Of a stretch of DNA of 64,000 nucleotides, positions 1 to 64,000 are shown one piece after another. This DNA is from Cephalotus follicularis (taxonomy: Eukaryota; Streptophyta; Magnoliopsida; Oxalidales; Cephalotaceae), in contig BDDD01005208.1 of NCBI GenBank assembly GCA_001972305.1, forward strand, positions 1 through 64,000. The letters are read 5' to 3'. Numbering within the stretch: position 1 is the first letter of the stretch; the number at the start of each line of letters is the position of its first letter. Below the pieces are notes generated by a model, which was not told the DNA's origin, did not search any database, and saw only the letters and a list, made by a program, of their open reading frames with translations. The translations under genes were made by a program, and so were the position numbers.

Positions 1-94
1 CTGAAAGTTTTAAATTTATGGTAATTTTGCATAAGCCGGATTTATTTGTTGATTGCTTTACCACTTTTATGTTGTGGGAAGACGGGGTGTGACA
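1..94 (+). mobile_element. G0-related gypsy LTR, 3' tail
   Basis: The stretch ends GGGGTGTGACA, the same terminus as the full LTR ending at 2407, and the preceding 90 bases align loosely with 2314-2407 (AT-rich, TTTTAAATTTTAT, TAAGC). It is therefore the last part of an LTR whose start lies left of the window. The match is only moderate, so it is either an old partner of the 106-2407 LTR or a related subfamily. Confidence 0.6.
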
Positions 95-105
95 GGAGGG
101 GTGGA
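95..105 (+). other. Polypurine tract of G0
   Basis: GGAGGGGTGGA directly precedes the TG that opens the LTR at 106. This is the usual plus-strand primer position of a gypsy element. Here it directly follows an LTR end (94), so no PBS and no gag-pol remain between the two LTRs. Confidence 0.7.
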
Positions 106-248
106 TGTAATGCCCGGGATTTTTGTTAAGGTGTAATGTTGTTTTTACAATGTAATTTACGCTTGGAATTAATGAGAATTATGACTTTTCCCTTTTTGTA
201 ATGTTAAACTTGGGCAAAAGTTGAAGTGTGGAAGTGCTGATGCAGGGC

Positions 249-385
249 GGGCAACCGACTGCCCAAGAAGGACAGCCGACTGGACCCTGAGGGAAGAACC
301 AGCTAGCTACCGTATGGGACAGCCGGCTGGATACTGTCGGCAGAGACAGCCGGCTGCTGGGTCTAGGCAGTCGACTGTCGACAGG
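249..385. repeat. GTCGAC/GCCGAC palindrome array 1 in G0 LTR
   Basis: Repeated words of the type CAGCCGACTG and CAGTCGACTG occur about every 20 bases. The fully palindromic form is CAGTCGACTG; the others differ by one step. The array sits about 150-280 bases into the LTR. Confidence 0.85.
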
Positions 386-928
386 TCTGGCAGCATAACG
401 TGCGGGCCAGACTGTTGGCAGAGAGGGGTGTGTTTTTTTATGTGGGTGTCGGCCAGTGAGAGAAAGAGAGAGAGAGCCATGTTTTCCTCCATAAAAGACG
501 CGTTTTCTTCCTCCAATCTTCACCATTTTCGCAGAGAGGAGATGAGAGAATCAAAGTGTGGAGAGGAAGAGGAGGAACTGTATGTGTTGAGGATCCAAAG
601 AGCCTTGTGTTGAGCTGTGGTTTTGGAAGCTTGGACCAGTGGTGAGAACCGGATCTGTTGGAGTTGCTGGACGGATTCAGAGACTTGGAAACTCGGATTG
701 GAACTTAAAGAGGTGGATTGCAATTCCTAACTTGGAATTCTAAGGTAGGGGTAAATCTCATAATTGTGATTTAAGTTTGGTTATAATGGAAGTTAATGGA
801 CGAAATGCATGCTATGGACTGTGTTATAAGCATAAATGTGTGTTATTGCTGTTGAATGCTCGTTTTAGATTGGATTGGATTGAGAAAGACATGCATTTTC
901 TATTGTTTTTGGCCTACTGATGTAAATC

Positions 929-1238
929 CAGTCGACTGCCAAGGCGGGCAGCCGACTGGTAAGCAAGAACAGCCGGCTATTCGGTGCGAATAGCCGACTA
1001 CTCAATATGAAACAGCCGACTGGACGTAAGAACCAGTCGACTGTTCATACGTTTGATAGAACATATTTGCAGAAGGTTGTGTAGTCGACTACCAAGGGAG
1101 GGCAGCCGACTGGATGAGGTAGACAGCCGACTGTCAAGAGGAGACAGTCGACTGTTAAGGGAGGCAGCCGACTGCCAGAATTAGGATAGCCGACTGTTGA
1201 AGGAAAACAGCCGACTGTCAAGAGACACAACCGACTGG
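929..1238. repeat. GTCGAC/GCCGAC palindrome array 2 in G0 LTR
   Basis: About fourteen copies of CAGCCGACTG or CAGTCGACTG are spaced 15-30 bases apart with unrelated spacers. The words match array 1 of this LTR. An open frame across it encodes a meaningless repeated peptide and is not taken as a gene. Confidence 0.88.
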
Positions 1239-1554
1239 TTAGGGACTGACCCGTACTTTGAGCATATCTTTGCATTGCATTTTGATATGGAATGGATTGT
1301 TGACTGAATGTGATTGATGTCTAAAGCGTTTTATCCATTTTGGAATTGTGTAAATGATTTTATACAATCATTATTTGAAATGAAACCATATATTTTGATA
1401 AATGTGTGTTTTCAAGGGATTGAAACATGGTTTTAAAGATGAATTACATTTTGAATAAATGTAGTAATTCAAGTATTTTGTAACCTATAAACTACTTGGA
1501 AACGGTTTGATTTTGGATTGACCTCGGATTGATTGATTGATGTTTGTGTTTGGG

Positions 1555-1748
1555 TTGATGTTGCGCTAGTTCCGTGACGGAGGTGTCATGAGGACTAGGG
1601 GCGGGATTGTGCGCCTAGGGTCCAGGAGTTGGCTAGGGACACCCACACTGATCGGATTGATGCTGCGCTAGTTCCGTGACGGAGGTGTCATGAGGACTAG
1701 GGGCGGGATTGTGCTCCTAGGGGCCAGGAGATGGCTAGGGACACGCAC
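1555..1748 (+). repeat. 102-bp tandem duplication in G0 LTR
   Basis: Two adjacent units (1555-1656 and 1657-1748) both read TTGATG(T/C)TGCGCTAGTTCCG and continue with near-identical sequence to GGCTAGGGACAC. A few substitutions separate them, so the duplication is not brand new. Confidence 0.9.
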
Positions 1749-2407
1749 AAACATTGTTTGCTTGACCTTTGTGTAAGAAACAACGGATTGATTGGATTGG
1801 CTCGATTGATTGGATTGGTCCTTCGGGACGTGACTATGGGATTGGTGATTGTGGCCACTTGGCATGTTTGTTCCTTTGGAATAGATACATATACATATGT
1901 ATATATGAATTATGGTATATTATGCATTGCATCATGAGTGAATTCATTTCATGACATTCATTATCGCTGACCTTGAATTTCACTTATGATCTAGCTGAGT
2001 GAGGACAAAGGCTAACCCCCTACTATTGCAGATTGATGCAGTGTTATAGATATCGACCGTGCGCGGTCGAATCAGAGGGGAAATAGAGCTTTAATTGCTT
2101 AAGTTAAATGTTAAACGATGTATTAAAACATGTGTTATTTTGGATTAATACATTAATGTACTAGTGATGTTGATCCAGTATCTCTTCACGCTCCGTTTGA
2201 GGGCATTTAACGATGACTTGTTGATGTTAAATATTGACCTCATGTGGTATGGGACGCATGATTTCTTCGGCTTTTGGCTTGTTATTAAATGCTTCCGTAG
2301 ATGTTATTGGTATTAAATTTTTAAATTTTATCGTATTTTTTTTATAAGCTGAATATTTTTGTTAAATTGCCATGGCTTATATGTTGTTAACGACACGGGG
2401 TGTGACA

Positions 2408-4145
2408 CCACGTGCTCGCAAAAGGGTTGTCTATGGGCCTTGTGGGAGTTGCATTGAGATGTATGTGCGGGTGCGCGATATGGGATCGTCACACCCGTCT
2501 GAGGGGTGACTAGCTTTATAGCATTTACGTCCGTTGAGACTTAAATCCTTTTCAGTTGTATACAGGTTCCTAGGATGTCTGCTGATAGTCTCAGTGCATT
2601 CATAATTATTATAGCTATCGCGGTATTACCTAGGGTGACATTAATCCAAACCCTAGTCCATGATCGGAGCCAAGGATGACGAGGGTTACATGACACATAC
2701 ACCAATGACTGTGAGGAGAGTGCAGGTTATCTGGCTAACGTATGATAGACGTGGTACTATTTTCCATGGATCCGGGGGTGATTGGAGAACACATCGGGGC
2801 CATCAAGATAGTCAAAAGGTTATTGGGGTGACCGTGCCAGAACCATGGGATGTTCTGGGAAATATATCATTGTACCGGAATCCAACCTGGCTTTCGGGTC
2901 CTGCATAATTTTTGAATCTGTTGATATGTGAAGAGACACATATCATTTAGTGAGAGGATGGCATCTAAAGAGATGTTAGTTGGCCTGGGAATATTTATTT
3001 TGCTGGACTTTATCATTTCTAATGATGTAAGTTTGAGCTGCACCATAAATAGTAAATTACGGGCTAAGGGGTAATTTTATCATTTATGATTTATTGCAAA
3101 ATTCATGGAGAGAGAGAACATTTGGGCCTAACCATAGACTAGGGTGGCATGTTGATGGGCCGGCACAAAATGGTGCCGAAATAATAGTTAATATGTGACT
3201 AGTTAGTTACATGTTAATTGGATGATAACTAGTTAGTTTTTTTACTAGTCATTTGTGTCAAATTCTAATTAACACATGGTTAATTTAACTTGGTCATAAA
3301 TCATCCAAGTGGCCGGCCATTAAGAGGAGGAAAGAGAGTATTATGTAATGCTAGCTTCCTATTGGTTGAAAGAAAAGTGAGCATGAGATATTTATATGTT
3401 ATTTGGGGCGCAAGGCATTACAAGGCTTTTTAAGATAAATTTGTCTTACTCTCAAGACTTTAACTTCCTGTTCTCTTTGGCCGTCTCTCCCAATTTCTTT
3501 CTCTTCTCCATTTTCCCTTTCTTCAAGCTTCTAATTAATGGTGATTTAGAGCTCCATAGATCAAATAGAAAGAATCAAAATTGCTCACCTCTTCACCCTC
3601 CACAAATCATATTAGGTAGAGATTGTTAAATAATCTCTTCCTAGTGTGAAGTAGTTTTAGGAACTTCAAGGCATCCACTTTGCCTTCATTAAAACTTCAA
3701 GTTACCACTAAGGAAGGATATTTTGTGAAACAAGAAAGCTTGGAAACCATTTTGAAGGACACATCAAATTTGGAGTGAAGGAGTTAAAGAATTTTTGTAT
3801 GTAATTCTTACTTCTCCTTTATTCTATTTGCTTTGTGGTGTGTGAGTTGGTTGCAATGGTTTTGCCAGGCCATTTCCCTGGTTTTTCAGGTTTTATATAT
3901 GTGTTCTTAGTGTAGGTTAAATGTGTTTTAAAACCATTAGGGTATGGTTTTAAGGTTTGGATGCTATGGTGAATCAATTAGAGTTTATATGCACATTGAT
4001 TGATTTTAGGAATGTGACAATTCCTTAGGGTTAGAGTACCCTACCCAATTCTGAATCTTGCATGCTTAGAAACCTGCCAAGGCTTCATTTAAATGTCCAA
4101 TTAGAGATCCTAGGATTAAATTGGGGCATTTACGGTCATTGATTA
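2408..4145 (+). mobile_element. C1 5' LTR, part 1
   Basis: It aligns with 21815-23450 of the 3' LTR, for example AAAAGGGTTGTCTNTGGGCC, GAGGGGTGACTAG and GACTAGTTAGTTACATGTTAA. It breaks off at 4145, where solo LTR S1 begins, and resumes at 7628. The two LTRs differ by many substitutions and small indels, so C1 is relatively old. Confidence 0.9.
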
Positions 4146-5954
4146 TGTCGCACCCCGAACCGCGAGAGTAAAACCCCACGATCCGACGCGTGAGATACAT
4201 TTCCTTCAATCCATTTATGTCATATATAATCATGCTCCAAAAAGTGCTACAAATTTAAAACTTTAAATCAAAGTCATATAAGCGGAAGAATCATTATATA
4301 ACATCAGTGGAATAATCAATGAAATAAAAACTAACTCTTAAAATCTCCCGAAATTTCGGCATGAAGTATTCGTTTATCGGACTAAACCCCTTGTAAAGAA
4401 AAACACAATTTATATCTTGGGCTCAGCCCTCAACAACCACACTCCCGAAGGAGGAATCAGCAATTTATCACAATATGTGGACCCTTCCATGTCCTTTACA
4501 TCAACACACATATCATAAGCACTGCCACATGTCGACAGGTCGGTAGCTGAATAAAACATAACTATAACATCTTTATATTTGTCTAAAATACATAGGGTTC
4601 CTTTTCACAATCCTTATACATAACAAGCCTTATTTTAAATACATTTTAAGCTCTTTCTATCCAATTCGTATAAACAAAACCATAAGCGGCCATATACAAA
4701 AACTGTTGTAGAGATCCCATCCGTCTCAGCCTGTCTCAAAGCAATCCATCACCTGGGCCTGAGCCTGACCCATTCCATATACAGGGGAAATGGGTTAGCG
4801 ACATAATGTCGAGTAGGTATACTATGCTATGCATGCAACAATATAATAGTGATATGCGTGTAACAGTATATCAATGTATGTCATGTAGTGCATCAGCCTA
4901 ATGGTGATGTGCGTGGAACAGTATAATATATATGTATGGCATGTCGTATGCATAAATGACAACTGCGAACAACATCAGTATACCAACTGTCCCTAAGCAG
5001 TGGTATACTGGGTTGGTCCTAATCACATAAAAGGCCATAAGCCTGCAGACACTCCATAAACAATCAATCATCATGGGCCAAACAATCATAGGTCTGAGTA
5101 CTACTCTGCCCCTCCGGCCCAAGATAGTACTACCACCGACTACCTACCCTTTTGAGGTCGTAGTCGAGTGGGGATGAGATAACGCTGATCACATCATGGC
5201 TAAGCCGTAAAAATGGTCAGAGCCCGTAATATAGTGGTAAAGCCGTAAAAACGGTCAGAACCCGTAGGCGCCAGTAACCTCCAGTGATGATGTGATCGAA
5301 CACTCATAATCCTCGCGACGGAAACGTAGATTATGAATGGGTTATCTCATAGGTCTCAGAAAATAGTATATATCATAGTCGTACCTTGTAATACTCGTAA
5401 CCCATAACATATATTCATTTAAAGGATAGGGACCATTTCATAAAGGATCTCATAGGATCCACATCCGTCAAATCATATAAAGATCATTTCATAATCATAA
5501 GTCATTTTTCATATCCAATGGCCATTTCGTGTTCATAATCCATTTTGTAATCAATTTTTCATATATCATTTGGTTGGTCCCTATCAAAGTTATAATGAAT
5601 GGAAAGCGAGTCCAAATGGGAGTATCTACGCCCAGATGTCCCAATGGAAGTACCTGACCATTTTGAAATCCATAAAACAATGGAGAGGAAGTCCAAATAA
5701 GATATCCGCGTTTCGATATCTCAATGGAACTATCCTGACCATTTTGAAAACCATTTTGAAACCATTTGCGTAAAATTCTTTTATTGAGTACTTTCCTTAA
5801 AACTTCGCTTTGAACATCGATTTAGAAATCAAAAGTGATACAGAAGGATTTCCATAGGTTACAAAGCCTTAGGGAGGCTTTCTATGGAATCCGGTTGAAG
5901 ATAAAACCATTTTGGATGGAAAACCATGTAAAACGGTGTGTTTGGGATGAATAG

Positions 5955-6180
5955 GGCACTAAGCGTCGATGCTTGGCCCCGAGCGTCAACAGCTTTAAAA
6001 AGCACAAGTATAAAGAATCAACGGTTTGTTTTAAATCACAAGGCATCAACTGTTTGGTTTAACTCATAAAAGCGTCGACGGTTTTAGAAAGCATAAATAT
6101 AAAACATCGACTACTCAGTTTAAGACATGAAAGCGTCGACGGGTTTGGTTTTGAAAGCATAAAGCGTCGACGGTTTTGAT
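5955..6180. repeat. GCGTCGACG array in S1
   Basis: Words such as AAAGCGTCGACGGTTTT, AGCGTCGATGCTT, GCATCAACTG and ACATCGACT recur every 20-50 bases. The core GTCGAC is shared with the other arrays, but the arms (AAAGC...GCTTT type) match the G1 LTR array at 62190-62400. Confidence 0.8.
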
Positions 6181-6360
6181 AGAAAATGCAATTTGTGAAA
6201 GAGTTTGTAAACCAATGGAACTATGTCCAAAACAGTTCAAAGCCCTTTTTAAGATTCATCCCATAGCCCGTGAATTGAGAGAAGGCAAGAATTCATCTCC
6301 TCTTAATTCAACGTCGAACCCTTATATCATATGCCATATGCAGTATACATATCCATCCCT

Positions 6361-6373
6361 ATGGATGCATGAT

Positions 6374-6427
<54 letters not shown>

Positions 6428-6440
6428 ATCATGCATCCAT
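6361..6440. repeat. (TA)n hairpin with ATGCATGATTGTGTGT arms
   Basis: Left arm ATGGATGCATGATTGTGTGT and right arm ACACACAATCATGCATCCAT are reverse complements around a (TA)n core with an adjoining CA run. The whole ~80 bases can fold into one long hairpin. Confidence 0.88.
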
Positions 6441-7627
6441 ACAAATACAATTTGTACACATCAATCCATATAATTATTTAGAATGCATGAATGTAATGCA
6501 AGCAATAGTATAACCTACCTCGGCATCTGAGCTCGTAAAGCTCGGAAATCCTCTATCCTTAATCGTTTCATTTATCCTTGATCACTTCCTTTATCCTGCA
6601 TGCATAACACATTTCCGTTACACTCTACGCACGGAAACCAAACACAGCCGCCATCGGAGCTTCGGCCAGTTTCTGGCCAACACATTTACCTCCGGCGAAA
6701 CCCAAAAACAGGTTCCACATTGGACGATATGTTCAAAACCATCGGAGGCTCATCGCGACTGGCCGTGAAACGAGCTGTCACGGTCGGCCAATGAGCTCAA
6801 CTCACTGAGTTGACTCACCGGTCGTCCACAACTCTGGCTACCACCATAAAATGCATCACAATCATCAACTCTACACATCGTTGCCCTTAACTCGTTGAGA
6901 CTCGACGCTAAACGCACGGTCCAAGGCGACAATGGGTCAACTCGCTGAGTCGACTCGTCAGTTTGAATCCGGATGTTTTCGGCCGAATGGCGCCAAATTA
7001 GCCACTGAAATAGGTGTAGCCGGCCTCCTAGGTGAAGACCGGACCATCCCGCGACGCTAACTGGCAGTGGAATGCTCGGCAACGCGCACAGTGGCTTGAC
7101 ATCGGGGAGAAGTAAAAGAGAAGAAAGAGAAGAAAAGAGGAGAGATTACCGGCAGGTTGGGGGGTCTAGACCATTCGCCGTCTCTTCCTGGTCTGGCGGC
7201 TAGCTCCGGCGTCTTCCCCGGCGTACCAGTGGCCCTCTCTCCCTTTCTCTCCCACGGCTCTTTCCCGCTAGCGACTCTCCTTGTTTCTTTTGCACGGACA
7301 CCTTATGCGCCCGTGTCCCCTCTTTTTCTTTCTTTAATTTTTGCTTCCCTTGTTGGTATTTACCAGCAAAAAACTAAGGCATGGGTCCCGTTTAATCCAA
7401 AATTTGCGATATTAATTATCCGATCGGGTACCAAAATAATCTCAATAAAAATGCGAACGTAGGGCCTTATTGTCACGTATTAAAAATGGGCTTTATTAGT
7501 CATTTTGGGTCTTATGATTTACGGCTCCAATACGCAATGCTTTTTATAGATTCAGGCTCTATCGGCTCATACGGCCATACACTATGCCAATATTAAAATA
7601 ATTATTTATAAAATTTCGGGCGTTACA

Positions 7628-7731
7628 GATTATGGGTGGTTCCTTCACCGGAACATAAATTTTAAAAATTGAGCACCCGTAACCCTAATGTCTTGGATGT
7701 TTTTCTTCCGCTGCTTTCCCAATTTTCAATA
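7628..7731 (+). mobile_element. C1 5' LTR, part 2 (3' end)
   Basis: After the S1 duplication the LTR continues GGTGGTTCCTTCACCGG and runs to TTTTCAATA, matching 23452-23546, which ends TTTCCAACA. The terminal CA has become TA here. Confidence 0.9.
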
Positions 7732-7733
7732 TG

Positions 7734-7748
7734 TGGTATCAGAGCGAC
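7734..7748 (+). other. C1 primer binding site (tRNA-iMet type)
   Basis: TGGTATCAGAGC begins two bases after the LTR end. This is the standard plant LTR-retrotransposon site complementary to the 3' end of initiator methionine tRNA. Confidence 0.93.
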
Positions 7749-9188
7749 TAATTGGAATTAATTGGAACTTAATTTGATGTTTAGTGGATTGGTTTGATTT
7801 GTGTTAACCCTAGCCGAAATTTTCATGCCCAAACCCTAAATGGTGAAGTTGACAAAATGAGATGCAATGGAATGTTATGTTCTAATTCATTTTTGTCAAT
7901 AGATAGAACTTTGGTAAATGCCTATTTACATGGATTGTTTGATGATCCGAAGGTTAATATGTTTGATGTTTATGATGCAAGGGGCATTCCAACATCCCTA
8001 CATATGATTTATGATCTCAAACGGACATCCGGAAGTTCTTTCTAATAGTGCAATTTTTATTCAAGAGGGATAATAAATATTAGTTTATTCTAATATAAAC
8101 TTGCATAGTTTTCACGGAATTAAATCCATGTGTGGGATTAATCTATGAATTTAGTGTTGAACTGCATATAAGGTGGCTAGATATTAATTTATGTAGTGGG
8201 AGTGAAATTCCCTTTAGGCTGGTAGATAAATCGACAACCCATTGAATATTAAATTCTTACGTCTTTATTCATTAAATATATTGTGTTATATTTTTGAATT
8301 TCTTATGCATGATGGAGGCTTGAGACTAGACCTAGATGTTTAAATGATATCACATAGGAGACCCGGTGGTCACGTTTAGCTCACGTGATCACCATAATAG
8401 ATAAGTCCCAAGTCAGGCCATTTTCTAGGTTGCATAAGATGGATGAAATTTTCGAAACACGTCTATGCATGTTAAGCCGTCCAAATGGGATTGGAAGATA
8501 ATTAAATTTATCTAATAACAGTTTTGGTAAAACCTAAAATGTGAGACCCAAATTCCTCCAACTTGGAAATAATAAGTCAATAAGCAGTGGGGCACAGTCG
8601 GTGTCCAATCGTTGGCCTTCCACAATCATCGTTGAATGGTGTGGATATATTGAGGATAGCACAGCCCACCACTGAGGTCCTCCATATAACCATTTCTATT
8701 CAATTTCAGTGTGAGATGCACTAGAAGGAAATGACCATGTTTTAATACTTTGACAAGCTCCCTTGTGGGTATCAAAATGGGTTCATTTCTTTGAGATTTG
8801 TGGGTCTGACGTATACCAGGATCTTATGGTTATTGTCATGCCCACCGCCGAGTCCATAAGGGCCGACAGTCTGAATCTTGTATCAGATCTTACATGAAGG
8901 GCAAGAGGTCCTAAATGTAAATTGACACTCGTGTCTACCTATCTAGCTATCATGGTTTGTCATGCCCACCGCTGAGGTCACAATAGTTGTGAGATAGATT
9001 CCGAGTCCTACTAGCAAGCAAGAGATTTCCCGAATTCCACATGGAGGTGTCGGATACGATTTGAATAGTGGGATGAGCCATATTTCTAAAGACCAAGAAT
9101 TATGGTAATAAATAATAATTGAACGATTTGCTAATTTCTTTCTCATGTTTCCTCTATGTAGGTTACGAGATATATATATTCTGCAATA
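7749..9188 (+). other. C1 untranslated leader
   Basis: These 1.4 kb between PBS and gag have no recognisable coding sequence. A related phrase (GTCATGCCCACCGC(C/T)GAG) recurs at about 8838 and 8959, with a weaker version near 8663. An 83-codon frame at 7794-8045 resembles no gag that I know and is not called. Confidence 0.6.
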
Positions 9189-10110
9189 ATGTCTGCAAGC
9201 ACCGCAATAACACGACTACTTGAGATTAATAAGCTAGAGGGTCCAAACTTTTTGGATTGGCAGCTCAATCTGCGCCTTGTACTCGCAAGCATGAAGCTAG
9301 CTCATGTGATGACTGATACAACCCGGGTTTTGGGAGTTAACCCAACCGAAGAGCATAAGGCCAAAGTGGTCAAATGGTTAGATGAGTATTAGCAAGCTCG
9401 ATGCTTAGGGATTGTGGGTATGGTCCCGGAATTACAATGACAGCATGAAAAGCTTGAGACTCTTGGCGCCATTCTTCTGAGACTGCAGGAATTCTATGGT
9501 GCTAGCTCTAGAACCCAGCGGTTCAACTTATCCCGTCAACTCTTCTGGTTGAAAATGCTTGAGGGGGCATGAGACCATGCTCATGGACTGGAGACGATTG
9601 ATCTCATTGAATAGTTGGCTCAATTGGATCTAATCATGGATGAGGGTTATTACATTGACCATACTTGCATCCCTCCCTCGGACATTCTTCCAATTCATCA
9701 CAAATTTCCACATGAACAAGGTGGAGTATACTCTAACTGAACTTGTGGAAATGCTTTGTACGGACAAAGCTGACATGGACCATGAGAAGTCCAAATCACA
9801 TGTGATGATGCTTTCATCTTCTTCTACCCAGACAGCCCCCAAAAAGGGCGGATCTGCTAGATCCAAGTCCAAGGGTAAAGGTAAGATGTCGATGAAGAAG
9901 AAAGTGAAGAAACCACTGAGAGCAGTGGATAGGGATGATATCCAAAACAGGATCTGATAGATTTCTAATGAGAAGGCCTACTATTATTGTGGTAAGCAAG
10001 GTCACTGGAGATCAAAGTGTCCCGAACTTCGAAAGACCAATGTTGGAGGTGCCTCTTCTTCAGGTACCTTTATGATTGAATCACTTGTAGCTTGTAATGT
10101 TAGTTCAACT
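9189..10110 (+). pseudogene. gag: C1 gag, decayed
   Basis: Gag packages the element RNA in virus-like particles. The start at 9189 (MSASTAITRLLEINKLEG) is chosen because LEGPNFLDWQLNLR fits the conserved N-terminus of plant copia Gag. The frame is broken by stops from about codon 68 onward and needs frame changes. The nucleocapsid is still visible at about 9985-10020 as a CCHC knuckle (YYCGKQGHWRSKCPE, first Cys changed to Tyr), preceded by a Lys/Ser-rich linker. The same gag occurs in minus orientation at 63118-63661 (C0). Confidence 0.85.
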
Positions 10111-13100
10111 TGGGTAGTTGGCTCTGGTTGTAGGACTAACATTTGCAACTCCTTGCAGGGTCTAAGAGGAGCTAGATAGCTCGGTGTAGCTGAAGAATTG
10201 GACTTACGCCTAGGTGATGGGTCGAGGATTCACACCAGCTATGTGGGCATTTTTTAGTTATGTTTTTTTAATGGGCATGTATTAAAACTCGATCCTTGTT
10301 ATTTTGTGAAGAACCTTGACAGGAATGTTGTTTCACTTTCATATATGTATAAGATTGGTTGGATGATAACCTTTACTACATATGGTTGTAGTCTTATGCA
10401 TAACAACGTTCTTATATGTGAAGGGCACATTGATAACGGGATATATGTTTTAAATACAAATGAACAAATGGCATTAACAATACAACATGGGACTAATAAA
10501 AGACAAAGAGAGATTAATGACATAAACTCTTCATATATGTGGCATTATAGATTAGGTCATCCTAGCGAGGCTAGATTGACACGGTTGGTTAGGGATAGAC
10601 TTTTAGACATCCAGGACGTGGAGTCCTTTCCAACCCGTGAGCCATGTTTGATTGGCAAGATGACCAAATCTCCCTTCTCCGGGGTACGGGAAAGGGCAGT
10701 GGACATATTGGGACTTGTCCATACCAACGTTTACGGTCCAATGTCGGTCAATACATATGGAGTTTTTCCCTACTTCGTTACCTTTACTGTTGATTTATCA
10801 CGATTTGGGTACGTGTTTCTGATGAGACACAAGTCTGAATCTTTTGAGAGATTTAAAGAATTCAGACAAGAAGTAGAGAAGTAGACAGGGAAGCCCATCA
10901 AAATAGATCAGAGTGACCGAGGGGGCGAGTACCTATCTGATGAATTCCTAGGTTATCTGAGGGGTAAGGGAATTCTCTCTAAGTGGACACCTCCAGGAAC
11001 ACCACAACATAATGGTGTATCCGAATGGAGGAATCGGACCTTGATGAATATGGTTTGATCCATGATGTATTTTGTTGATCTTCCTATCTCAATGTGGGGT
11101 TACGCATTGGAATCGGCAGCGCACATCCTAGACTGGATTCCTTCAAAATCCGTCCCCTCCACACATTTTGAGGTATATAAAGGGAGGAAATCCAGCCTAA
11201 ACCATTTGAGGGTTTGGTGCCTGTCCAGCTTATGTAAGAAGGTAAGAGCCTTCTAAGTTGGAGGTGTGAGCTGATCGCTGCCGGTTTGTGGGGTATCCTA
11301 AAGAGTCAAAAGGGCACTATTTTTACCATCCCAGCGAGCGAAAGATTTTTATTTCGCGGAATGCAACATTCCTAGAGAAGGAATACCTACTTGCAGGGAG
11401 CAGTGGGAGCATGGTCGAACTAAGAGAGTCACCACCTGGTGAAAACCCACAGGATGATGAGGAATTAGAGGTGGAACCCTCCAGAGACACAGTTAGGGAA
11501 GGATCCCAACCTGAGATGGCATCTCAGTTAGGCGCTTCTCAAGTGAGGAGATCCGGCAGAGTTTTGACAGCGCCCGAGAGATATGGTTTTCTCGTGGATG
11601 ACACTGACGAACCCAATGACATCGATGATGTCCAGTCTGTCAGCTACGAGGAAGCAATGAAGAGCATTGGTTCCAGGGCATGGTTAGAGGCCATGAAATC
11701 CAAGATGGACTCTATGTACGCCAACCAAGTATGGAACTTGGTAGATGCACCCGAAGGGGTAAACCCTATTGGTTTCAAATGGATCTTCAAGAGGAAGATC
11801 GGCGTTGATGGTAAGATAGACACTTATAAGGCGCGATTGGTCGCGAAAGGGTATAGGCAACGACATGGGATTGACTATACCGAAACTTTCTCACCAGTCG
11901 CTATGCTTAAGTCCATCTGGATATTGCTTACTATTGCCGCTCATTATGATTATGAGATATGACAAATGGATGTCAAGATGACCTTCTTGAATGGCTATCT
12001 TGAAGAGGACATTTATATGTCCCAACCCGAAGGGTTTACATCAAGGAGCATCCGCATTGAGTGTGCAAGCTCCAAAGGTCTATCTACAGCCTTAAGCAAG
12101 CATCCCGTAGCTAGAATATCCATTTTGATGAGGCCATTAAAACATTTGGCTTCATCGAAAACGTTGATGAGCCTTGTGTCTACCGGAAATAGGGTAAACC
12201 AGGAATCACTTTCTTGGTGCTTTATGTGGATGACATACTACTCATAGGGAATGATGTAGGTATGTTGCAATCCACTAAAGTATGGTTATCCAAGAACTTC
12301 TCCATGAAGGATTTGGGAGAAGCATCCTATATTTTGGGTATAAAGATCCATAGAGATAGATCTAGTAGGTTGCTCGGGCTCTCCCAAAGCCAGTACATCA
12401 GCACAGTGCTGAAACGGTATGGCCTTGAGAATTCCAAACGTGGCCTATTGCCTATTGGACAAGGAATTCACCTCTCCAAGATGATGTCGCCGCTGACGTC
12501 AGAGGAGAGGACTCGCATGAGTAGGCAGTGATATGCTTTAGTTGTAGACTCGATTATGTATGCCATGCTTTGTACTAGGCCTGATGCCTATGCCTTGGGG
12601 ATGGCTAGTCGATTTCAGTCCGATCTCGATGAGAAGCATTGGGAAATTGTCAAAGAGATTTTAAAGTATCTGAGGAGGACTCAAGATACCTTCTTGACAT
12701 ATGGAGGAGATAGTGAATTGAAACTTGAGGGTTATACAGACTCTAGTTTCAATAGTGATCCGGATGATCACAAATCAGTTTCAGGATTCGTATTCGTCCT
12801 GAACGGAGGTGCTATGAGTTGGCAAAGTTCAAAGCAGGAGACTACTGCAGACTCCACCACAGAGGCAGAATATGCTACAGCCTCAGATGCCACAAAGGAA
12901 GTTGTTTGGATGCAGAAGTTCATTGCTGACCTCGATGTGGTTCCATCCATCGCACGTCCAGTTGTGGTGTACTGTGACAACGATGGGGCAGTCGTGTAGG
13001 CCAAGGAACACAGGTCTCACCACCGCTCTAAGCATATACAACGACGGTATCATTTGATCAGAGAGATCATCAACAGAGGAGACGTCACCCTAGAGAGGTT

Positions 13101-13145
13101 GCCTCGAAGGCAAATTTAGCAGACCAACTGACCAAGGCCATGAGC
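10111..13145 (+). pseudogene. pol: C1 pol: protease, integrase, RT, RNase H (decayed)
   Basis: Copia-order polyprotein. Protease (about 10111-10160) reads VVGSGC where D-[ST]-G-C is expected, so the catalytic Asp is gone. The GAG-pre-integrase motif MWHYRLGHPSEA is at about 10540. One zinc-binding Cys of integrase is replaced (TREPCLIGK), and the first catalytic Asp reads Asn (LVHTNVYGPM), while SDRGGEY and the GVSEWRNRT glutamate remain. RT has MDVKMTFLNGYLEED and YVDDILLIGND (12214-12531); RNase H has GYTDSSFNSD and TTEAEY (12720-12870). Stops and frame changes recur (for example about 10884, 11962 and 12530). The frame runs into the B1 insertion at 13146 and resumes at 21119. Confidence 0.92.
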
Positions 13146-13150
13146 CGCAC

Positions 13151-16100
13151 TGTAATATCCCGTTTTCCGTATAGATTTTTGGGCTTTTCGATCTGTTTTG
13201 TATGGGCTTTCCGATATGTTTTGTATGGGCTTTTCGATTTGTTTCATGTGGGGTGCCGATTGTTTTTCGGTTTGTGGACTGTCCGTTTTCCGATTTGTTT
13301 TGCTTTTGGCTAGGCTAAGCGGTTTTAGTCTTAGCCAGTGGGTTTTGATTTTATGACCATGATTTGATAAAATAATTTTTTTGGCTTTTTATTTTTGTGT
13401 TAAAACCCATTTTGAGCATTTTTACAAAAAGAAAACCAATTTTGTTAAAACTTGTGTTTCTCTCCCACACACACTCTCTCTCTCTCCCTCTCTCTCCCGA
13501 CCATCTCTCTATCTCTCCCATTCCCTCTCACCTCTCACCCTTGGTCACCGGCGTCGGTACCGATTTAGCGCCGGCGAAGGGCACCGTTCAAACCCCCGCA
13601 GCGTCCTGAGTCCACCGGTACAATCCCCTGCACCGGCCGACGCCTCTAGCGGCGTGCACGAAGCTTTCTCTTCCCGGACCTGTTTGACGCCGTAACTCCT
13701 TCTCTGTTGATCGGCTCGATAATCCAACCACAGATTCAGCATCCTGGCGACAAGAGGAAGCGAACCCGACCGGCCTCAACCCATGACGATGTCGGAAAAG
13801 CAGATCGATGACTTGTCAAGCCGCGGTCAAACGTCTTCGTTCCGGCCAAACGCGGCCGTTTCAGGCCAAACGCGCCACAGATATGGAATTAGCGGCCTCA
13901 AAACATCCAGATCGGAACATTTTGGAGACTGACCGACGACGCGTGACGGACACGCGCCGCGACCCTCCGGCGAGAAATTTTTTTGGACAGTTTCCGACTC
14001 CGCTCTTCGCATAGGTGTGATCCGCTCCAGTTCCGCGATGTGATGATGGCTCTGTGCGCTGTTTCGAAGGCTTTCGGTAAACTCTGAACCTTGCTTCGTT
14101 ACATTCTGTTTTCGTTTGAATTATGTTTTTATGTAATCGTTTTAAGATATTATGAGCTGAAATAGTATTATGATTTGAAATTGGATGAATTGGAGAAATT
14201 GGACTTGCCTTAGTGAATCCGAAAGTATGTTTAGATGAAACTTCTAAGAATTGAACGTATTAAACGTGTAATGTTATATGGTCATGATTAGTGTACAATG
14301 ACCAATGAGTTGAGGTTTGATTTTATTTCAAGTCCTTATAGAACGATTTTATGTCTGTTAGATGTTTGCAACAACCGAGGAGTGGTCTAGAGAAGTCTCG
14401 ATATATATTCTCGAGGTTGTTTTGGTGATTGCATTGAGGTACGGATTTTTCGTTCCTTCAAACACTCCTACTGTTTTATAGTAAAAGAATAGTTTTACAC
14501 TGTGGATAACGTACGGATTTTCTGCTCTTTGGCTATCTGATATTATTGGTACTATCCCGTTCAAATTTTATGATTATGGTACGGATCTTCGTTCTTTGAT
14601 ACACTCTGGTGATTTTATTAAAATAAATCAATTATGTGTTTTTGCTGAAAATGTACGGATTTCTATCGTTCCTTGGCTATCTGATGATCGAACTAAAATC
14701 AGTTTTATGTTATGTTATCGTTTTATAAACTTCGTTATGTTTTATGATATGTTTCGGAAATAAAGTACGGATGCTTTCGTTCTTGGCTATCCTTTTGGTT
14801 TGATCGTAATAAATTCAGTTTCTGTTTTGGAAGTACGGATTTTGTCGTTCTTGGGCTATCCAATTTATTTGAAATAAACCCAGTTTTATAAGTATGTTCC
14901 TTTGGATTTTATGAACTCTGTCATGTTTCGGGTTTTGACACGTTCTGGAACTAAAGTAGGTTTTGACATTTTTACGAAATTAAATGTTCTGACTTTATAT
15001 ATGCTCATTTATGATTTGTTTATGAAATGCTATGCGATCATCTCTTTTATGGTGAATTAAAATGAGTTGATTTCTGATTGTGAAAACGTTCGGATTTCTT
15101 TGTTTTGGGTCATTATCCTTCGATTTTATTGAAATGAATTCAGATATGTTTTCTGTATGGATTCTTCGTTTTGACTATTATGTTTCGATATGATTCGAAT
15201 AAAATCCGTTTTATTACTTTGTGAATATAGTAAAGATTACTGGTTTTATTTTTGGACATGAACATGACTTTCACTATCGAGAGTATGTTAAATGGGCATG
15301 ACTTTCCATATCGAAAGTATGCTGATTTTATGAAATGATATGTATATGTTTTGAAGTATGTTAAATGGGCATGACTTTCCATATCGAAAGTATGCTGATT
15401 TTATGAAATGATATGTATATGTTGTGATTTGGTTTTGGAGTAAACCAATATATGAAATGATTTTGATAAATCATTATTTTCGAAATACTAAGTTTTTGAT
15501 ATGGTGAAATACTGAGCTTTTATATCCACCTATGGGGGTACCATAGGCATGCTGTGGGCCTGGCACGGGGGCATGACACTTTCCGTAACGGTGTGATTAG
15601 TTTACGGCGTCTCTCTGTGATATCCGTAGATCGGATTTGTGATAGAGGTGTATGGATCGATCCTAGTTATGTGTTTTTGGGATATGTTATGATATGGGAA
15701 TTGTATGTGTAGTGCCGTACACTGCAATTCTATTTGGCATGTGGAATTTGCTACTCCCTTGCTACTATGTGTTTCTGATATGTTATGTGCTCAGTTATGG
15801 AACCTATGTTTTGGGAAAGATATGCTTTATGTTTTTCGAAGTATAGAACTTATGTTTTGAAAGTTTTCGTGTATGTTTTGAAAGTTATGATCCGTTGTTT
15901 TGAAAAGGCACACTTTACGATTACAAGTTATGGACTTGTTTTATATATTTTGCCGAGGGCAATTGCAAAGTAAGTTTAAACTATTTTTATTGCTTAAGAT
16001 TTCTGTTTGGAGTTAACTTTGAAATCTTACTGCTTTCAAATTATAGTTTAATGTTTTGTTTTGTTCTGTAATATGTTTATTTCGTACTGTTCAGAAACTG

Positions 16101-17902
16101 ATTCCTTTTGTTTCGCAAAATGTTCTACTATGTTTCGTAAACTGTTTCGTTTCGTAAAATGTTTTGTATCGTATCGTGCTTGTTTCAGTTACTGTATTGA
16201 GCATGGTATTGTTTCATTTCGGATACTGTTTCGTTTTGGTAAACTGCTTTATTTCAGATACAGTTTTGGTTTCGTTCTGTTATGATTCGTATCTGTTCTG
16301 TTTTGATTCGTATCTGTTTTGATTCGTAACTATGTTGTTTCGTAACTGATTTGTTTCATAAGCTGTTCGTAAACTGTTTTATGATTCTATATCTGTACTG
16401 AGGTTTGCTCAGCCGCGTTTTTGTTTTCCATGCGAAAGGTTTACAGGGACAGCATGGGCAAGTGTGATGAGAGAGTTACCCTTTATCAGAGGATCATCTA
16501 GGAGTTTGATCTGGTTATGTTTTTAGTGGTGTTATGGTCGTGTATGGGCCAGTTATCTAAACATATATTGCGAGTTTTGGATTATGACATTTTGGTTTAT
16601 GATAGTTTTCAGATTATGTTTCAGATTCAGTTTATGTTTCATGATTATACATGTTTTCAGACTTTTAGAACCACCACGTATTGATGATGATTAAGATTAA
16701 GATCTTGATATGTTTTTAGCTCTGTTTTGTGTGACACACCGATCCCGAATCGGGAGTGATCCCGGTTCCGAATCGGGGGTGTTACAATCCTAGTTATATG
16801 TTTTTGGGATATGGGAATTGTATGTGTAGTGTCGTACACTGCAATTCTATTTGGCATGTGGAATTTGCTACTCCCTTGCTACTATGTGTTTCTGATATGT
16901 TATGTGCTCAGTTATGGAACCTATGTTTTGGGAAAGATATGCTTTATGTTTTTCGAAGTATAGAACTTATGTTTTGAAAGTTTTCGTGTATGTTTTGAAA
17001 GTTATGATCCGTTGTTTTGAAAAGGCACACTTTACGATTACAAGTTATGGACTTGTTTTATATATTTTGCCGAGGGCAATTGCAAAGTAAGTTTAAACTA
17101 TTTTTATTGCTTAAGATTTCTGTTTGGAGTTAACTTTGAAATCTTACTGCTTTCAAATTATTGTTTAATGTTTTGTTTTGTTCTGTAATCTGTTTATTTC
17201 GTACTGTTCAGAAACTGTTTCCTTTTGTTTCGCAAAATGTTCTACTATGTTTCGTAAACTGTTTCGTTTCGTAAAATGTTTTGTATCGTATCGTGCTTGT
17301 TTCAGTTACTGTATTGAGCATGGTATTGTTTCATTTCGGATACTGTTTCGTTTTGGTAAACTGCTTTATTTCAGATACAGTTTTGGTTTCGTTCTGTTAT
17401 GATTCGTATCTGTTCTGTTTTGATTCGTATCTGTTTTGATTCGTAACTATGTTGTTTCGTAACTGATTTGTTTCATAAGCTGTTCGTAAACTGTTTTATG
17501 ATTCTATATCTGTACTGAGGTTTGCTCAGCCGCGTTTTTGTTTTCCATGCGGCAGGTTTACAGGGACAGCATGGGCAAGTGTGATGAGAGAGTTACCCTT
17601 TATCAGAGGATCATCTAGGAGTTTGATCTGGTTATGTTTTTAGTGGTGTTATGGTCGTGTATGGGCCAGTTATCTAAACAATATTGCGAGTTTTGGATTA
17701 TGACATTTTGGTTTATGACAGTTTTCAGATTATGTTTCAGATTCAGTTTATGTTTCATGATTATACATGTTTTCAGACTTTTAGAACCACCACGTATTGA
17801 TGATGATTAAGATTAAGATCTTGATATGTTTTTAGCTCTGTTTTGTGTGACACACCGATCCCGAATCGGGAGTGATCCCGGTTCCGAATCGGGGGTGTTA
17901 CA
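13151..17902 (+). mobile_element. B1 5' LTR with terminal tandem duplication
   Basis: An apparently complete LTR of 3,636 bases ends at 16786 (GGGGGTGTTACA). It is followed directly by a second copy of its last ~1.1 kb (16787-17902), ending in the same terminus before the PBS. A CT-rich microsatellite lies near 13468-13502 and a GC-rich stretch at 13545-13990. Small open frames in this LTR are low-complexity or repeated and are not called. Confidence 0.92.
15660..17902 (+). repeat. 1.1-kb tandem duplication at the end of the B1 5' LTR
   Basis: Units 15660-16786 (1,127 bases) and 16787-17902 (1,116 bases) both start ATCCTAGTTAT and run to GGTGTTACA. Differences are a small indel near 15680 and scattered substitutions (for example GCGAAAGG versus GCGGCAGG before TTTACAGGG). 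The 3' LTR carries one copy only. Confidence 0.95.
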
Positions 17903-19736
17903 GTTATGGTATCAGAGCATAGATTTTTCTTTCCTTAGAAGACCTATCTAGGTTTGACCTGTGAGATGGGTAGACATTTGGGTTAGGGCTATTCCTTAAG
18001 AGTCGTTTTGGTATGTTCCTTTGTATTCCAGTTTTCTGTCTCTGTTTGTTTTTCACCGTTTCGGTTTTGTTTGTTTGATGACACGAAGAGTCGGACGACT
18101 AAGGAATGTTAATCCAGAAGCTGAGTAGCTGTTTCATATGAGGATGCATGGTATGAGCCAACTGTATAGCGATTAAAAGACCTACCGAATGAGCCGTAAT
18201 GCTAAGCGATCGATCGAATGGGCCGAAAAGCATGAGTGTTGTCTGAATAGCTTCCGTATCGAACAGTGGTTGATCGAGATAGAATATGAATGATCATTGT
18301 GAATGGATAGTGTGGATGGCTAGTGTATCGTTATCGATTGCATAGTATCGTTAAGGACCGTTATTGAACAAATCGTGATCGTATGGACCGTTGCTGAACG
18401 AATAGTAATCGTGTGACCCGTTATCGAACGAACAGTGACCGAATGGATCGTTATTGCTCCGACAGTGATCGTATGAGTCGTTGTTGAACGGTTAGTGATC
18501 AGATGGATTGTTATTGAATGGATGGGCATTGTATGGATGATCGAAATAGTTTGTGAATGAACCGATGTGACAGTTAATTACTTATATATGCTGATATGTG
18601 ACAATATATGTATTTAGTCAGCCACTCGATGTCAACTACATATGGAGTTTACTTCTAGATTCCTAGTGGAGTGCTATATGGCTATGAATCATAAACGGAT
18701 ATGGATTGTAATGGATATAGACCGAAAACGGATATGAAATGTAATAGATATAGCATGATCATGGATTGATATGGTTAAAAAGGCTTTGTATGATGACATA
18801 TGGTGGAGTTACTGATGATAGATTGTGTTATGGCTTATATAGATATGATATGGCATTGTTTACATCTTTTTATGCTAGATATGCATCTCACATGATCGAT
18901 ATTATATATATCTGCTACACCTTTGCACACATTTACTGCTTATGATCATGGATATGGATTTGTTTATATGGTTTGTGAAGAGTACCTTTTGATTATAAAC
19001 TAAACTGTATAGATTTATGATACTTGTTATGTATAAGAGGTAACTAAAGAGATATGTTTATTCAGTTATCGACCTGCCGACATGTGGCAGTGCTTATGAT
19101 ATGTGTGTTGATGTATTGGATATGCATGAGTTCATATTTGAGAGATAGGAATGATGAATCGGATTTAAATTGTGGTTTACTGAGGGCTGAGCCCATTTAT
19201 AATTAATTGTTCCTCCTTCGGGAGTGTGGATATGAATTGTGTTTTCTTTTCAGGGGGCATATGTCCGATAAACGAATACTACATGCCCAATTTTTGGGAG
19301 ATTATAAGAGTTAGAATGAAATCAATTGATTATTTCATTGACATGATTATCTTTTGGATGTTTATGATATTATTGGATATGATTAAGCCAATCTTTGGGA
19401 GTGTTGAAAGGACTATCTTCGCGTGTAAATGGTATTTTTGATTTAGTTGTGATATAGTCTGGTGTGGGCTGAACCACAGCATATAGATTGTGATGAGATA
19501 TGAGAGTTGATCTCCAAACATATAAATTGTGGTTTATCAGGTGGCATGGAGTCCGATAAACGAATACATCATGCCCGATTTTCGCGAAATCCTAAGAGTG
19601 GTTTGTTATGGTTAGCCATACTGTTTTACATATGGTTTGAGGTTTTCGCTGATATGATATGATATGGTGTGTTCCGTAGGGATAATCTGTTTGCTTCAGG
19701 TTAGTAGTTGTTTAGATTTCGGGACGAAATCTTTTT
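17903..19736 (+). mobile_element. B1 internal region (non-coding)
   Basis: The PBS TGGTATCAGAGC is at 17907-17918. A possible remnant of a gag start (ATGACACGAAGAGTCGG, about 18080) is followed by stops. The rest has no coding potential. A ~30-bp minisatellite lies at 18352-18540. From about 18590 to 19600 the sequence resembles G1-type LTRs: GACATGTGGCAGTGCTTATGA, GAGGGCTGAGCCCAT, CTCCTTCGGGAGTGTGG, and TCCGATAAACGAATAC at about 19265 and 19551. B2 has the same body in reverse at 24801-26565. Confidence 0.85.
18352..18540 (+). repeat. ~30-bp minisatellite in B1 body
   Basis: About six units of the form GACCGTTATTGAACGAAYAGTGATCGTATG with 20-30% divergence. The equivalent positions of B2 (about 25985-26120) hold a shorter, more degenerate version. 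Because the unit is near 30 bases, one reverse frame stays open and gives a 10-residue repeat (TITI-rich), judged a by-product. Confidence 0.8.
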
Positions 19737-19750
19737 AAGGGGGGTGGAGT
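19737..19750 (+). other. B1 polypurine tract
   Basis: AAGGGGGGTGGAGT immediately precedes the TG of the 3' LTR at 19751. The equivalent of B2 is at 24787-24802 in reverse. Confidence 0.88.
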
Positions 19751-21113
19751 TGTAATATCCCGTTTTCCGTATAGATTTTTGGGCTTTTCGATCTGTTTTG
19801 TATGGGCTTTCCGATATGTTTTGTATGGGCTTTTCAATTTGTTTCATGTGGGCTGTCGATTGTTTTTCGGTTTGTGGACTGTTCGTTTTCCGATTTGTTT
19901 TGCTTTTGGCTAGGATAAGCGGTTTTAGTCTTAGCCAGTGGGTTTTGATTTTATGACCATGATTTGATAAAATAAATTTTTTGGCTTTTTATTTTTGTGT
20001 TAAAACCCATTTTGAGCATTTTTGCAAAAAGAAAACCAATTTTGTTAAAACTTCTGTTTCTCGCCTACACACACTCTCTCTCTCCCTCTCTCTCCCGACC
20101 ATCTCTCTATCTCTCCCGTTCTCTCTCACCTCTCACCCATGGTCACCGGCGTCGGTACCGATTTAGCGCCGGCGAAGGGCACCTTTCGAACCCCCGCAGC
20201 GTCCTGAGTCCACCGGTACCATCCCCTGCACCGGCCGACGCCTCTAGCGGCGTGCGCGGAGCTTTCTCTTCCCGGACCTGTTTGACGTCGTAACTCCTTC
20301 TCCGTTGATCGGCTCGACAATCCAACCACAGATTCGGCATCCTGGAGACGAGAGGAAGCGAACCCGACCGGCCTCGACCCATGACGACGTCGGAAAAGCA
20401 GATCGACGACTTGTCAAGCCGCTGTCAAACGTCTTCGTTCCGGCCAAACGCGGCCGTTTCAGGCCAAACGCGCCACAGATATGGAATCAGCGGCCTGAAA
20501 ACGTCCAGATCGGTCCTTTTTGGCATCTGACCGACGTCGCGTGGCGAACACACTGTTTCGTTTTGGTAAACTGCTTTGTTTCAGATACAGTTTTGGTTTC
20601 GTTCTGTTATGATTCGTATCTGTTCTGTTTTGATTCGTATCTGTTTTGATTCGTAACTATGTTGTTTCGTAACTGATTTGTTTCATAAGCTGTTCGTAAA
20701 CTGTTTTATGATTCTATATCTGTACTGAGGTTTGCTCAGCCGCGTTTTTGTTTTCCATGCGATAGGTTTACAGGGACAGCATGGGCAAGTGTGATGAGAG
20801 AGTTACCCTTTATCAGAGGATCATCTAGGAGTTTGATCTGGTTATGTTTTTAGTGGTGTTATGGTCGTGTATGGGCCAGTTATCTAAACATATATTGCGA
20901 GTTTTGGATTATGACATTTTGGTTTATGATAGTTTTCAGATTATGTTTCAGATTCAGTTTATGTTTCATGATTATACATGTTTTCAGACTTTTAGAACCA
21001 CCACGTATTGATGATGATTAAGATTAAGATCTTGATATGTTTTTAGCTCTGTTTTGTGTGACACACCGATCCCGAATCGGGAGTGATCCCGGTTCCGAAT
21101 CGGGGGTGTTACA
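19751..21113 (+). mobile_element. B1 3' LTR, internally deleted
   Basis: It starts TGTAATATCCCG and ends GGTGTTACA like the 5' LTR but is only 1,363 bases long. The sequence jumps near 20552 from the position equivalent to about 13950 to that equivalent to about 16224, a loss of roughly 2.27 kb. Adding this back gives about 3.63 kb, matching the single-copy LTR 13151-16786. Confidence 0.94.
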
Positions 21114-21118
21114 CGCAC

Positions 21119-21180
21119 AGTACTCGAGCGACATCAGAGTGCTATGGGTTTAGGGTATAGGTCATCGTGGCTTGAGGGCC
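21119..21180 (+). pseudogene. pol: C1 pol, C-terminal tail
   Basis: This continues the C1 pol frame broken at 13145 by B1. The duplication CGCAC (21114-21118) restores the codons across the site. A short C-terminal tail ends just before the polypurine tract. Confidence 0.8.
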
Positions 21181-21191
21181 AAGTGGGAGAT
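21181..21191 (+). other. C1 polypurine tract
   Basis: AAGTGGGAGAT directly precedes the LTR start TGCTAGATAAAGG, a typical plant copia arrangement. Confidence 0.85.
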
Positions 21192-23546
21192 TGCTAGATA
21201 AAGGTGCCCCTGCATGCCACGAGAGGTGGTTGTTCGCATATGTATCGACACTCTTTGGGTAAACATTCTTAATTCCATTATGGTTTTATGTGCAGATTTT
21301 ATTAAAGATGGCATTTTGTTATATCTATTATCCCAAACCATAATACTGGATCAATTAACCATCATGTTAATTGAATACACATATAACGTCCTATTGAAAA
21401 AGGGTTGGATCTCATGCTAGGGAGGCTATGAGAATAAGATCCTTACTCCATTCTGACAAAACTTTTCAAGTCATAGGTTCACTCTATTGGGGCAATTGAT
21501 GAACCATAAAGACTTGTCGTGTTATGCTTGCTCCCGATGTTGGCGAGGATGGATCATCTCATTGCCATTTAGGTTTACCCTAAAGTTGATGCGGGGTGCA
21601 TGCGTCGAGGCATGACACTGAACCAACCCACCATAGGATGCCTATTTGGAATGCTTGTACCTTTGTCAATAGGATTCCTATATTCTCGGTAGTGTATAGT
21701 CGAAGGAGAGTAGTAGATCAGATGTGATTTACATTGTATCCTTAGACCTAAGAGGCTGACATGCATTGTGTAGTAACCGCATGCCTTTGGTGTCCTACTT
21801 CCCCAGCACTAGCAACGTGCTGGCAAAAGGGTTGTCTCTGGGCCTTGAGAGAGCTGCATTGAGATGTATGTGTGACTGCGTGATATGGGATATTCACACC
21901 CGTACTGAGGGGTGACTAGTTCTATAGCATTTATGTCCGCTGAGACTTAAATCCTTGCCAGGTCTGGGCAGACTGGAATAAGAGGTTCTTGGGATGTCTG
22001 CTGATAGTCCCAGTGCATTCATAAATATTATAGCTATCGCGGTATTACCGGCAGTTACATTAATCCAAACCGTAGTCCACGATCGGAGCCAAGGATGGCA
22101 AGGGTTACATGACACATACACCGATGACTGTGAGGAGAGTACTGGTTATCCAGCTAACGTATGATAGACATGGTACTATTTTCCACAGATCCGAGGGTGA
22201 TTGGAGATCACACCGGGTCCATCAAGATAGTCGAAAGGCTATTGGGGTGGGCGTACCCAAACCATGGGATGTTCTGAGAAATATATCATTGTACCAGAAT
22301 CCAACCTGGCTTTTGCGTCCCACCTAATTTTATGAATCAGTTGATATGTTAAGAGACACATATCATTTAGTGAGAGGATGGTATCTATAGATATGTTACT
22401 TGGACTAGGAATATTTATTTTGCTGGACTTTATCATTTCCAATGATGTAAGTTCGAGTTGTACCATAAATAGTATATTACGTGTCATTTATGATTTATTA
22501 CGAAATTCATTGAGAGAGAGACCATTTGGGCCTAACCGTAGCCTAGGGTGGCATGTTGATGGGACAACCCAAAATGGTGCCGAAATAATAGTTAATATGT
22601 GACTAGTTAGTTACATGTTAATTGGATGATAACTAGTTAGTTTGTTGACTAGTCATTTGTGTCAAATTCTAATTAACACATGGTTAATTTAACTTGGTCA
22701 TAAATCATCCAAGCGGCCGACCGTTAAGAGGAGGAAAGAGAGTATTATGTAATGCTAGTTACTTTGTCTTATTATCAAGACTTTAACTTCTTCTTCTCTT
22801 TGGCCGTCTCTCCCAATTTCTTTCTCTTATCCATTTTCCCTTTCTTCAAGTTTCTAATTAATAGAGATTTAGAGCTCCATAGCTCAAATAGAAAGAAGCG
22901 AAATTGCTCACCTCTTCACCCTCCACAAATCATATTAGGTGGAGATTGTTAAAAAATCTTAGGAACTTCAAGGCAGCCACTTTGCCTTCATTAAAGCTTA
23001 AAGTTAGCACTAGGGAAGGAGATTTTGTGAAAGAAGAAATCTTGGAAACCATTTTGAAGGACATATCAAATTTGGAGTGAAGGAGTTAAAAATTTTTTGT
23101 ATGTAATTCTTACTTCTCCTTTATTCTATTTGCTTTGTGGTGTGTGAGTTGGTTGCAATAGCTTTTCCAAGCCATTGCTCTGGTTTTCCAGGTTTTATAT
23201 ATGTGTTTTAAGTGCAGGTTAAATGTGTTTTAAAACCATTAGGGTATGGTTTTAAGGTTTGGATGCTATGGTGAATCGATTAGAGTTTATATGCACTTTG
23301 ATTTATTTTAGGAATGTGACAATTCCTTAGGGTTAGGGTACCCTACCCAAATTCGAATCTTGCATGCTTAGAAACCTATCAAGGCTTCATTTAAATGTCC
23401 AATTAGAGATCCTAGGATGAAATTCGGGCATTTATGGGCATTGATTATGAGTGGTTCCTTCACCGGAACATAAATTTTAAAAATTGAGCACCCGTATCCC
23501 TAATGTCCTAAATGTTTTTCTTCCGCTGCTTTCCCAATTTCCAACA
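21192..23546 (+). mobile_element. C1 3' LTR (2.36 kb)
   Basis: It starts TGCTAGATAAAGGTGCCCC and ends TTTCCAACA. From about 21815 it aligns with the 5' LTR parts, and its first 330 bases align with the LTR start at 63662 (C3). It joins G1 LTR sequence at about 23547 (compare ...GAAGGTTGAGTACAAT at 23562 and 31018), so C1 apparently inserted into the G1 3' LTR. Confidence 0.92.
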
Positions 23547-23792
23547 TCGGCAACGCGAAGGTTGAGTACAATATGCATATGCAATACATAATAAGGACGC
23601 AGCAGATATATATGATGTCATGAGAATGCATACAAGTTCAGAAGCCCCGATATTAGCAATTCACATTCATAAGATGCTAACTCATTTGTTTGACAACAAT
23701 CTAGAGATTAACTAAATATATATATATTGTCCCATACCGGCATATATAAATAGTTAATCACATACCACTTTAATTCATAACTATGTCAATCC

Positions 23793-23915
23793 ATAATCAT
23801 ACCATAACCGTACCATAACCATGCCATCACCATTCCATAACTGTACAATAACCATACCATAACCATATCATAACCGTACCATAACCGTACCATAACCATA
23901 CAATAACCATATAGA
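23793..23915. repeat. CCATAACCGTA minisatellite in G1 LTR
   Basis: A run of ~10-base units (ACCATAACC, ACCGTACCATA and variants). The other G1 LTR has a shorter version at about 61448-61525. Confidence 0.85.
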
Positions 23916-24002
23916 CCAGGTGGTCAGGGTTCGTTGACCCTTTCCTTTGGTGTTCATCTTTTAAGATAGCGGTCTTACAGTTAGACTAACAATGAGTGTT
24001 CT

Positions 24003-24240
24003 TTAAATGGGTCCATCACAGTCGATGACCTATATGGTCATCTCGGTTGGTGACCTGTATCGACCATCTCGGTCGGTGACTACTATCAGTCATCTCGGTC
24101 AGTGACTACTATCAGTCATCTCGATCAGTGACTAATATCAGTCATCTCGGTCGGTGACCATTTCGGTCATCTCGATCGGTGATTACTATCAATCATCTCA
24201 GTCCGTGACCATTTCGGTGATCTTGGTTGGTGACTACCTG
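24003..24240. repeat. ~30-bp TCGGTCGGTGACC repeat in G1 LTR
   Basis: Seven to eight units alternate TCTCGGTCGGTGAC with ACTATCAGTCA or CATTTCGGTCA. The sister LTR carries an independently varied version at about 61620-61880. Confidence 0.88.
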
Positions 24241-24274
24241 AGTTTAATCATCTTACAAGTAGAATACCACAGCC

Positions 24275-24786
24275 TCGTCGTGACGATCACCGAGAGGGAG
24301 AATCGACGCCAAACAGTGGCGAGGAGAGAAGACGTTGCGCACGCCGATTGGGGAGTTGTCCGGCGCAGGGGTTGGGTCCGGTGGACTCAGGACGTCATGG
24401 GGGTTTGACCGGTGCCTTCGCCGGCGCCATATCGGTACCGACGCCGACGGCAGAAGGTGAGAGGGGAGAGAGAACGGGAGAGATGGCCGGGAGAGAGGGA
24501 GAGAGAGAGAGAGAGAGAGAAAGCAATTCTTTTATATAAAATAGGGTTTCTAATTATTTTTCAGTGTTGAAATTAGGTTTTACCACAAATAAAAAGCCAA
24601 AATTTGTTTTATTTATTCATGGACTCAAAATCAAGACCCACTAGGCTAATGCCAAACCCCGCTTAGCCTAGCCAGAAGCAAAACAAACCGAAAAATGGGC
24701 AGTCCACAAACCGAAATAACATAAGCAGCCCAAACGAAACAGATCGAAAAGCCAAAAAATTATATACGGAAAAACGGGATATTACA
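24275..24786 (-). mobile_element. B2 3' LTR, truncated
   Basis: It matches 29147-29661 of the B2 5' LTR closely (GAATCGACGCCAAACAGTGG, GAGAGAACGGGAGAGATG, TTTATATAAAATAGGG). The remaining ~2.6 kb of LTR is missing beyond 24275. Confidence 0.92.
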
Positions 24787-26565
24787 TTTCCACCCCCTTT
24801 AAAAAAAGATTTTGTCCCGAAATCTAAACAACTACTAACCTGAAGCAAACAGATTATCCCAACGGAACACCCATATCATATCAGCGAAAACCTCAAACCA
24901 TATGTAAAAACACTATGGATAACAATTACAAACCATACTCTTAGGATTTCCCGAAAATCGGGCATGATGTATTCGTTTATCGGACTCCATGCCACCTGAT
25001 AGACCACAGTTTATATGTTTGGAGATCAACTCTCATATCTCATCACAATCTATATGCTCGGGTTCAACCCGCACCAATTACATCACAACTAAATCAAAAA
25101 TACCATTTACATGCGAAGGACAGTCCTTTCAATACTCTCAAAGATTGGTTTGATCATATCCAATACTAATATAAGCATGCAAAAGATAATCATATCAATG
25201 GAATACTCAATTGAGTACATTCTAACTCTTATAATCTCCCAAAAATTGGGCATGTAGTATTCGTTTATAGGACATATGCCCCCTGTAAAGAAAACACAAT
25301 TTATATCCACACTCCCGAAGGAGGAACAATCGGTTATAAATGGGCTCAGCCCTCAGTAAACCACAATTTAAGTCCGAATCATCATTCCAATCTCTCAAAT
25401 GTGAAATCATGCATATCCAATACATCAACACACATATCTCATAAGCACTGCCACATGTCGGCAGGTCGATAACTGAATAACCATATCTCTTATACATAAC
25501 AAGTTTCATAAATCTATACAGTTTAGTTTATCAACGAAAGGCACTCTTTACAAACCATATAAACAAATCCATATCCATGATCATAAGCAGTGAATGTGTG
25601 CAAAGGTGTAGCAGATATATATAATATCGATCATGTGAGATGTATACATAGCATAAAATATGCGAACAATGTCATATCATATCTATATAAGCCATAACAC
25701 AACCTGTCATTAGTAACTCCACCATATGTCATCATCCAAAGCCTTTTATCCATATCAATCCATGACCATGCTATATCTGTTACATTTCATATCCTTTTAC
25801 GGTCTATATCCACCTACAATCCATATCCGTTTATGATTCATGGCCATTTAGCACTCCGCTAGGAATCTAGAGGTAAACTCCATATTTAGTTGAAGTCGAG
25901 GGGTTGACTAAATACATATGTTGTCTCATATCAGTATATATAAGCAGTTAACTGTCACATCAGTTCATTCACAAACTATTTTGAGCATCCATGCAATGCC
26001 CAACCATTCAATAACAGCCCATCCGATCACTGACCGTTCAATATCAACCCATTAGATCATTGTCTGTTCAATAATGGTCCTTACGATCATGATCTGTTCA
26101 ATAACGGTCCTTAACGATACTGTACAATCGATAACGATACACTAGCCATCCATACACTATCCATTCACAATGACCATTCTTATTCTATCTCGATCAACCA
26201 CTATTCGATATAGAAGCTATTCAGACAACACTTATGCTTTCCGATCCATTCGATCGATCGCTTAGCACTATGACTCATTCGGTCGGTCTTTTAATCGCTA
26301 TACAATTGGCTAATACCATGCATCCTCTTGTGAAACCGCTGACTCAGCTTCCGGATTAGCATTCCTTAATCGTCCGACTCTTCGTGCCATCAAAGAAACA
26401 AAACCAAAACGGAGTAAAACAAAGAGAGACAGAAAACTGGAATACAAAGGACATATCGAAATGACTCTTAAGGAATAGCCTTAACCCAAATGTCTACCCA
26501 TCTCACAGGTCAAACCTAGATAGGTCTTCTAAGGAAAGAAAAATCCTATTCTCTGATACCATAAC
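24787..26565 (-). mobile_element. B2 internal region (non-coding) with PPT and PBS
   Basis: The PPT reads AAAGGGGGTGGAAA on the minus strand beside 24786, and the PBS TGGTATCAGAGA lies at 26561-26550. The body carries two copies of the GTATTCGTTTATCGGAC-type module (about 24969 and 25257), CCCGAAGGAGGA and GGGCTCAGCCCTCAGTAAACC, all shared with G1-type LTRs. No gag or pol frame is present. Confidence 0.88.
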
Positions 26566-29500
26566 TGTAACACCCCCGATTCGGAACCGGGATCACTCCT
26601 GATTCGGGATCGGTGTGTCACACAAATCTGAACTAAAACATATCAAAGACCTTAAATTTAATCATCATCAATACGTGGTGGTTCTAAAAATCTGAAAACA
26701 TGTATAATCATGATACATAAAGTGAATCTGACACATAATCTGAAAACTTTATCATGGACCAAAATGTCATAATCGAAAAATCACAATACTGTTTGAATAA
26801 TTGGCCTATACACGACCATAACACTACAAAAAAAACATAACCAGATCAAACTCCTAGATGATCCTCTGACATAGGGTAACTCTCTCATCACACTTGCCCA
26901 TGCTGTCCCTGAAAACCTGCCGCGTGGAAACAAAAACGCGGCTGAGCAAACCTCAGTACGGATATAGAATCATAAAACAGTTACGATACGAAACAAAATG
27001 GTTACGAAACAAAACGGAATAGTATACGAATCAAAACAGTTTATAAAATAGAACAGAACATTTTACAGAACAAAACAATACTGATAAGACAAAATCCTAA
27101 TAACCGATGAAACTGGAGGTAGTAACTTTTAAACAATTCTTTTAAAAGTAAACGTAAAACATTTTACAAACAGAGTGAAACGAAGCAAATCAGTTTACGA
27201 AATGAAACAGTACAAATCTTTTACATAAACAAAACAATTCATAACTAAACCAATTTATGCAAACAAAAGATGCTCATGTCAAATCATATATATATAGATT
27301 CACAATTCAACATAAAGTGAAAATATATATCAAACATATCAGTTTCCAAAACTTTTCTGAATCCATGTCTTATACTGAGATATGCAATATCAGATTAAAT
27401 ACATATATATATGCAAGGGGTTTGCAAATCCCACATGCTCTGACGGAAAGACGTGTACGACACTACACAATCAATCCCAAATTTGAATCTGTATATGATA
27501 GTAACTAGAGTATACTCATACGCCTCAGTTGGCCATATCCTATCACAAGATATTAAGAGATGACGTAGACTAATCACACCACTACGGAAGTGTCATGTCC
27601 CCGTGCCAGGCCCACGACATGCCTATGGTACCTCCATAGGTAGGAAACAAATATATTCTCAGTATTTCAAAAATAATGATTTATCAAAAATCATTTCATA
27701 TATTGGTTTACTCCAAAACCAATTCCAAACATATACATATCATTTCATAAAAGCAGCATACTTTCAATAGGGAAAGTCATGCCCATTTAACATACTCTCG
27801 ATAGTGAAAGTCATGCTCGTGTCCAAAAATAAAATCAGTAATCTTTAACTTTATTCACAAAGTAATAAAACAGATTTTATTCGAATCGTATCGAAACATA
27901 ATAGTCAAAACGAAGAATCCGCACGAAAAACATATCTGAATTTATTTCAATAAAATCGGAGGATAATGACCCAAAAACGAAGAAATCCGGACGTTTTCAC
28001 AATCAGAAATCGACTCATTTTAATTCACCATAAAAGAGATGATCGCATAGCATGTCATAAACAAATCATAACTGAGAATATATAAAATCAAAACATTTAA
28101 TTTCGTAAACATGTCAAAACCGAATTTAGTTCCAGAAAATGTCAAAACCCGAAACATAACAAAGTTCATAAAATCCAAAGGAACATACTTATAAAACTGG
28201 GTTTATTTCAAGTAGATCAGATAGCCCAAGAACGATAAAATCCGTACTTTCAAAACAGTAACTGAATTTATTACGATCAAATCAGAAAGATAGCCAAAGA
28301 ACGAAAGCATTCGTACGTTAAAACATAGCCAAGTCTATAAAACGAGATCATAGAATAAAATTGATTTTAGTTTGATAACCAGATAGCCAAGGAACGATAG
28401 AAATCCGTACCTCATGCAGTCACCAAAACAACCTCAAGAATATATATCGAGACTTCTCTAGACCGCTCATCGGTTGTTGCAAACATCTAACAGAAATAAA
28501 ATCGTTCTCATAAGGACTTGAAATAAAATCAGACCTCAACTCATGGGTCACTATACACTGCTCATTACCATATAAGATAACAATAGGTTTGCTAAGTCCG
28601 ATTTACCGAAGCCTCATCTAAACATAATTTCAATTTCACTTAGGTAAGTCCAAGTTGTCCAATTCATCCAATTTCGAATCATAATACTATTTCAGCTCAT
28701 AATATCGTAAAACGATTACAGAAACACATAATTCAATCGAAAACAGAATTTAACAGACTAGGGTTCAGAGTTTATCGAAAGCAGTCGAAACAGAGCACAG
28801 AGCCATAATCACATCGCGGAAACAGAGCGGATCACACCTACGCGAAGAGCGGAGTCGGAAAACTGTCCGAAAACATGTCGCCGGAGACAGCCGCGCGTGG
28901 GCTCACGCGCCGCCGCTTGCCGGCGCGTGTTTGTCACTTGTCGCTGGTCAGTCACCAAAAGGGGCCGATCTGGAGCATTTGAGGCCGGTGATTCCATATC
29001 CAAGGCGCGTTTGCCATGAAACCGCCGCGTTTGGCCGGAACAAAGACGTTTGACCGCGGCTGACTTTGCGCCGATCTGCTTTTCCGGCGTCGCCAAGGGT
29101 CGAGGCTAGTCAGGTTCGCTTCCTCTCATCGCCAGGATGCCGAATATGTGATCGTCTTGTCGTGACAATCACCGAAGAGGGAGAATCGATGCCAAACAGT
29201 GGCGAGGAGAGAAGACGTTGCGCACGCCGATTGGGGCGTTGTCCGACGCAGGGGTTGGGTCCGGTGGACTCGGGACATCGTGGGGGTTCGACCGGTGCCT
29301 TCGCCGGTGCCATATCGGTGCCGACGCCGACGGCAGAAGGTGAGAGGGGAGAGAGAACGGGAGAGATGACCAGGAGAGAGAGAAAGAGAGAGAGAAAGCA
29401 ATTCTTTTATATAAAATAGGGTTTCTAATTATTTTTCAATGTTGAAATTAGGTTTTAACACAAATAAAAAGCCAAAAATTGTTTTATTTATTCATGGACT

Positions 29501-29661
29501 CAAAATCAAGACCCACTAGGCTAATGCCAAAACCCGCTTAGCCTAGCCAGAAGCAAAACAAACCGAAAAATGGGCAGTCCACAAACTGAAATAACATAAG
29601 CAGCCCAAACGAAACAGATCGAAAAGCCAGAAAATTATATACGGAAAAACGGGATATTACA
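26566..29661 (-). mobile_element. B2 5' LTR (3.1 kb)
   Basis: Complete LTR with TG...CA ends, homologous to 13151-16786 of B1 and without B1's tandem duplication. On its coding strand a TATATAAAAG box occurs at about 29414-29405, a candidate core promoter. Confidence 0.9.
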
Positions 29662-30465
29662 CAATCCATCATGCTTCCGCTGCACCACTCTGATCCATGG
29701 CATATACTTTACCTTACACGGTAGGTATTGATCCCATAAGTTGGTTGGTAAGGTAAGACTGTAGGAAACTACGCCCACTCTTTCTTCTTGACATTCTACC
29801 GAATTGAGCTTCAGATCTCGGTACATCTTGCTAATCACCGGATGTACTAAGAAACTGGAGCGATAGGCTTGTGACCACAGCTCATCCTTCAGCCGTTTAT
29901 TGTAAAAGATACAAACTCTGGCTTGGGATCTTATCAATTCATCACCATGAATCAAAGATTCGGTTTTGAACACATCTTGATCATGCAATGCAGCCTTAAG
30001 CACAATTCCATCCATCTTCTTTGCCTTCCATATGAGGTGCTATCCTCAATAACTCAATAAACTTAGCCTCACATTGGCTATCATCAATTTGTAGCCACTT
30101 GTCGCTGTATCATTCCATTCATTTGGCCATCATGCCATGCATCTCTCTCAAATAATCTCTAGGCTCTTCTTGAGCCGAAGCAACATGTTCTACGTCCTGA
30201 GCCACACTTCCTTCTTCTGTAGCTCTAGCTTGGGTCCGTCTAGTTGTCGGCCCAGCTCTAACTCCTCTTGCGGTTCTTTTGCATTGACCTTCCATATTCT
30301 ACCTTGTATAAGAGGCAAAAGTCAGCTATCAATTTTTATAACCATAATTCCAAGAAACTCAATATAATACTCATTGTTTATGCAATTCCAAATAGCACTT
30401 TATTCAACCAATCACTTCCAGTTTTCAACAGCCAAGGACCCTATCCTGGCATATCCAGCATAGAT
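29662..30465 (-). pseudogene. G1 gag-pol remnant with large internal deletion
   Basis: On the minus strand a gypsy-like gag N-terminus starts at about 30296 (MEGQCKRTARGVRAGP) and decays through stops. By about 29960-29800 the sequence instead resembles an integrase zinc-binding region (RVCIFYNKRLKDELWS, then HPVISKMYRDLKLN). Gag C-terminus, protease, RT and RNase H are therefore missing. The B2 insertion cuts it at 29662. Confidence 0.75.
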
Positions 30466-30480
30466 TGTCTCTGATACCAA
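30466..30480 (-). other. G1 primer binding site
   Basis: On the minus strand TTGGTATCAGAGACA follows the LTR end (TGACA at 30487-30483) after two bases. It is of initiator-Met tRNA type. Confidence 0.88.
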
Positions 30481-30482
30481 AC

Positions 30483-31161
30483 TGTCATGCCCCGAACACC
30501 GAGGAAATCCCCCACAATTCGAAACGTGATCAACGTCCCTTAAATCTATGCAATCTCATATGAATCATACTCCTAAAAGTGCTATAAATTTAAAACTTTA
30601 AATAAATAAGATTTAACAAAAATCGGGCGTGTAGTATCCGTTTATCGGACCATACCCCATGTAAATGGAAACACAATTATACAATGGGCTCAGCCCTCAG
30701 TAAACCACACACCCATAGGAGGAAATACATAAATATACAATACGCATGCGGAAATAATCATTCAAATACCTTTGATGAACCCATCCTTATCGATATATCA
30801 ACACATATATATCTTAAGCACTGCCACAAGCCGTCAGGTCTATATCTGTAAAAAAAACTCATATCTTATCCAACATCTGTTCATTTATATTAACCACATT
30901 TATACAAGCTAGATCAGAGGAAATGTAGGTCCTTACTCTGTGATTTAGCCCGGCTGATCACTGTTGCGCGTCACCTGGACCCGACCCATCCATTAAATGC
31001 ATGGGTTAGAAACCTGAAGGTTGAGTACAATATACATATGCAATACATGATAAGGATGCAACAGATATATATGATGTCATGAGAATGCATACATGATCAT
31101 AAGCCAGAATATTAGCAATTCACATTCATAACATGCTAACTCATTCGACTGATAAGAATAT
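30483..31161 (-). mobile_element. G1 5' LTR, 3' part
   Basis: It begins (plus coordinates) TGTCATGCCCCGAAC, similar to S1 (TGTCGCACCCCGAAC). It contains the CGTTTATCGGACC module (about 30632) and GGGCTCAGCCCTCAGTAAACC (about 30685). It is interrupted at 31161 by G3 and resumes at 61353; AATAT is duplicated at both borders. Confidence 0.93.
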
Positions 31162-33602
31162 TGTAACACCCCGTGCCCGGAGGACGGACACGTCACATTA
31201 CTCTCAATCCAATATACAATACAATGGTCGGGACTACCAATATAAAAATGCGAAAAAACTTAAAACTTTACAATACATGTCTTTGTGCGGAAGATACAAT
31301 ACAATAATCCATTCATGATATCGTACAATACAAATTATGTTACAATACTATGCCAGTCATTTCATTTCAATAAATTCTCAGTACAATACCCGTTATCAGT
31401 CTCATTAGTACAATTTACAATACAAGCTCTGTCACGTCAACGGTCAGGCGGTCGTACCGAATCTTCTATCCTTCTGTCCGCTGCTACCTGCTGCTCGACC
31501 TATGCCGCACACAAAAACTACAACACAGCCCCACCCCGAAGGATGGGCCTAGCAACAAGTTTAAGCAGAAACCCCATGCAGCGTGTATGCATGTACAATG
31601 TGCAATATCGGTGACAGATCATGCAATATCAATGGGCAGTGTACAATATCAATGCATGATACGGCAAATGCATGCATACAATTGGCGATCTTACTATCCA
31701 CATGACACTGGCCCATAACGGAGCATATGAATAGGATCTATAACAATCAATTAATAACAGACACTCGGTGGTAGAGTATAAAACACCCAATAAATCAATC
31801 GTAACCTATAGAGCATGCTACCTCGGGTCAGTACAATGTCAATCAATGGTACTGATCAATCCCACGGAAGGTAGTCCTTTAAAAAAGGTGGGAGATCTAT
31901 CTACCCTTCTCAGACTGATCAGGTCTGGAACTCGTAGATCTTCTAGCCTATGGCTGGGTGAATATAGTCTCGATGAGCTACAACCGAGGGAGCCACTAAA
32001 CCTTCAGGGAGCTACGACCCTCAAAGGATCATCAATCATCAATCAATCAATATGCTCAACAGCAAGACAATACAATAAATGAAACGATCGACGGAATCGG
32101 TGGATAGAGTCAACAACCTAACATGCCGACGCGAATCATAAGGTCGCTCTATAGGATCCATAAAATACAATCAATCTATCAGTACAATGTCATTACAATG
32201 TCATTAAGTGGTCATGTCAAATGGAGAAGTGTGAAAATGCGTCCAACTTTCTGAACTTAGACTCACAACACTTATGACTCAATCAATCAATCAATAGCCA
32301 ATATACGGTGACAATCAGATAGCGAGATAGGAAAGAACATATATCTGGTCAAAGAAGGTCACTGGGTCATCGTCTATTCCTCAAGTTGTCACTTTATCAA
32401 TTTATCAATTCAATCTTTGAAAACCATGAAAAACTGTGTTTTAAATGCTTGAATACCTCAAGTGAGGCTCCGGTCAAGCGGAAATGTGAAAAGGAGTTGA
32501 AAACTAGCCTTAAAACAGTTAAAAGTTCCATTCAACCCGATAGGCGTCGATGTCCTTGGCCAAAGGCATCGATGCGTATCAGGGCATTCCTTTAAAACTG
32601 TAGAAGGACATCGACGTCTTTGAAAGACGTCGATGTCTTTTTCAGTATCTATAGAGTTCTGGCTAAAGACGTCAATGTCCTTTGACAAAGACGTCAACGC
32701 GTTTCAACAAAAATACCCTGGAAATGCGCATCGATGTTTAGCGTCGATGTCTTCTCTGGGGAGAAGAGATCCGAAGGCAAAGACGTCGATGTCTTTCAAA
32801 GACGTCGATGTCTTTGCTGCGGAATCAAACATGTTGCATTCTACAGCAAAAGACATCGATGTCCATGGGCTGGGGATCGATGTCTTTGCTGGGCAAGGTC
32901 GATTTTTGTGCAGAAAACCAACAAATCTCATGTCAAAATCTATTTAAAACCCATTCTTTGAAAACCAAGGGTTAAAATCAATCTCTTAGGGTTAGTAAAA
33001 CTAGTTACAACCTTCAAATTTCAATTTCAATCTTTATGGATCAGTTAGATCAAGGAAACCAATAAAAACCCTAGTTTCATAATTCAATACAATACCATCA
33101 TTCAATCAATCATGCAATTCAATTATTCAGTCAATTAAGCAATAGGCAATACAAGTAGAGAAGTCCTACCTATAACGAAGCTTCAACGATTGAGCTTCGA
33201 ATCAATCAATCGGTTGGGAAACTTAAAGAATCCACTGCTATCTTGCTCAAACCAAGGAAAGGTGAGACTTCAATTGTTATTTGCTGTTGGAGATGCAATC
33301 TGGAGCTGCTATGGGGAAGGAGGCTGCCGACAGGGAGAGAGAGGAGGAGAAGGAGAGAAAGAGGGAGAAGAATGAGAAATGAGAGAATGAGAGTAGAGAA
33401 TTGACTTATATAGTCAATTTTGCCAATTCTCCAAAACTCAGCCCAAAATCCCGACTATACATGCATATAATCAATACAATAACAATAGGTATAGGAATAC
33501 CTCTATTCAATATAGTACAATATAGTTCAATATGGTACAGTACGGTATAGTATCTGCATGAATAATGTTCAACAGTACAGAAAGGGAATTCGGGTCGTTA
33601 CC
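31162..33602 (-). mobile_element. G3 3' LTR
   Basis: The 2,441-base LTR aligns along its whole length with 58959-61352 at several percent divergence. The last base pair of the TG...CA boundary is altered (GTTACC). A palindromic TTGACTTATATAGTCAA at 33401-33417 gives a TATATAAG box on the element strand. The LTR is rich in CAATACAAT and AATC repeats. Confidence 0.92.
32545..32905. repeat. TCGA-centred palindrome array in G3 3' LTR
   Basis: About twelve words of the types AAAGACGTCGATGTCTTT, GACATCGACGTC, GGCATCGATG and GGGATCGATGTC. The same positions in the sister LTR (60345-60690) carry the same array with several substitutions. Confidence 0.92.
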
Positions 33603-33616
33603 TTCTCCCCTCCTTA
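33603..33616 (-). other. G3 polypurine tract
   Basis: TAAGGAGGGGAGAA on the minus strand directly before the 3' LTR. Confidence 0.85.
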
Positions 33617-33649
33617 AAAGAATCTGGTCCCCAAATTCATCAGTCACTC

Positions 33650-35643
33650 GATCAACCAATCAAAAAGGCAGGGTTATATCTCTCTCATATCGTCCTCGCG
33701 CTCCCAAGTGCACTCCACTGGACCATGATACTGCCATAGAACACTAACCAAAGGAATAGTCTTGTTCCTCAAAACACTGATCTGTTTGTCCACAATCTGT
33801 ATAGGAGTCTCGATAGAAGACAAGTCAGGTTCCAGCTGAATCTGACCGTACTCAATGATGTGTGAGGGATCTAGAACATATCTCCTCAAATGAGAAACAT
33901 GGAACACGTCGTGAACTCCTAACAATGCTGGAGGCAAACTGAGCCTATAAGCAAGTCAGCCAATTTGATCCAATACCTCGAAAGGTCCAATTACCTCAAA
34001 AGTCAAGAACACATGCTCGAAGCATGTCCTCCAATGTCCGAATGGTCCTTTCAGACAAACCATTTGTTTGGGGATGAAAAGCATTGATGAAACTCAATTA
34101 TGTACCCATAGCTGCCTGTAACTTCCTCTAAAACGCGGAAGTGAAACGAGAGTCTCCGTCCAAAACAAAGCTAACAGGAGCTCCATGTGCTTTAACAATC
34201 TCCTTTATGAACAATATGGACAACTTTTCTCTAGAATAAGTCATCCGAATCGGTAAAACATGGGCCGACTTCGTGAGTCGATCGACCACAACCCATATAG
34301 TATCATGTTCGTCACGAGTCAGAGGTAACCTAGACATGAAATCCATGGTGATATGCTCGCATTTCCTCTCTGGAATGAGTAGAGGCTGAAGCAAACCTGC
34401 CAGTCTCTGATGCTCTGCCTTAACTTCTTGATAAGTGAGGCATCTCGATACAAACTCTGCGATCTCTCTCTTCATGCCAATCCACCAATAGCTAAGTTTT
34501 AGGTCATGGTACATCTTCGTACTCCCAGGATGGATGGAGAGACGAGATTTATGATCTTGAGAAAGGAGTTTTTCCTTCAACTCGCTATTGGCTGTGATGC
34601 AAATCATGTTTCTGTATCTCAAAAACCAAATATGTAGATAGAGAGAAACCGGGTTTTAAACCCCCATCAATAGCAGCAGCCACTTTCTGCAATTCCATAT
34701 CCACAATCTGAGCATCTCTAATCTGGTTAAGCAATGCAGGTTGCACTTGTATATGAAAAAGAGTCATACAATACAGCTTGTGATTCAATGCATCTGCAAC
34801 AACATTTGATTTTCCCGGATGATATTCAATGTCACAATCATAATCATTAAGAAGCTCAAACCACCTTCTCTGTCTCATGTTCAATTCTTTCTGTGATAAG
34901 AGATATCTCAAACTCTTATGATCAGTGAAAACTATAAACTTGGTTCCATAAAGGTAGTGGTGCCATTTTCCAAGAGCAAAGACAATGGCCGCCAACTCCA
35001 AGTCGTGCACTGGCTAGTTTTCTTCATGTGGTTTGATCTTTCTCGATGCATAAGCTATCACTTTACCGTATTGCATAAGGACGCAATCGAGATCTTTCCC
35101 GGAAGCATCAGTATACACAGCAAAGTCTTCGTTCCTGTCAGGTAAGGCTAGGACAGGAGCAGAAACCAATCTATCTTTCAACTCTTGAAAACTTACTTTA
35201 CAATCATTATCCCACACAAAAGCAGCATTCTTCTGTGTCAATCTGGTCAATGGCGCAACAATATGGGAAAATCCCTCAACAAACTGACGATAATACCCTG
35301 CTAAACCCAAGAAACTGCGTACTTCAGAAGCATTCATCAATTGTTCCCAATCTTTCACTGCCTCAACCTTCGGTGGATCCACTGATAAACTATCACCAGA
35401 AACAATATGCCCAAGAAAAGCAACCTCCGATAACCAAAATTTGCACTTGTAGAATTTGGCACACAATCGATGATCTCTCAATGTCTGCAATACAATGTAG
35501 AGGTGCGGGGCATGCTCCTCATTGGTCCTGGAATAGACCAAGAGGTCGTCAATGAAAACCACAATGAAGTGATCCATATGCTGTCCGAACACTCGGTTCA
35601 TCAGGTCCATGAAAGCTGCGGGAGCATTAATCACACCAAAAGG
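33650..35643 (-). pseudogene. pol: G3 pol, RT C-terminal half to chromodomain-like tail
   Basis: Minus strand, from the A1 border: [17 protein letters not shown] active site [11 protein letters not shown] (about 35560), RNase [17 protein letters not shown] (about 35110) and RKIKPHEEN, then the Gypsy RNase H tail. In integrase the second zinc-site Cys is Tyr (CLTYQEVKAEHQR); the catalytic Asp (TMDFMSRLP), second Asp (LDGDSRFTS) and Glu (GLSERTIRTLEDM) remain. About 150 residues are missing after that motif. The C-terminal piece at 33674-33937 has DVFHVSHLRRYV and VLWQYHGPVECTWERE, a chromodomain-like end. Stops split it into several frames. Confidence 0.92.
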
Positions 35644-35847
35644 TGTTTAGCATAAAAATGTGTTATTTTTAATGAGTTATTTGTGATATTTTTTTGCTTG
35701 GAATAGACTACTTTGGTTGTGTTATGTTGATTTTCAGATAAAAGTGCAAAAGTACCAAAGTGCAAGAATAGTACCCAAAGTTGTGCCAGTTAGAGCTTGA
35801 AAGTGCAAAGATTGAAGAATTGACAAATTCGGCAGAAACAGAGTAAA

Positions 35848-36140
35848 AAGCGTCGATGTCTTTCATAGGGATCGATGTCTTTTCTGGGTTTACAATAAAC
35901 GCGTCAACATCTTGAGGATCGACGTCTTTTCTGGGAATTGCAACTTACCTTCAAGAGCTATGAGAAAGACATCGACGTCTTTGATTATAGGGATCGACGT
36001 CTTTGTGTAAATTGGACCTGTGAATTTTGGAGCAAAAGTCATCGACGTCTTTCATCATAGGGATCGATGTCTTTCACGCGCATCTCAGCAAAATGTAATT
36101 TTTAGCAAAAGACATCGACGTCTTTTGTTAGGGATCGACG
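35848..36140. repeat. TCGA-centred palindrome array in A1 5' LTR
   Basis: Ten words, largely alternating a two-armed form (AAAGACATCGACGTCTTT) with a one-armed form (AGGGATCGAYGTCTTT). The equivalent array in the 3' LTR is 55437-55735. Confidence 0.94.
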
Positions 36141-36230
36141 TCTTCTTCTGCAGCAGAAATAGAAAGTTAGATTTTTTGCCAGATTTTGTAACTAGGATTC
36201 ATTTATTTTCGTTTTTGATTAGTTTTGTAG

Positions 36231-36239
36231 TATAAAAAC
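36231..36239 (+). promoter_or_regulatory. A1 TATA box
   Basis: TATAAAAAC lies about 590 bases into the LTR, a plausible core promoter; it is conserved at 55820 in the 3' LTR. Confidence 0.55.
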
Positions 36240-36537
36240 AATGTAATACCGGCCATATCGAGTGTAGAGTAGAAGTAGAGGCTGGTAGAAACCCTAATTT
36301 CTTTTATCAATTTAGTTTTGTTTTACAATGTTTAGTAGCTAAACTTTTCAAGGTTTTGGGGAACAACAAAGCCTAGATTTTTATTGTTTCAATTCCATCA
36401 ATAAAAATGCTTGAATATTTGATTTGTTCTTCAATATTTCTGCCTTCGCACACACTTTGTTTGTCTGATTAAAATCCACAAACATCTTATCGGTGAATCT
36501 GAAAGTTGGTGAATAAACGGTGCTTAACTCAATCAAC

Positions 36538-36700
36538 GGAGTCTACTCATACGATTTGCCAACAACGAACACACTTCGTATAGAACTAGCATGTCTACTC
36601 ATACGTCTTGCCGCCGTTGCCGTACTTCGTATAGACCTAGCATGTCTACTCATACGTCTTGTCATCACTGTCGCATTCCGTATCGACCTAGCTACCGCTG
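36538..36700 (+). repeat. ~62-bp tandem repeat in A1 LTR, three units
   Basis: Units share GTCTACTCATACG and a CGTATAGACCTAGCAT-type end. The 3' LTR has two units (about 56130-56235), so copy number changed after insertion. Confidence 0.85.
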
Positions 36701-36967
36701 ATTATCAAGGTATGATCGTTCAAATTAAATGGAATTGTTCAATACAATCTACGGTGAGTTTCTATACCCTAAAACCGCTTTTTAATTATATATTTTCTTA
36801 GCTTCTATTCATTAGTTTGATAGATTATCTCAATATTTGGTATACTTCACCTAGGTTGGATATATTATAACTAGTTTATCGTTTCCCTGCGTTCGACCCG
36901 TTACTGCATGATCCGTGCACTTGCGGCTATAAATTTTAAAACATTCTTTTTACAGTGAACAAGTTTT

Positions 36968-36985
36968 TGGCGCCGTTGCCGGGGA
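36968..36985 (+). other. A1 primer binding site (tRNA-Asp type)
   Basis: TGGCGCCGTTGCCGGGGA is complementary to the 3' end expected for plant tRNA-Asp and is the site typical of Athila elements. The leader to 37300 is non-coding and AT-rich. Confidence 0.9.
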
Positions 36986-37300
36986 AACGTTTTAAATTAG
37001 TTTAAATTTATTCGACTGATTCGTAGTATTTATTTGTGTTTTATTTTTCTGTTTTTGTGTTTTTCTAACAATTCTAATTTAGTTTAAATAGGAATTATCA
37101 TAACCTTTAACAATCTCTAACATCATTGCATAATCTTTAACAAATTCTAACTTAGATAATTAGGTTCAGCATAAATTTTAACAACATTTTAACTACATTT
37201 GCATAAACTTTAACAATTTTCTAACTGAGATAAATTAGGTTTCTTGCCTTGACCTTGTGTTCGCTGCTTTAGCTTAGGTTCTCTAGCCTATTCTTAGTTT

Positions 37301-39100
37301 ATGACCGATTGGGTGCGTGGTCCAAACCATCGCTTAGAAAGAATTAATCAACCAAGACCAATGGCAGACGCACGCCCAATTCAAACTCTTCGCGATAGAT
37401 TCTACCCCGCTAGGACAACGCAACCATCCAGTATCCTGTTGCCTGCACATGACGGGAACAATTTTGAGTTAAAATCACAGTTCATTAGCATGCTCCCGCA
37501 CTTTCATGGATTATCCAACGAGGATGCATATCTCTTCCTTCGAGAGTTCGAGGAGGTATGTGCCCTCATGAAACTTCAGCAACTATCTGACAATGATATC
37601 AAGTTGCGATTCATCAATTTTTCTCTTAAAGCTGGAGCTAAGAAGTGGCTCTACAGTCTCCCAACTAATTCCATCTCCACATGGGATCAGTTCACTGTCT
37701 CGTTCCTTAAGAAATTCTTTCCACTTCATAAAACCAATAAACTTAGGAACGACATTCTCTAGTTTCGTCAAAAACCCAATGAATCATTTTCTAGGTGTAT
37801 GGAACGTTTTAAGGATCTTCTCGTAGAGTGTCCTCATCATGGTTTGAACATGTGGCATTTATGCCAAATCATCTATGAAGGGATCGACTACCAGACCAAG
37901 CAATTGGTCGAATCTATGTGTCCCGATGGGTTCACCTCGTACACTGATGAAAACGAGGCATGGAATTTCCTTTTAGATTTAGGTGAGCGAACTAGAGAGT
38001 GGGAGTCAGCTCAAGTTTCCAAGAGAGCTTTGCCAAATAACGGGTACGTTATAGAAGAAGCAGTTGCTAAAGAAGCACAGCTAGAGAGTCTCGTGACTAG
38101 ACTAGAATCAGTAATTAGGGGTTCCACACAAGTAAATCAAATCGATCAAAGCACCCCTATGTGTTCTTGGTGCCAGTCCCCAAACCATGTTTTTGAAGAA
38201 TGCCAAATCTATATTGACAACCAACATGCTCCTGAGAATGTATCTGCTATGAACCAATACAACCCGTATAGTAACACTTACAATCCGGGTTGGCGAAATC
38301 ATCCAAACTTCTCATGGAATCAAGGACAAAGCATGCGAGGATAATCCAGCTTTTCGGGGCAGCCTTCTAGCGTTGGTGCCCCACCCTCACACTTTTCTGG
38401 ACAACCTTCGAGCTTCCCTAGCCAGTCTGTACCACAGTAGACATTTCAAAGGTTCTCCCAAAATTCGAACACTATTCGACCATCCTTCCCACCACAAAAT
38501 CAATTCTTAAGTCAACAGACATCAAGTTTGCCCAACCAAAGGGATGATACAACTACGATTTCGTCGCTAGAAAAGAGCATGGAACTTCTAATGAGCACCA
38601 TGATGACTAGTCAGCATAGCATGGAAAAACAAATTTCACAACTAGCATCCGCTCTGCACGAAAGAGAAAAAGGAAAAATGCCCTCACAACCTGACCCGAA
38701 TCCTAGGACTTCCTTAAACCATTCCGCTCAAATCCAACAACCTGTAAATCTGCAAAACTCAGCTTCCTCCTCTGGTCCATCAAAACAAGTTTTTGCCCTA
38801 AGGAGTGGAAATGAATACCATCCAGCAGATCAAACGGAGAACGTGAGTGAGCAAATGGAGGAATCCTTGGCGCAAGAAAATTTGCAAGAATTATTGATTG
38901 ACCCATCAGAGCAATCAATATAATTAAATGTGCAAGATGAATTGAGGAAGGAGAAAGAGGATGAGAAGAAGAAACAACCGGTCGAGGTGCCAAAGCGTTC
39001 ATTTGACCCACCAGCCCCCTTTCCAAAAAGATTGCAAAGCAAGAAAGCCCCAGCAATGGAGAAGATCATCGAAACATTTAAGCAAGTCCAAATCAATATT
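37301..39100 (+). pseudogene. gag: A1 gag, decayed
   Basis: The frame is continuous in one phase from MTDWVRGPNHRLER to the C2 insertion but carries stops at about 37760, 38342, 38438 and 38921. Recognisable parts: a capsid-like stretch (FHGLSNEDAYLFLREFEEV; AKKWLYSLP; WDQFTVSFLKKFFP), a single CCHC knuckle (CSWCQSPNHVFEEC, about 38163), and a Gln/Ser/Pro-rich low-complexity linker. The end (ETFKQVQINI) is where Athila polyproteins lead toward protease; that domain is not present. Gag binds element RNA and forms particles. Confidence 0.9.
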
Positions 39101-39204
39101 GTTGACGATTTAGTCTCAATCCTAGTTTTGATGATAACAAATTTGCATTTAACAAGTTTACTTGATGTGCAAGATATTAGAAAGTTCCACAAAAGGCAAA
39201 AATC

Positions 39205-39715
39205 ATCTGCAGGGCAAAGACATCGACCTACAAGCAAAGACATCGACGTCCGTACAAAAGACATCGATCCCTTTCAAGAAGACATCGACGTCTTTAGTGC
39301 CAAAAGTTACAGATCAAATTTTATTGAAGACATCGATCCCTACAAGCAAAGACATCGACGTCCGTACAAAAGACATCGATACCTATCAGGAAGACATCGT
39401 TGTCTTAAGGTGCAAAAGTTACAGGTCAAAATTGATTGATCACATCGATCCTTTCTCATGAAGACATCGACGCCTTTCTAGACCTAACTGCAATTCCCGG
39501 AAAAGACATCGACCCCTATAGAAGAAGTCGACGTGATGCTCATAGCTTCAAATGCCTGGACATATTCCCAGAAATGACATCGACGCCTTTAAAAAGACAT
39601 CGACGTCTTTTTAAATGGATTGACCCGGGAAACATGGAACGGCTAGTAAACGCACTTGCAATGTCTAGCAACTATCAAAGACATCGACGCCTTTCTAAAG
39701 ACATCGACGTCTTTA
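39205..39715. repeat. TCGA-centred palindrome array in C2 LTR
   Basis: About twenty words, including AAAGACATCGACGTCTTT, GAAGACATCGACGCCTTT and GACATCGATCCCT. The last is the exact reverse complement of the one-armed word of the A1 array. Spacing is 15-40 bases. Confidence 0.94.
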
Positions 39716-39805
39716 TGTCAGCAGAGACAAATTCAAAGTTGCACTAACACATTTTAAAATCAAAAGCTTCCATGAATTATGCAACGGCTACAAATCTTTT
39801 CTGCT

Positions 39806-39814
39806 TATAAAAGG
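39806..39814 (+). promoter_or_regulatory. C2 TATA box
   Basis: TATAAAAGG lies about 90 bases downstream of the palindrome array. The following CAGCAAGA/AATTCAGC region is a plausible start of the R region. Confidence 0.65.
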
Positions 39815-40092
39815 AAGACTCAACCCTCAGAAGAAATAGAACAATTCAGCAAGATTCAACAATAATTACATAACAGCAAGAGAGATATCAAATTCAAGCA
39901 TTCTAGTGTGTAAAAGCACAAAGTGCTCTATAGTGTTCTAAAAGGCTTCTAAGCTCTATCTTTTGAGTTTTTCTGAGTGTTTCATATTGTGATCTGTATT
40001 AGTCATATCAACCTATTTGAGAGGTTATCTTGTAAACACTTTCACCAATTACTTGTAAAAGAGGAGAATCCTCTAAGGTCTTGAGGTCAACA

Positions 40093-40890
40093 TCAAAAAC
40101 CGAAACAAAGAAGGAAGAAATAATTTGTTTCGAATGCAACAAACCCGGACATTACAAGAGTGAATGTCCAAGATTGAAGAAAGCAAAAGACACAATAAAA
40201 AAGAAGAAAGCTATGCTTGCTACATGGTTCGATAGTGATGAATCAAGCTCCGAAGAAGAAGAAAACCAAGAAGAAGCACAAATAGCATTGATGGCAATCA
40301 ACGATAGTGATGAAGATGAAGATGAAAACGAGGTAAGTGAACTTCTTGATTTACTTGAGAAATTTAGTTTAGAAAATACTTCTCTTAAAAAGACCATTAA
40401 AGCACTTAATAGAGAAAATGTTAGTTTAAAACATGAAATAGAATGTCTATCTAATAAGTCCTTAGATGATAAGACTATCTATCTTGAAAAGGAAAATGAG
40501 ACCCTAAAAGTAGAAATTGATGCCCTTAAGAAGACTTTTTCAAAATTTTCAAATAGTAGTGAAAAACTTGATAAACTCTTAGGTCTTCAAAGATGTGTTT
40601 TTAACAAGGCTGGCCTAGGTTATGATGAGAAGAAAAATGTTAAGCATTTTCAAAAATATCTTGAAAACAAAAATTGTAAAAAGACCTCATCTAGCATAGC
40701 TTGCACCTATTGCAATAAATATGGTCACACTACACAAAATTGTTATCACAAAAGAAATGACATGCACAAGAGAAATTTATTGTTGAAAAATAAAGAGTTT
40801 AAAGTAAGAACTATATGGGTTCCAAAAGGAACATTTATTACTAACCCCCCCAGACCCAAAGCAACTTGGGTACCAAAGTCTACAACATAA
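40093..40890 (+). pseudogene. gag: C2 gag, C-terminal part
   Basis: An open frame lacking the capsid part. It has two CCHC knuckles: CFECNKPGHYKSEC at about 40129 and CTYCNKYGHTTQNC at about 40703. Between them is an acidic Ser/Glu/Asp stretch (DSDESSSEEEENQEE) and a coiled-coil-like region (40340-40560, leucine/glutamate-rich). The end has repeated WVPK motifs (TIWVPKGTF, ATWVPKSTT), known from SIRE-like copia Gag. It is open throughout, which suggests recent insertion or little decay, but the protein is N-terminally truncated. Confidence 0.85.
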
Positions 40891-40907
40891 ATTCTCTTGT
40901 TTTGTAG

Positions 40908-41877
40908 ATGTCACTAAAGAGAAATCGTTGGTACCTCGATAGTGGATGCTCCAAGCACATGACGGGTAATAAACGCCTATTTATGACTTGGAAACCAAAA
41001 GACGGAGGAAACGTATCCTTTGGAGACAACACAAAAGGACAAATCGTTGGAACTGGCTCCATAGGTAATAAAGATATTACTATTACTAATGTATTGCATG
41101 TTAAAGGACTCAAACACAATCACTTGAGCATAAGTCAATTATGTGACAAGAATTGTAGAGTTATTTTCCAAAATACATCATGTAGAGTTGTAGACAACAA
41201 CAATAATGCTACTAAGTTTATTGGACAAAAAGAAGGCAATGTTTATGTTATAAACTTAAATGATCTTCAAAATCAAAATGTAAAATGCCTTGTCTCTTTA
41301 AATGAAGATAGGTGGATGTGGCATAGAAGGCTTGGACATGTTAGAATGAGAACTATTGCTAAAATTTTGAAACATGACCTAGTTAAAGGTCTTCCAAAAT
41401 TAAGTTTTCAAAAAGATAAATTGTGTAATGCTTGCCAACAAGGTAAACAAATAAGAGCAAGTTTTAAATCTACCAACATTGTCTCAACTTCTATGCCACT
41501 CGAACTACTTCATATGGATCTTTTCGGACCAATAAACATAAGAAGCTTAGGAGGTAAATCTTATGCCTATGTTATTGTTGATGACTACACTAGGTACACA
41601 TGGGTTTATTTTTTGGCATATAAAAGTGAAACTTTTACATTCTTTGCAATTTTTTGTAAAATTGTTCAAAAAGAAAAAGGACTTTCTATTTTGAAAATTA
41701 GAAATGATCATGGCAAAGAATTTGAAAATAATATTTTTGATAATTATTGCATAGAAAATGGTTTCAAACATGAATTTTCAACCCCTAGGACTCCTCAACA
41801 AAATGGAGTTGTTGAAAGGAGAAATAGAACCTTAGAAGAAATGACAAGAACCATGCTTTGCGAAAATGATTTACCAA
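40908..41877 (+). pseudogene. pol: C2 pol, protease and partial integrase
   Basis: Copia pol beginning with the protease active site WYLDSGCSKHMTG (catalytic Asp present). GAG-pre-integrase motif MWHRRLGHVRMRT (about 41316) and zinc residues in CNACQQGK follow. Integrase catalytic residues are all visible: Asp in LLHMDLFGP, Asp in IRNDHGKEF, Glu in NGVVERRNRT. The frame is open without stops but breaks at about 41877 into A1 DNA, after which it reads a few foreign residues and ends at 41903. RT and RNase H are absent. Confidence 0.9.
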
Positions 41878-42992
41878 ACTCTTCCTGTTATCATTTCATC
41901 TGATCTTACTCCCAGTCAGGAAGAGGAGGTTATAGACCTACTCAAAGAAAATAAAGAGGCAATTGGTTGGACAATGGCTGACATCAAAGGAATTAGCCAT
42001 TGTATTTGCGAGCATCGCATTAATCTCATAGAAGCATCCAACCTTCTAGAGAACCTCAGCGAAGAGCAAATCCTTTGATGAAAGAGGCCATACAAAAAGA
42101 AATCTTGAAGTGGCTGGACAATGGGATCATTTATCCCATTTCGGATAGTCAATGGGTGAGTCCAGTCCACGTTGTTCCAAAGAAATCCGGAGTAACGGTA
42201 GTCCAATCCTCCACTGATGATTTACTTCCTACAAAAATTCAAACTAGATGGAGGGTGTGCATTGACTATCGAAAGTTGAATACAGCAACCTGGAAGGATC
42301 ATTTTCCACTTCCGTTTATATATCAAGTGCTAGATAGGTTAGCTGGTCGTGAGTATTATTTTTTTCTCGATGGGTACTCTGGATACAATCAAATTTCCAT
42401 CGCTCCACAAGATCAAGAGAAAACCACGTTCACATGCCCTTTCAGAACATTTGCTTACCGACGCATGCCGTTTGGCCTTTGCAATGCCCCCGCTACCTTC
42501 CAAAGGTACATGATGAGTATTTGCTCTGACATGGTGGAAGACTTTCTTGAAGTTTTTATGGATGACTTTTCTATGCATGGATCCTCATTTATTGAATGCC
42601 TTCAAACCCTAAAATTAGTACTCGAAAGAAGTCGAGAGAAGAATTTGGTGCTTAATTGGGAAAAGTGCAATTTTATGGTGAAGAAGGGGGTCGTTCTTGG
42701 ACATGTACTGTCAAAAGAAGGAATTCAAGTAGATAAAGAAAAAATTGAAGTCATCAAGCATTTGCCTCCACCTCGCAATGTGAAAGGTATCCGAGCATTC
42801 CTCGGACATGCTGGTTTTTATCGAAGGTTCATCAAGGATTTTAGCAAGGTAGCACGCCCCTTGACTTCGCTCCTAGCGAAAGATCAAGATTTTGTTTTCT
42901 CTGATGAGTGCCTTGTAGCATTTAACCGCTTAAACAAGGAGCTCACTTCCGCTCCTATCATTCAGGCACCTCTTTGGACTGAGCCTTTTGAG
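41878..42992 (+). pseudogene. pol: A1 pol, reverse transcriptase
   Basis: The first part (PVIISSDLTPSQEEEVIDLL) is the conserved Athila segment just before RT. A frame change near 42075 then leads into a long open RT frame: CIDYRKLNTATWKDHFPLPF, FFLDGYSGYNQI, FGLCNAPATFQRYMMSI, active site FMDDFSMHG (about 42557), GHVLSKEGIQVDKEKI, and FLGHAGFYRRFIKDFS. The frame reaches the RT/RNase H connection and is cut at 42992 by solo LTR S2. Confidence 0.93.
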
Positions 42993-45147
42993 TGATAGAA
43001 TCGGATATACCGAGTCCGGTGCCAAAATGGACTTAGGTGTTAAGGGTGTAGAATAAAAATTTAAATATACAATCATGCAGTGGAAGAACACCCAATAAAA
43101 CAAAACTAGTCCATTATGGCACGTCCACAGACCACATGGATCACCACAACATCAACAGAATTGAATTAGTGTCACCATTGCAAACAATGGTGACACACAA
43201 GCATGGCATAAGGAAGAAGGACCAAGAGTTTATACCAGTGGGTGTTGGCTCCTTTGTTCTTTACCGCTACAAGCTTGAGTAGAATCCCTTTGATCTTCTC
43301 CAAGCCTCAGGAACACCAAGTGATCCAACCAGTAAAATCAAAGTGCTTGAACTCACTCTCTCACTCACTTAGCTTAGAGAAGGAGTATTGATTATGACCA
43401 ATGAAGTCAATAATCAATCCACCCTAGATAAGTCTTTGCTTGGTGTTTATCAGATGAAGGAACACACACTTGCAGAGAAGAATTCGAGGTTAATTACCCA
43501 GCAAAAAATGTCTCAACCCTCTTCTTTCATTTTCTGCAGAAATGCTCTAATACCAGCCTCTAATTCTCTTTCCCAATCTCCCATTCACTTAGGATCATGG
43601 CCTTCACTCCCTGGGAGTCCGAAGCCATGAATCCCACGTTTCCATAACGTGTAAAAACCAGAGAAACTGGCTAAGGATGTGAGAGAAGTAGTGCCCACGA
43701 AGTGAGTTCGTGCACTGGTTGCACGTTCTGCTCAAAGACGTCGACTCCTTCCAAAAGACGTCGACGCCTATGCAACGTGGCACTAAAGCACATCTATGCT
43801 TTCTAAAAGACATCGACGTCTTTATCAGAGAAAAGCATCGACGTCTTTCTAAAAGACATCGACGCCTTTTGGCCAGTGAAGCATAAAGAGTCTAACTCTT
43901 TTAGTGATTTCATGTATCCTTCGAATATTGGTTAAGTAAGATCAAACATATGTGTTTCCACAAAATGTAAAATCCACGCAACCGATATTCAACACCAAGA
44001 CTTAATATGTCCAACATATCAAAGATCTAATCATTATAAGGCAGGGACCCTTTAAAATCTCGGTTAAAACGAGAGGTGTTCATAAATTACCAAAATACCC
44101 CTAGGGTTCGGTTTAGCCATTCTAAATAGTCCTTGACCATTTAAATGCTCTAGGAATAATATCTAATATTATCCAGATGGAAAAATTAATCTAATTAATT
44201 TTCCCACACCTCAATAACCATAGATTTTCTAAGTCGTCAGTTCGTGTGTACTATAATCCCTTGTCATGCTTGGCCCAGATGGAGGTCTAGGGTAAGGATA
44301 TGTGTCAACCCTAGATAGTACCTCAATTCCTAAAATATCTGATCATTACTAGTACCTTTGGTAAACTCTCCGGAAATCTAATTTCCAGTCTACCTCAACC
44401 TTGGCCAAGGATTTCATAAGTCCATAGTATAATCAGACCATAATAGGGCCGATCACCTTCGCTCAGGTGTGACAATCCCATATTGCGCACTCACTTATAT
44501 TCGTATAGATTCGATCATACCCAAAGACCACCCGATTGCCAGCCCTGCGTAAGGACTGGGTAAGGTGGAGATCAAAGCATAACCGTCTCCGTGCAATATA
44601 GAGTAGTCGCTCAGGTATAAGGATCAAACGAGTTAAAGAACTCGCTAAGTGATGATCACTTATACACAACCGCAACAAGTAGGAGTCACTACTGACACGA
44701 GAATAGGGACTATCCAAATGGTGTCTCCTACGCGGGTCCAGTTCATTGTACACGCTCCCAACGCGAACCCCGTATTTGCCCTAGTGTCCAACACAGATGG
44801 TAGTGAGAGAATCCATCCCCCGATTCCATGAGCAGGCAACATACGCGCATGTCTATCCGGTTCACTAATGCCCACAAAGTGAACCTATGACTTGGTACAA
44901 TTTTGACATAAGGAGTAAGGTAACCAGTCTCACAGCCTCCATGCCAGGCATCCAACCTTATGTCGGGGCATCACTAGTATAAGTAGGTAATAAAAAGAAC
45001 TACTTCAATAATGTTATAAAATACAAGTGATATAGCCATAACAAATTTAGCACGCATCATATATACATAAGAATAAGATTGTTCCATACATGGCAAGATA
45101 TAATATGACAACCCATCTAATGGCTTGTCGGGTCACTATATCTAACA
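42993..45147. mobile_element. S2: solo LTR in A1 pol
   Basis: It has TG...CA ends (TGATAGAATCGG...CTAACA), 2,155 bases, flanked by TTGAG at 42988-42992 and 45148-45152; removing it rejoins A1 RT to RNase H. No PBS, PPT or coding region. On the minus strand it begins TGTTAGATATAGTGACC, which looks more like a copia LTR, but the family is unassigned. Confidence 0.93.
43733..43875. repeat. TCGA-centred palindrome array in S2
   Basis: Six words: AAAGACGTCGACTCC, AAAGACGTCGACGCC, CACATCTATG (degenerate), AAAGACATCGACGTCTTT, AGCATCGACGTCTTT, AAAGACATCGACGCCTTT. The CTCC and CGCC variants recall G2 and C2. Confidence 0.9.
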
Positions 45148-46439
45148 TTGAGATCATGTGCGACGCTTCCGATAGTGCCATTGGAGCTGTTCTCGGTAAA
45201 AGAATGAATAAACTACCTCACGTCATCTATTATGCAAGTAGGACCCTTTCCGATGCGCAATTGAATTACACGACCACTGAGAAGGAATTTTTAGCTGTGG
45301 TATTTGCACTTGAGAAGTTTTGATCGTATCTTTTAGGCTCACATGTCATCGTGTATACTGATCATGATGCGAGTCGGCATCTCATGAGTAAAAAGGATGC
45401 AAAAGCGCGTCTCATCCGTTGGGTTCTGCTCCTTGAAGAATTTGACGTTGAAATTCGAGACAAGAAAGGAACTGAGAATTTGGTAGCTGACCATCTATCC
45501 CAACTTTCCAATGCACCTGAGGTCCATGGTCTGATTAATGAAAGTTTTCCTGATGAGCAGATTATGCGCGTTGAGAGTGAACCATGGTATACGGACATAG
45601 TGAATTATCTTGTTACGGGAAGTGTACCCTCGGATTGGTCCGCTCAAGTTAGGCATAGGTTCCTCTTGCAAGCAAAACATTTTTATTGTGATGATCCTTA
45701 TCTTTTCAAAGAATGTCCGGATTTAATTTTGCGACGATATGTTCCTGATCGTGAGCATCGCTCGGTTCTATCTTTTTGTCATGATCAAGCATGTGGAGGT
45801 CATTTCGGCCAGACCAAGACAGCGGCTAAGGTTTTACAATGTGGTTTTTATTGGCCGACTATTTTTAAAGATGCATTTCAGTACTGTAAGGCTTGTGCCT
45901 CGTGTCAAGCTTTGGGTCGTGTGACGAAACGAAATATGATGCCTTTGACACCGATTTTGACGGTCGAGATCTTTGATGTTTGGGGTATTGATTTTATGGG
46001 TCCGTTTCAAAATTTATTTTGGAATTTATACATCCTTCTAGCTGTTGATTATGTTTCAAAGTGGATTGAGGTGATTCCTTGTCGAACTAATGACAACTCC
46101 GTTGTTGTTAAATTTCTCAAGGAGAATATTTTTTCTCGTTTTGGCACCCCACGTGCCATTATCAGTGATAAAGGTACTCATTTTTGCAATCGTTCTTTTG
46201 AAGCACTTATGATAAGATATGGGATAACTCACAAGCTCGCCACACCATATCATCCCCAAACAAGTGGGCAAGTTGAGGTATCTAATCGCCAAATCAAGCA
46301 AATTCTCGAAAAAACAGTCAACCCCAATAGAAAGGATTGGTCCACGCGACTTATGGATGCTTTATGGGCTTATCGAACTGCTTTCAAAACTGACCTTGGT
46401 CAATCTCCCTACCGTCTTATGTATGGTAAAGCTTGTCAT
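45148..46439 (+). pseudogene. pol: A1 pol, RNase H and integrase
   Basis: RNase H resumes with IMCDASDSAIGAVLGKR and YASRTLSDAQLNYTTTEKEFLAVVFALEKF, with one stop at about 45321. It continues through [20 protein letters not shown] and DHLSQL. Integrase follows: zinc site [15 protein letters not shown]...CKACASC, catalytic Asp GIDFMGPF, Asp ISDKGTHF, Glu [11 protein letters not shown], and [13 protein letters not shown], where the G2 block begins. The final A1 integrase segment, PPT and any env-like region are missing. Apart from the one stop, RNase H to integrase is intact, so A1 is moderately young. Confidence 0.93.
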
Positions 46440-47879
46440 CTAACCATTTCCCACCAATGAGTGGCCTCACCCCATAGGCGGTACACAGCAAATCTCAACT
46501 TTTGATCATCAGTACAGTTCATCCCCTGAAAGATCTTCTCCAGGTCCTGCAGCCATCTCTCAGCAACCGTAGCATCCAGTTCCCCCTTGAAGCTGGGCGG
46601 ATTCAGCCTTATGAATCTCTCAATATCTCCCCCAAAACCATCCCCTCCCGGGCAGTGGTCGGGACCTCTATGCTGCGGTCGGGCCTGCGCATGGTACTGG
46701 CGCATCTCCTCCGCATTGGCCCTGCTAAAGTCCATTTGTTGTTGAAAGTAGTCTGCGATCCGAACCATCGGATCTCTGTCATCCTGGGGGATATTCATCC
46801 CTTGCGGAACATTAGATTCTTCCGGGGCATTAGCTCCAACGGCTCTAGCCCTAGCACGTGTCCTTCTTCGATCCATTTTTCCTATAAGAAGATTGACGGT
46901 CAGTCACAACTTTTAGGAAAACAATTCATTAATTCCCAAGGAAAGTATCCTAGCTAAGCATATTTGGAATATGCTCTGATACCACTGTTGTCACACCCCG
47001 TTCATAGGAACTGCAACATTAAAGCGGTAAAGGCAATTAACATAAAATACAGCTCATGAAAAACCATAAAAAAAAAACTTTTCCAAGAGTAACAGTTGCG
47101 GAAGCATAACAAGCTCATAAGCTGTAGCACGTAACGTGCATCCCATACCGCACGCTACCCAAATACCAGTCATAAAGGTTAATCGCCCACGAAACGGAGC
47201 GTGAAATGCAGTACAATATAAAATTTCCTTCAGGAACAGAACCATAATAATGGTACATCCAAAAACCATAATCCACATGGATTTATTACAAAACAAAATG
47301 ATAAACAAAACAGGAATATAACTAGATCAAGAATATAACAACTTGATCTTCGTCCATGCCGATCCAAGTGCTCACTGCATCAATCTGTAAAGCAGGGGGT
47401 TAGCCTTTGTCCTCACTCGGCTAAGTCATAACAGTAATTCGGGATCAACATAATGCATGTCATGATATGAATGCATAATGATGCAGTGCAGTGGAGACCC
47501 AGTTTATACATATATGAAAATATATATACGTATAACAGTACAGTAAAATATCAGTGTTTCATATATAAGAAATATATGTATAAAGTAACAGTACAGTAGT
47601 AACCCGGCCAGGGATACGTCAACGATCACAGTAATGTCCGTCAAGGACCAGTAAACAGTACAGTACAGTATGTCCACATAGGACCACAACAACAGTCAGG
47701 ATGTCCACATAAGACCACAACAGGCAGTATGTCCACATGGGACCACAACAAAAATATATAGCGCCACCAACTCCTGGCCCCACGCTACACTCCCACTCCG
47801 GTCCCCACTTCGGGCAACCGAGCGAGGCAACAGTACAGTGAGTCACCTAGCCTTGCTCCAGGCCCCTAGGTACAACCCC
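46439..47879 (-). repeat. G2 direct repeat, left copy
   Basis: 1,441 bases covering gag N-terminal part, PBS and LTR 3' part, near-identical to 53826-55266 (for example GTGCTCACTGC here, GTGCACACTGC there). The gag part encodes the same 146 residues as the right copy. Confidence 0.95.
46440..46876 (-). pseudogene. gag: G2 gag, duplicated N-terminal fragment
   Basis: Begins MDRRRTRARARAVGANAPEE at 46876 and is identical through [11 protein letters not shown] to the first ~145 residues of the full gag at 54263. It is cut at 46440 by the A1 junction. A PBS (GCTCTGATACCA in plus, 46973-46984) and the LTR lie upstream of it. Confidence 0.93.
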
Positions 47880-48369
47880 ACCACTAGTCGGCGCTGGCAA
47901 CCTCCGCCATGCAACTAGTAGCGCAAACACAAACACATAGCAATTCACAGAGCAAACAGTGAATTCAACAGTAACAGTGCAGTAAACAGTAATGATCGAT
48001 TTGATCGACAACAGGCAGTTATTTTCCAAAATGTTTCCAGAGTTGACAACATTTGAAAATAGGTATTTTCAGTTGAAAATAGGTATTTTCAGTAGAAAAT
48101 ATCAGTAACAGTTTCAGTAGTGTAAATTGGTTATCCGTTCGGTCGAAAATACGTTACTCATTCGATACATATTTTCATACTCAAAATATCCTATTCTGAG
48201 TTCATATAGACATTTCTAAATATCAATACTTTAGAAATCATAAACAATTCACAAACAGTAAGCAATCAGGCAGTAAACAGTGCATATGCAATGCATACAT
48301 ATGCTCAGATGCACCCTAACAGGAATCGAGATCGTTTCGTATCGTTAGATGGAGAAAATCCCAAACAGT

Positions 48370-48605
48370 AACAAAGACGTCGACGTCTTTCACAAAGGCG
48401 TCGATGTCATTCATGTCAGGCGTCGATGACCAAGTCTCAGTGTCAGCGCATTCTTCTACAGAAGGCGTCGATGTTCAACTAAAGGCATCGATGTCTTCAC
48501 ATCAAAATCCAGGTAGGTAGCATAGGGCGTCGATGTCTTTCCATAGACGTCGATCCCTTTCAATCAGTAACGAGGCAAAACCTAAAAGACGTCGATGTCT
48601 TTTTC
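48370..48605. repeat. TCGA-centred palindrome array A in G2 LTR
   Basis: Eight words such as AAAGACGTCGACGTCTTT (perfect palindrome, 48373), AAGGCGTCGATGTC, GGGCGTCGATGTC, AGACGTCGATCCCTTT and AAAGACGTCGATGTCTTT. Confidence 0.93.
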
Positions 48606-49364
48606 CAACAGTAGTCGTCTTCTACCTCACGACTTATCAAACAGTGGCCTTAACATCCCATAGCCATGCATAATAACAAGTTTTCAAGGCAAGAAACCAA
48701 CATGCAGATATTCAAAACATATCTATCATATCATGGCATCAATCCAGTAACAATATCATTCCAAGAATCATGCATTTTATACATCCCAAAATCGTATATC
48801 ATGCATGGATATTAAACTCGAATTTACAGTATGGCTTTCCCCTACCTCTGGCCTCAAGTTAGAAGCCGAAAGTCCACCTCTTTTAGTATCCACGAAGTCA
48901 CTTGAGTCCCCAGGTACGGCTTGGAAGCTCCCCGGTCCGTCCTAGCAGTTGGTGTGCAAGCTCCAAGTTCCCTTGCTCAACAATGGTGGCTCTCACACAC
49001 TCACTGTTTTACTCTCTCTCTTTCTTCTGGTGTTTTAAAACGAGAGAGATAAGTGGGGAGGGTTATTCTTATGCAGATAGCTTTCCCCCGACATTCTTCT
49101 CCTGGCATTTAACAGCCACATGTGTGCTCTCTCCCATTTTCCTTCTTTCTGCATTTCTTTTGTTTTCTTTAACCTTCTTCCTTGCAGGTTGCATGTGCGG
49201 GTGGAAATCCCTTGCATGTTCCATGTGAGGAGCAAGCATAAGCATTCCTGACAGCCCACCGACATGCTCAACACGTCACAAGGCACTTGAAAGGCGTCTG
49301 GTAAAGCCCCCAAGATCCCTTTGCATGTTACTTCTGCCAGCCAGAAAGCACGACAGATGTCTTT

Positions 49365-49525
49365 TGAAAAGGCGTCGACGTCTTTACATAGACGTCGATG
49401 CCTTTTCCATTTTTGTAAGAAGGTGTCGATGCCTTCCCCCAAAGTCGACGTTCACGGTCATTCATTCACGCGTACCTCAATCCTCATAGGCGTCGGCGTC
49501 TTTCAAAAGACGTCGATGTCTTTAT
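49365..49525. repeat. TCGA-centred palindrome array B in G2 LTR
   Basis: Six to seven words: AAGGCGTCGACGTCTTT, AGACGTCGATGCCTTT, AGGTGTCGATGCCTT, AAGTCGACGTT, AGGCGTCGGCGTCTTT, AAAGACGTCGATGTCTTT. A CATAAATAGGG box follows at 49556 on the plus strand, antisense to the element. Confidence 0.93.
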
Positions 49526-49671
49526 CCCAAAATAGCGCCATTCCATTTCCAGGTCCATAAATAGGGTTTGCAAGCATCTTTTGAGTTCAAAACTCAACAT
49601 TCTCATAAAATCAAGCTTAAGATTACATCATAAATGGAAATATTACATTCAGGAAAATACCGGGCGTTACA

Positions 49672-49690
49672 TCCACCCCACCTTTAAGGA
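49672..49690 (-). other. G2 polypurine tract
   Basis: AAAGGTGGGGTGGA on the minus strand directly before the LTR start TGTAACGCCCGG. Confidence 0.88.
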
Positions 49691-49716
49691 ATTTCATCCT
49701 CAAAATTAAAATCAAT

Positions 49717-52700
49717 CTAGAACAAGTGCGGGTAGCGTTTTCGGATGTCCTCCCCACGCTCCCAAGTTGCCTCATCAGGTTTGTGAAACTGCCATTGAAC
49801 CTTGACCATGGAAATGGTTCGGTTCCTCAAAGTCTGCATCTTCTGATCGAGAATCCGCACAGGTAACTCCTCACAAGATAGATCATCCTGTACAGGAACA
49901 GTATCATAATCCAGGACATGTGATGGGTCCGGGATATATCTCCTCAGCATAGATATGTGGAAGACGTCGTGCACGTTTGATAGTGCAGGAGGTAAGGCAA
50001 GCTGATAGGCCACCTCCCCAACTCTCTCTAGAATCTCGAAAGGACCAATGTAGCGAGGAGCTAATTTCCCCTTCCTTCCAAACCGTTGCACGCCCTTCCA
50101 CGAAGATACTTTCAGGAACACGTGATCACCCACGTTAAAGACCAGAGGTCTTCTCTTCACATTGTCAGTGTAGCTCTTCTGCCGACTCTGAGCAGCAAGT
50201 AGCTTCTTCTTGATCGTCCTGATCTTCTCTGAAGTTTCTTCTACCAACTCAGTCCAGAGTAAAGGTCGCTCCCCGACCTCATCCCAACACACAGGGGATC
50301 AGCACTTCCTCCCATACAGTGCTTCAAACGGTGCCATGCCGATACTGGAGTGGTAGCTGTTATTGTAGGAAAACTCTATCAGAGGAATATGATCTTCCCA
50401 GGTACCAGCAAAATCAATAACGCAAGCCCGTAGCATATCCTCCAAGGTCTGGATGGTACGCTCAGACTGCCCATCGGTCTGAGGGTGGAAAGCAGTACTC
50501 AAGTTCAGCTTTGTCCCAAAAGCCGACTGAAACCTCTTCCAAAAGTTGGAAGTGAAGATAGCATCTCTATCACACACGATGCTGACTGGAACCCCGTGTA
50601 GCCTCACTATCTCCTTCACATACAGTCGAGCCAGCTTGCTCGTAGAATCAGTAACGTGTGTCGGCAGAAAGTGCGCTGATTTGGTGAGTCTATCCACGAT
50701 AACCCACACGGCATTACGACGGTTCTGAGTCAGAGGAAAACCTGAAACGAAATCCATTGTAACATGTTCCCACTTCCACTCTGGAATGGGCAAAGGTTGT
50801 AACAACCCTGCTGGTCTCTGGTGCTCGGCCTTAACTGTCTGGCAAGTTAAACACCTTGCCACATACCCAGTGATCTCCCGCTTCATGTCAGGCCACCAGT
50901 AACACTTCTTCATGTCTTGATACATCTTCGTGCTACCCGGATGAATGCTGTACATGGATTTATGAGCACAGCGGAGTAGCTGATCCTTCACTCTAGGCTC
51001 ATTCAGAATACATACACGTCCCTGATATCTCATAATACCATCTTCGTGCACTCTAAAATCAGATTTCGAATCCAGATTCTCTCGAATCTTCTGCAATTCA
51101 GGATCATGTGGTTGTGCTTCTTTGATGCGATGTAGTAGCACTGGTTCTACCCGCATATCGACTAGAAAGATCCCTGGTAACTGATTGAATGGAGACCATT
51201 CTCGGAAGTCTTCCAACATCTTCCATTGAGACACCATGGTACTGGCAAGCATAGCCTTGCGGCTCAAGGCATCAGCGACCACATTCGCTCTCCCCGGGTG
51301 ATATTGTACACTGCAGTCATAATCGTTGAAGAATTCCACCCATTTGCGCTGCCTCATGTTCAGTGTATCTTGACAAAACAGATACCTCAAGCTTTTGTGA
51401 TCGGTGAAGATCTCAAACTGTGCCCCATAAAGGTAGTGCCTCCACTTCTGAAGGGCGAAGATGATAGCTGCAAGCTCAAGGTCATGAGTTGGGTAATTTT
51501 CTTCATGCGGTTTAAGCTTCCTCGAGGCATATGCAATCACTCTGCCTCACTGCATCAACACACAGCCCAAACCCTTACCTGATGCATCACTGTATACTTC
51601 AAAGCCTTCATTATCCTCAGGTAATGCCAAGATAGGAGCGGAAACTAACCGGTCCTTCAGCTCACGAAAACTAGCCTCGCAATCCTCGTCCCAGAAGAAA
51701 AGAGTCTTTTTCTGGGTCAGTCTGGTTAAAGGTTCAGCTATTCGTGAAAAGTTTTGGATAAACCTATGGTAATATCCCGCCAAACCAAGGAAACTGCGCA
51801 CCTCCGTCACATTCTTTGGTTGCGGCCAGTTTCTCACTACTTCAGTTTTTGACGGATCCACCGTCAAGCCTTCTCCAGATACTATGTGACCGAGAAAGAT
51901 CACATGGTCAAGCCAGAACTCGCATTTGCCAAACTTGGCGTACAATCGATGTTCTCTAAGGACCTGTAATACCATCCTCAGGTGTCGAGTGTGCTCCTCC
52001 TCACTCCTCGAATATACCAATATATCATCAATGAATACCACAACAAACTAGTCCAGGTACGGTCGGAATACGTCATTCATCAATGACATAAAAGCTGCCG
52101 GTGCATTGGTAACACCGAACGGCATCATCAAGAATTCGTAGTGACCATACCGTGTTCGGAAGGCAGTTTTCTCAATGTCCCCTTCCCTTACTCGCAACTG
52201 GTGGTAACCCGTTCTCAAATCGAGCTTAGAAAACACCCTCGATCCTTGCAACAGATCAAATAAATCCTCAATGTGGGGTAAAGGATATTTATTCTTGATA
52301 GTTGCTTTGTTCAACATTCGGTAATCAATACAGAGTCTCATCGACCCATCCTTCTTCTTGACAAACAGTATCGGTGCACCCCACGGAGAAACACTGGGTC
52401 TTACAAAACCCTTATCAATCAGGTCTTGTAACTGTAGTTTCAGCTCTCGCAATTCATCCGGAGCCATCCGATAGGGTGATTTAGAGATAGGAGCCGTTCC
52501 GGGATTAAGATCAATAACGAACTCCATACTCCTTTTGGGTGGTAAGGATCCCAAGTCATCAGGAAACACATCCGGAAATTCGCAAACAACTGGAATTTCC
52601 TCCAAACTCAAGCCTTTCTCCTTCCTTCGGTCAATAACATATGCCAAATATCCCTCGCATCCCTTTTCCAGGTATCTCGATGCTCGGATAAAAGATATGA

Positions 52701-53350
52701 TCGGTGTTGAAAATCCCTTATCTCCCTTGAACTGAAAAGTCGTTCCGTCGGGCAGACAGAAATCCACAGTCTTGTGGTAACAATCCATACGAGCACGGTG
52801 TGCCGATAGCCAATCCATCTCCAATATCACATCGAAGTCACGGATAGGCAGTACAATAAAATCTGCATATAAAGGAATGCCTGCCATAGACATCTCACAA
52901 CTCCTATATACCGAGTTAGTATACATAGAAGTCCCAGTCGGTGTACGCACATCAAGTGTATAAGACAAGCAGTCAGGGGTGACATCTAAACAAGATGCAA
53001 AATGTGCAGATATAAATGAATTTGATGCACATGAGTCCATCAGTACTCTAGGAGAATAACCATATATATACAGAGTACATCCAACAACAGAAGTTGACTC
53101 TGGAACCTCAGTCTGAGCAAGTACAAAAACTCTACCTTTTGCGATGCCCTTGCCGGTATCCTTCCTCTGCGATGGTCCCGCAGTCGCACCACTGTTGCTC
53201 CCCGGTCCAGTAGGCGCTGTAGAAGGACTCTTTGGACAGTCCTTCACTGAATGACCAGGTGCCCCGCACCTCAAGCACCAACCATTAAATCTCCAGCAGT
53301 CCTTTTGTTGATGGCCGATACGACCACAGTAAAAGCATACTCCAGATCTA
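49717..53350 (-). pseudogene. pol: G2 pol: protease, RT, RNase H, integrase, chromodomain-like tail
   Basis: A nearly continuous minus-strand frame from about 53350 with stops at 52048, 51547 and 50299, all in one phase. Two zinc knuckles lead in ([28 protein letters not shown]). The protease site reads [12 protein letters not shown], so the Gly of the DSG triad is Cys. [50 protein letters not shown]. RNase [17 protein letters not shown]. Integrase: zinc [14 protein letters not shown], Asp TMDFVSGFP, Asp [10 protein letters not shown], Glu [13 protein letters not shown]. The C-terminus (HDVFHISMLRRYIPDPSHV; VQWQFHKPDEATWERGED) is chromodomain-like, as in Tekay/Del elements. The domains are otherwise full length. 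Confidence 0.94.
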
Positions 53351-54263
53351 GCATTACTCCCCTGGCTGGGAGTACCCTGAGAAGCAGTCTGTTGAGACTT
53401 GTTCTTCGATGACTTCGTCGGAGAACCACCTTGCCACTTTGACGATGTCGGTCGGGACTGTGTAGGACCCTGCTTATTCTCCTTTGCGCGGGCCCTCTAA
53501 GCCCGGTCCTCACCAGATATCATCTCCTTTGCGCAACCTCCACATAAGTCCTCAGCTCCATGGCTCTAATCCTCGACCGAAGATCCGGTCGCAACCCTCT
53601 CAAGAACCTCCGTATCTTCTTTGCTTCATCAGCTACCAGGTACGATGAATGTCTAGCCAACTCCATGAACTTTGCTTGATATTCTGCAACAGTCATCTCT
53701 TCTTGCCGTAACTCCAAGAGCTCAGTCTCTCGTCACTCTTGCTCAATGTACGGAACATAAGTCTCCAGGAACTCTGTCTGGAATCGGTCCCAAGTGTTGT
53801 CCAGTCCTTGTGATTCCCACTTTGTTCTAACCATTTCCCACCAATGAGTGGCCTCACCCCATAGGCGGTACACAGCAAATCTCAACTTTTGATCATCAGT
53901 ACAGTTCATCCCCTGAAAGATCTTCTCCAGGTCCTGCAGCCATCTCTCAGCAACCGTAGCATCCAGTTCCCCCTTGAAGCTGGGCGGATTCAGCCTTATG
54001 AATCTCTCAATATCTCCCCCAAAACCATCCCCTCCCGGGCAGTGGTCGGGACCTCTATGCTGCGGTCGGGCCTGCGCATGGTACTGGCGCATCTCCTCCG
54101 CATTGGCCCTGCTAAAGTCCATTTGTTGTTGAAAGTAGTCTGCGATCCGAACCATCGGATCTCTGTCATCCTGGGGGATATTCATCCCTTGCGGAACATT
54201 AGATTCTTCCGGGGCATTAGCTCCAACGGCTCTAGCCCTAGCACGTGTCCTTCTTCGATCCAT
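53351..54263 (-). pseudogene. gag: G2 gag
   Basis: Start MDRRRTRARARAVGANAPEE at 54263. Capsid-like segments RFIRLNPPSFKGELDATVAE, WLQDLEKIFQGMNCTDDQKL and [16 protein letters not shown], then after a stop (about 53733) LLELRQEEMTVAEYQAKFME and KKIRRFLRGLRPDLRSRI. A second stop (53520) and one frameshift between 53520 and about 53350 separate it from the zinc knuckles. The first ~145 codons are duplicated at 46440-46876. Confidence 0.92.
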
Positions 54264-55266
54264 TTTTCCTATAAGAAGATTGACGGTCAGTCACAACTTT
54301 TAGGAAAACAATTCATTAATTCCCAAGGAAAGTATCCTAGCTAAGCATATTTGGAATATGCTCTGATACCACTGTTGTCACACCCCGTTCATAGGAACTG
54401 CAACATTAAAGCGGTAAAGGCAATTAACATAAAATACAGCTCATGAAAAACCATAAAAAAAAAACTTTTCCAAGAGTAACAGTTGCGGAAGCATAACAAG
54501 CTCATAAGCTGTAGCACGTAACGTGCATCCCATACCGCACGCTACCCAAATACCAGTCATAAAGGTTAATCGCCCACGAAACGGAGCGTGAAATGCAGTA
54601 CAATATAAAATTTCCTTCAGGAACAGAACCATAATAATGGTACATCCAAAAACCATAATCCACATGGATTTATTACAAAACAAAATGATAAACAAAACAG
54701 GAATATAACTAGATCAAGAATATAACAACTTGATCTTCGTCCATGCCGATCCAAGTGCACACTGCATCAATCTGTAAAGCAGGGGGTTAGCCTTTGTCCT
54801 CACTCGGCTAAGTCATAACAGTAATTCGGGATCAACATAATGCATGTCATGATATGAATGCATAATGATGCAGTGCAGTGGAGACCCAGTTTATACATAT
54901 ATGAAAATATATATACGTATAACAGTACAGTAAAATATCAGTGTTTCATATATAAGAAATATATGTATAAAGTAACAGTACAGTAGTAACCCGGCCAGGG
55001 ATACGTCAACGATCACAGTAATGTCCGTCAAGGACCAGTAAACAGTACAGTACAGTATGTCCACATAGGACCACAACAACAGTCAGGATGTCCACATAAG
55101 ACCACAACAGGCAGTATGTCCACATGGGACCACAACAAAAATATATAGCGCCACCAACTCCTGGCCCCACGCTACACTCCCACTCCGGTCCCCACTTCGG
55201 GCAACCGAGCGAGGCAACAGTACAGTGAGTCACCTAGCCTTGCTCCAGGCCCCTAGGTACAACCCC
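53826..55266 (-). repeat. G2 direct repeat, right copy
   Basis: Near-identical to 46439-47879 at an offset of 7,387 bases. It contains gag N-terminal part, PBS (54360-54371, plus-strand GCTCTGATACCA), and 891 bases of LTR (54376-55266). It ends in the middle of the LTR, at TACAACCCC, and joins A1 LTR sequence. Confidence 0.95.
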
Positions 55267-56499
55267 TTATTTGTGATATTTTTATGCTTGGAATAGACTA
55301 CTTTGGTTATGTTATGTTGATTTTCATATATAAGTGCAAAAGGACCAAAGTGCAAGAATGCTACCCAAAGTTGTGCCAATTAGAGCTTGAAAGTGAAAGA
55401 TTGAAGAATTGACAAATTCGGCAGAAACAGAGTAAAAAGCGTCGATGTTTTTCATAGGGATCGATGTCTTTTCTGGGTTTACAATAAACGCGTCAACGTC
55501 TTGAGGATCGACGTCTTTTCTGGGAATTGCAACTTACCTTCAAGAGCTATGAGAAAGACATCGACGTCTTTGATCATAGGGATCGACGTCTTTGTGTAAA
55601 TTGGACCTGTGAATTTTGGAGCAAAAGACATCGACGTCTTTCATCATAGGGATCGATGTCTTTCATGCGCATCTCAGCAAAACGTAATTTTTAGCAAAAG
55701 ACATCGACGTCTTTTGTTAGGGATCGACGTCTTCTTCTGCAGCAGAAATAGAAAGTTAGATTTTTTGCCAGATTTTGTAACTAGGATTCATTTATTTCCG
55801 TTTTTTATTAGTTTTGTAGTATAAAAACAATGTAATGCCGGCCAAATCAAGTGTAGAGTAGAAGTAGAGGCTGGTAGAAACCCTAATTTCTTTTATCAAT
55901 TTAGTTTTGTTTCACAATGTTTAGTAGATAAACTTTTCAAGGTTTTGGGGAAGAACAAAGCCTAGATTGTTATTGTTTCAATTCCATCAATAAAAATCCT
56001 TGAATATTTGATTTGTTCTTCAATATTTCTGCCTTCGCACACACTTTGTCTGTCTGATTAAAATCCACATACATCTTGTCGGTGAAGCTGAAAATTGGTG
56101 AATAAACGGTGCTTAACTCAATCAACGGAGTCTACTCATACGATTTGCCAACAACGAACACACTTCATATAGACCTAGCATGTCTACTCATACGTCTTGT
56201 CATCATTGTCACACTCTGTATCGACCTAGCTACCGCTGATTATCAAGGTATGATCGTTCAAATTAAATAGAATTGTTCAATACAATCTACAGTGAGTTTC
56301 TATACCCTAAAACCGCTTTTTAATTATATATTTTCTTAGCTTCTATTCATTAGTTTGATAGTTTATCTCAATATTTGGTATACTTCGCCTAGGTTGGATA
56401 TATTATAACTAGTTTATCGTTTCCCTGCGTTCGACCCGTTACTGCATGATCCGTGCACTTGCGGCTATAAATTTTAAAACATTCTTTTTACAGTGAACA
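55267..56499 (+). mobile_element. A1 3' LTR, first 33 bases missing
   Basis: It aligns with 35677-36961 and ends ...CAGTGAACA at the AAAAGG duplication. TCGA array 55437-55735, TATA box at 55820, and two instead of three ~62-base repeats at about 56130-56235. Confidence 0.93.
55437..55735. repeat. TCGA-centred palindrome array in A1 3' LTR
   Basis: The same ten words as 35848-36140 with few substitutions (for example GTCAACGTC versus GTCAACATC; GACATCGACGTC versus GTCATCGACGTC). Confidence 0.94.
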
Positions 56500-56505
56500 A
56501 AAAGG

Positions 56506-57717
56506 CATAACTATAAACTCATAATAGACATATAGTGATCTGAAAGCAGTCTTCAGGATATCCTCCGGTCTGACTTTCAGCTGGTGATAGCCCGATCTCA
56601 AGTCAAGTTTAGAAAATCCTGTCGCTCCTCTAAGCTGATCAAACAGCTCATCAATGTGCGATTGAGGGTAGTTATTCTTCACTGTAACTTTGTTGAGTTG
56701 TCGGTAATCGATACACATTCGGAGCGATCCATCTTTCTTCTTGACAAAGAGAATAGGTGCTCCCCAGGGTAAAGCACTAGGCCTTATAAAACCTTTGTCC
56801 AGAAGATTCTGTAACTATATCTTTAACTCTTTCAATTCTATTAGTGCCATTCAGTATGGTGCTCGAGAAATCGGTGCAGTTCCCGGTATCAAATCAATCA
56901 TAGATTCTATCTCTTTGTCTTGTGGTAACGAAGTCAAATCCTGAGGAAAAACATCTCCGAACTCGCAACCCACTGGAATATCTTCCAGTTTTGGCTGCCA
57001 TCTATCTGTATCGAGCACGTGTACCAGAAATCCCTGGCATCCCTGTCGTAACAATATGTCCGCATGCAAAGACAAAATCATCAGAACCAACAATGGCTCT
57101 AAGGTGCCAAGGAATCGGAAAGGTAGTCGTTCTGGAGGACTGAAAACCACTACTTTCCGATGACAATCCGCCTGAGCAAAGCTAGTAGACAACCAATCCA
57201 TGCCCTGAATCACATCTAGGCCATCCATCGATAAAATAATAAGATCGGCTAACAAGCAACGATCATCAATCTCTACAATACAATCTCTACACACTCGATC
57301 GGTGGTCGCTGACTCAGCGAGAGGTGTGGATACCTCCATCAAAAAGGAAAGGTACTTAGGCCTCAAACAAACATGAGAGACAAAATGCAATGCAATGAAT
57401 GAATGGGATGAACCTGGATCAATAAGAACCCGTGCTGGAAGCTGAAAGAGCCGAATAGTACCTCCAATCAAAACATCCGACCTTGCTGCAACACTCGGCT
57501 CCATAGAAAAAACTATAGCCCGAACTGTCAGAATAGAACTCATAGGATGTTTCCCTCTAGACTGCGAAGTCCCACGGGAAGAAGTCGGTACACTGGCAGT
57601 CGGTCCATGTGAATGTGGTGACCATTGTGTCTGATCCACTCCTCTAGGACTAGAACTCCGAGGACAATCTCTGGAAATATGGTCAGAACCACCACCACAA
57701 ACCAAACAATGGCCCAA
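56506..57717 (-). pseudogene. pol: G3 pol, protease and RT N-terminal half
   Basis: Minus strand: zinc knuckle CLVCGGGSDHISRDC (about 57705), protease VLIDPGSSHSFIALH (usual DSG reads DPG), GMDWLSTSFAQADCHRK, then RT with [17 protein letters not shown] and [19 protein letters not shown]. It stops at the A1 insertion (56505). The remainder of the same RT is at 35643 and below. A stop near 56850 splits the two frames. Confidence 0.92.
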
Positions 57718-58800
57718 AAACTATCTACAATTCTCAGAAGTATGGTTGGTCTTCTGAAAATGCACACAAGGGACCGTAGCACTCTGATTATCGCTCCTAG
57801 AAAATCTAGAGGGTGTACCCTAACTAGGTGCTAAAGATCGGCCACCTCGATGTGTGTTCCTCGATCTACCTCTCCTCCGAGAATGGGATGAGTTCCCACT
57901 ACCCTTACTGCTACCATGAGAACCAAGAGAGGGGCTACTATCTATCTTCTGTGATTTAGCATAACTACTACAACTCTGCCAAGAAGAAGGAGTAGGCCTG
58001 GTGCGGGCTATATCTCTCATCAGTTTAGCCTCAGCTGCAATATCCTCAAGCTGCATAGCTCGGGAAGAAATATTCAATATGTAGGTCAATCTTAAGGGAG
58101 TCAAGTGCCTCCTCAAATCCAATCTCAGTCCCCGAAGGAACTTATTTGCTCTACGCTTTTGGCCTTCTACTAAGTACGGGGCAGATCGGGCTAGTTGCAA
58201 GAATCTCGCCTCATACTCAGCAACTATCATACTTCCCTAAACCAAATTAGCAAATTCAATCTCTCTTATGTCTGCCTGTACCTAAGGGTAATACCTTGCA
58301 TTGAATTCTCTTTTGAAGGCATCCCAAGAGCAGGCTGTACCATTTCTTGTCCAATATGTATTTGCCATAGCCCACCAGTGCTCAGCTTCTCCTTGGAGCA
58401 TATACATTGTCAATACCAATTTCTGTTCATCATCATATCCCATGTCTTCAAAGATCTTTTCCAGTTGATCCAACCAAGACCCAGCAAGAGTAGGATCGGG
58501 GAGTCCTACAAATGCTGGAGGCTGCAACTTAAGGAAACGGCCCAACATGTCTTCCCTCCTTGGTCTATGTTTCGTTCGAGCATGTTGGGGTCACATCAGA
58601 GTATGCATTTGTGCCATCATGGCACACAACTGTCAACAAACCTCAGGGTCAGCCCCGGCTGGTAGAGCATTAGGATCATACTCTGGAAAAACATTGTCGA
58701 GTGCCAGTTCATTAAAAACAGGAGCAAGGGCAGAAGCAGGAGCATTCCTTCCACCTCGACGGCCACACCTTCCCATATTGTTCATCCCTATAGAGGACAA
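57718..58800 (-). pseudogene. gag: G3 gag
   Basis: Minus strand from a likely start MNNMGRCGRRGGRN (about 58785). Capsid-like parts LKLQPPAFVGLPDPTLAGSW, LDQLEKIFEDMGYDDEQKL and GEAEHWWAMANTYWT lie at 58548-58300. IVAEYEARFLQLARSAPYLV and ANKFLRGLRLDLRRHL lie at 58230-58100. An Arg/Ser-rich stretch follows (RRRGRSRNTHRGGR). Stops at about 58630, 58280 and 57820 break the frame. Confidence 0.9.
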
Positions 58801-58941
58801 CAATGGGATGATTAGATACAATCTCTTTCAATTCCAGTATCAATCTCTTTTCCAATAACAATAGCATGAATAGATAAGGACCTATATCATGCAAATCCAT
58901 TCAATCAACGCATTAATATATTTCTCTAGCAGGCCAACCAA

Positions 58942-58955
58942 TGTCTCTTATACCA
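58942..58955 (-). other. G3 primer binding site (degenerate)
   Basis: TGGTATAAGAGACA on the minus strand, three bases from the LTR end (58959); it resembles the initiator-Met site with one substitution (C to A). Confidence 0.78.
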
Positions 58956-58958
58956 TTC

Positions 58959-61352
58959 TGTAACACCCAGTGCCCGGAGGACGGATACGTGGCATTACTC
59001 TCAATCCAATATGCAATACAATGGTCGGGACTAGCAATATAAAAATGCAGAAAAACATAAAGCATTACAATACATGTCATTGTGCGAAAGATACAATACA
59101 ATAATCCATTCATGATACCGTACAATACAAATTATGTTACAATACTATGCCAGTCATTTCATTTCAATACATTCTCAGTACAATACTCGTTATCAGTCTC
59201 ATCTGTACAATCTACAATACAAGCTCTGTCACATCAATGGTCATGCGATCGCACCGAATCTTCAATCCTTCTGTTCGCTGCTACCTGCTGCCCTACCTAT
59301 GCTGCACACAAAAATCATAACACAGCCCCACCACGAAGGATGGGGTTAGCCACAAGGCTAAGCAGAGACCCCATGCAGCGTGTATGCATGTACAATGTGC
59401 AATATTGGTGACAGTTCATACAATATCAATATGCAGTGTACAATATCAATGCATGATATGGAAAATGCATGCATACAATTGGCAATGTAAGTATCCATAT
59501 TACACTGGCCCATAACAGAGCATATGAATAGGATCTATAACAATCAATCAATAGCAGACACTCGGTGGTGGTGTATAAAACACCCAATCAATCATATCCT
59601 ATAGAGCATCCGACCTCGGATTAAAATAATGTCAATTAATGGTAATGATCAATGCCATGGAAGGTAGTCCTTCGAAAAAGGTGGGAGATCTATCTATTGT
59701 TCTCAGACTGATCAGGTCTGGAACTCGTAGATCTTCTAGCCTATGTCTGGGTCAATACAGTCTCGATGAGCTACAATCGAGGGAGCTACTAAACCGTCAG
59801 GGAGCTACGGCCCTCAAGGGAGCATCAATCATCAATCAATCAATATGCTCAACAGCAAGACAATACAGTAAATGAAACGATCGACGGAATAGCTAGACAG
59901 AGTCAAAAACCTAACATGCCGACTTGAATCATAAGATCGCTCTATAGGATCCATACAATACAATCAATCTGTCAGTACAATGTCAATACAATGTCATTAA
60001 GTGGTGATGTCTAATGGAGAAGTGGGAAAATGCGTCCAACGTTTTGAACTTAGACTCACAACACTTATGACTCAATCAATCAATCAATAGCCAATAGATG
60101 GTGATAATCAGACAGCGAGATAGGAAAGAACATCTATCTTATCAAAGAACGTCACTGGGTCATCGCCTATGGCTCAAGTTGTCACTTTATCAATTTATCA
60201 ATTCATCAATTCAATCTTTGAAAACCATGGAAAAATGTGTTTCAAATGCTTGAATACCTCAAGTGAGGCTCCGGTCAAGCAGCAATGTGAAAAGGAGTTG
60301 AAAACTAGCCTTAAAACAGTTAAAAGTTCCATTAAGCCCGATAGGCGTCGATGTCCTTGGCCAAAGACATCGATGCGTATCAGGGCATTCCTTTAAAACT
60401 GTAGAAGGACATCGACATCTTTGAAAGACATCGATGTCTTCTCTGTATCTGTAGAGTTCTGGCCAAAGATGTCAATGTCCTTGGATAAGGACGTCGACGC
60501 GTTTCAATAAAAATAGCCTGGAAATACGCATCGATTTTCAACGTCGATGTCTTCTCTGGGGAGAAGAGATCCCAAGGCAAAGACGTCGATGTCTTTGGTG
60601 TGGAATCAAAGATGCTGCATTCTAAAGAAAAAGACATCGATGTCCATGGGCTAGGGATCGATTCTTTGTTGGGCAGGGTCGATTTTTGTGCAGAAAAACC
60701 AGCAAATCTCAAGTCAAAATCCAAAAATCATTCTCTTAAGGTTAGTAAAACTAGATACAACCTTCAAATTTCAATTTCAATCTTCGTAGACCAGTTAGAT
60801 CAAGGAAACCAATAAAAACCCTAGTTTCACAATTCAATACAATACCATCATTCAATCAATCATGCAATTCAATTAATCAGTCAATTAAGCAATAGGCAAT
60901 ACAAGTAGAGAAGTCCTACCTATAACGAAGCTTCAACGGTTGAGCTTCCAGTCAATCAATCGGCTAGGAAACTTGAATAATCCACTGCTATCTTGCTCAA
61001 ACCAAGGAAAGGTAAGACTTCAATTGTTATTTGTTGTTGGAGATGCGATCCGGAGCTGCTATGGGGAAGGAGGCTGCCGGCTAGAAGAGAGTGGAGGAGA
61101 AGGATAGAGAGAGGGAGAAGAATGAGAAATGAGAGAATGAGAGTAAAGAATTGACTTGTATAGTCAATTCTGCCAATTCTTCGAAACTCAGCCGAAAATC
61201 CTGAATATACATGCATATAATCAATACAATAACAATAGGTATAGGAATACCTCAATTCAATACAATAAAAAACAGTTCAATATGGTACAATACAGTATAG
61301 TATATGGATGAACAGTGTTCAACAGTGCAGAATGGGAATTCGGGTCGTTACA
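58959..61352 (-). mobile_element. G3 5' LTR
   Basis: 2,394 bases, aligning with 31162-33602. Plus-strand start TGTAACACCCAG, end GGGTCGTTACA. TCGA array at 60345-60690; TTGACTTGTATAGTCAA at 61151-61167 corresponds to the TATA palindrome of the other LTR with one change. Confidence 0.93.
60345..60690. repeat. TCGA-centred palindrome array in G3 5' LTR
   Basis: The same series as 32545-32905 (TAGGCGTCGATGTCC, AAAGACATCGATGCG, AAAGACGTCGATGTCTTT, GGGATCGATT), with several CpG sites turned to CA or TG relative to its sister. Confidence 0.92.
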
Positions 61353-63117
61353 AATATATAGATTAACTAAATATATATATTGTGCCATACCAGCATATAT
61401 AACTAGTTAACCACATACCACTTCAATTCATAACTATGTGAGTCCCTAATGATACCATAACCATTCAATAACTGTACCATAACCATACCATCACCATTCC
61501 ATTACTGTAACATAACCATATACACCCAGTGGTCAGGGTTTGCCGGACCCTTCTCCTTGGTGTTCATGATTTAAGACAACGGTCTTACAGTTACACTAAC
61601 AATGAGTGTTCTTTAAATGGGCCCATCTTAGTCGGTGACCTATACGGTCATCTCGGTTGGTGTCTCGTTTGGGTCTATCACTGTTATCCCAGTCAGTGAC
61701 TCGTGTGAGTCATCTCGGTCGGTTAACTGTATTAGTCTTCTCGGTCGGTGACCATTTTGGCCATCTCGGTCACTGACTACTATGAGTCATCTTGGTTGGT
61801 GACCATTTTAGTTATCTCGGTTGGTTACTACTATCAATCATCTCGGTCGGTGACCATTTTGGTCATCTCAATCGGTGACTACATGAGTATAATCATCTTA
61901 CAAGTAGAATACCAGAGCCTTATGTCTATCAGACTAGATCATCTCCCTATTCCTTCCTTCCTTAGCAGAGAATGAGAGTGATTATCTCATTGAGCTCGAT
62001 TGTGTTGGGCGGAATCCGAGACCTTATAAGTCTTCTAACCATCAGGCCTTTTGGCCAAACTGATATTAGAATCACATAATCTGAGAAGGGTTCCTTTACC
62101 CTTAGGGATTCTTGAATCTGGTATTAAAATAATTGGGATTGAAACCCATCTAAAAGCATTTTGGGTTGGATGAGACATAGGGTTTAGGCATTGACGTTAT
62201 CGCACTAGGCGTAGCTGCTTACTGCGTGTTTCTTCAGGAAGCATCGATAGTTATTAGCTGGGCATCGACGCTTTCATTCTCAAAGCGTCAACCGGCCACC
62301 TTCAAGGCATCGGCGTTTTACTCTCATAGCGTTGACTAATCACCCATAAGCATCCACTAATGAACACAAGGCATCGACGCTTTTAGCGAAGCGTCGACAG
62401 GTTGACCAAAACAGCTGGTTCTACAAATAGAGGGGAAAATAGGATTAAATCCATTTCAATCCCTTTTAATCAGTTATTTACCCAAACTCAGCACTCTGGT
62501 TCATCCATGAAAATCAAAACGTATATGTATTGTACCTGTTAATAATTGAGCTTGCAGATTTGAAGGACTTGCAGCAGAATCGACGAACTGCTACTTCCTA
62601 CAAGCTTCACCTACTATCACGAGCACAAATCCTTCTTCGACCAATAGAGCTCTCTTCTCCGCCTCAATGGCTCTCCCGCACTTGGCCTCTCTTTCACCTT
62701 TTCTTTCTTTCGTTCTTTTTCTTCTTTCTTTCTTTTTCCCGTTCTCTTCCTTCTCTCTTTTTCCCGTTCACTTCTTTCTCTCTTTCTGTCATTCTATTCT
62801 TTAGGAAACCAAAAGATAAAAGGAGTGTCGAACTCTCTAGAATGAAAGACGACATTTTTGGCCCCTTTTCCAGTAATTATAAGACATGGGCCCCTTACAC
62901 TGCTCATTGTGATATCAATTATTCTAGCCATCCACTAAATAAACATGATGTTAATACAAATATTGGGCCTTACAGGCGCGTATTAAAAATGGGCATTATT
63001 AGCCATTTGGGCTTTGTAATTGTGGGCTTCAATTGGGCTTTATTACAGCAATAAACTATACCATATATTACAATACTTATTTATTACAATAATTGCTATA
63101 AAATTCAAGGCATTACG
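61353..63117 (-). mobile_element. G1 5' LTR, 5' part
   Basis: It continues 30483-31161 after the G3 insertion and ends at ...CAAGGCATTACG, the counterpart of the S1 end (GGGCGTTACA) with the last base altered. It contains the 10-base (about 61448-61525) and 30-base (about 61620-61880) minisatellites, a TCGA array and a CT-rich tract (62690-62790). The 174-codon frame at 62530-63054 spans the CT tract and is not called. Confidence 0.88.
62190..62400. repeat. GCATCGACGC array in G1 LTR
   Basis: Words GGCATCGACGCTTT, AAAGCGTCAACC, GGCATCGGCGTTTT, GGCATCGACGCTTTTAGC, AAGCGTCGACAGG. The arms match S1 (AAAGC...GCTTT) rather than the AAAGAC...GTCTTT arms of G2, G3, A1 and C2. Confidence 0.82.
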
Positions 63118-63661
63118 CCACATCTGGTGTCCAACACCTGAGTTGAACTCACATTGCAAGCTAGGTTAAGTTCAATCATGAAAGTACCTGACCCAGAGGA
63201 ACCTCCAGCAGTGGACTTCAAGAACTCTGGACAGTTCTTCTTCTAGTGGCCTTGCTTCCCACAGTAGAAGCAAGCCTTCTCCTCAGCCAATTGTTGGATC
63301 CTCTTTCTCACGGCTTCCCCCACCACTCCAAGTGGTTTCTTCCCTTTCTTCCCCTTCTTCTTCATTGGGGCCTTGCCTTTGGACTTGGATCTTTTGGATC
63401 CCCTCCTCCTAGAGGATGTCTTGGATGCAGAAGAAAGTAGCATCACCTCTGGCCTAGGCTTTCCATGGTCCATGTCAACTTAAGCAGTCCGGAGCATTTC
63501 AACCAACTCCGACAAAGTACATTCCACTTTATTCATGTGGCAGTTTGTAACAAACTACGAGAAGAACCGAGAGAGGGTGTATAGCATAAGATCAATATAA
63601 AAATCAATGTCCATGTTCAAGTCTAATTGAGCCAATTGCTCAATTAGGCCTATCATCTTCA
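63118..63661 (-). pseudogene. gag: C0: copia gag fragment
   Basis: Minus strand: HMNKVECTLSELVEMLRTA, MDHGKPRPEVMLLSSASKTS, a Lys/Ser-rich linker, zinc knuckle CFYCGKQGH.KKNC, and the beginning of a protease-like VLDTRCG. The order and wording match C1 gag (9730-10130), so it is the same family. G1 adjoins at 63117 and a C1-family LTR in opposite orientation at 63662. At least two stops. Confidence 0.86.
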
Positions 63662-64000
63662 TGTTAGATTAGGGGTGCCCCTACATGCCATGAGGTGGCT
63701 ACATGCTTCTATATTATACTCTTAATTAATACATTCTTAGTTCCATTCATGTTTTATTGTGCATATTCCAGTAAAAATAGCATTTTAAATATGTATATCC
63801 CAAACCATCTCTATGGATCAGATTAACTAATACATTAACTGAATACACATATAGCACCCTTTTGATAAAGGGTTGGATCTCGTGCTTGGGAGGTTATGAG
63901 AATGAGATCCTTACTCCTTTCTGACAAAATGTTCCCAGTCTCAGGTTCACTTTCTTAGGGCAATTGATGAACTGGACAGACTTGCTGTGTTTTGCTTGCT
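63662..64000 (+). mobile_element. C3: start of a C1-family copia LTR
   Basis: TGTTAGATTAGGGGTGCCCC matches the C1 3' LTR start at 21192, and the similarity continues to the window edge (compare GGGTTGGATCTC, GAGATCCTTACTCC, GGGCAATTGATGAAC at 21400-21500). The rest lies beyond the window. Confidence 0.9.

Follow-up and report, generated by a model that had tools for sequence, protein, structure and literature searches.

LTRs of five unrelated retrotransposon families share one 18-letter palindrome in a carnivorous pitcher plant

The window (i.e., the whole stretch of 64,000 bases from Cephalotus follicularis analyzed here) contains LTRs of five retrotransposon families that bear the same palindromic word: an Athila-like gypsy family (A1), two chromovirus-type gypsy families (G2 and G3), a Sirevirus-type copia family (C2), and another copia family (S2). 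The assignment of these LTRs to copia, Athila-like, and chromovirus-type elements in an earlier note was confirmed. The G3 LTRs (3' LTR, 31162..33601; 5' LTR, 58959..61351; bounds approximate) are on the minus strand and match each other at 89%. In a compact genomic G3 copy (L016), a gypsy pol is flanked by two G3-type LTRs and ends in a protein resembling a G2 protein with a candidate chromodomain (L016 7044-7619, 54% identical to the G2 protein of window 49717-50298); the latter matched chromodomain PF00385 with an E value of 8.5e-5 and 22.8 bits, below the curated cutoff of 25.1. A1 is on the plus strand and contains both the PBS TGGCGCCGTTGCCGGGGA, which we take to be Athila type and which follows the 5' LTR (35644..36961), and Ty3/gypsy pol domains. 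Its target duplication, AAAAGG, is present beside the 5' LTR and at 56500-56505, next to the 3' LTR (55267..56499, plus strand), the first ~33 bases of which were replaced by a G2 insertion.

The C2 5' LTR (39100..40090, right bound approximate; plus strand) is inserted in the A1 gag. Pfam domains of C2 were found in 40908-41903, and the element is truncated, its RT and 3' LTR not being seen in the window. Genomic copies of the Sirevirus family have the attachment site AT/TG after the PPT (L005 and L002; AAGGGGGAGAT followed by TG), further PPT copies in the linker (two in L005 and three in L011), and linker arrays between RNase H and the 3' LTR (L005 3382-3636; L011 7136-7400). The Sirevirus PBS is TATCAGAGC, and L002 has TATCAGAG, with a different ninth base, after its 5' LTR end. 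S2 had been correctly described as an LTR with an array; it is a solo LTR (42993..45147) of a copia element reading on the minus strand, with the target duplication TTGAG at either side. The two arrays described for G2 were likewise found, both within one LTR (49671 down to 46989, minus strand; PBS TGGTATCAGAGC after 46989 on that strand), while the right-hand G2 copy ends before reaching the array.

We searched the window for the word AAAGACATCGACGTCTTT and its reverse complement, allowing up to 4 mismatches. Of the 58 matches on either strand, 57 were inside seven LTR copies of the five families (13,230 bases in total), and the remaining 50,770 bases contained a single match, at 62367. At up to 3 mismatches, there were 73 strand-wise matches (one word often being scored on both strands), compared with a mean of 0.03 and a maximum of 1 in 100 dinucleotide shuffles. 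The arrays are located at 32540..32866 (G3 3' LTR, minus strand; 8 words at ≤4 mismatches), 35846..36147 (A1 5' LTR, plus; 7 words at ≤4 mismatches to 36125 and a weaker word to 36147), 39217..39714 (C2, plus; 12 words at ≤4 mismatches, starting at 39236), 43734..43869 (S2, no strand assigned; 5 words), 48373..48602 (G2 array a, minus; 6 words), 49368..49523 (G2 array b, minus; 4 words), 55435..55735 (A1 3' LTR, plus; 7 words to 55714 and a weaker word to 55735), and 60341..60647 (G3 5' LTR, minus; 8 words). The placement of arrays in the LTRs of G3, A1, C2, S2, and G2 by the earlier note thus held, with coordinates agreeing within about 45 bases, while its figure of 6 to 20 words per array gives way to 4 to 12 at ≤4 mismatches. 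Density outside LTRs had been named beforehand as a check, and in this sample the word showed no such density beyond LTR elements.

Across the genome, exact 12-letter cores numbered 115,446, compared with 635 for reversed controls. Family clustering was based on 250-base flanks; flanks of 1200 bases had merged all arrays because of nesting. Of 72 sampled arrays, 71 were assigned to the five families, one of them weakly. With the words masked and 250 bases considered per side, no alignment was found between families, which upholds the claim that the LTR sequence around the arrays is not alignable across families. Five unrelated retrotransposon families of this genome use one 18-letter palindrome. 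Arrays in other species were sought through spurious proteins, and none of 70 candidates was obtained at an E value of ≤0.01.

The Sirevirus family has a known precedent. Sireviruses carry palindromic repeated motifs (RMs), which occur in many copies both ahead of the TATA box within the LTR and in the linker that separates pol from the 3' LTR (PMC2829016), and the C2 array was therefore to be expected; what is surprising is that four other families use this word as well. In that source (Bousios et al. 2010), RMs are termed Sirevirus specific by comparison with classic copia elements, whereas the word found here also occurs in A1, G2, G3, and S2. An RM is defined there as a palindrome of which eight or more copies cluster in the LTR ahead of the TATA box, with further copies in the linker upstream of the ENV gene; the Sirevirus LTR arrays of this genome contain 8 to 16 words each. 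The CGG-CCG core signature of RMs is replaced here by RTCGAY, Tnd-1 being exempted from that signature in the same text; the TCGA center is also present in two published RMs, those of Tnd-1 (ACAATCGATTGT) and Vitis (CGGTCGACCG). The description of the arrays as an undescribed system hence needs to be narrowed: as far as that source goes, palindromic arrays were already described for Sireviruses, and what stands is the presence of one such word in four families beyond them. A known kind is extended by one word used in both copia and gypsy elements and by a second vocabulary of like design. Among the literature matches listed, judged by titles and abstract starts, there was no report of one palindrome common to copia and gypsy LTRs, and matches to the letter strings of the word were unrelated. 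The Tnt1 BII box and the Tto1 13-bp repeat are repeated LTR activator sites described within single families. The VANC target motifs of VANDAL elements are likewise short, dense, and noncoding and evolve by tandem repeat formation; however, they serve DNA transposons that supply a protein of their own and are not called palindromic in the part of the source available (PMC5735166), in contrast to a palindrome common to five LTR families.

In 43 arrays analyzed by leave-one-out, the core RTCGAY was conserved at 96 to 99% and the arms at 69 to 86%, and word spacing peaked at 19 to 22 bases. The least conserved position within the arms is position 5, which is part of ACGT, and ACGT is absent from 18,133 of the 115,446 exact words. 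CpG was retained in 322 of 359 central sites (0.90), 267 of 362 flanking ACGT-type sites, and 690 of 1050 other sites in the same LTR pieces (0.66), and this order of center, ACGT type, and other was found in all five sets tested (G3, S2a, S2b, G2a, and Sirevirus). Words with exactly one ACGT half were 1.52 times commoner genome-wide than independent halves predict, with a ratio above 1 in eight of eight groups, excluding two small ones (3 and 5 words). The earlier proposal of a bZIP-type ACGT core is thus not borne out, RTCGAY being conserved instead; as judged from the letters, the ACGT-free words and the weaker conservation relative to the center appear to rule out the bZIP ACGT as the selected feature. 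No plant factor was found whose core is RTCGAY. Word columns were more alike than spacers in six of six family alignments (39 arrays in total; e.g., G2a, 0.830 versus 0.718), the columns having been chosen by majority match, which favors word conservation. Relative to sequence outside the array, words were not more conserved in S2a (0.875 versus 0.882) or in A1 (0.809 versus 0.817; three arrays at two loci). Because the copies of any one family share descent, the data comprise five independent units, the families, and not thousands of words.

The position of the arrays differs among families. The TATA boxes of A1 (36231..36237) and C2 (39806..39812), both on the plus strand, are 84 and 92 bases past the array, respectively. 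Among Sirevirus arrays (13 in the sample, 10 tested), 9 had a TATA box 82 to 96 bases past the array end; in all three A1 arrays, this distance was 83 to 86 bases. Of the other arrays tested, 2 of 5 in G3, 5 of 6 in S2a, and 2 of 2 in G2a had TATA-like sites upstream, and G2b arrays had them 569 to 587 bases downstream; a promoter-proximal model therefore does not fit G2, G3, and S2, whose arrays are elsewhere in noncoding parts (i.e., other LTR places and the 5' leader). Given that the G2a, G3, and S2 arrays may be transcribed, the words might act in RNA, the palindromes pairing within transcripts to give small RNAs or structural signals. Array transcripts do fold far better than shuffles (z scores of -6.2 for the S2 leader, -9.9 for G3, and -3.3 for A1), but this is expected of any palindrome array, the best-conserved letters (the central TCGA) would be in the loop of a one-word hairpin, and in A1 and Sirevirus the TATA box comes after the arrays; we consider a role in RNA unlikely. 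Slightly less probable still is that the arrays are not activators but host silencing targets of REM-type factors. In Arabidopsis, Pol IV is recruited by REM factors that bind repeated motifs lying close together, but the REM motifs given in the accessible text (TTTTGCTTAT and AAGCGGAT repeats) are unlike the word (PMC12270911), and what an element would gain from keeping silencing sites is not evident.

The LTRs of Sirevirus and A1 have a longer cassette in common, composed of word, spacer, and word. Its spacer is present at 36015..36030 (A1 5' LTR, plus strand; 2 mismatches to GACCTGTAACTTTTGG), 39300..39315 and 39412..39427 (first and second copies in C2, minus strand), and 55604..55619 (A1 3' LTR, plus strand), and it was found in 10 of 13 Sirevirus arrays and in 3 of 3 A1 arrays, the A1 cassette being inverted with respect to element sense. 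In a spacer comparison with 20-base flanks (69 of 72 arrays; each pair counted in both directions), A1 and Sirevirus gave 40 match lines of ≥24 bits, compared with 0 when the targets of this pair were reversed. All remaining family pairs stayed below 24 bits in this comparison (≤22.6); the control maximum was 24.0 bits, with 2 match lines at that score for G2a-Sirevirus in the reversed control. With 150-base flanks, G3-X1 (29.7 bits), A1-S2b (28.3), Sirevirus-X1 (28.3), and G2a-Sirevirus (26.8) scored above the highest control value (25.4) but were set aside as spacer links because the signals do not recur inside the arrays. Since the cassette spacer is common to both in addition to the words, we conclude that sequence passed between Sirevirus and A1. 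In the genomic LTR L020, a Sirevirus half is fused to an A1 half at 4700-4730, among words; this fusion appears to be single copy, as 39 of 40 scored matches end at query base 152-180 of 221 (4,681 candidates). Another candidate chimera (L048 1399-1935) was rejected because it is a clean insertion of a Sirevirus into a G3 LTR.

The earlier note had offered spread between families or convergence. Spread was supported by the spacer for Sirevirus and A1, while G2, G3, and S2 have no spacer above controls; with only words in common with other families, the latter would represent either convergence or old transfer. Pure convergence, in which each family gained the word separately and was rewarded by one abundant host factor, has a little under an even chance in our estimation. 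It agrees with the variable array position and with the lack of spacer likeness above controls outside A1-Sirevirus at 20-base flanks, and different Brassicaceae COPIA families repeatedly gained heat-responsive elements, although those cases concern copia families and heat shock factor sites (PMC5059998). It does not explain the spacer common to A1 and Sirevirus, and the word is long for five independent origins (18 positions, each conserved at ≥69%). A possible but less probable history is that Sireviruses were the source from which recombination or template switching carried the arrays into all other families, the spacers decaying later. Plant LTR elements have been reported to switch templates with one another (PMC1950507), and the common cassette, the fused LTR joined at words, and the extra pairs above 25.4 bits with 150-base flanks point the same way; however, those pairs vanish inside arrays, the L020 fusion was not amplified, and the A1 cassette is inverted. 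The arrays are compact and occur in several families, as if one small mobile element or minisatellite had been inserted into each, but neither spacers nor array edges can be aligned across families, A1-Sirevirus apart, which makes such an origin highly improbable.

We favor, with some confidence, the reading that the arrays are cis-regulatory modules whose words are probably docking sites for one DNA-binding protein, its binding being suggested by the conservation pattern. The arrays would be tandem docking sites, spaced about two helical turns, for a putative dimeric protein with the recognition center RTCGAY and the arms AAAGAC/GTCTTT. Just upstream of the TATA box, those of Sirevirus and A1 would most likely serve as an enhancer or silencing-resistance element aiding LTR transcription. 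The word may be a local version of the Sirevirus palindromic motif that was taken up by four further families; a larger piece would have passed at least once between a Sirevirus and A1, and the words themselves could act as joining points. That the arrays activate, which way sequence was transferred, and how the word reached G2, G3, and S2 are inferred. A broader and more speculative proposal is that LTR promoters of unrelated superfamilies form sharing groups, each with one TCGA-centered palindrome and its binding protein: one with GACrTCGAyGTC (Sirevirus, Athila-like, two chromovirus-type, and a copia family) and another with CAGyCGrCTG (copia and chromovirus-type LTRs), with group switching by recombination at palindromes, which may pair in either orientation. 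If so, promoter modules would cross the copia/gypsy divide.

LTR control regions are usually treated as the property of one family. A word common to copia and gypsy elements and a cassette common to two families suggest that the elements of a single host have regulators in common and are able to exchange parts of their promoters. The system makes it possible to ask directly whether a single host factor activates or protects many families together, and what role is played by the palindromes reported from Sireviruses in 2010.

In a scan of the window for the word, an 18-letter palindrome with a GACrTCGAyGTC core, 57 of the 58 matches at ≤4 mismatches were held by the LTRs of five families (the chromovirus-type gypsy elements G3 and G2, the Athila-like gypsy A1, the Sirevirus-type copia C2, and another copia, S2). 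The sole word at this threshold outside these LTRs was at 62367. At three mismatches, there were 73 strand-wise matches in the window, compared with a shuffle mean of 0.03. Across the 1.577-Gb assembly (9,746 contigs), exact GACATCGACGTC occurred 44,020 + 43,414 times (reversed control, 188 + 204), exact GACATCGATGTC 18,133 times (control, 39), and exact GACGTCGACGTC 9,879 times (control, 204), totals that represent family copy number and not independent events. The arrays described in the earlier note were borne out, and the palindrome pattern is real and widespread in the Cephalotus genome.

The five elements of the window are nested. A1 (plus strand; LTR, 35644-36961; 3' LTR, 55267-56499) is inserted in the pol of G3 (minus strand; LTRs, ~31162-33601 and 58959-61351), with the duplication AAAAGG on both sides. 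The truncated C2 lies within the A1 gag, while S2, a solo LTR with the duplication TTGAG, lies within the A1 RT/RNase H region. G2 (minus strand) stands in place of the 3' end of A1, whose sequence it replaces up to approximately base 33 of the 3' LTR. Its 1,441-base terminal repeat (99.9%; 46439-47879 and 53826-55266) extends from inside the LTR into gag, indicating that the G2 ends are not LTR ends. Identity between the Sirevirus gag of the window and Cephalotus follicularis proteins reached 92%. Among the Sirevirus gag proteins of Cephalotus, some (P0137, P0141, and P0227, relatives of 40036-40890) carried a bZIP_1 Pfam label (PF00170), which is probably owed to a coiled coil, the coiled coil being our guess. 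Elsewhere in the window, 15660-17902 and 20552-21113 contained a direct duplication of 1.1 kb (98%) with a partial third copy and inverted relatives at 24 to 29 kb, and tandem repeats of ~25 to 51 bases (GTCATCTCGGTCGGTGAC...) were present at 24037-24237 and 61709-61882.

To the window we added 20 stretches of 10 kb around matches (contig 1), 20 stretches of 3 kb around matches (contigs 2, 3, 4, and 7), and 10 stretches of 3 kb picked irrespective of word matches. Together, these contained 72 arrays of at least three words. Assignment relied on word-masked similarity, except that two linker arrays were placed by their location in the element, and 71 arrays went to G3, A1, G2, S2, or Sirevirus (a Sirevirus/A1 fusion included); the remaining array (L005, 9161-9270) showed weak likeness only, to Sirevirus arrays. 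No sixth family was detected among the 72 arrays, the sample being mostly chosen by word matches, and one of the 10 stretches picked irrespective of matches contained an array, in a G3 LTR. Arrays outside LTRs were of two kinds: a leader array ~300 bases past the S2 5' LTR (L009, 4790-5034; alike in L014, L018, and L049) and a Sirevirus linker array between RNase H and the 3' LTR (L005, 3382-3636; L011, 7136-7400).

According to PMC2829016, Sireviruses carry palindromic repeated motifs both in their LTRs, upstream of the TATA box, and in the linker, ahead of ENV; the motifs are termed Sirevirus specific there, and the one given for Tnd-1 (ACAATCGATTGT) lacks the usual CGG-CCG core. By its anatomy, the C2 family belongs to the Sireviruses. 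The same word is present in A1, G2, G3, and S2, for which Sirevirus membership is not established; three of these (A1, G2, and G3) are gypsy elements. The VANC target arrays (PMC5735166) and recurrent heat elements (PMC5059998) are analogies. A TATA box was located 82 to 96 bases beyond the array end in 9 of 10 Sirevirus copies (the L019 copy had none by the pattern used) and 83 to 86 bases beyond it in all three A1 copies. TATA-like sites were upstream of the array in 2/5 G3, 5/6 S2a (one S2 array set), and 2/2 G2a copies; for G2b, the other G2 LTR array, such a site lay 569 to 587 bases downstream. Some of these arrays may be transcribed. Three arrays folded as RNA were much more stable than shuffles, as expected of any palindrome array.

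Words were spaced with a peak at 19 to 22 bases. With the counted position left out of word selection (43 arrays), RTCGAY was kept at 96 to 99%, position 5 at 69%, and the remaining arm positions at 83 to 86%. Alignments were prepared for 15/16 G3, 6/6 S2a, 4/4 S2b, 8/12 G2a, 2/3 A1, and 4/13 Sirevirus arrays. Word columns were more alike than spacers in all six sets and more alike than sequence outside the array in four (exceptions, S2a and A1). CpG was kept in 322/359 central cells, 267/362 flanking ACGT-type cells, and 690/1,050 other cells, an order repeated in 5/5 sets. The conservation of RTCGAY and of the central CpG points to a putative protein that would read the TCGA centre, and the values for position 5 and for the flanking CpG do not support the bZIP-type ACGT core proposed in the earlier note. 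One-ACGT-half words were in excess genome-wide (87,434 versus 57,428 expected), and words with exactly one ACGT half were in excess in 8/8 groups given (1.08- to 1.49-fold). A heterodimer would produce this asymmetry, to which we attach no firm reading.

A second vocabulary, CAGyCGrCTG, formed arrays at 930-1216 of the window and in L001, L002, L003, L004, L006, L008, L012, L019, and L020. AGYCGRCT occurred 131 times in 354 kb (reversed, 20), and ACAGTCGACTGT occurred 28,876 times genome-wide (reversed, 65). Masked clustering of 16 such arrays resulted in three multimember groups and four singles. The hosts included copia-type elements in L001, identified from gag, and in L008, identified from RT, RNase H, and integrase; one group had a member (L003) behind a chromovirus-type pol, ~1.2 kb into an apparent LTR. 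The vocabularies hardly mix: two cores of the second were found in 24.4 kb of arrays of the first, and one word of the first in 4.0 kb of arrays of the second. In L002, pieces of a CAGyCGrCTG array (2358-2681 and 7201-7343) flank a Sirevirus-type element (LTRs, 2704-3855 and 6036-7187), which seems to have inserted within the array.

We compared spacers among 69 of the 72 arrays, with words masked and 20-base flanks. Sirevirus and A1 arrays gave 40 match lines at ≥24 bits (best, 29.7; both directions counted per pair), compared with none for this pair with reversed targets, and the remaining family pairs gave none at 24 bits in this comparison; the controls (the whole reversed set and eight shuffles) peaked at 24.0 bits. 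When the flanks were widened to 150 bases, the control was also exceeded by a few further pairs. The common spacer is close to AAAATTGACCTGTAACTTTTGG, with words on either side, and was present in 10/13 Sirevirus and 3/3 A1 arrays. A search of 354 kb for GACCTGTAACTTTTGG at ≤3 mismatches gave 27 matches, of which 23 fell in Sirevirus or A1 arrays and 4 elsewhere; the reversed spacer gave 1. Where element sense was known, the spacer had opposite orientations in Sirevirus and A1. Module spread between families, one of two options in the earlier note, is supported for one pair, in which a larger cassette is shared across superfamilies, but such a cassette was not seen for G2, G3, or S2. Sirevirus LTRs contained up to three spacer copies and A1 LTRs one, making a Sirevirus-to-A1 transfer the more likely direction; we infer this direction, as we do an array function and a binder.

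A fused LTR was found on the minus strand of L020, in which a Sirevirus LTR start (5263) and array are followed, from 4700-4730, by an A1 LTR, TATA box included, that leads into the A1 gag. In a genome search with a 221-base junction query, the junction was spanned only by the query locus among the 40 candidates scored (of 4,681), and the other 39 stopped at base 152 to 180. The fusion looks like one recombination event rather than a spreading family, but joining between words from two superfamilies is evidently possible.
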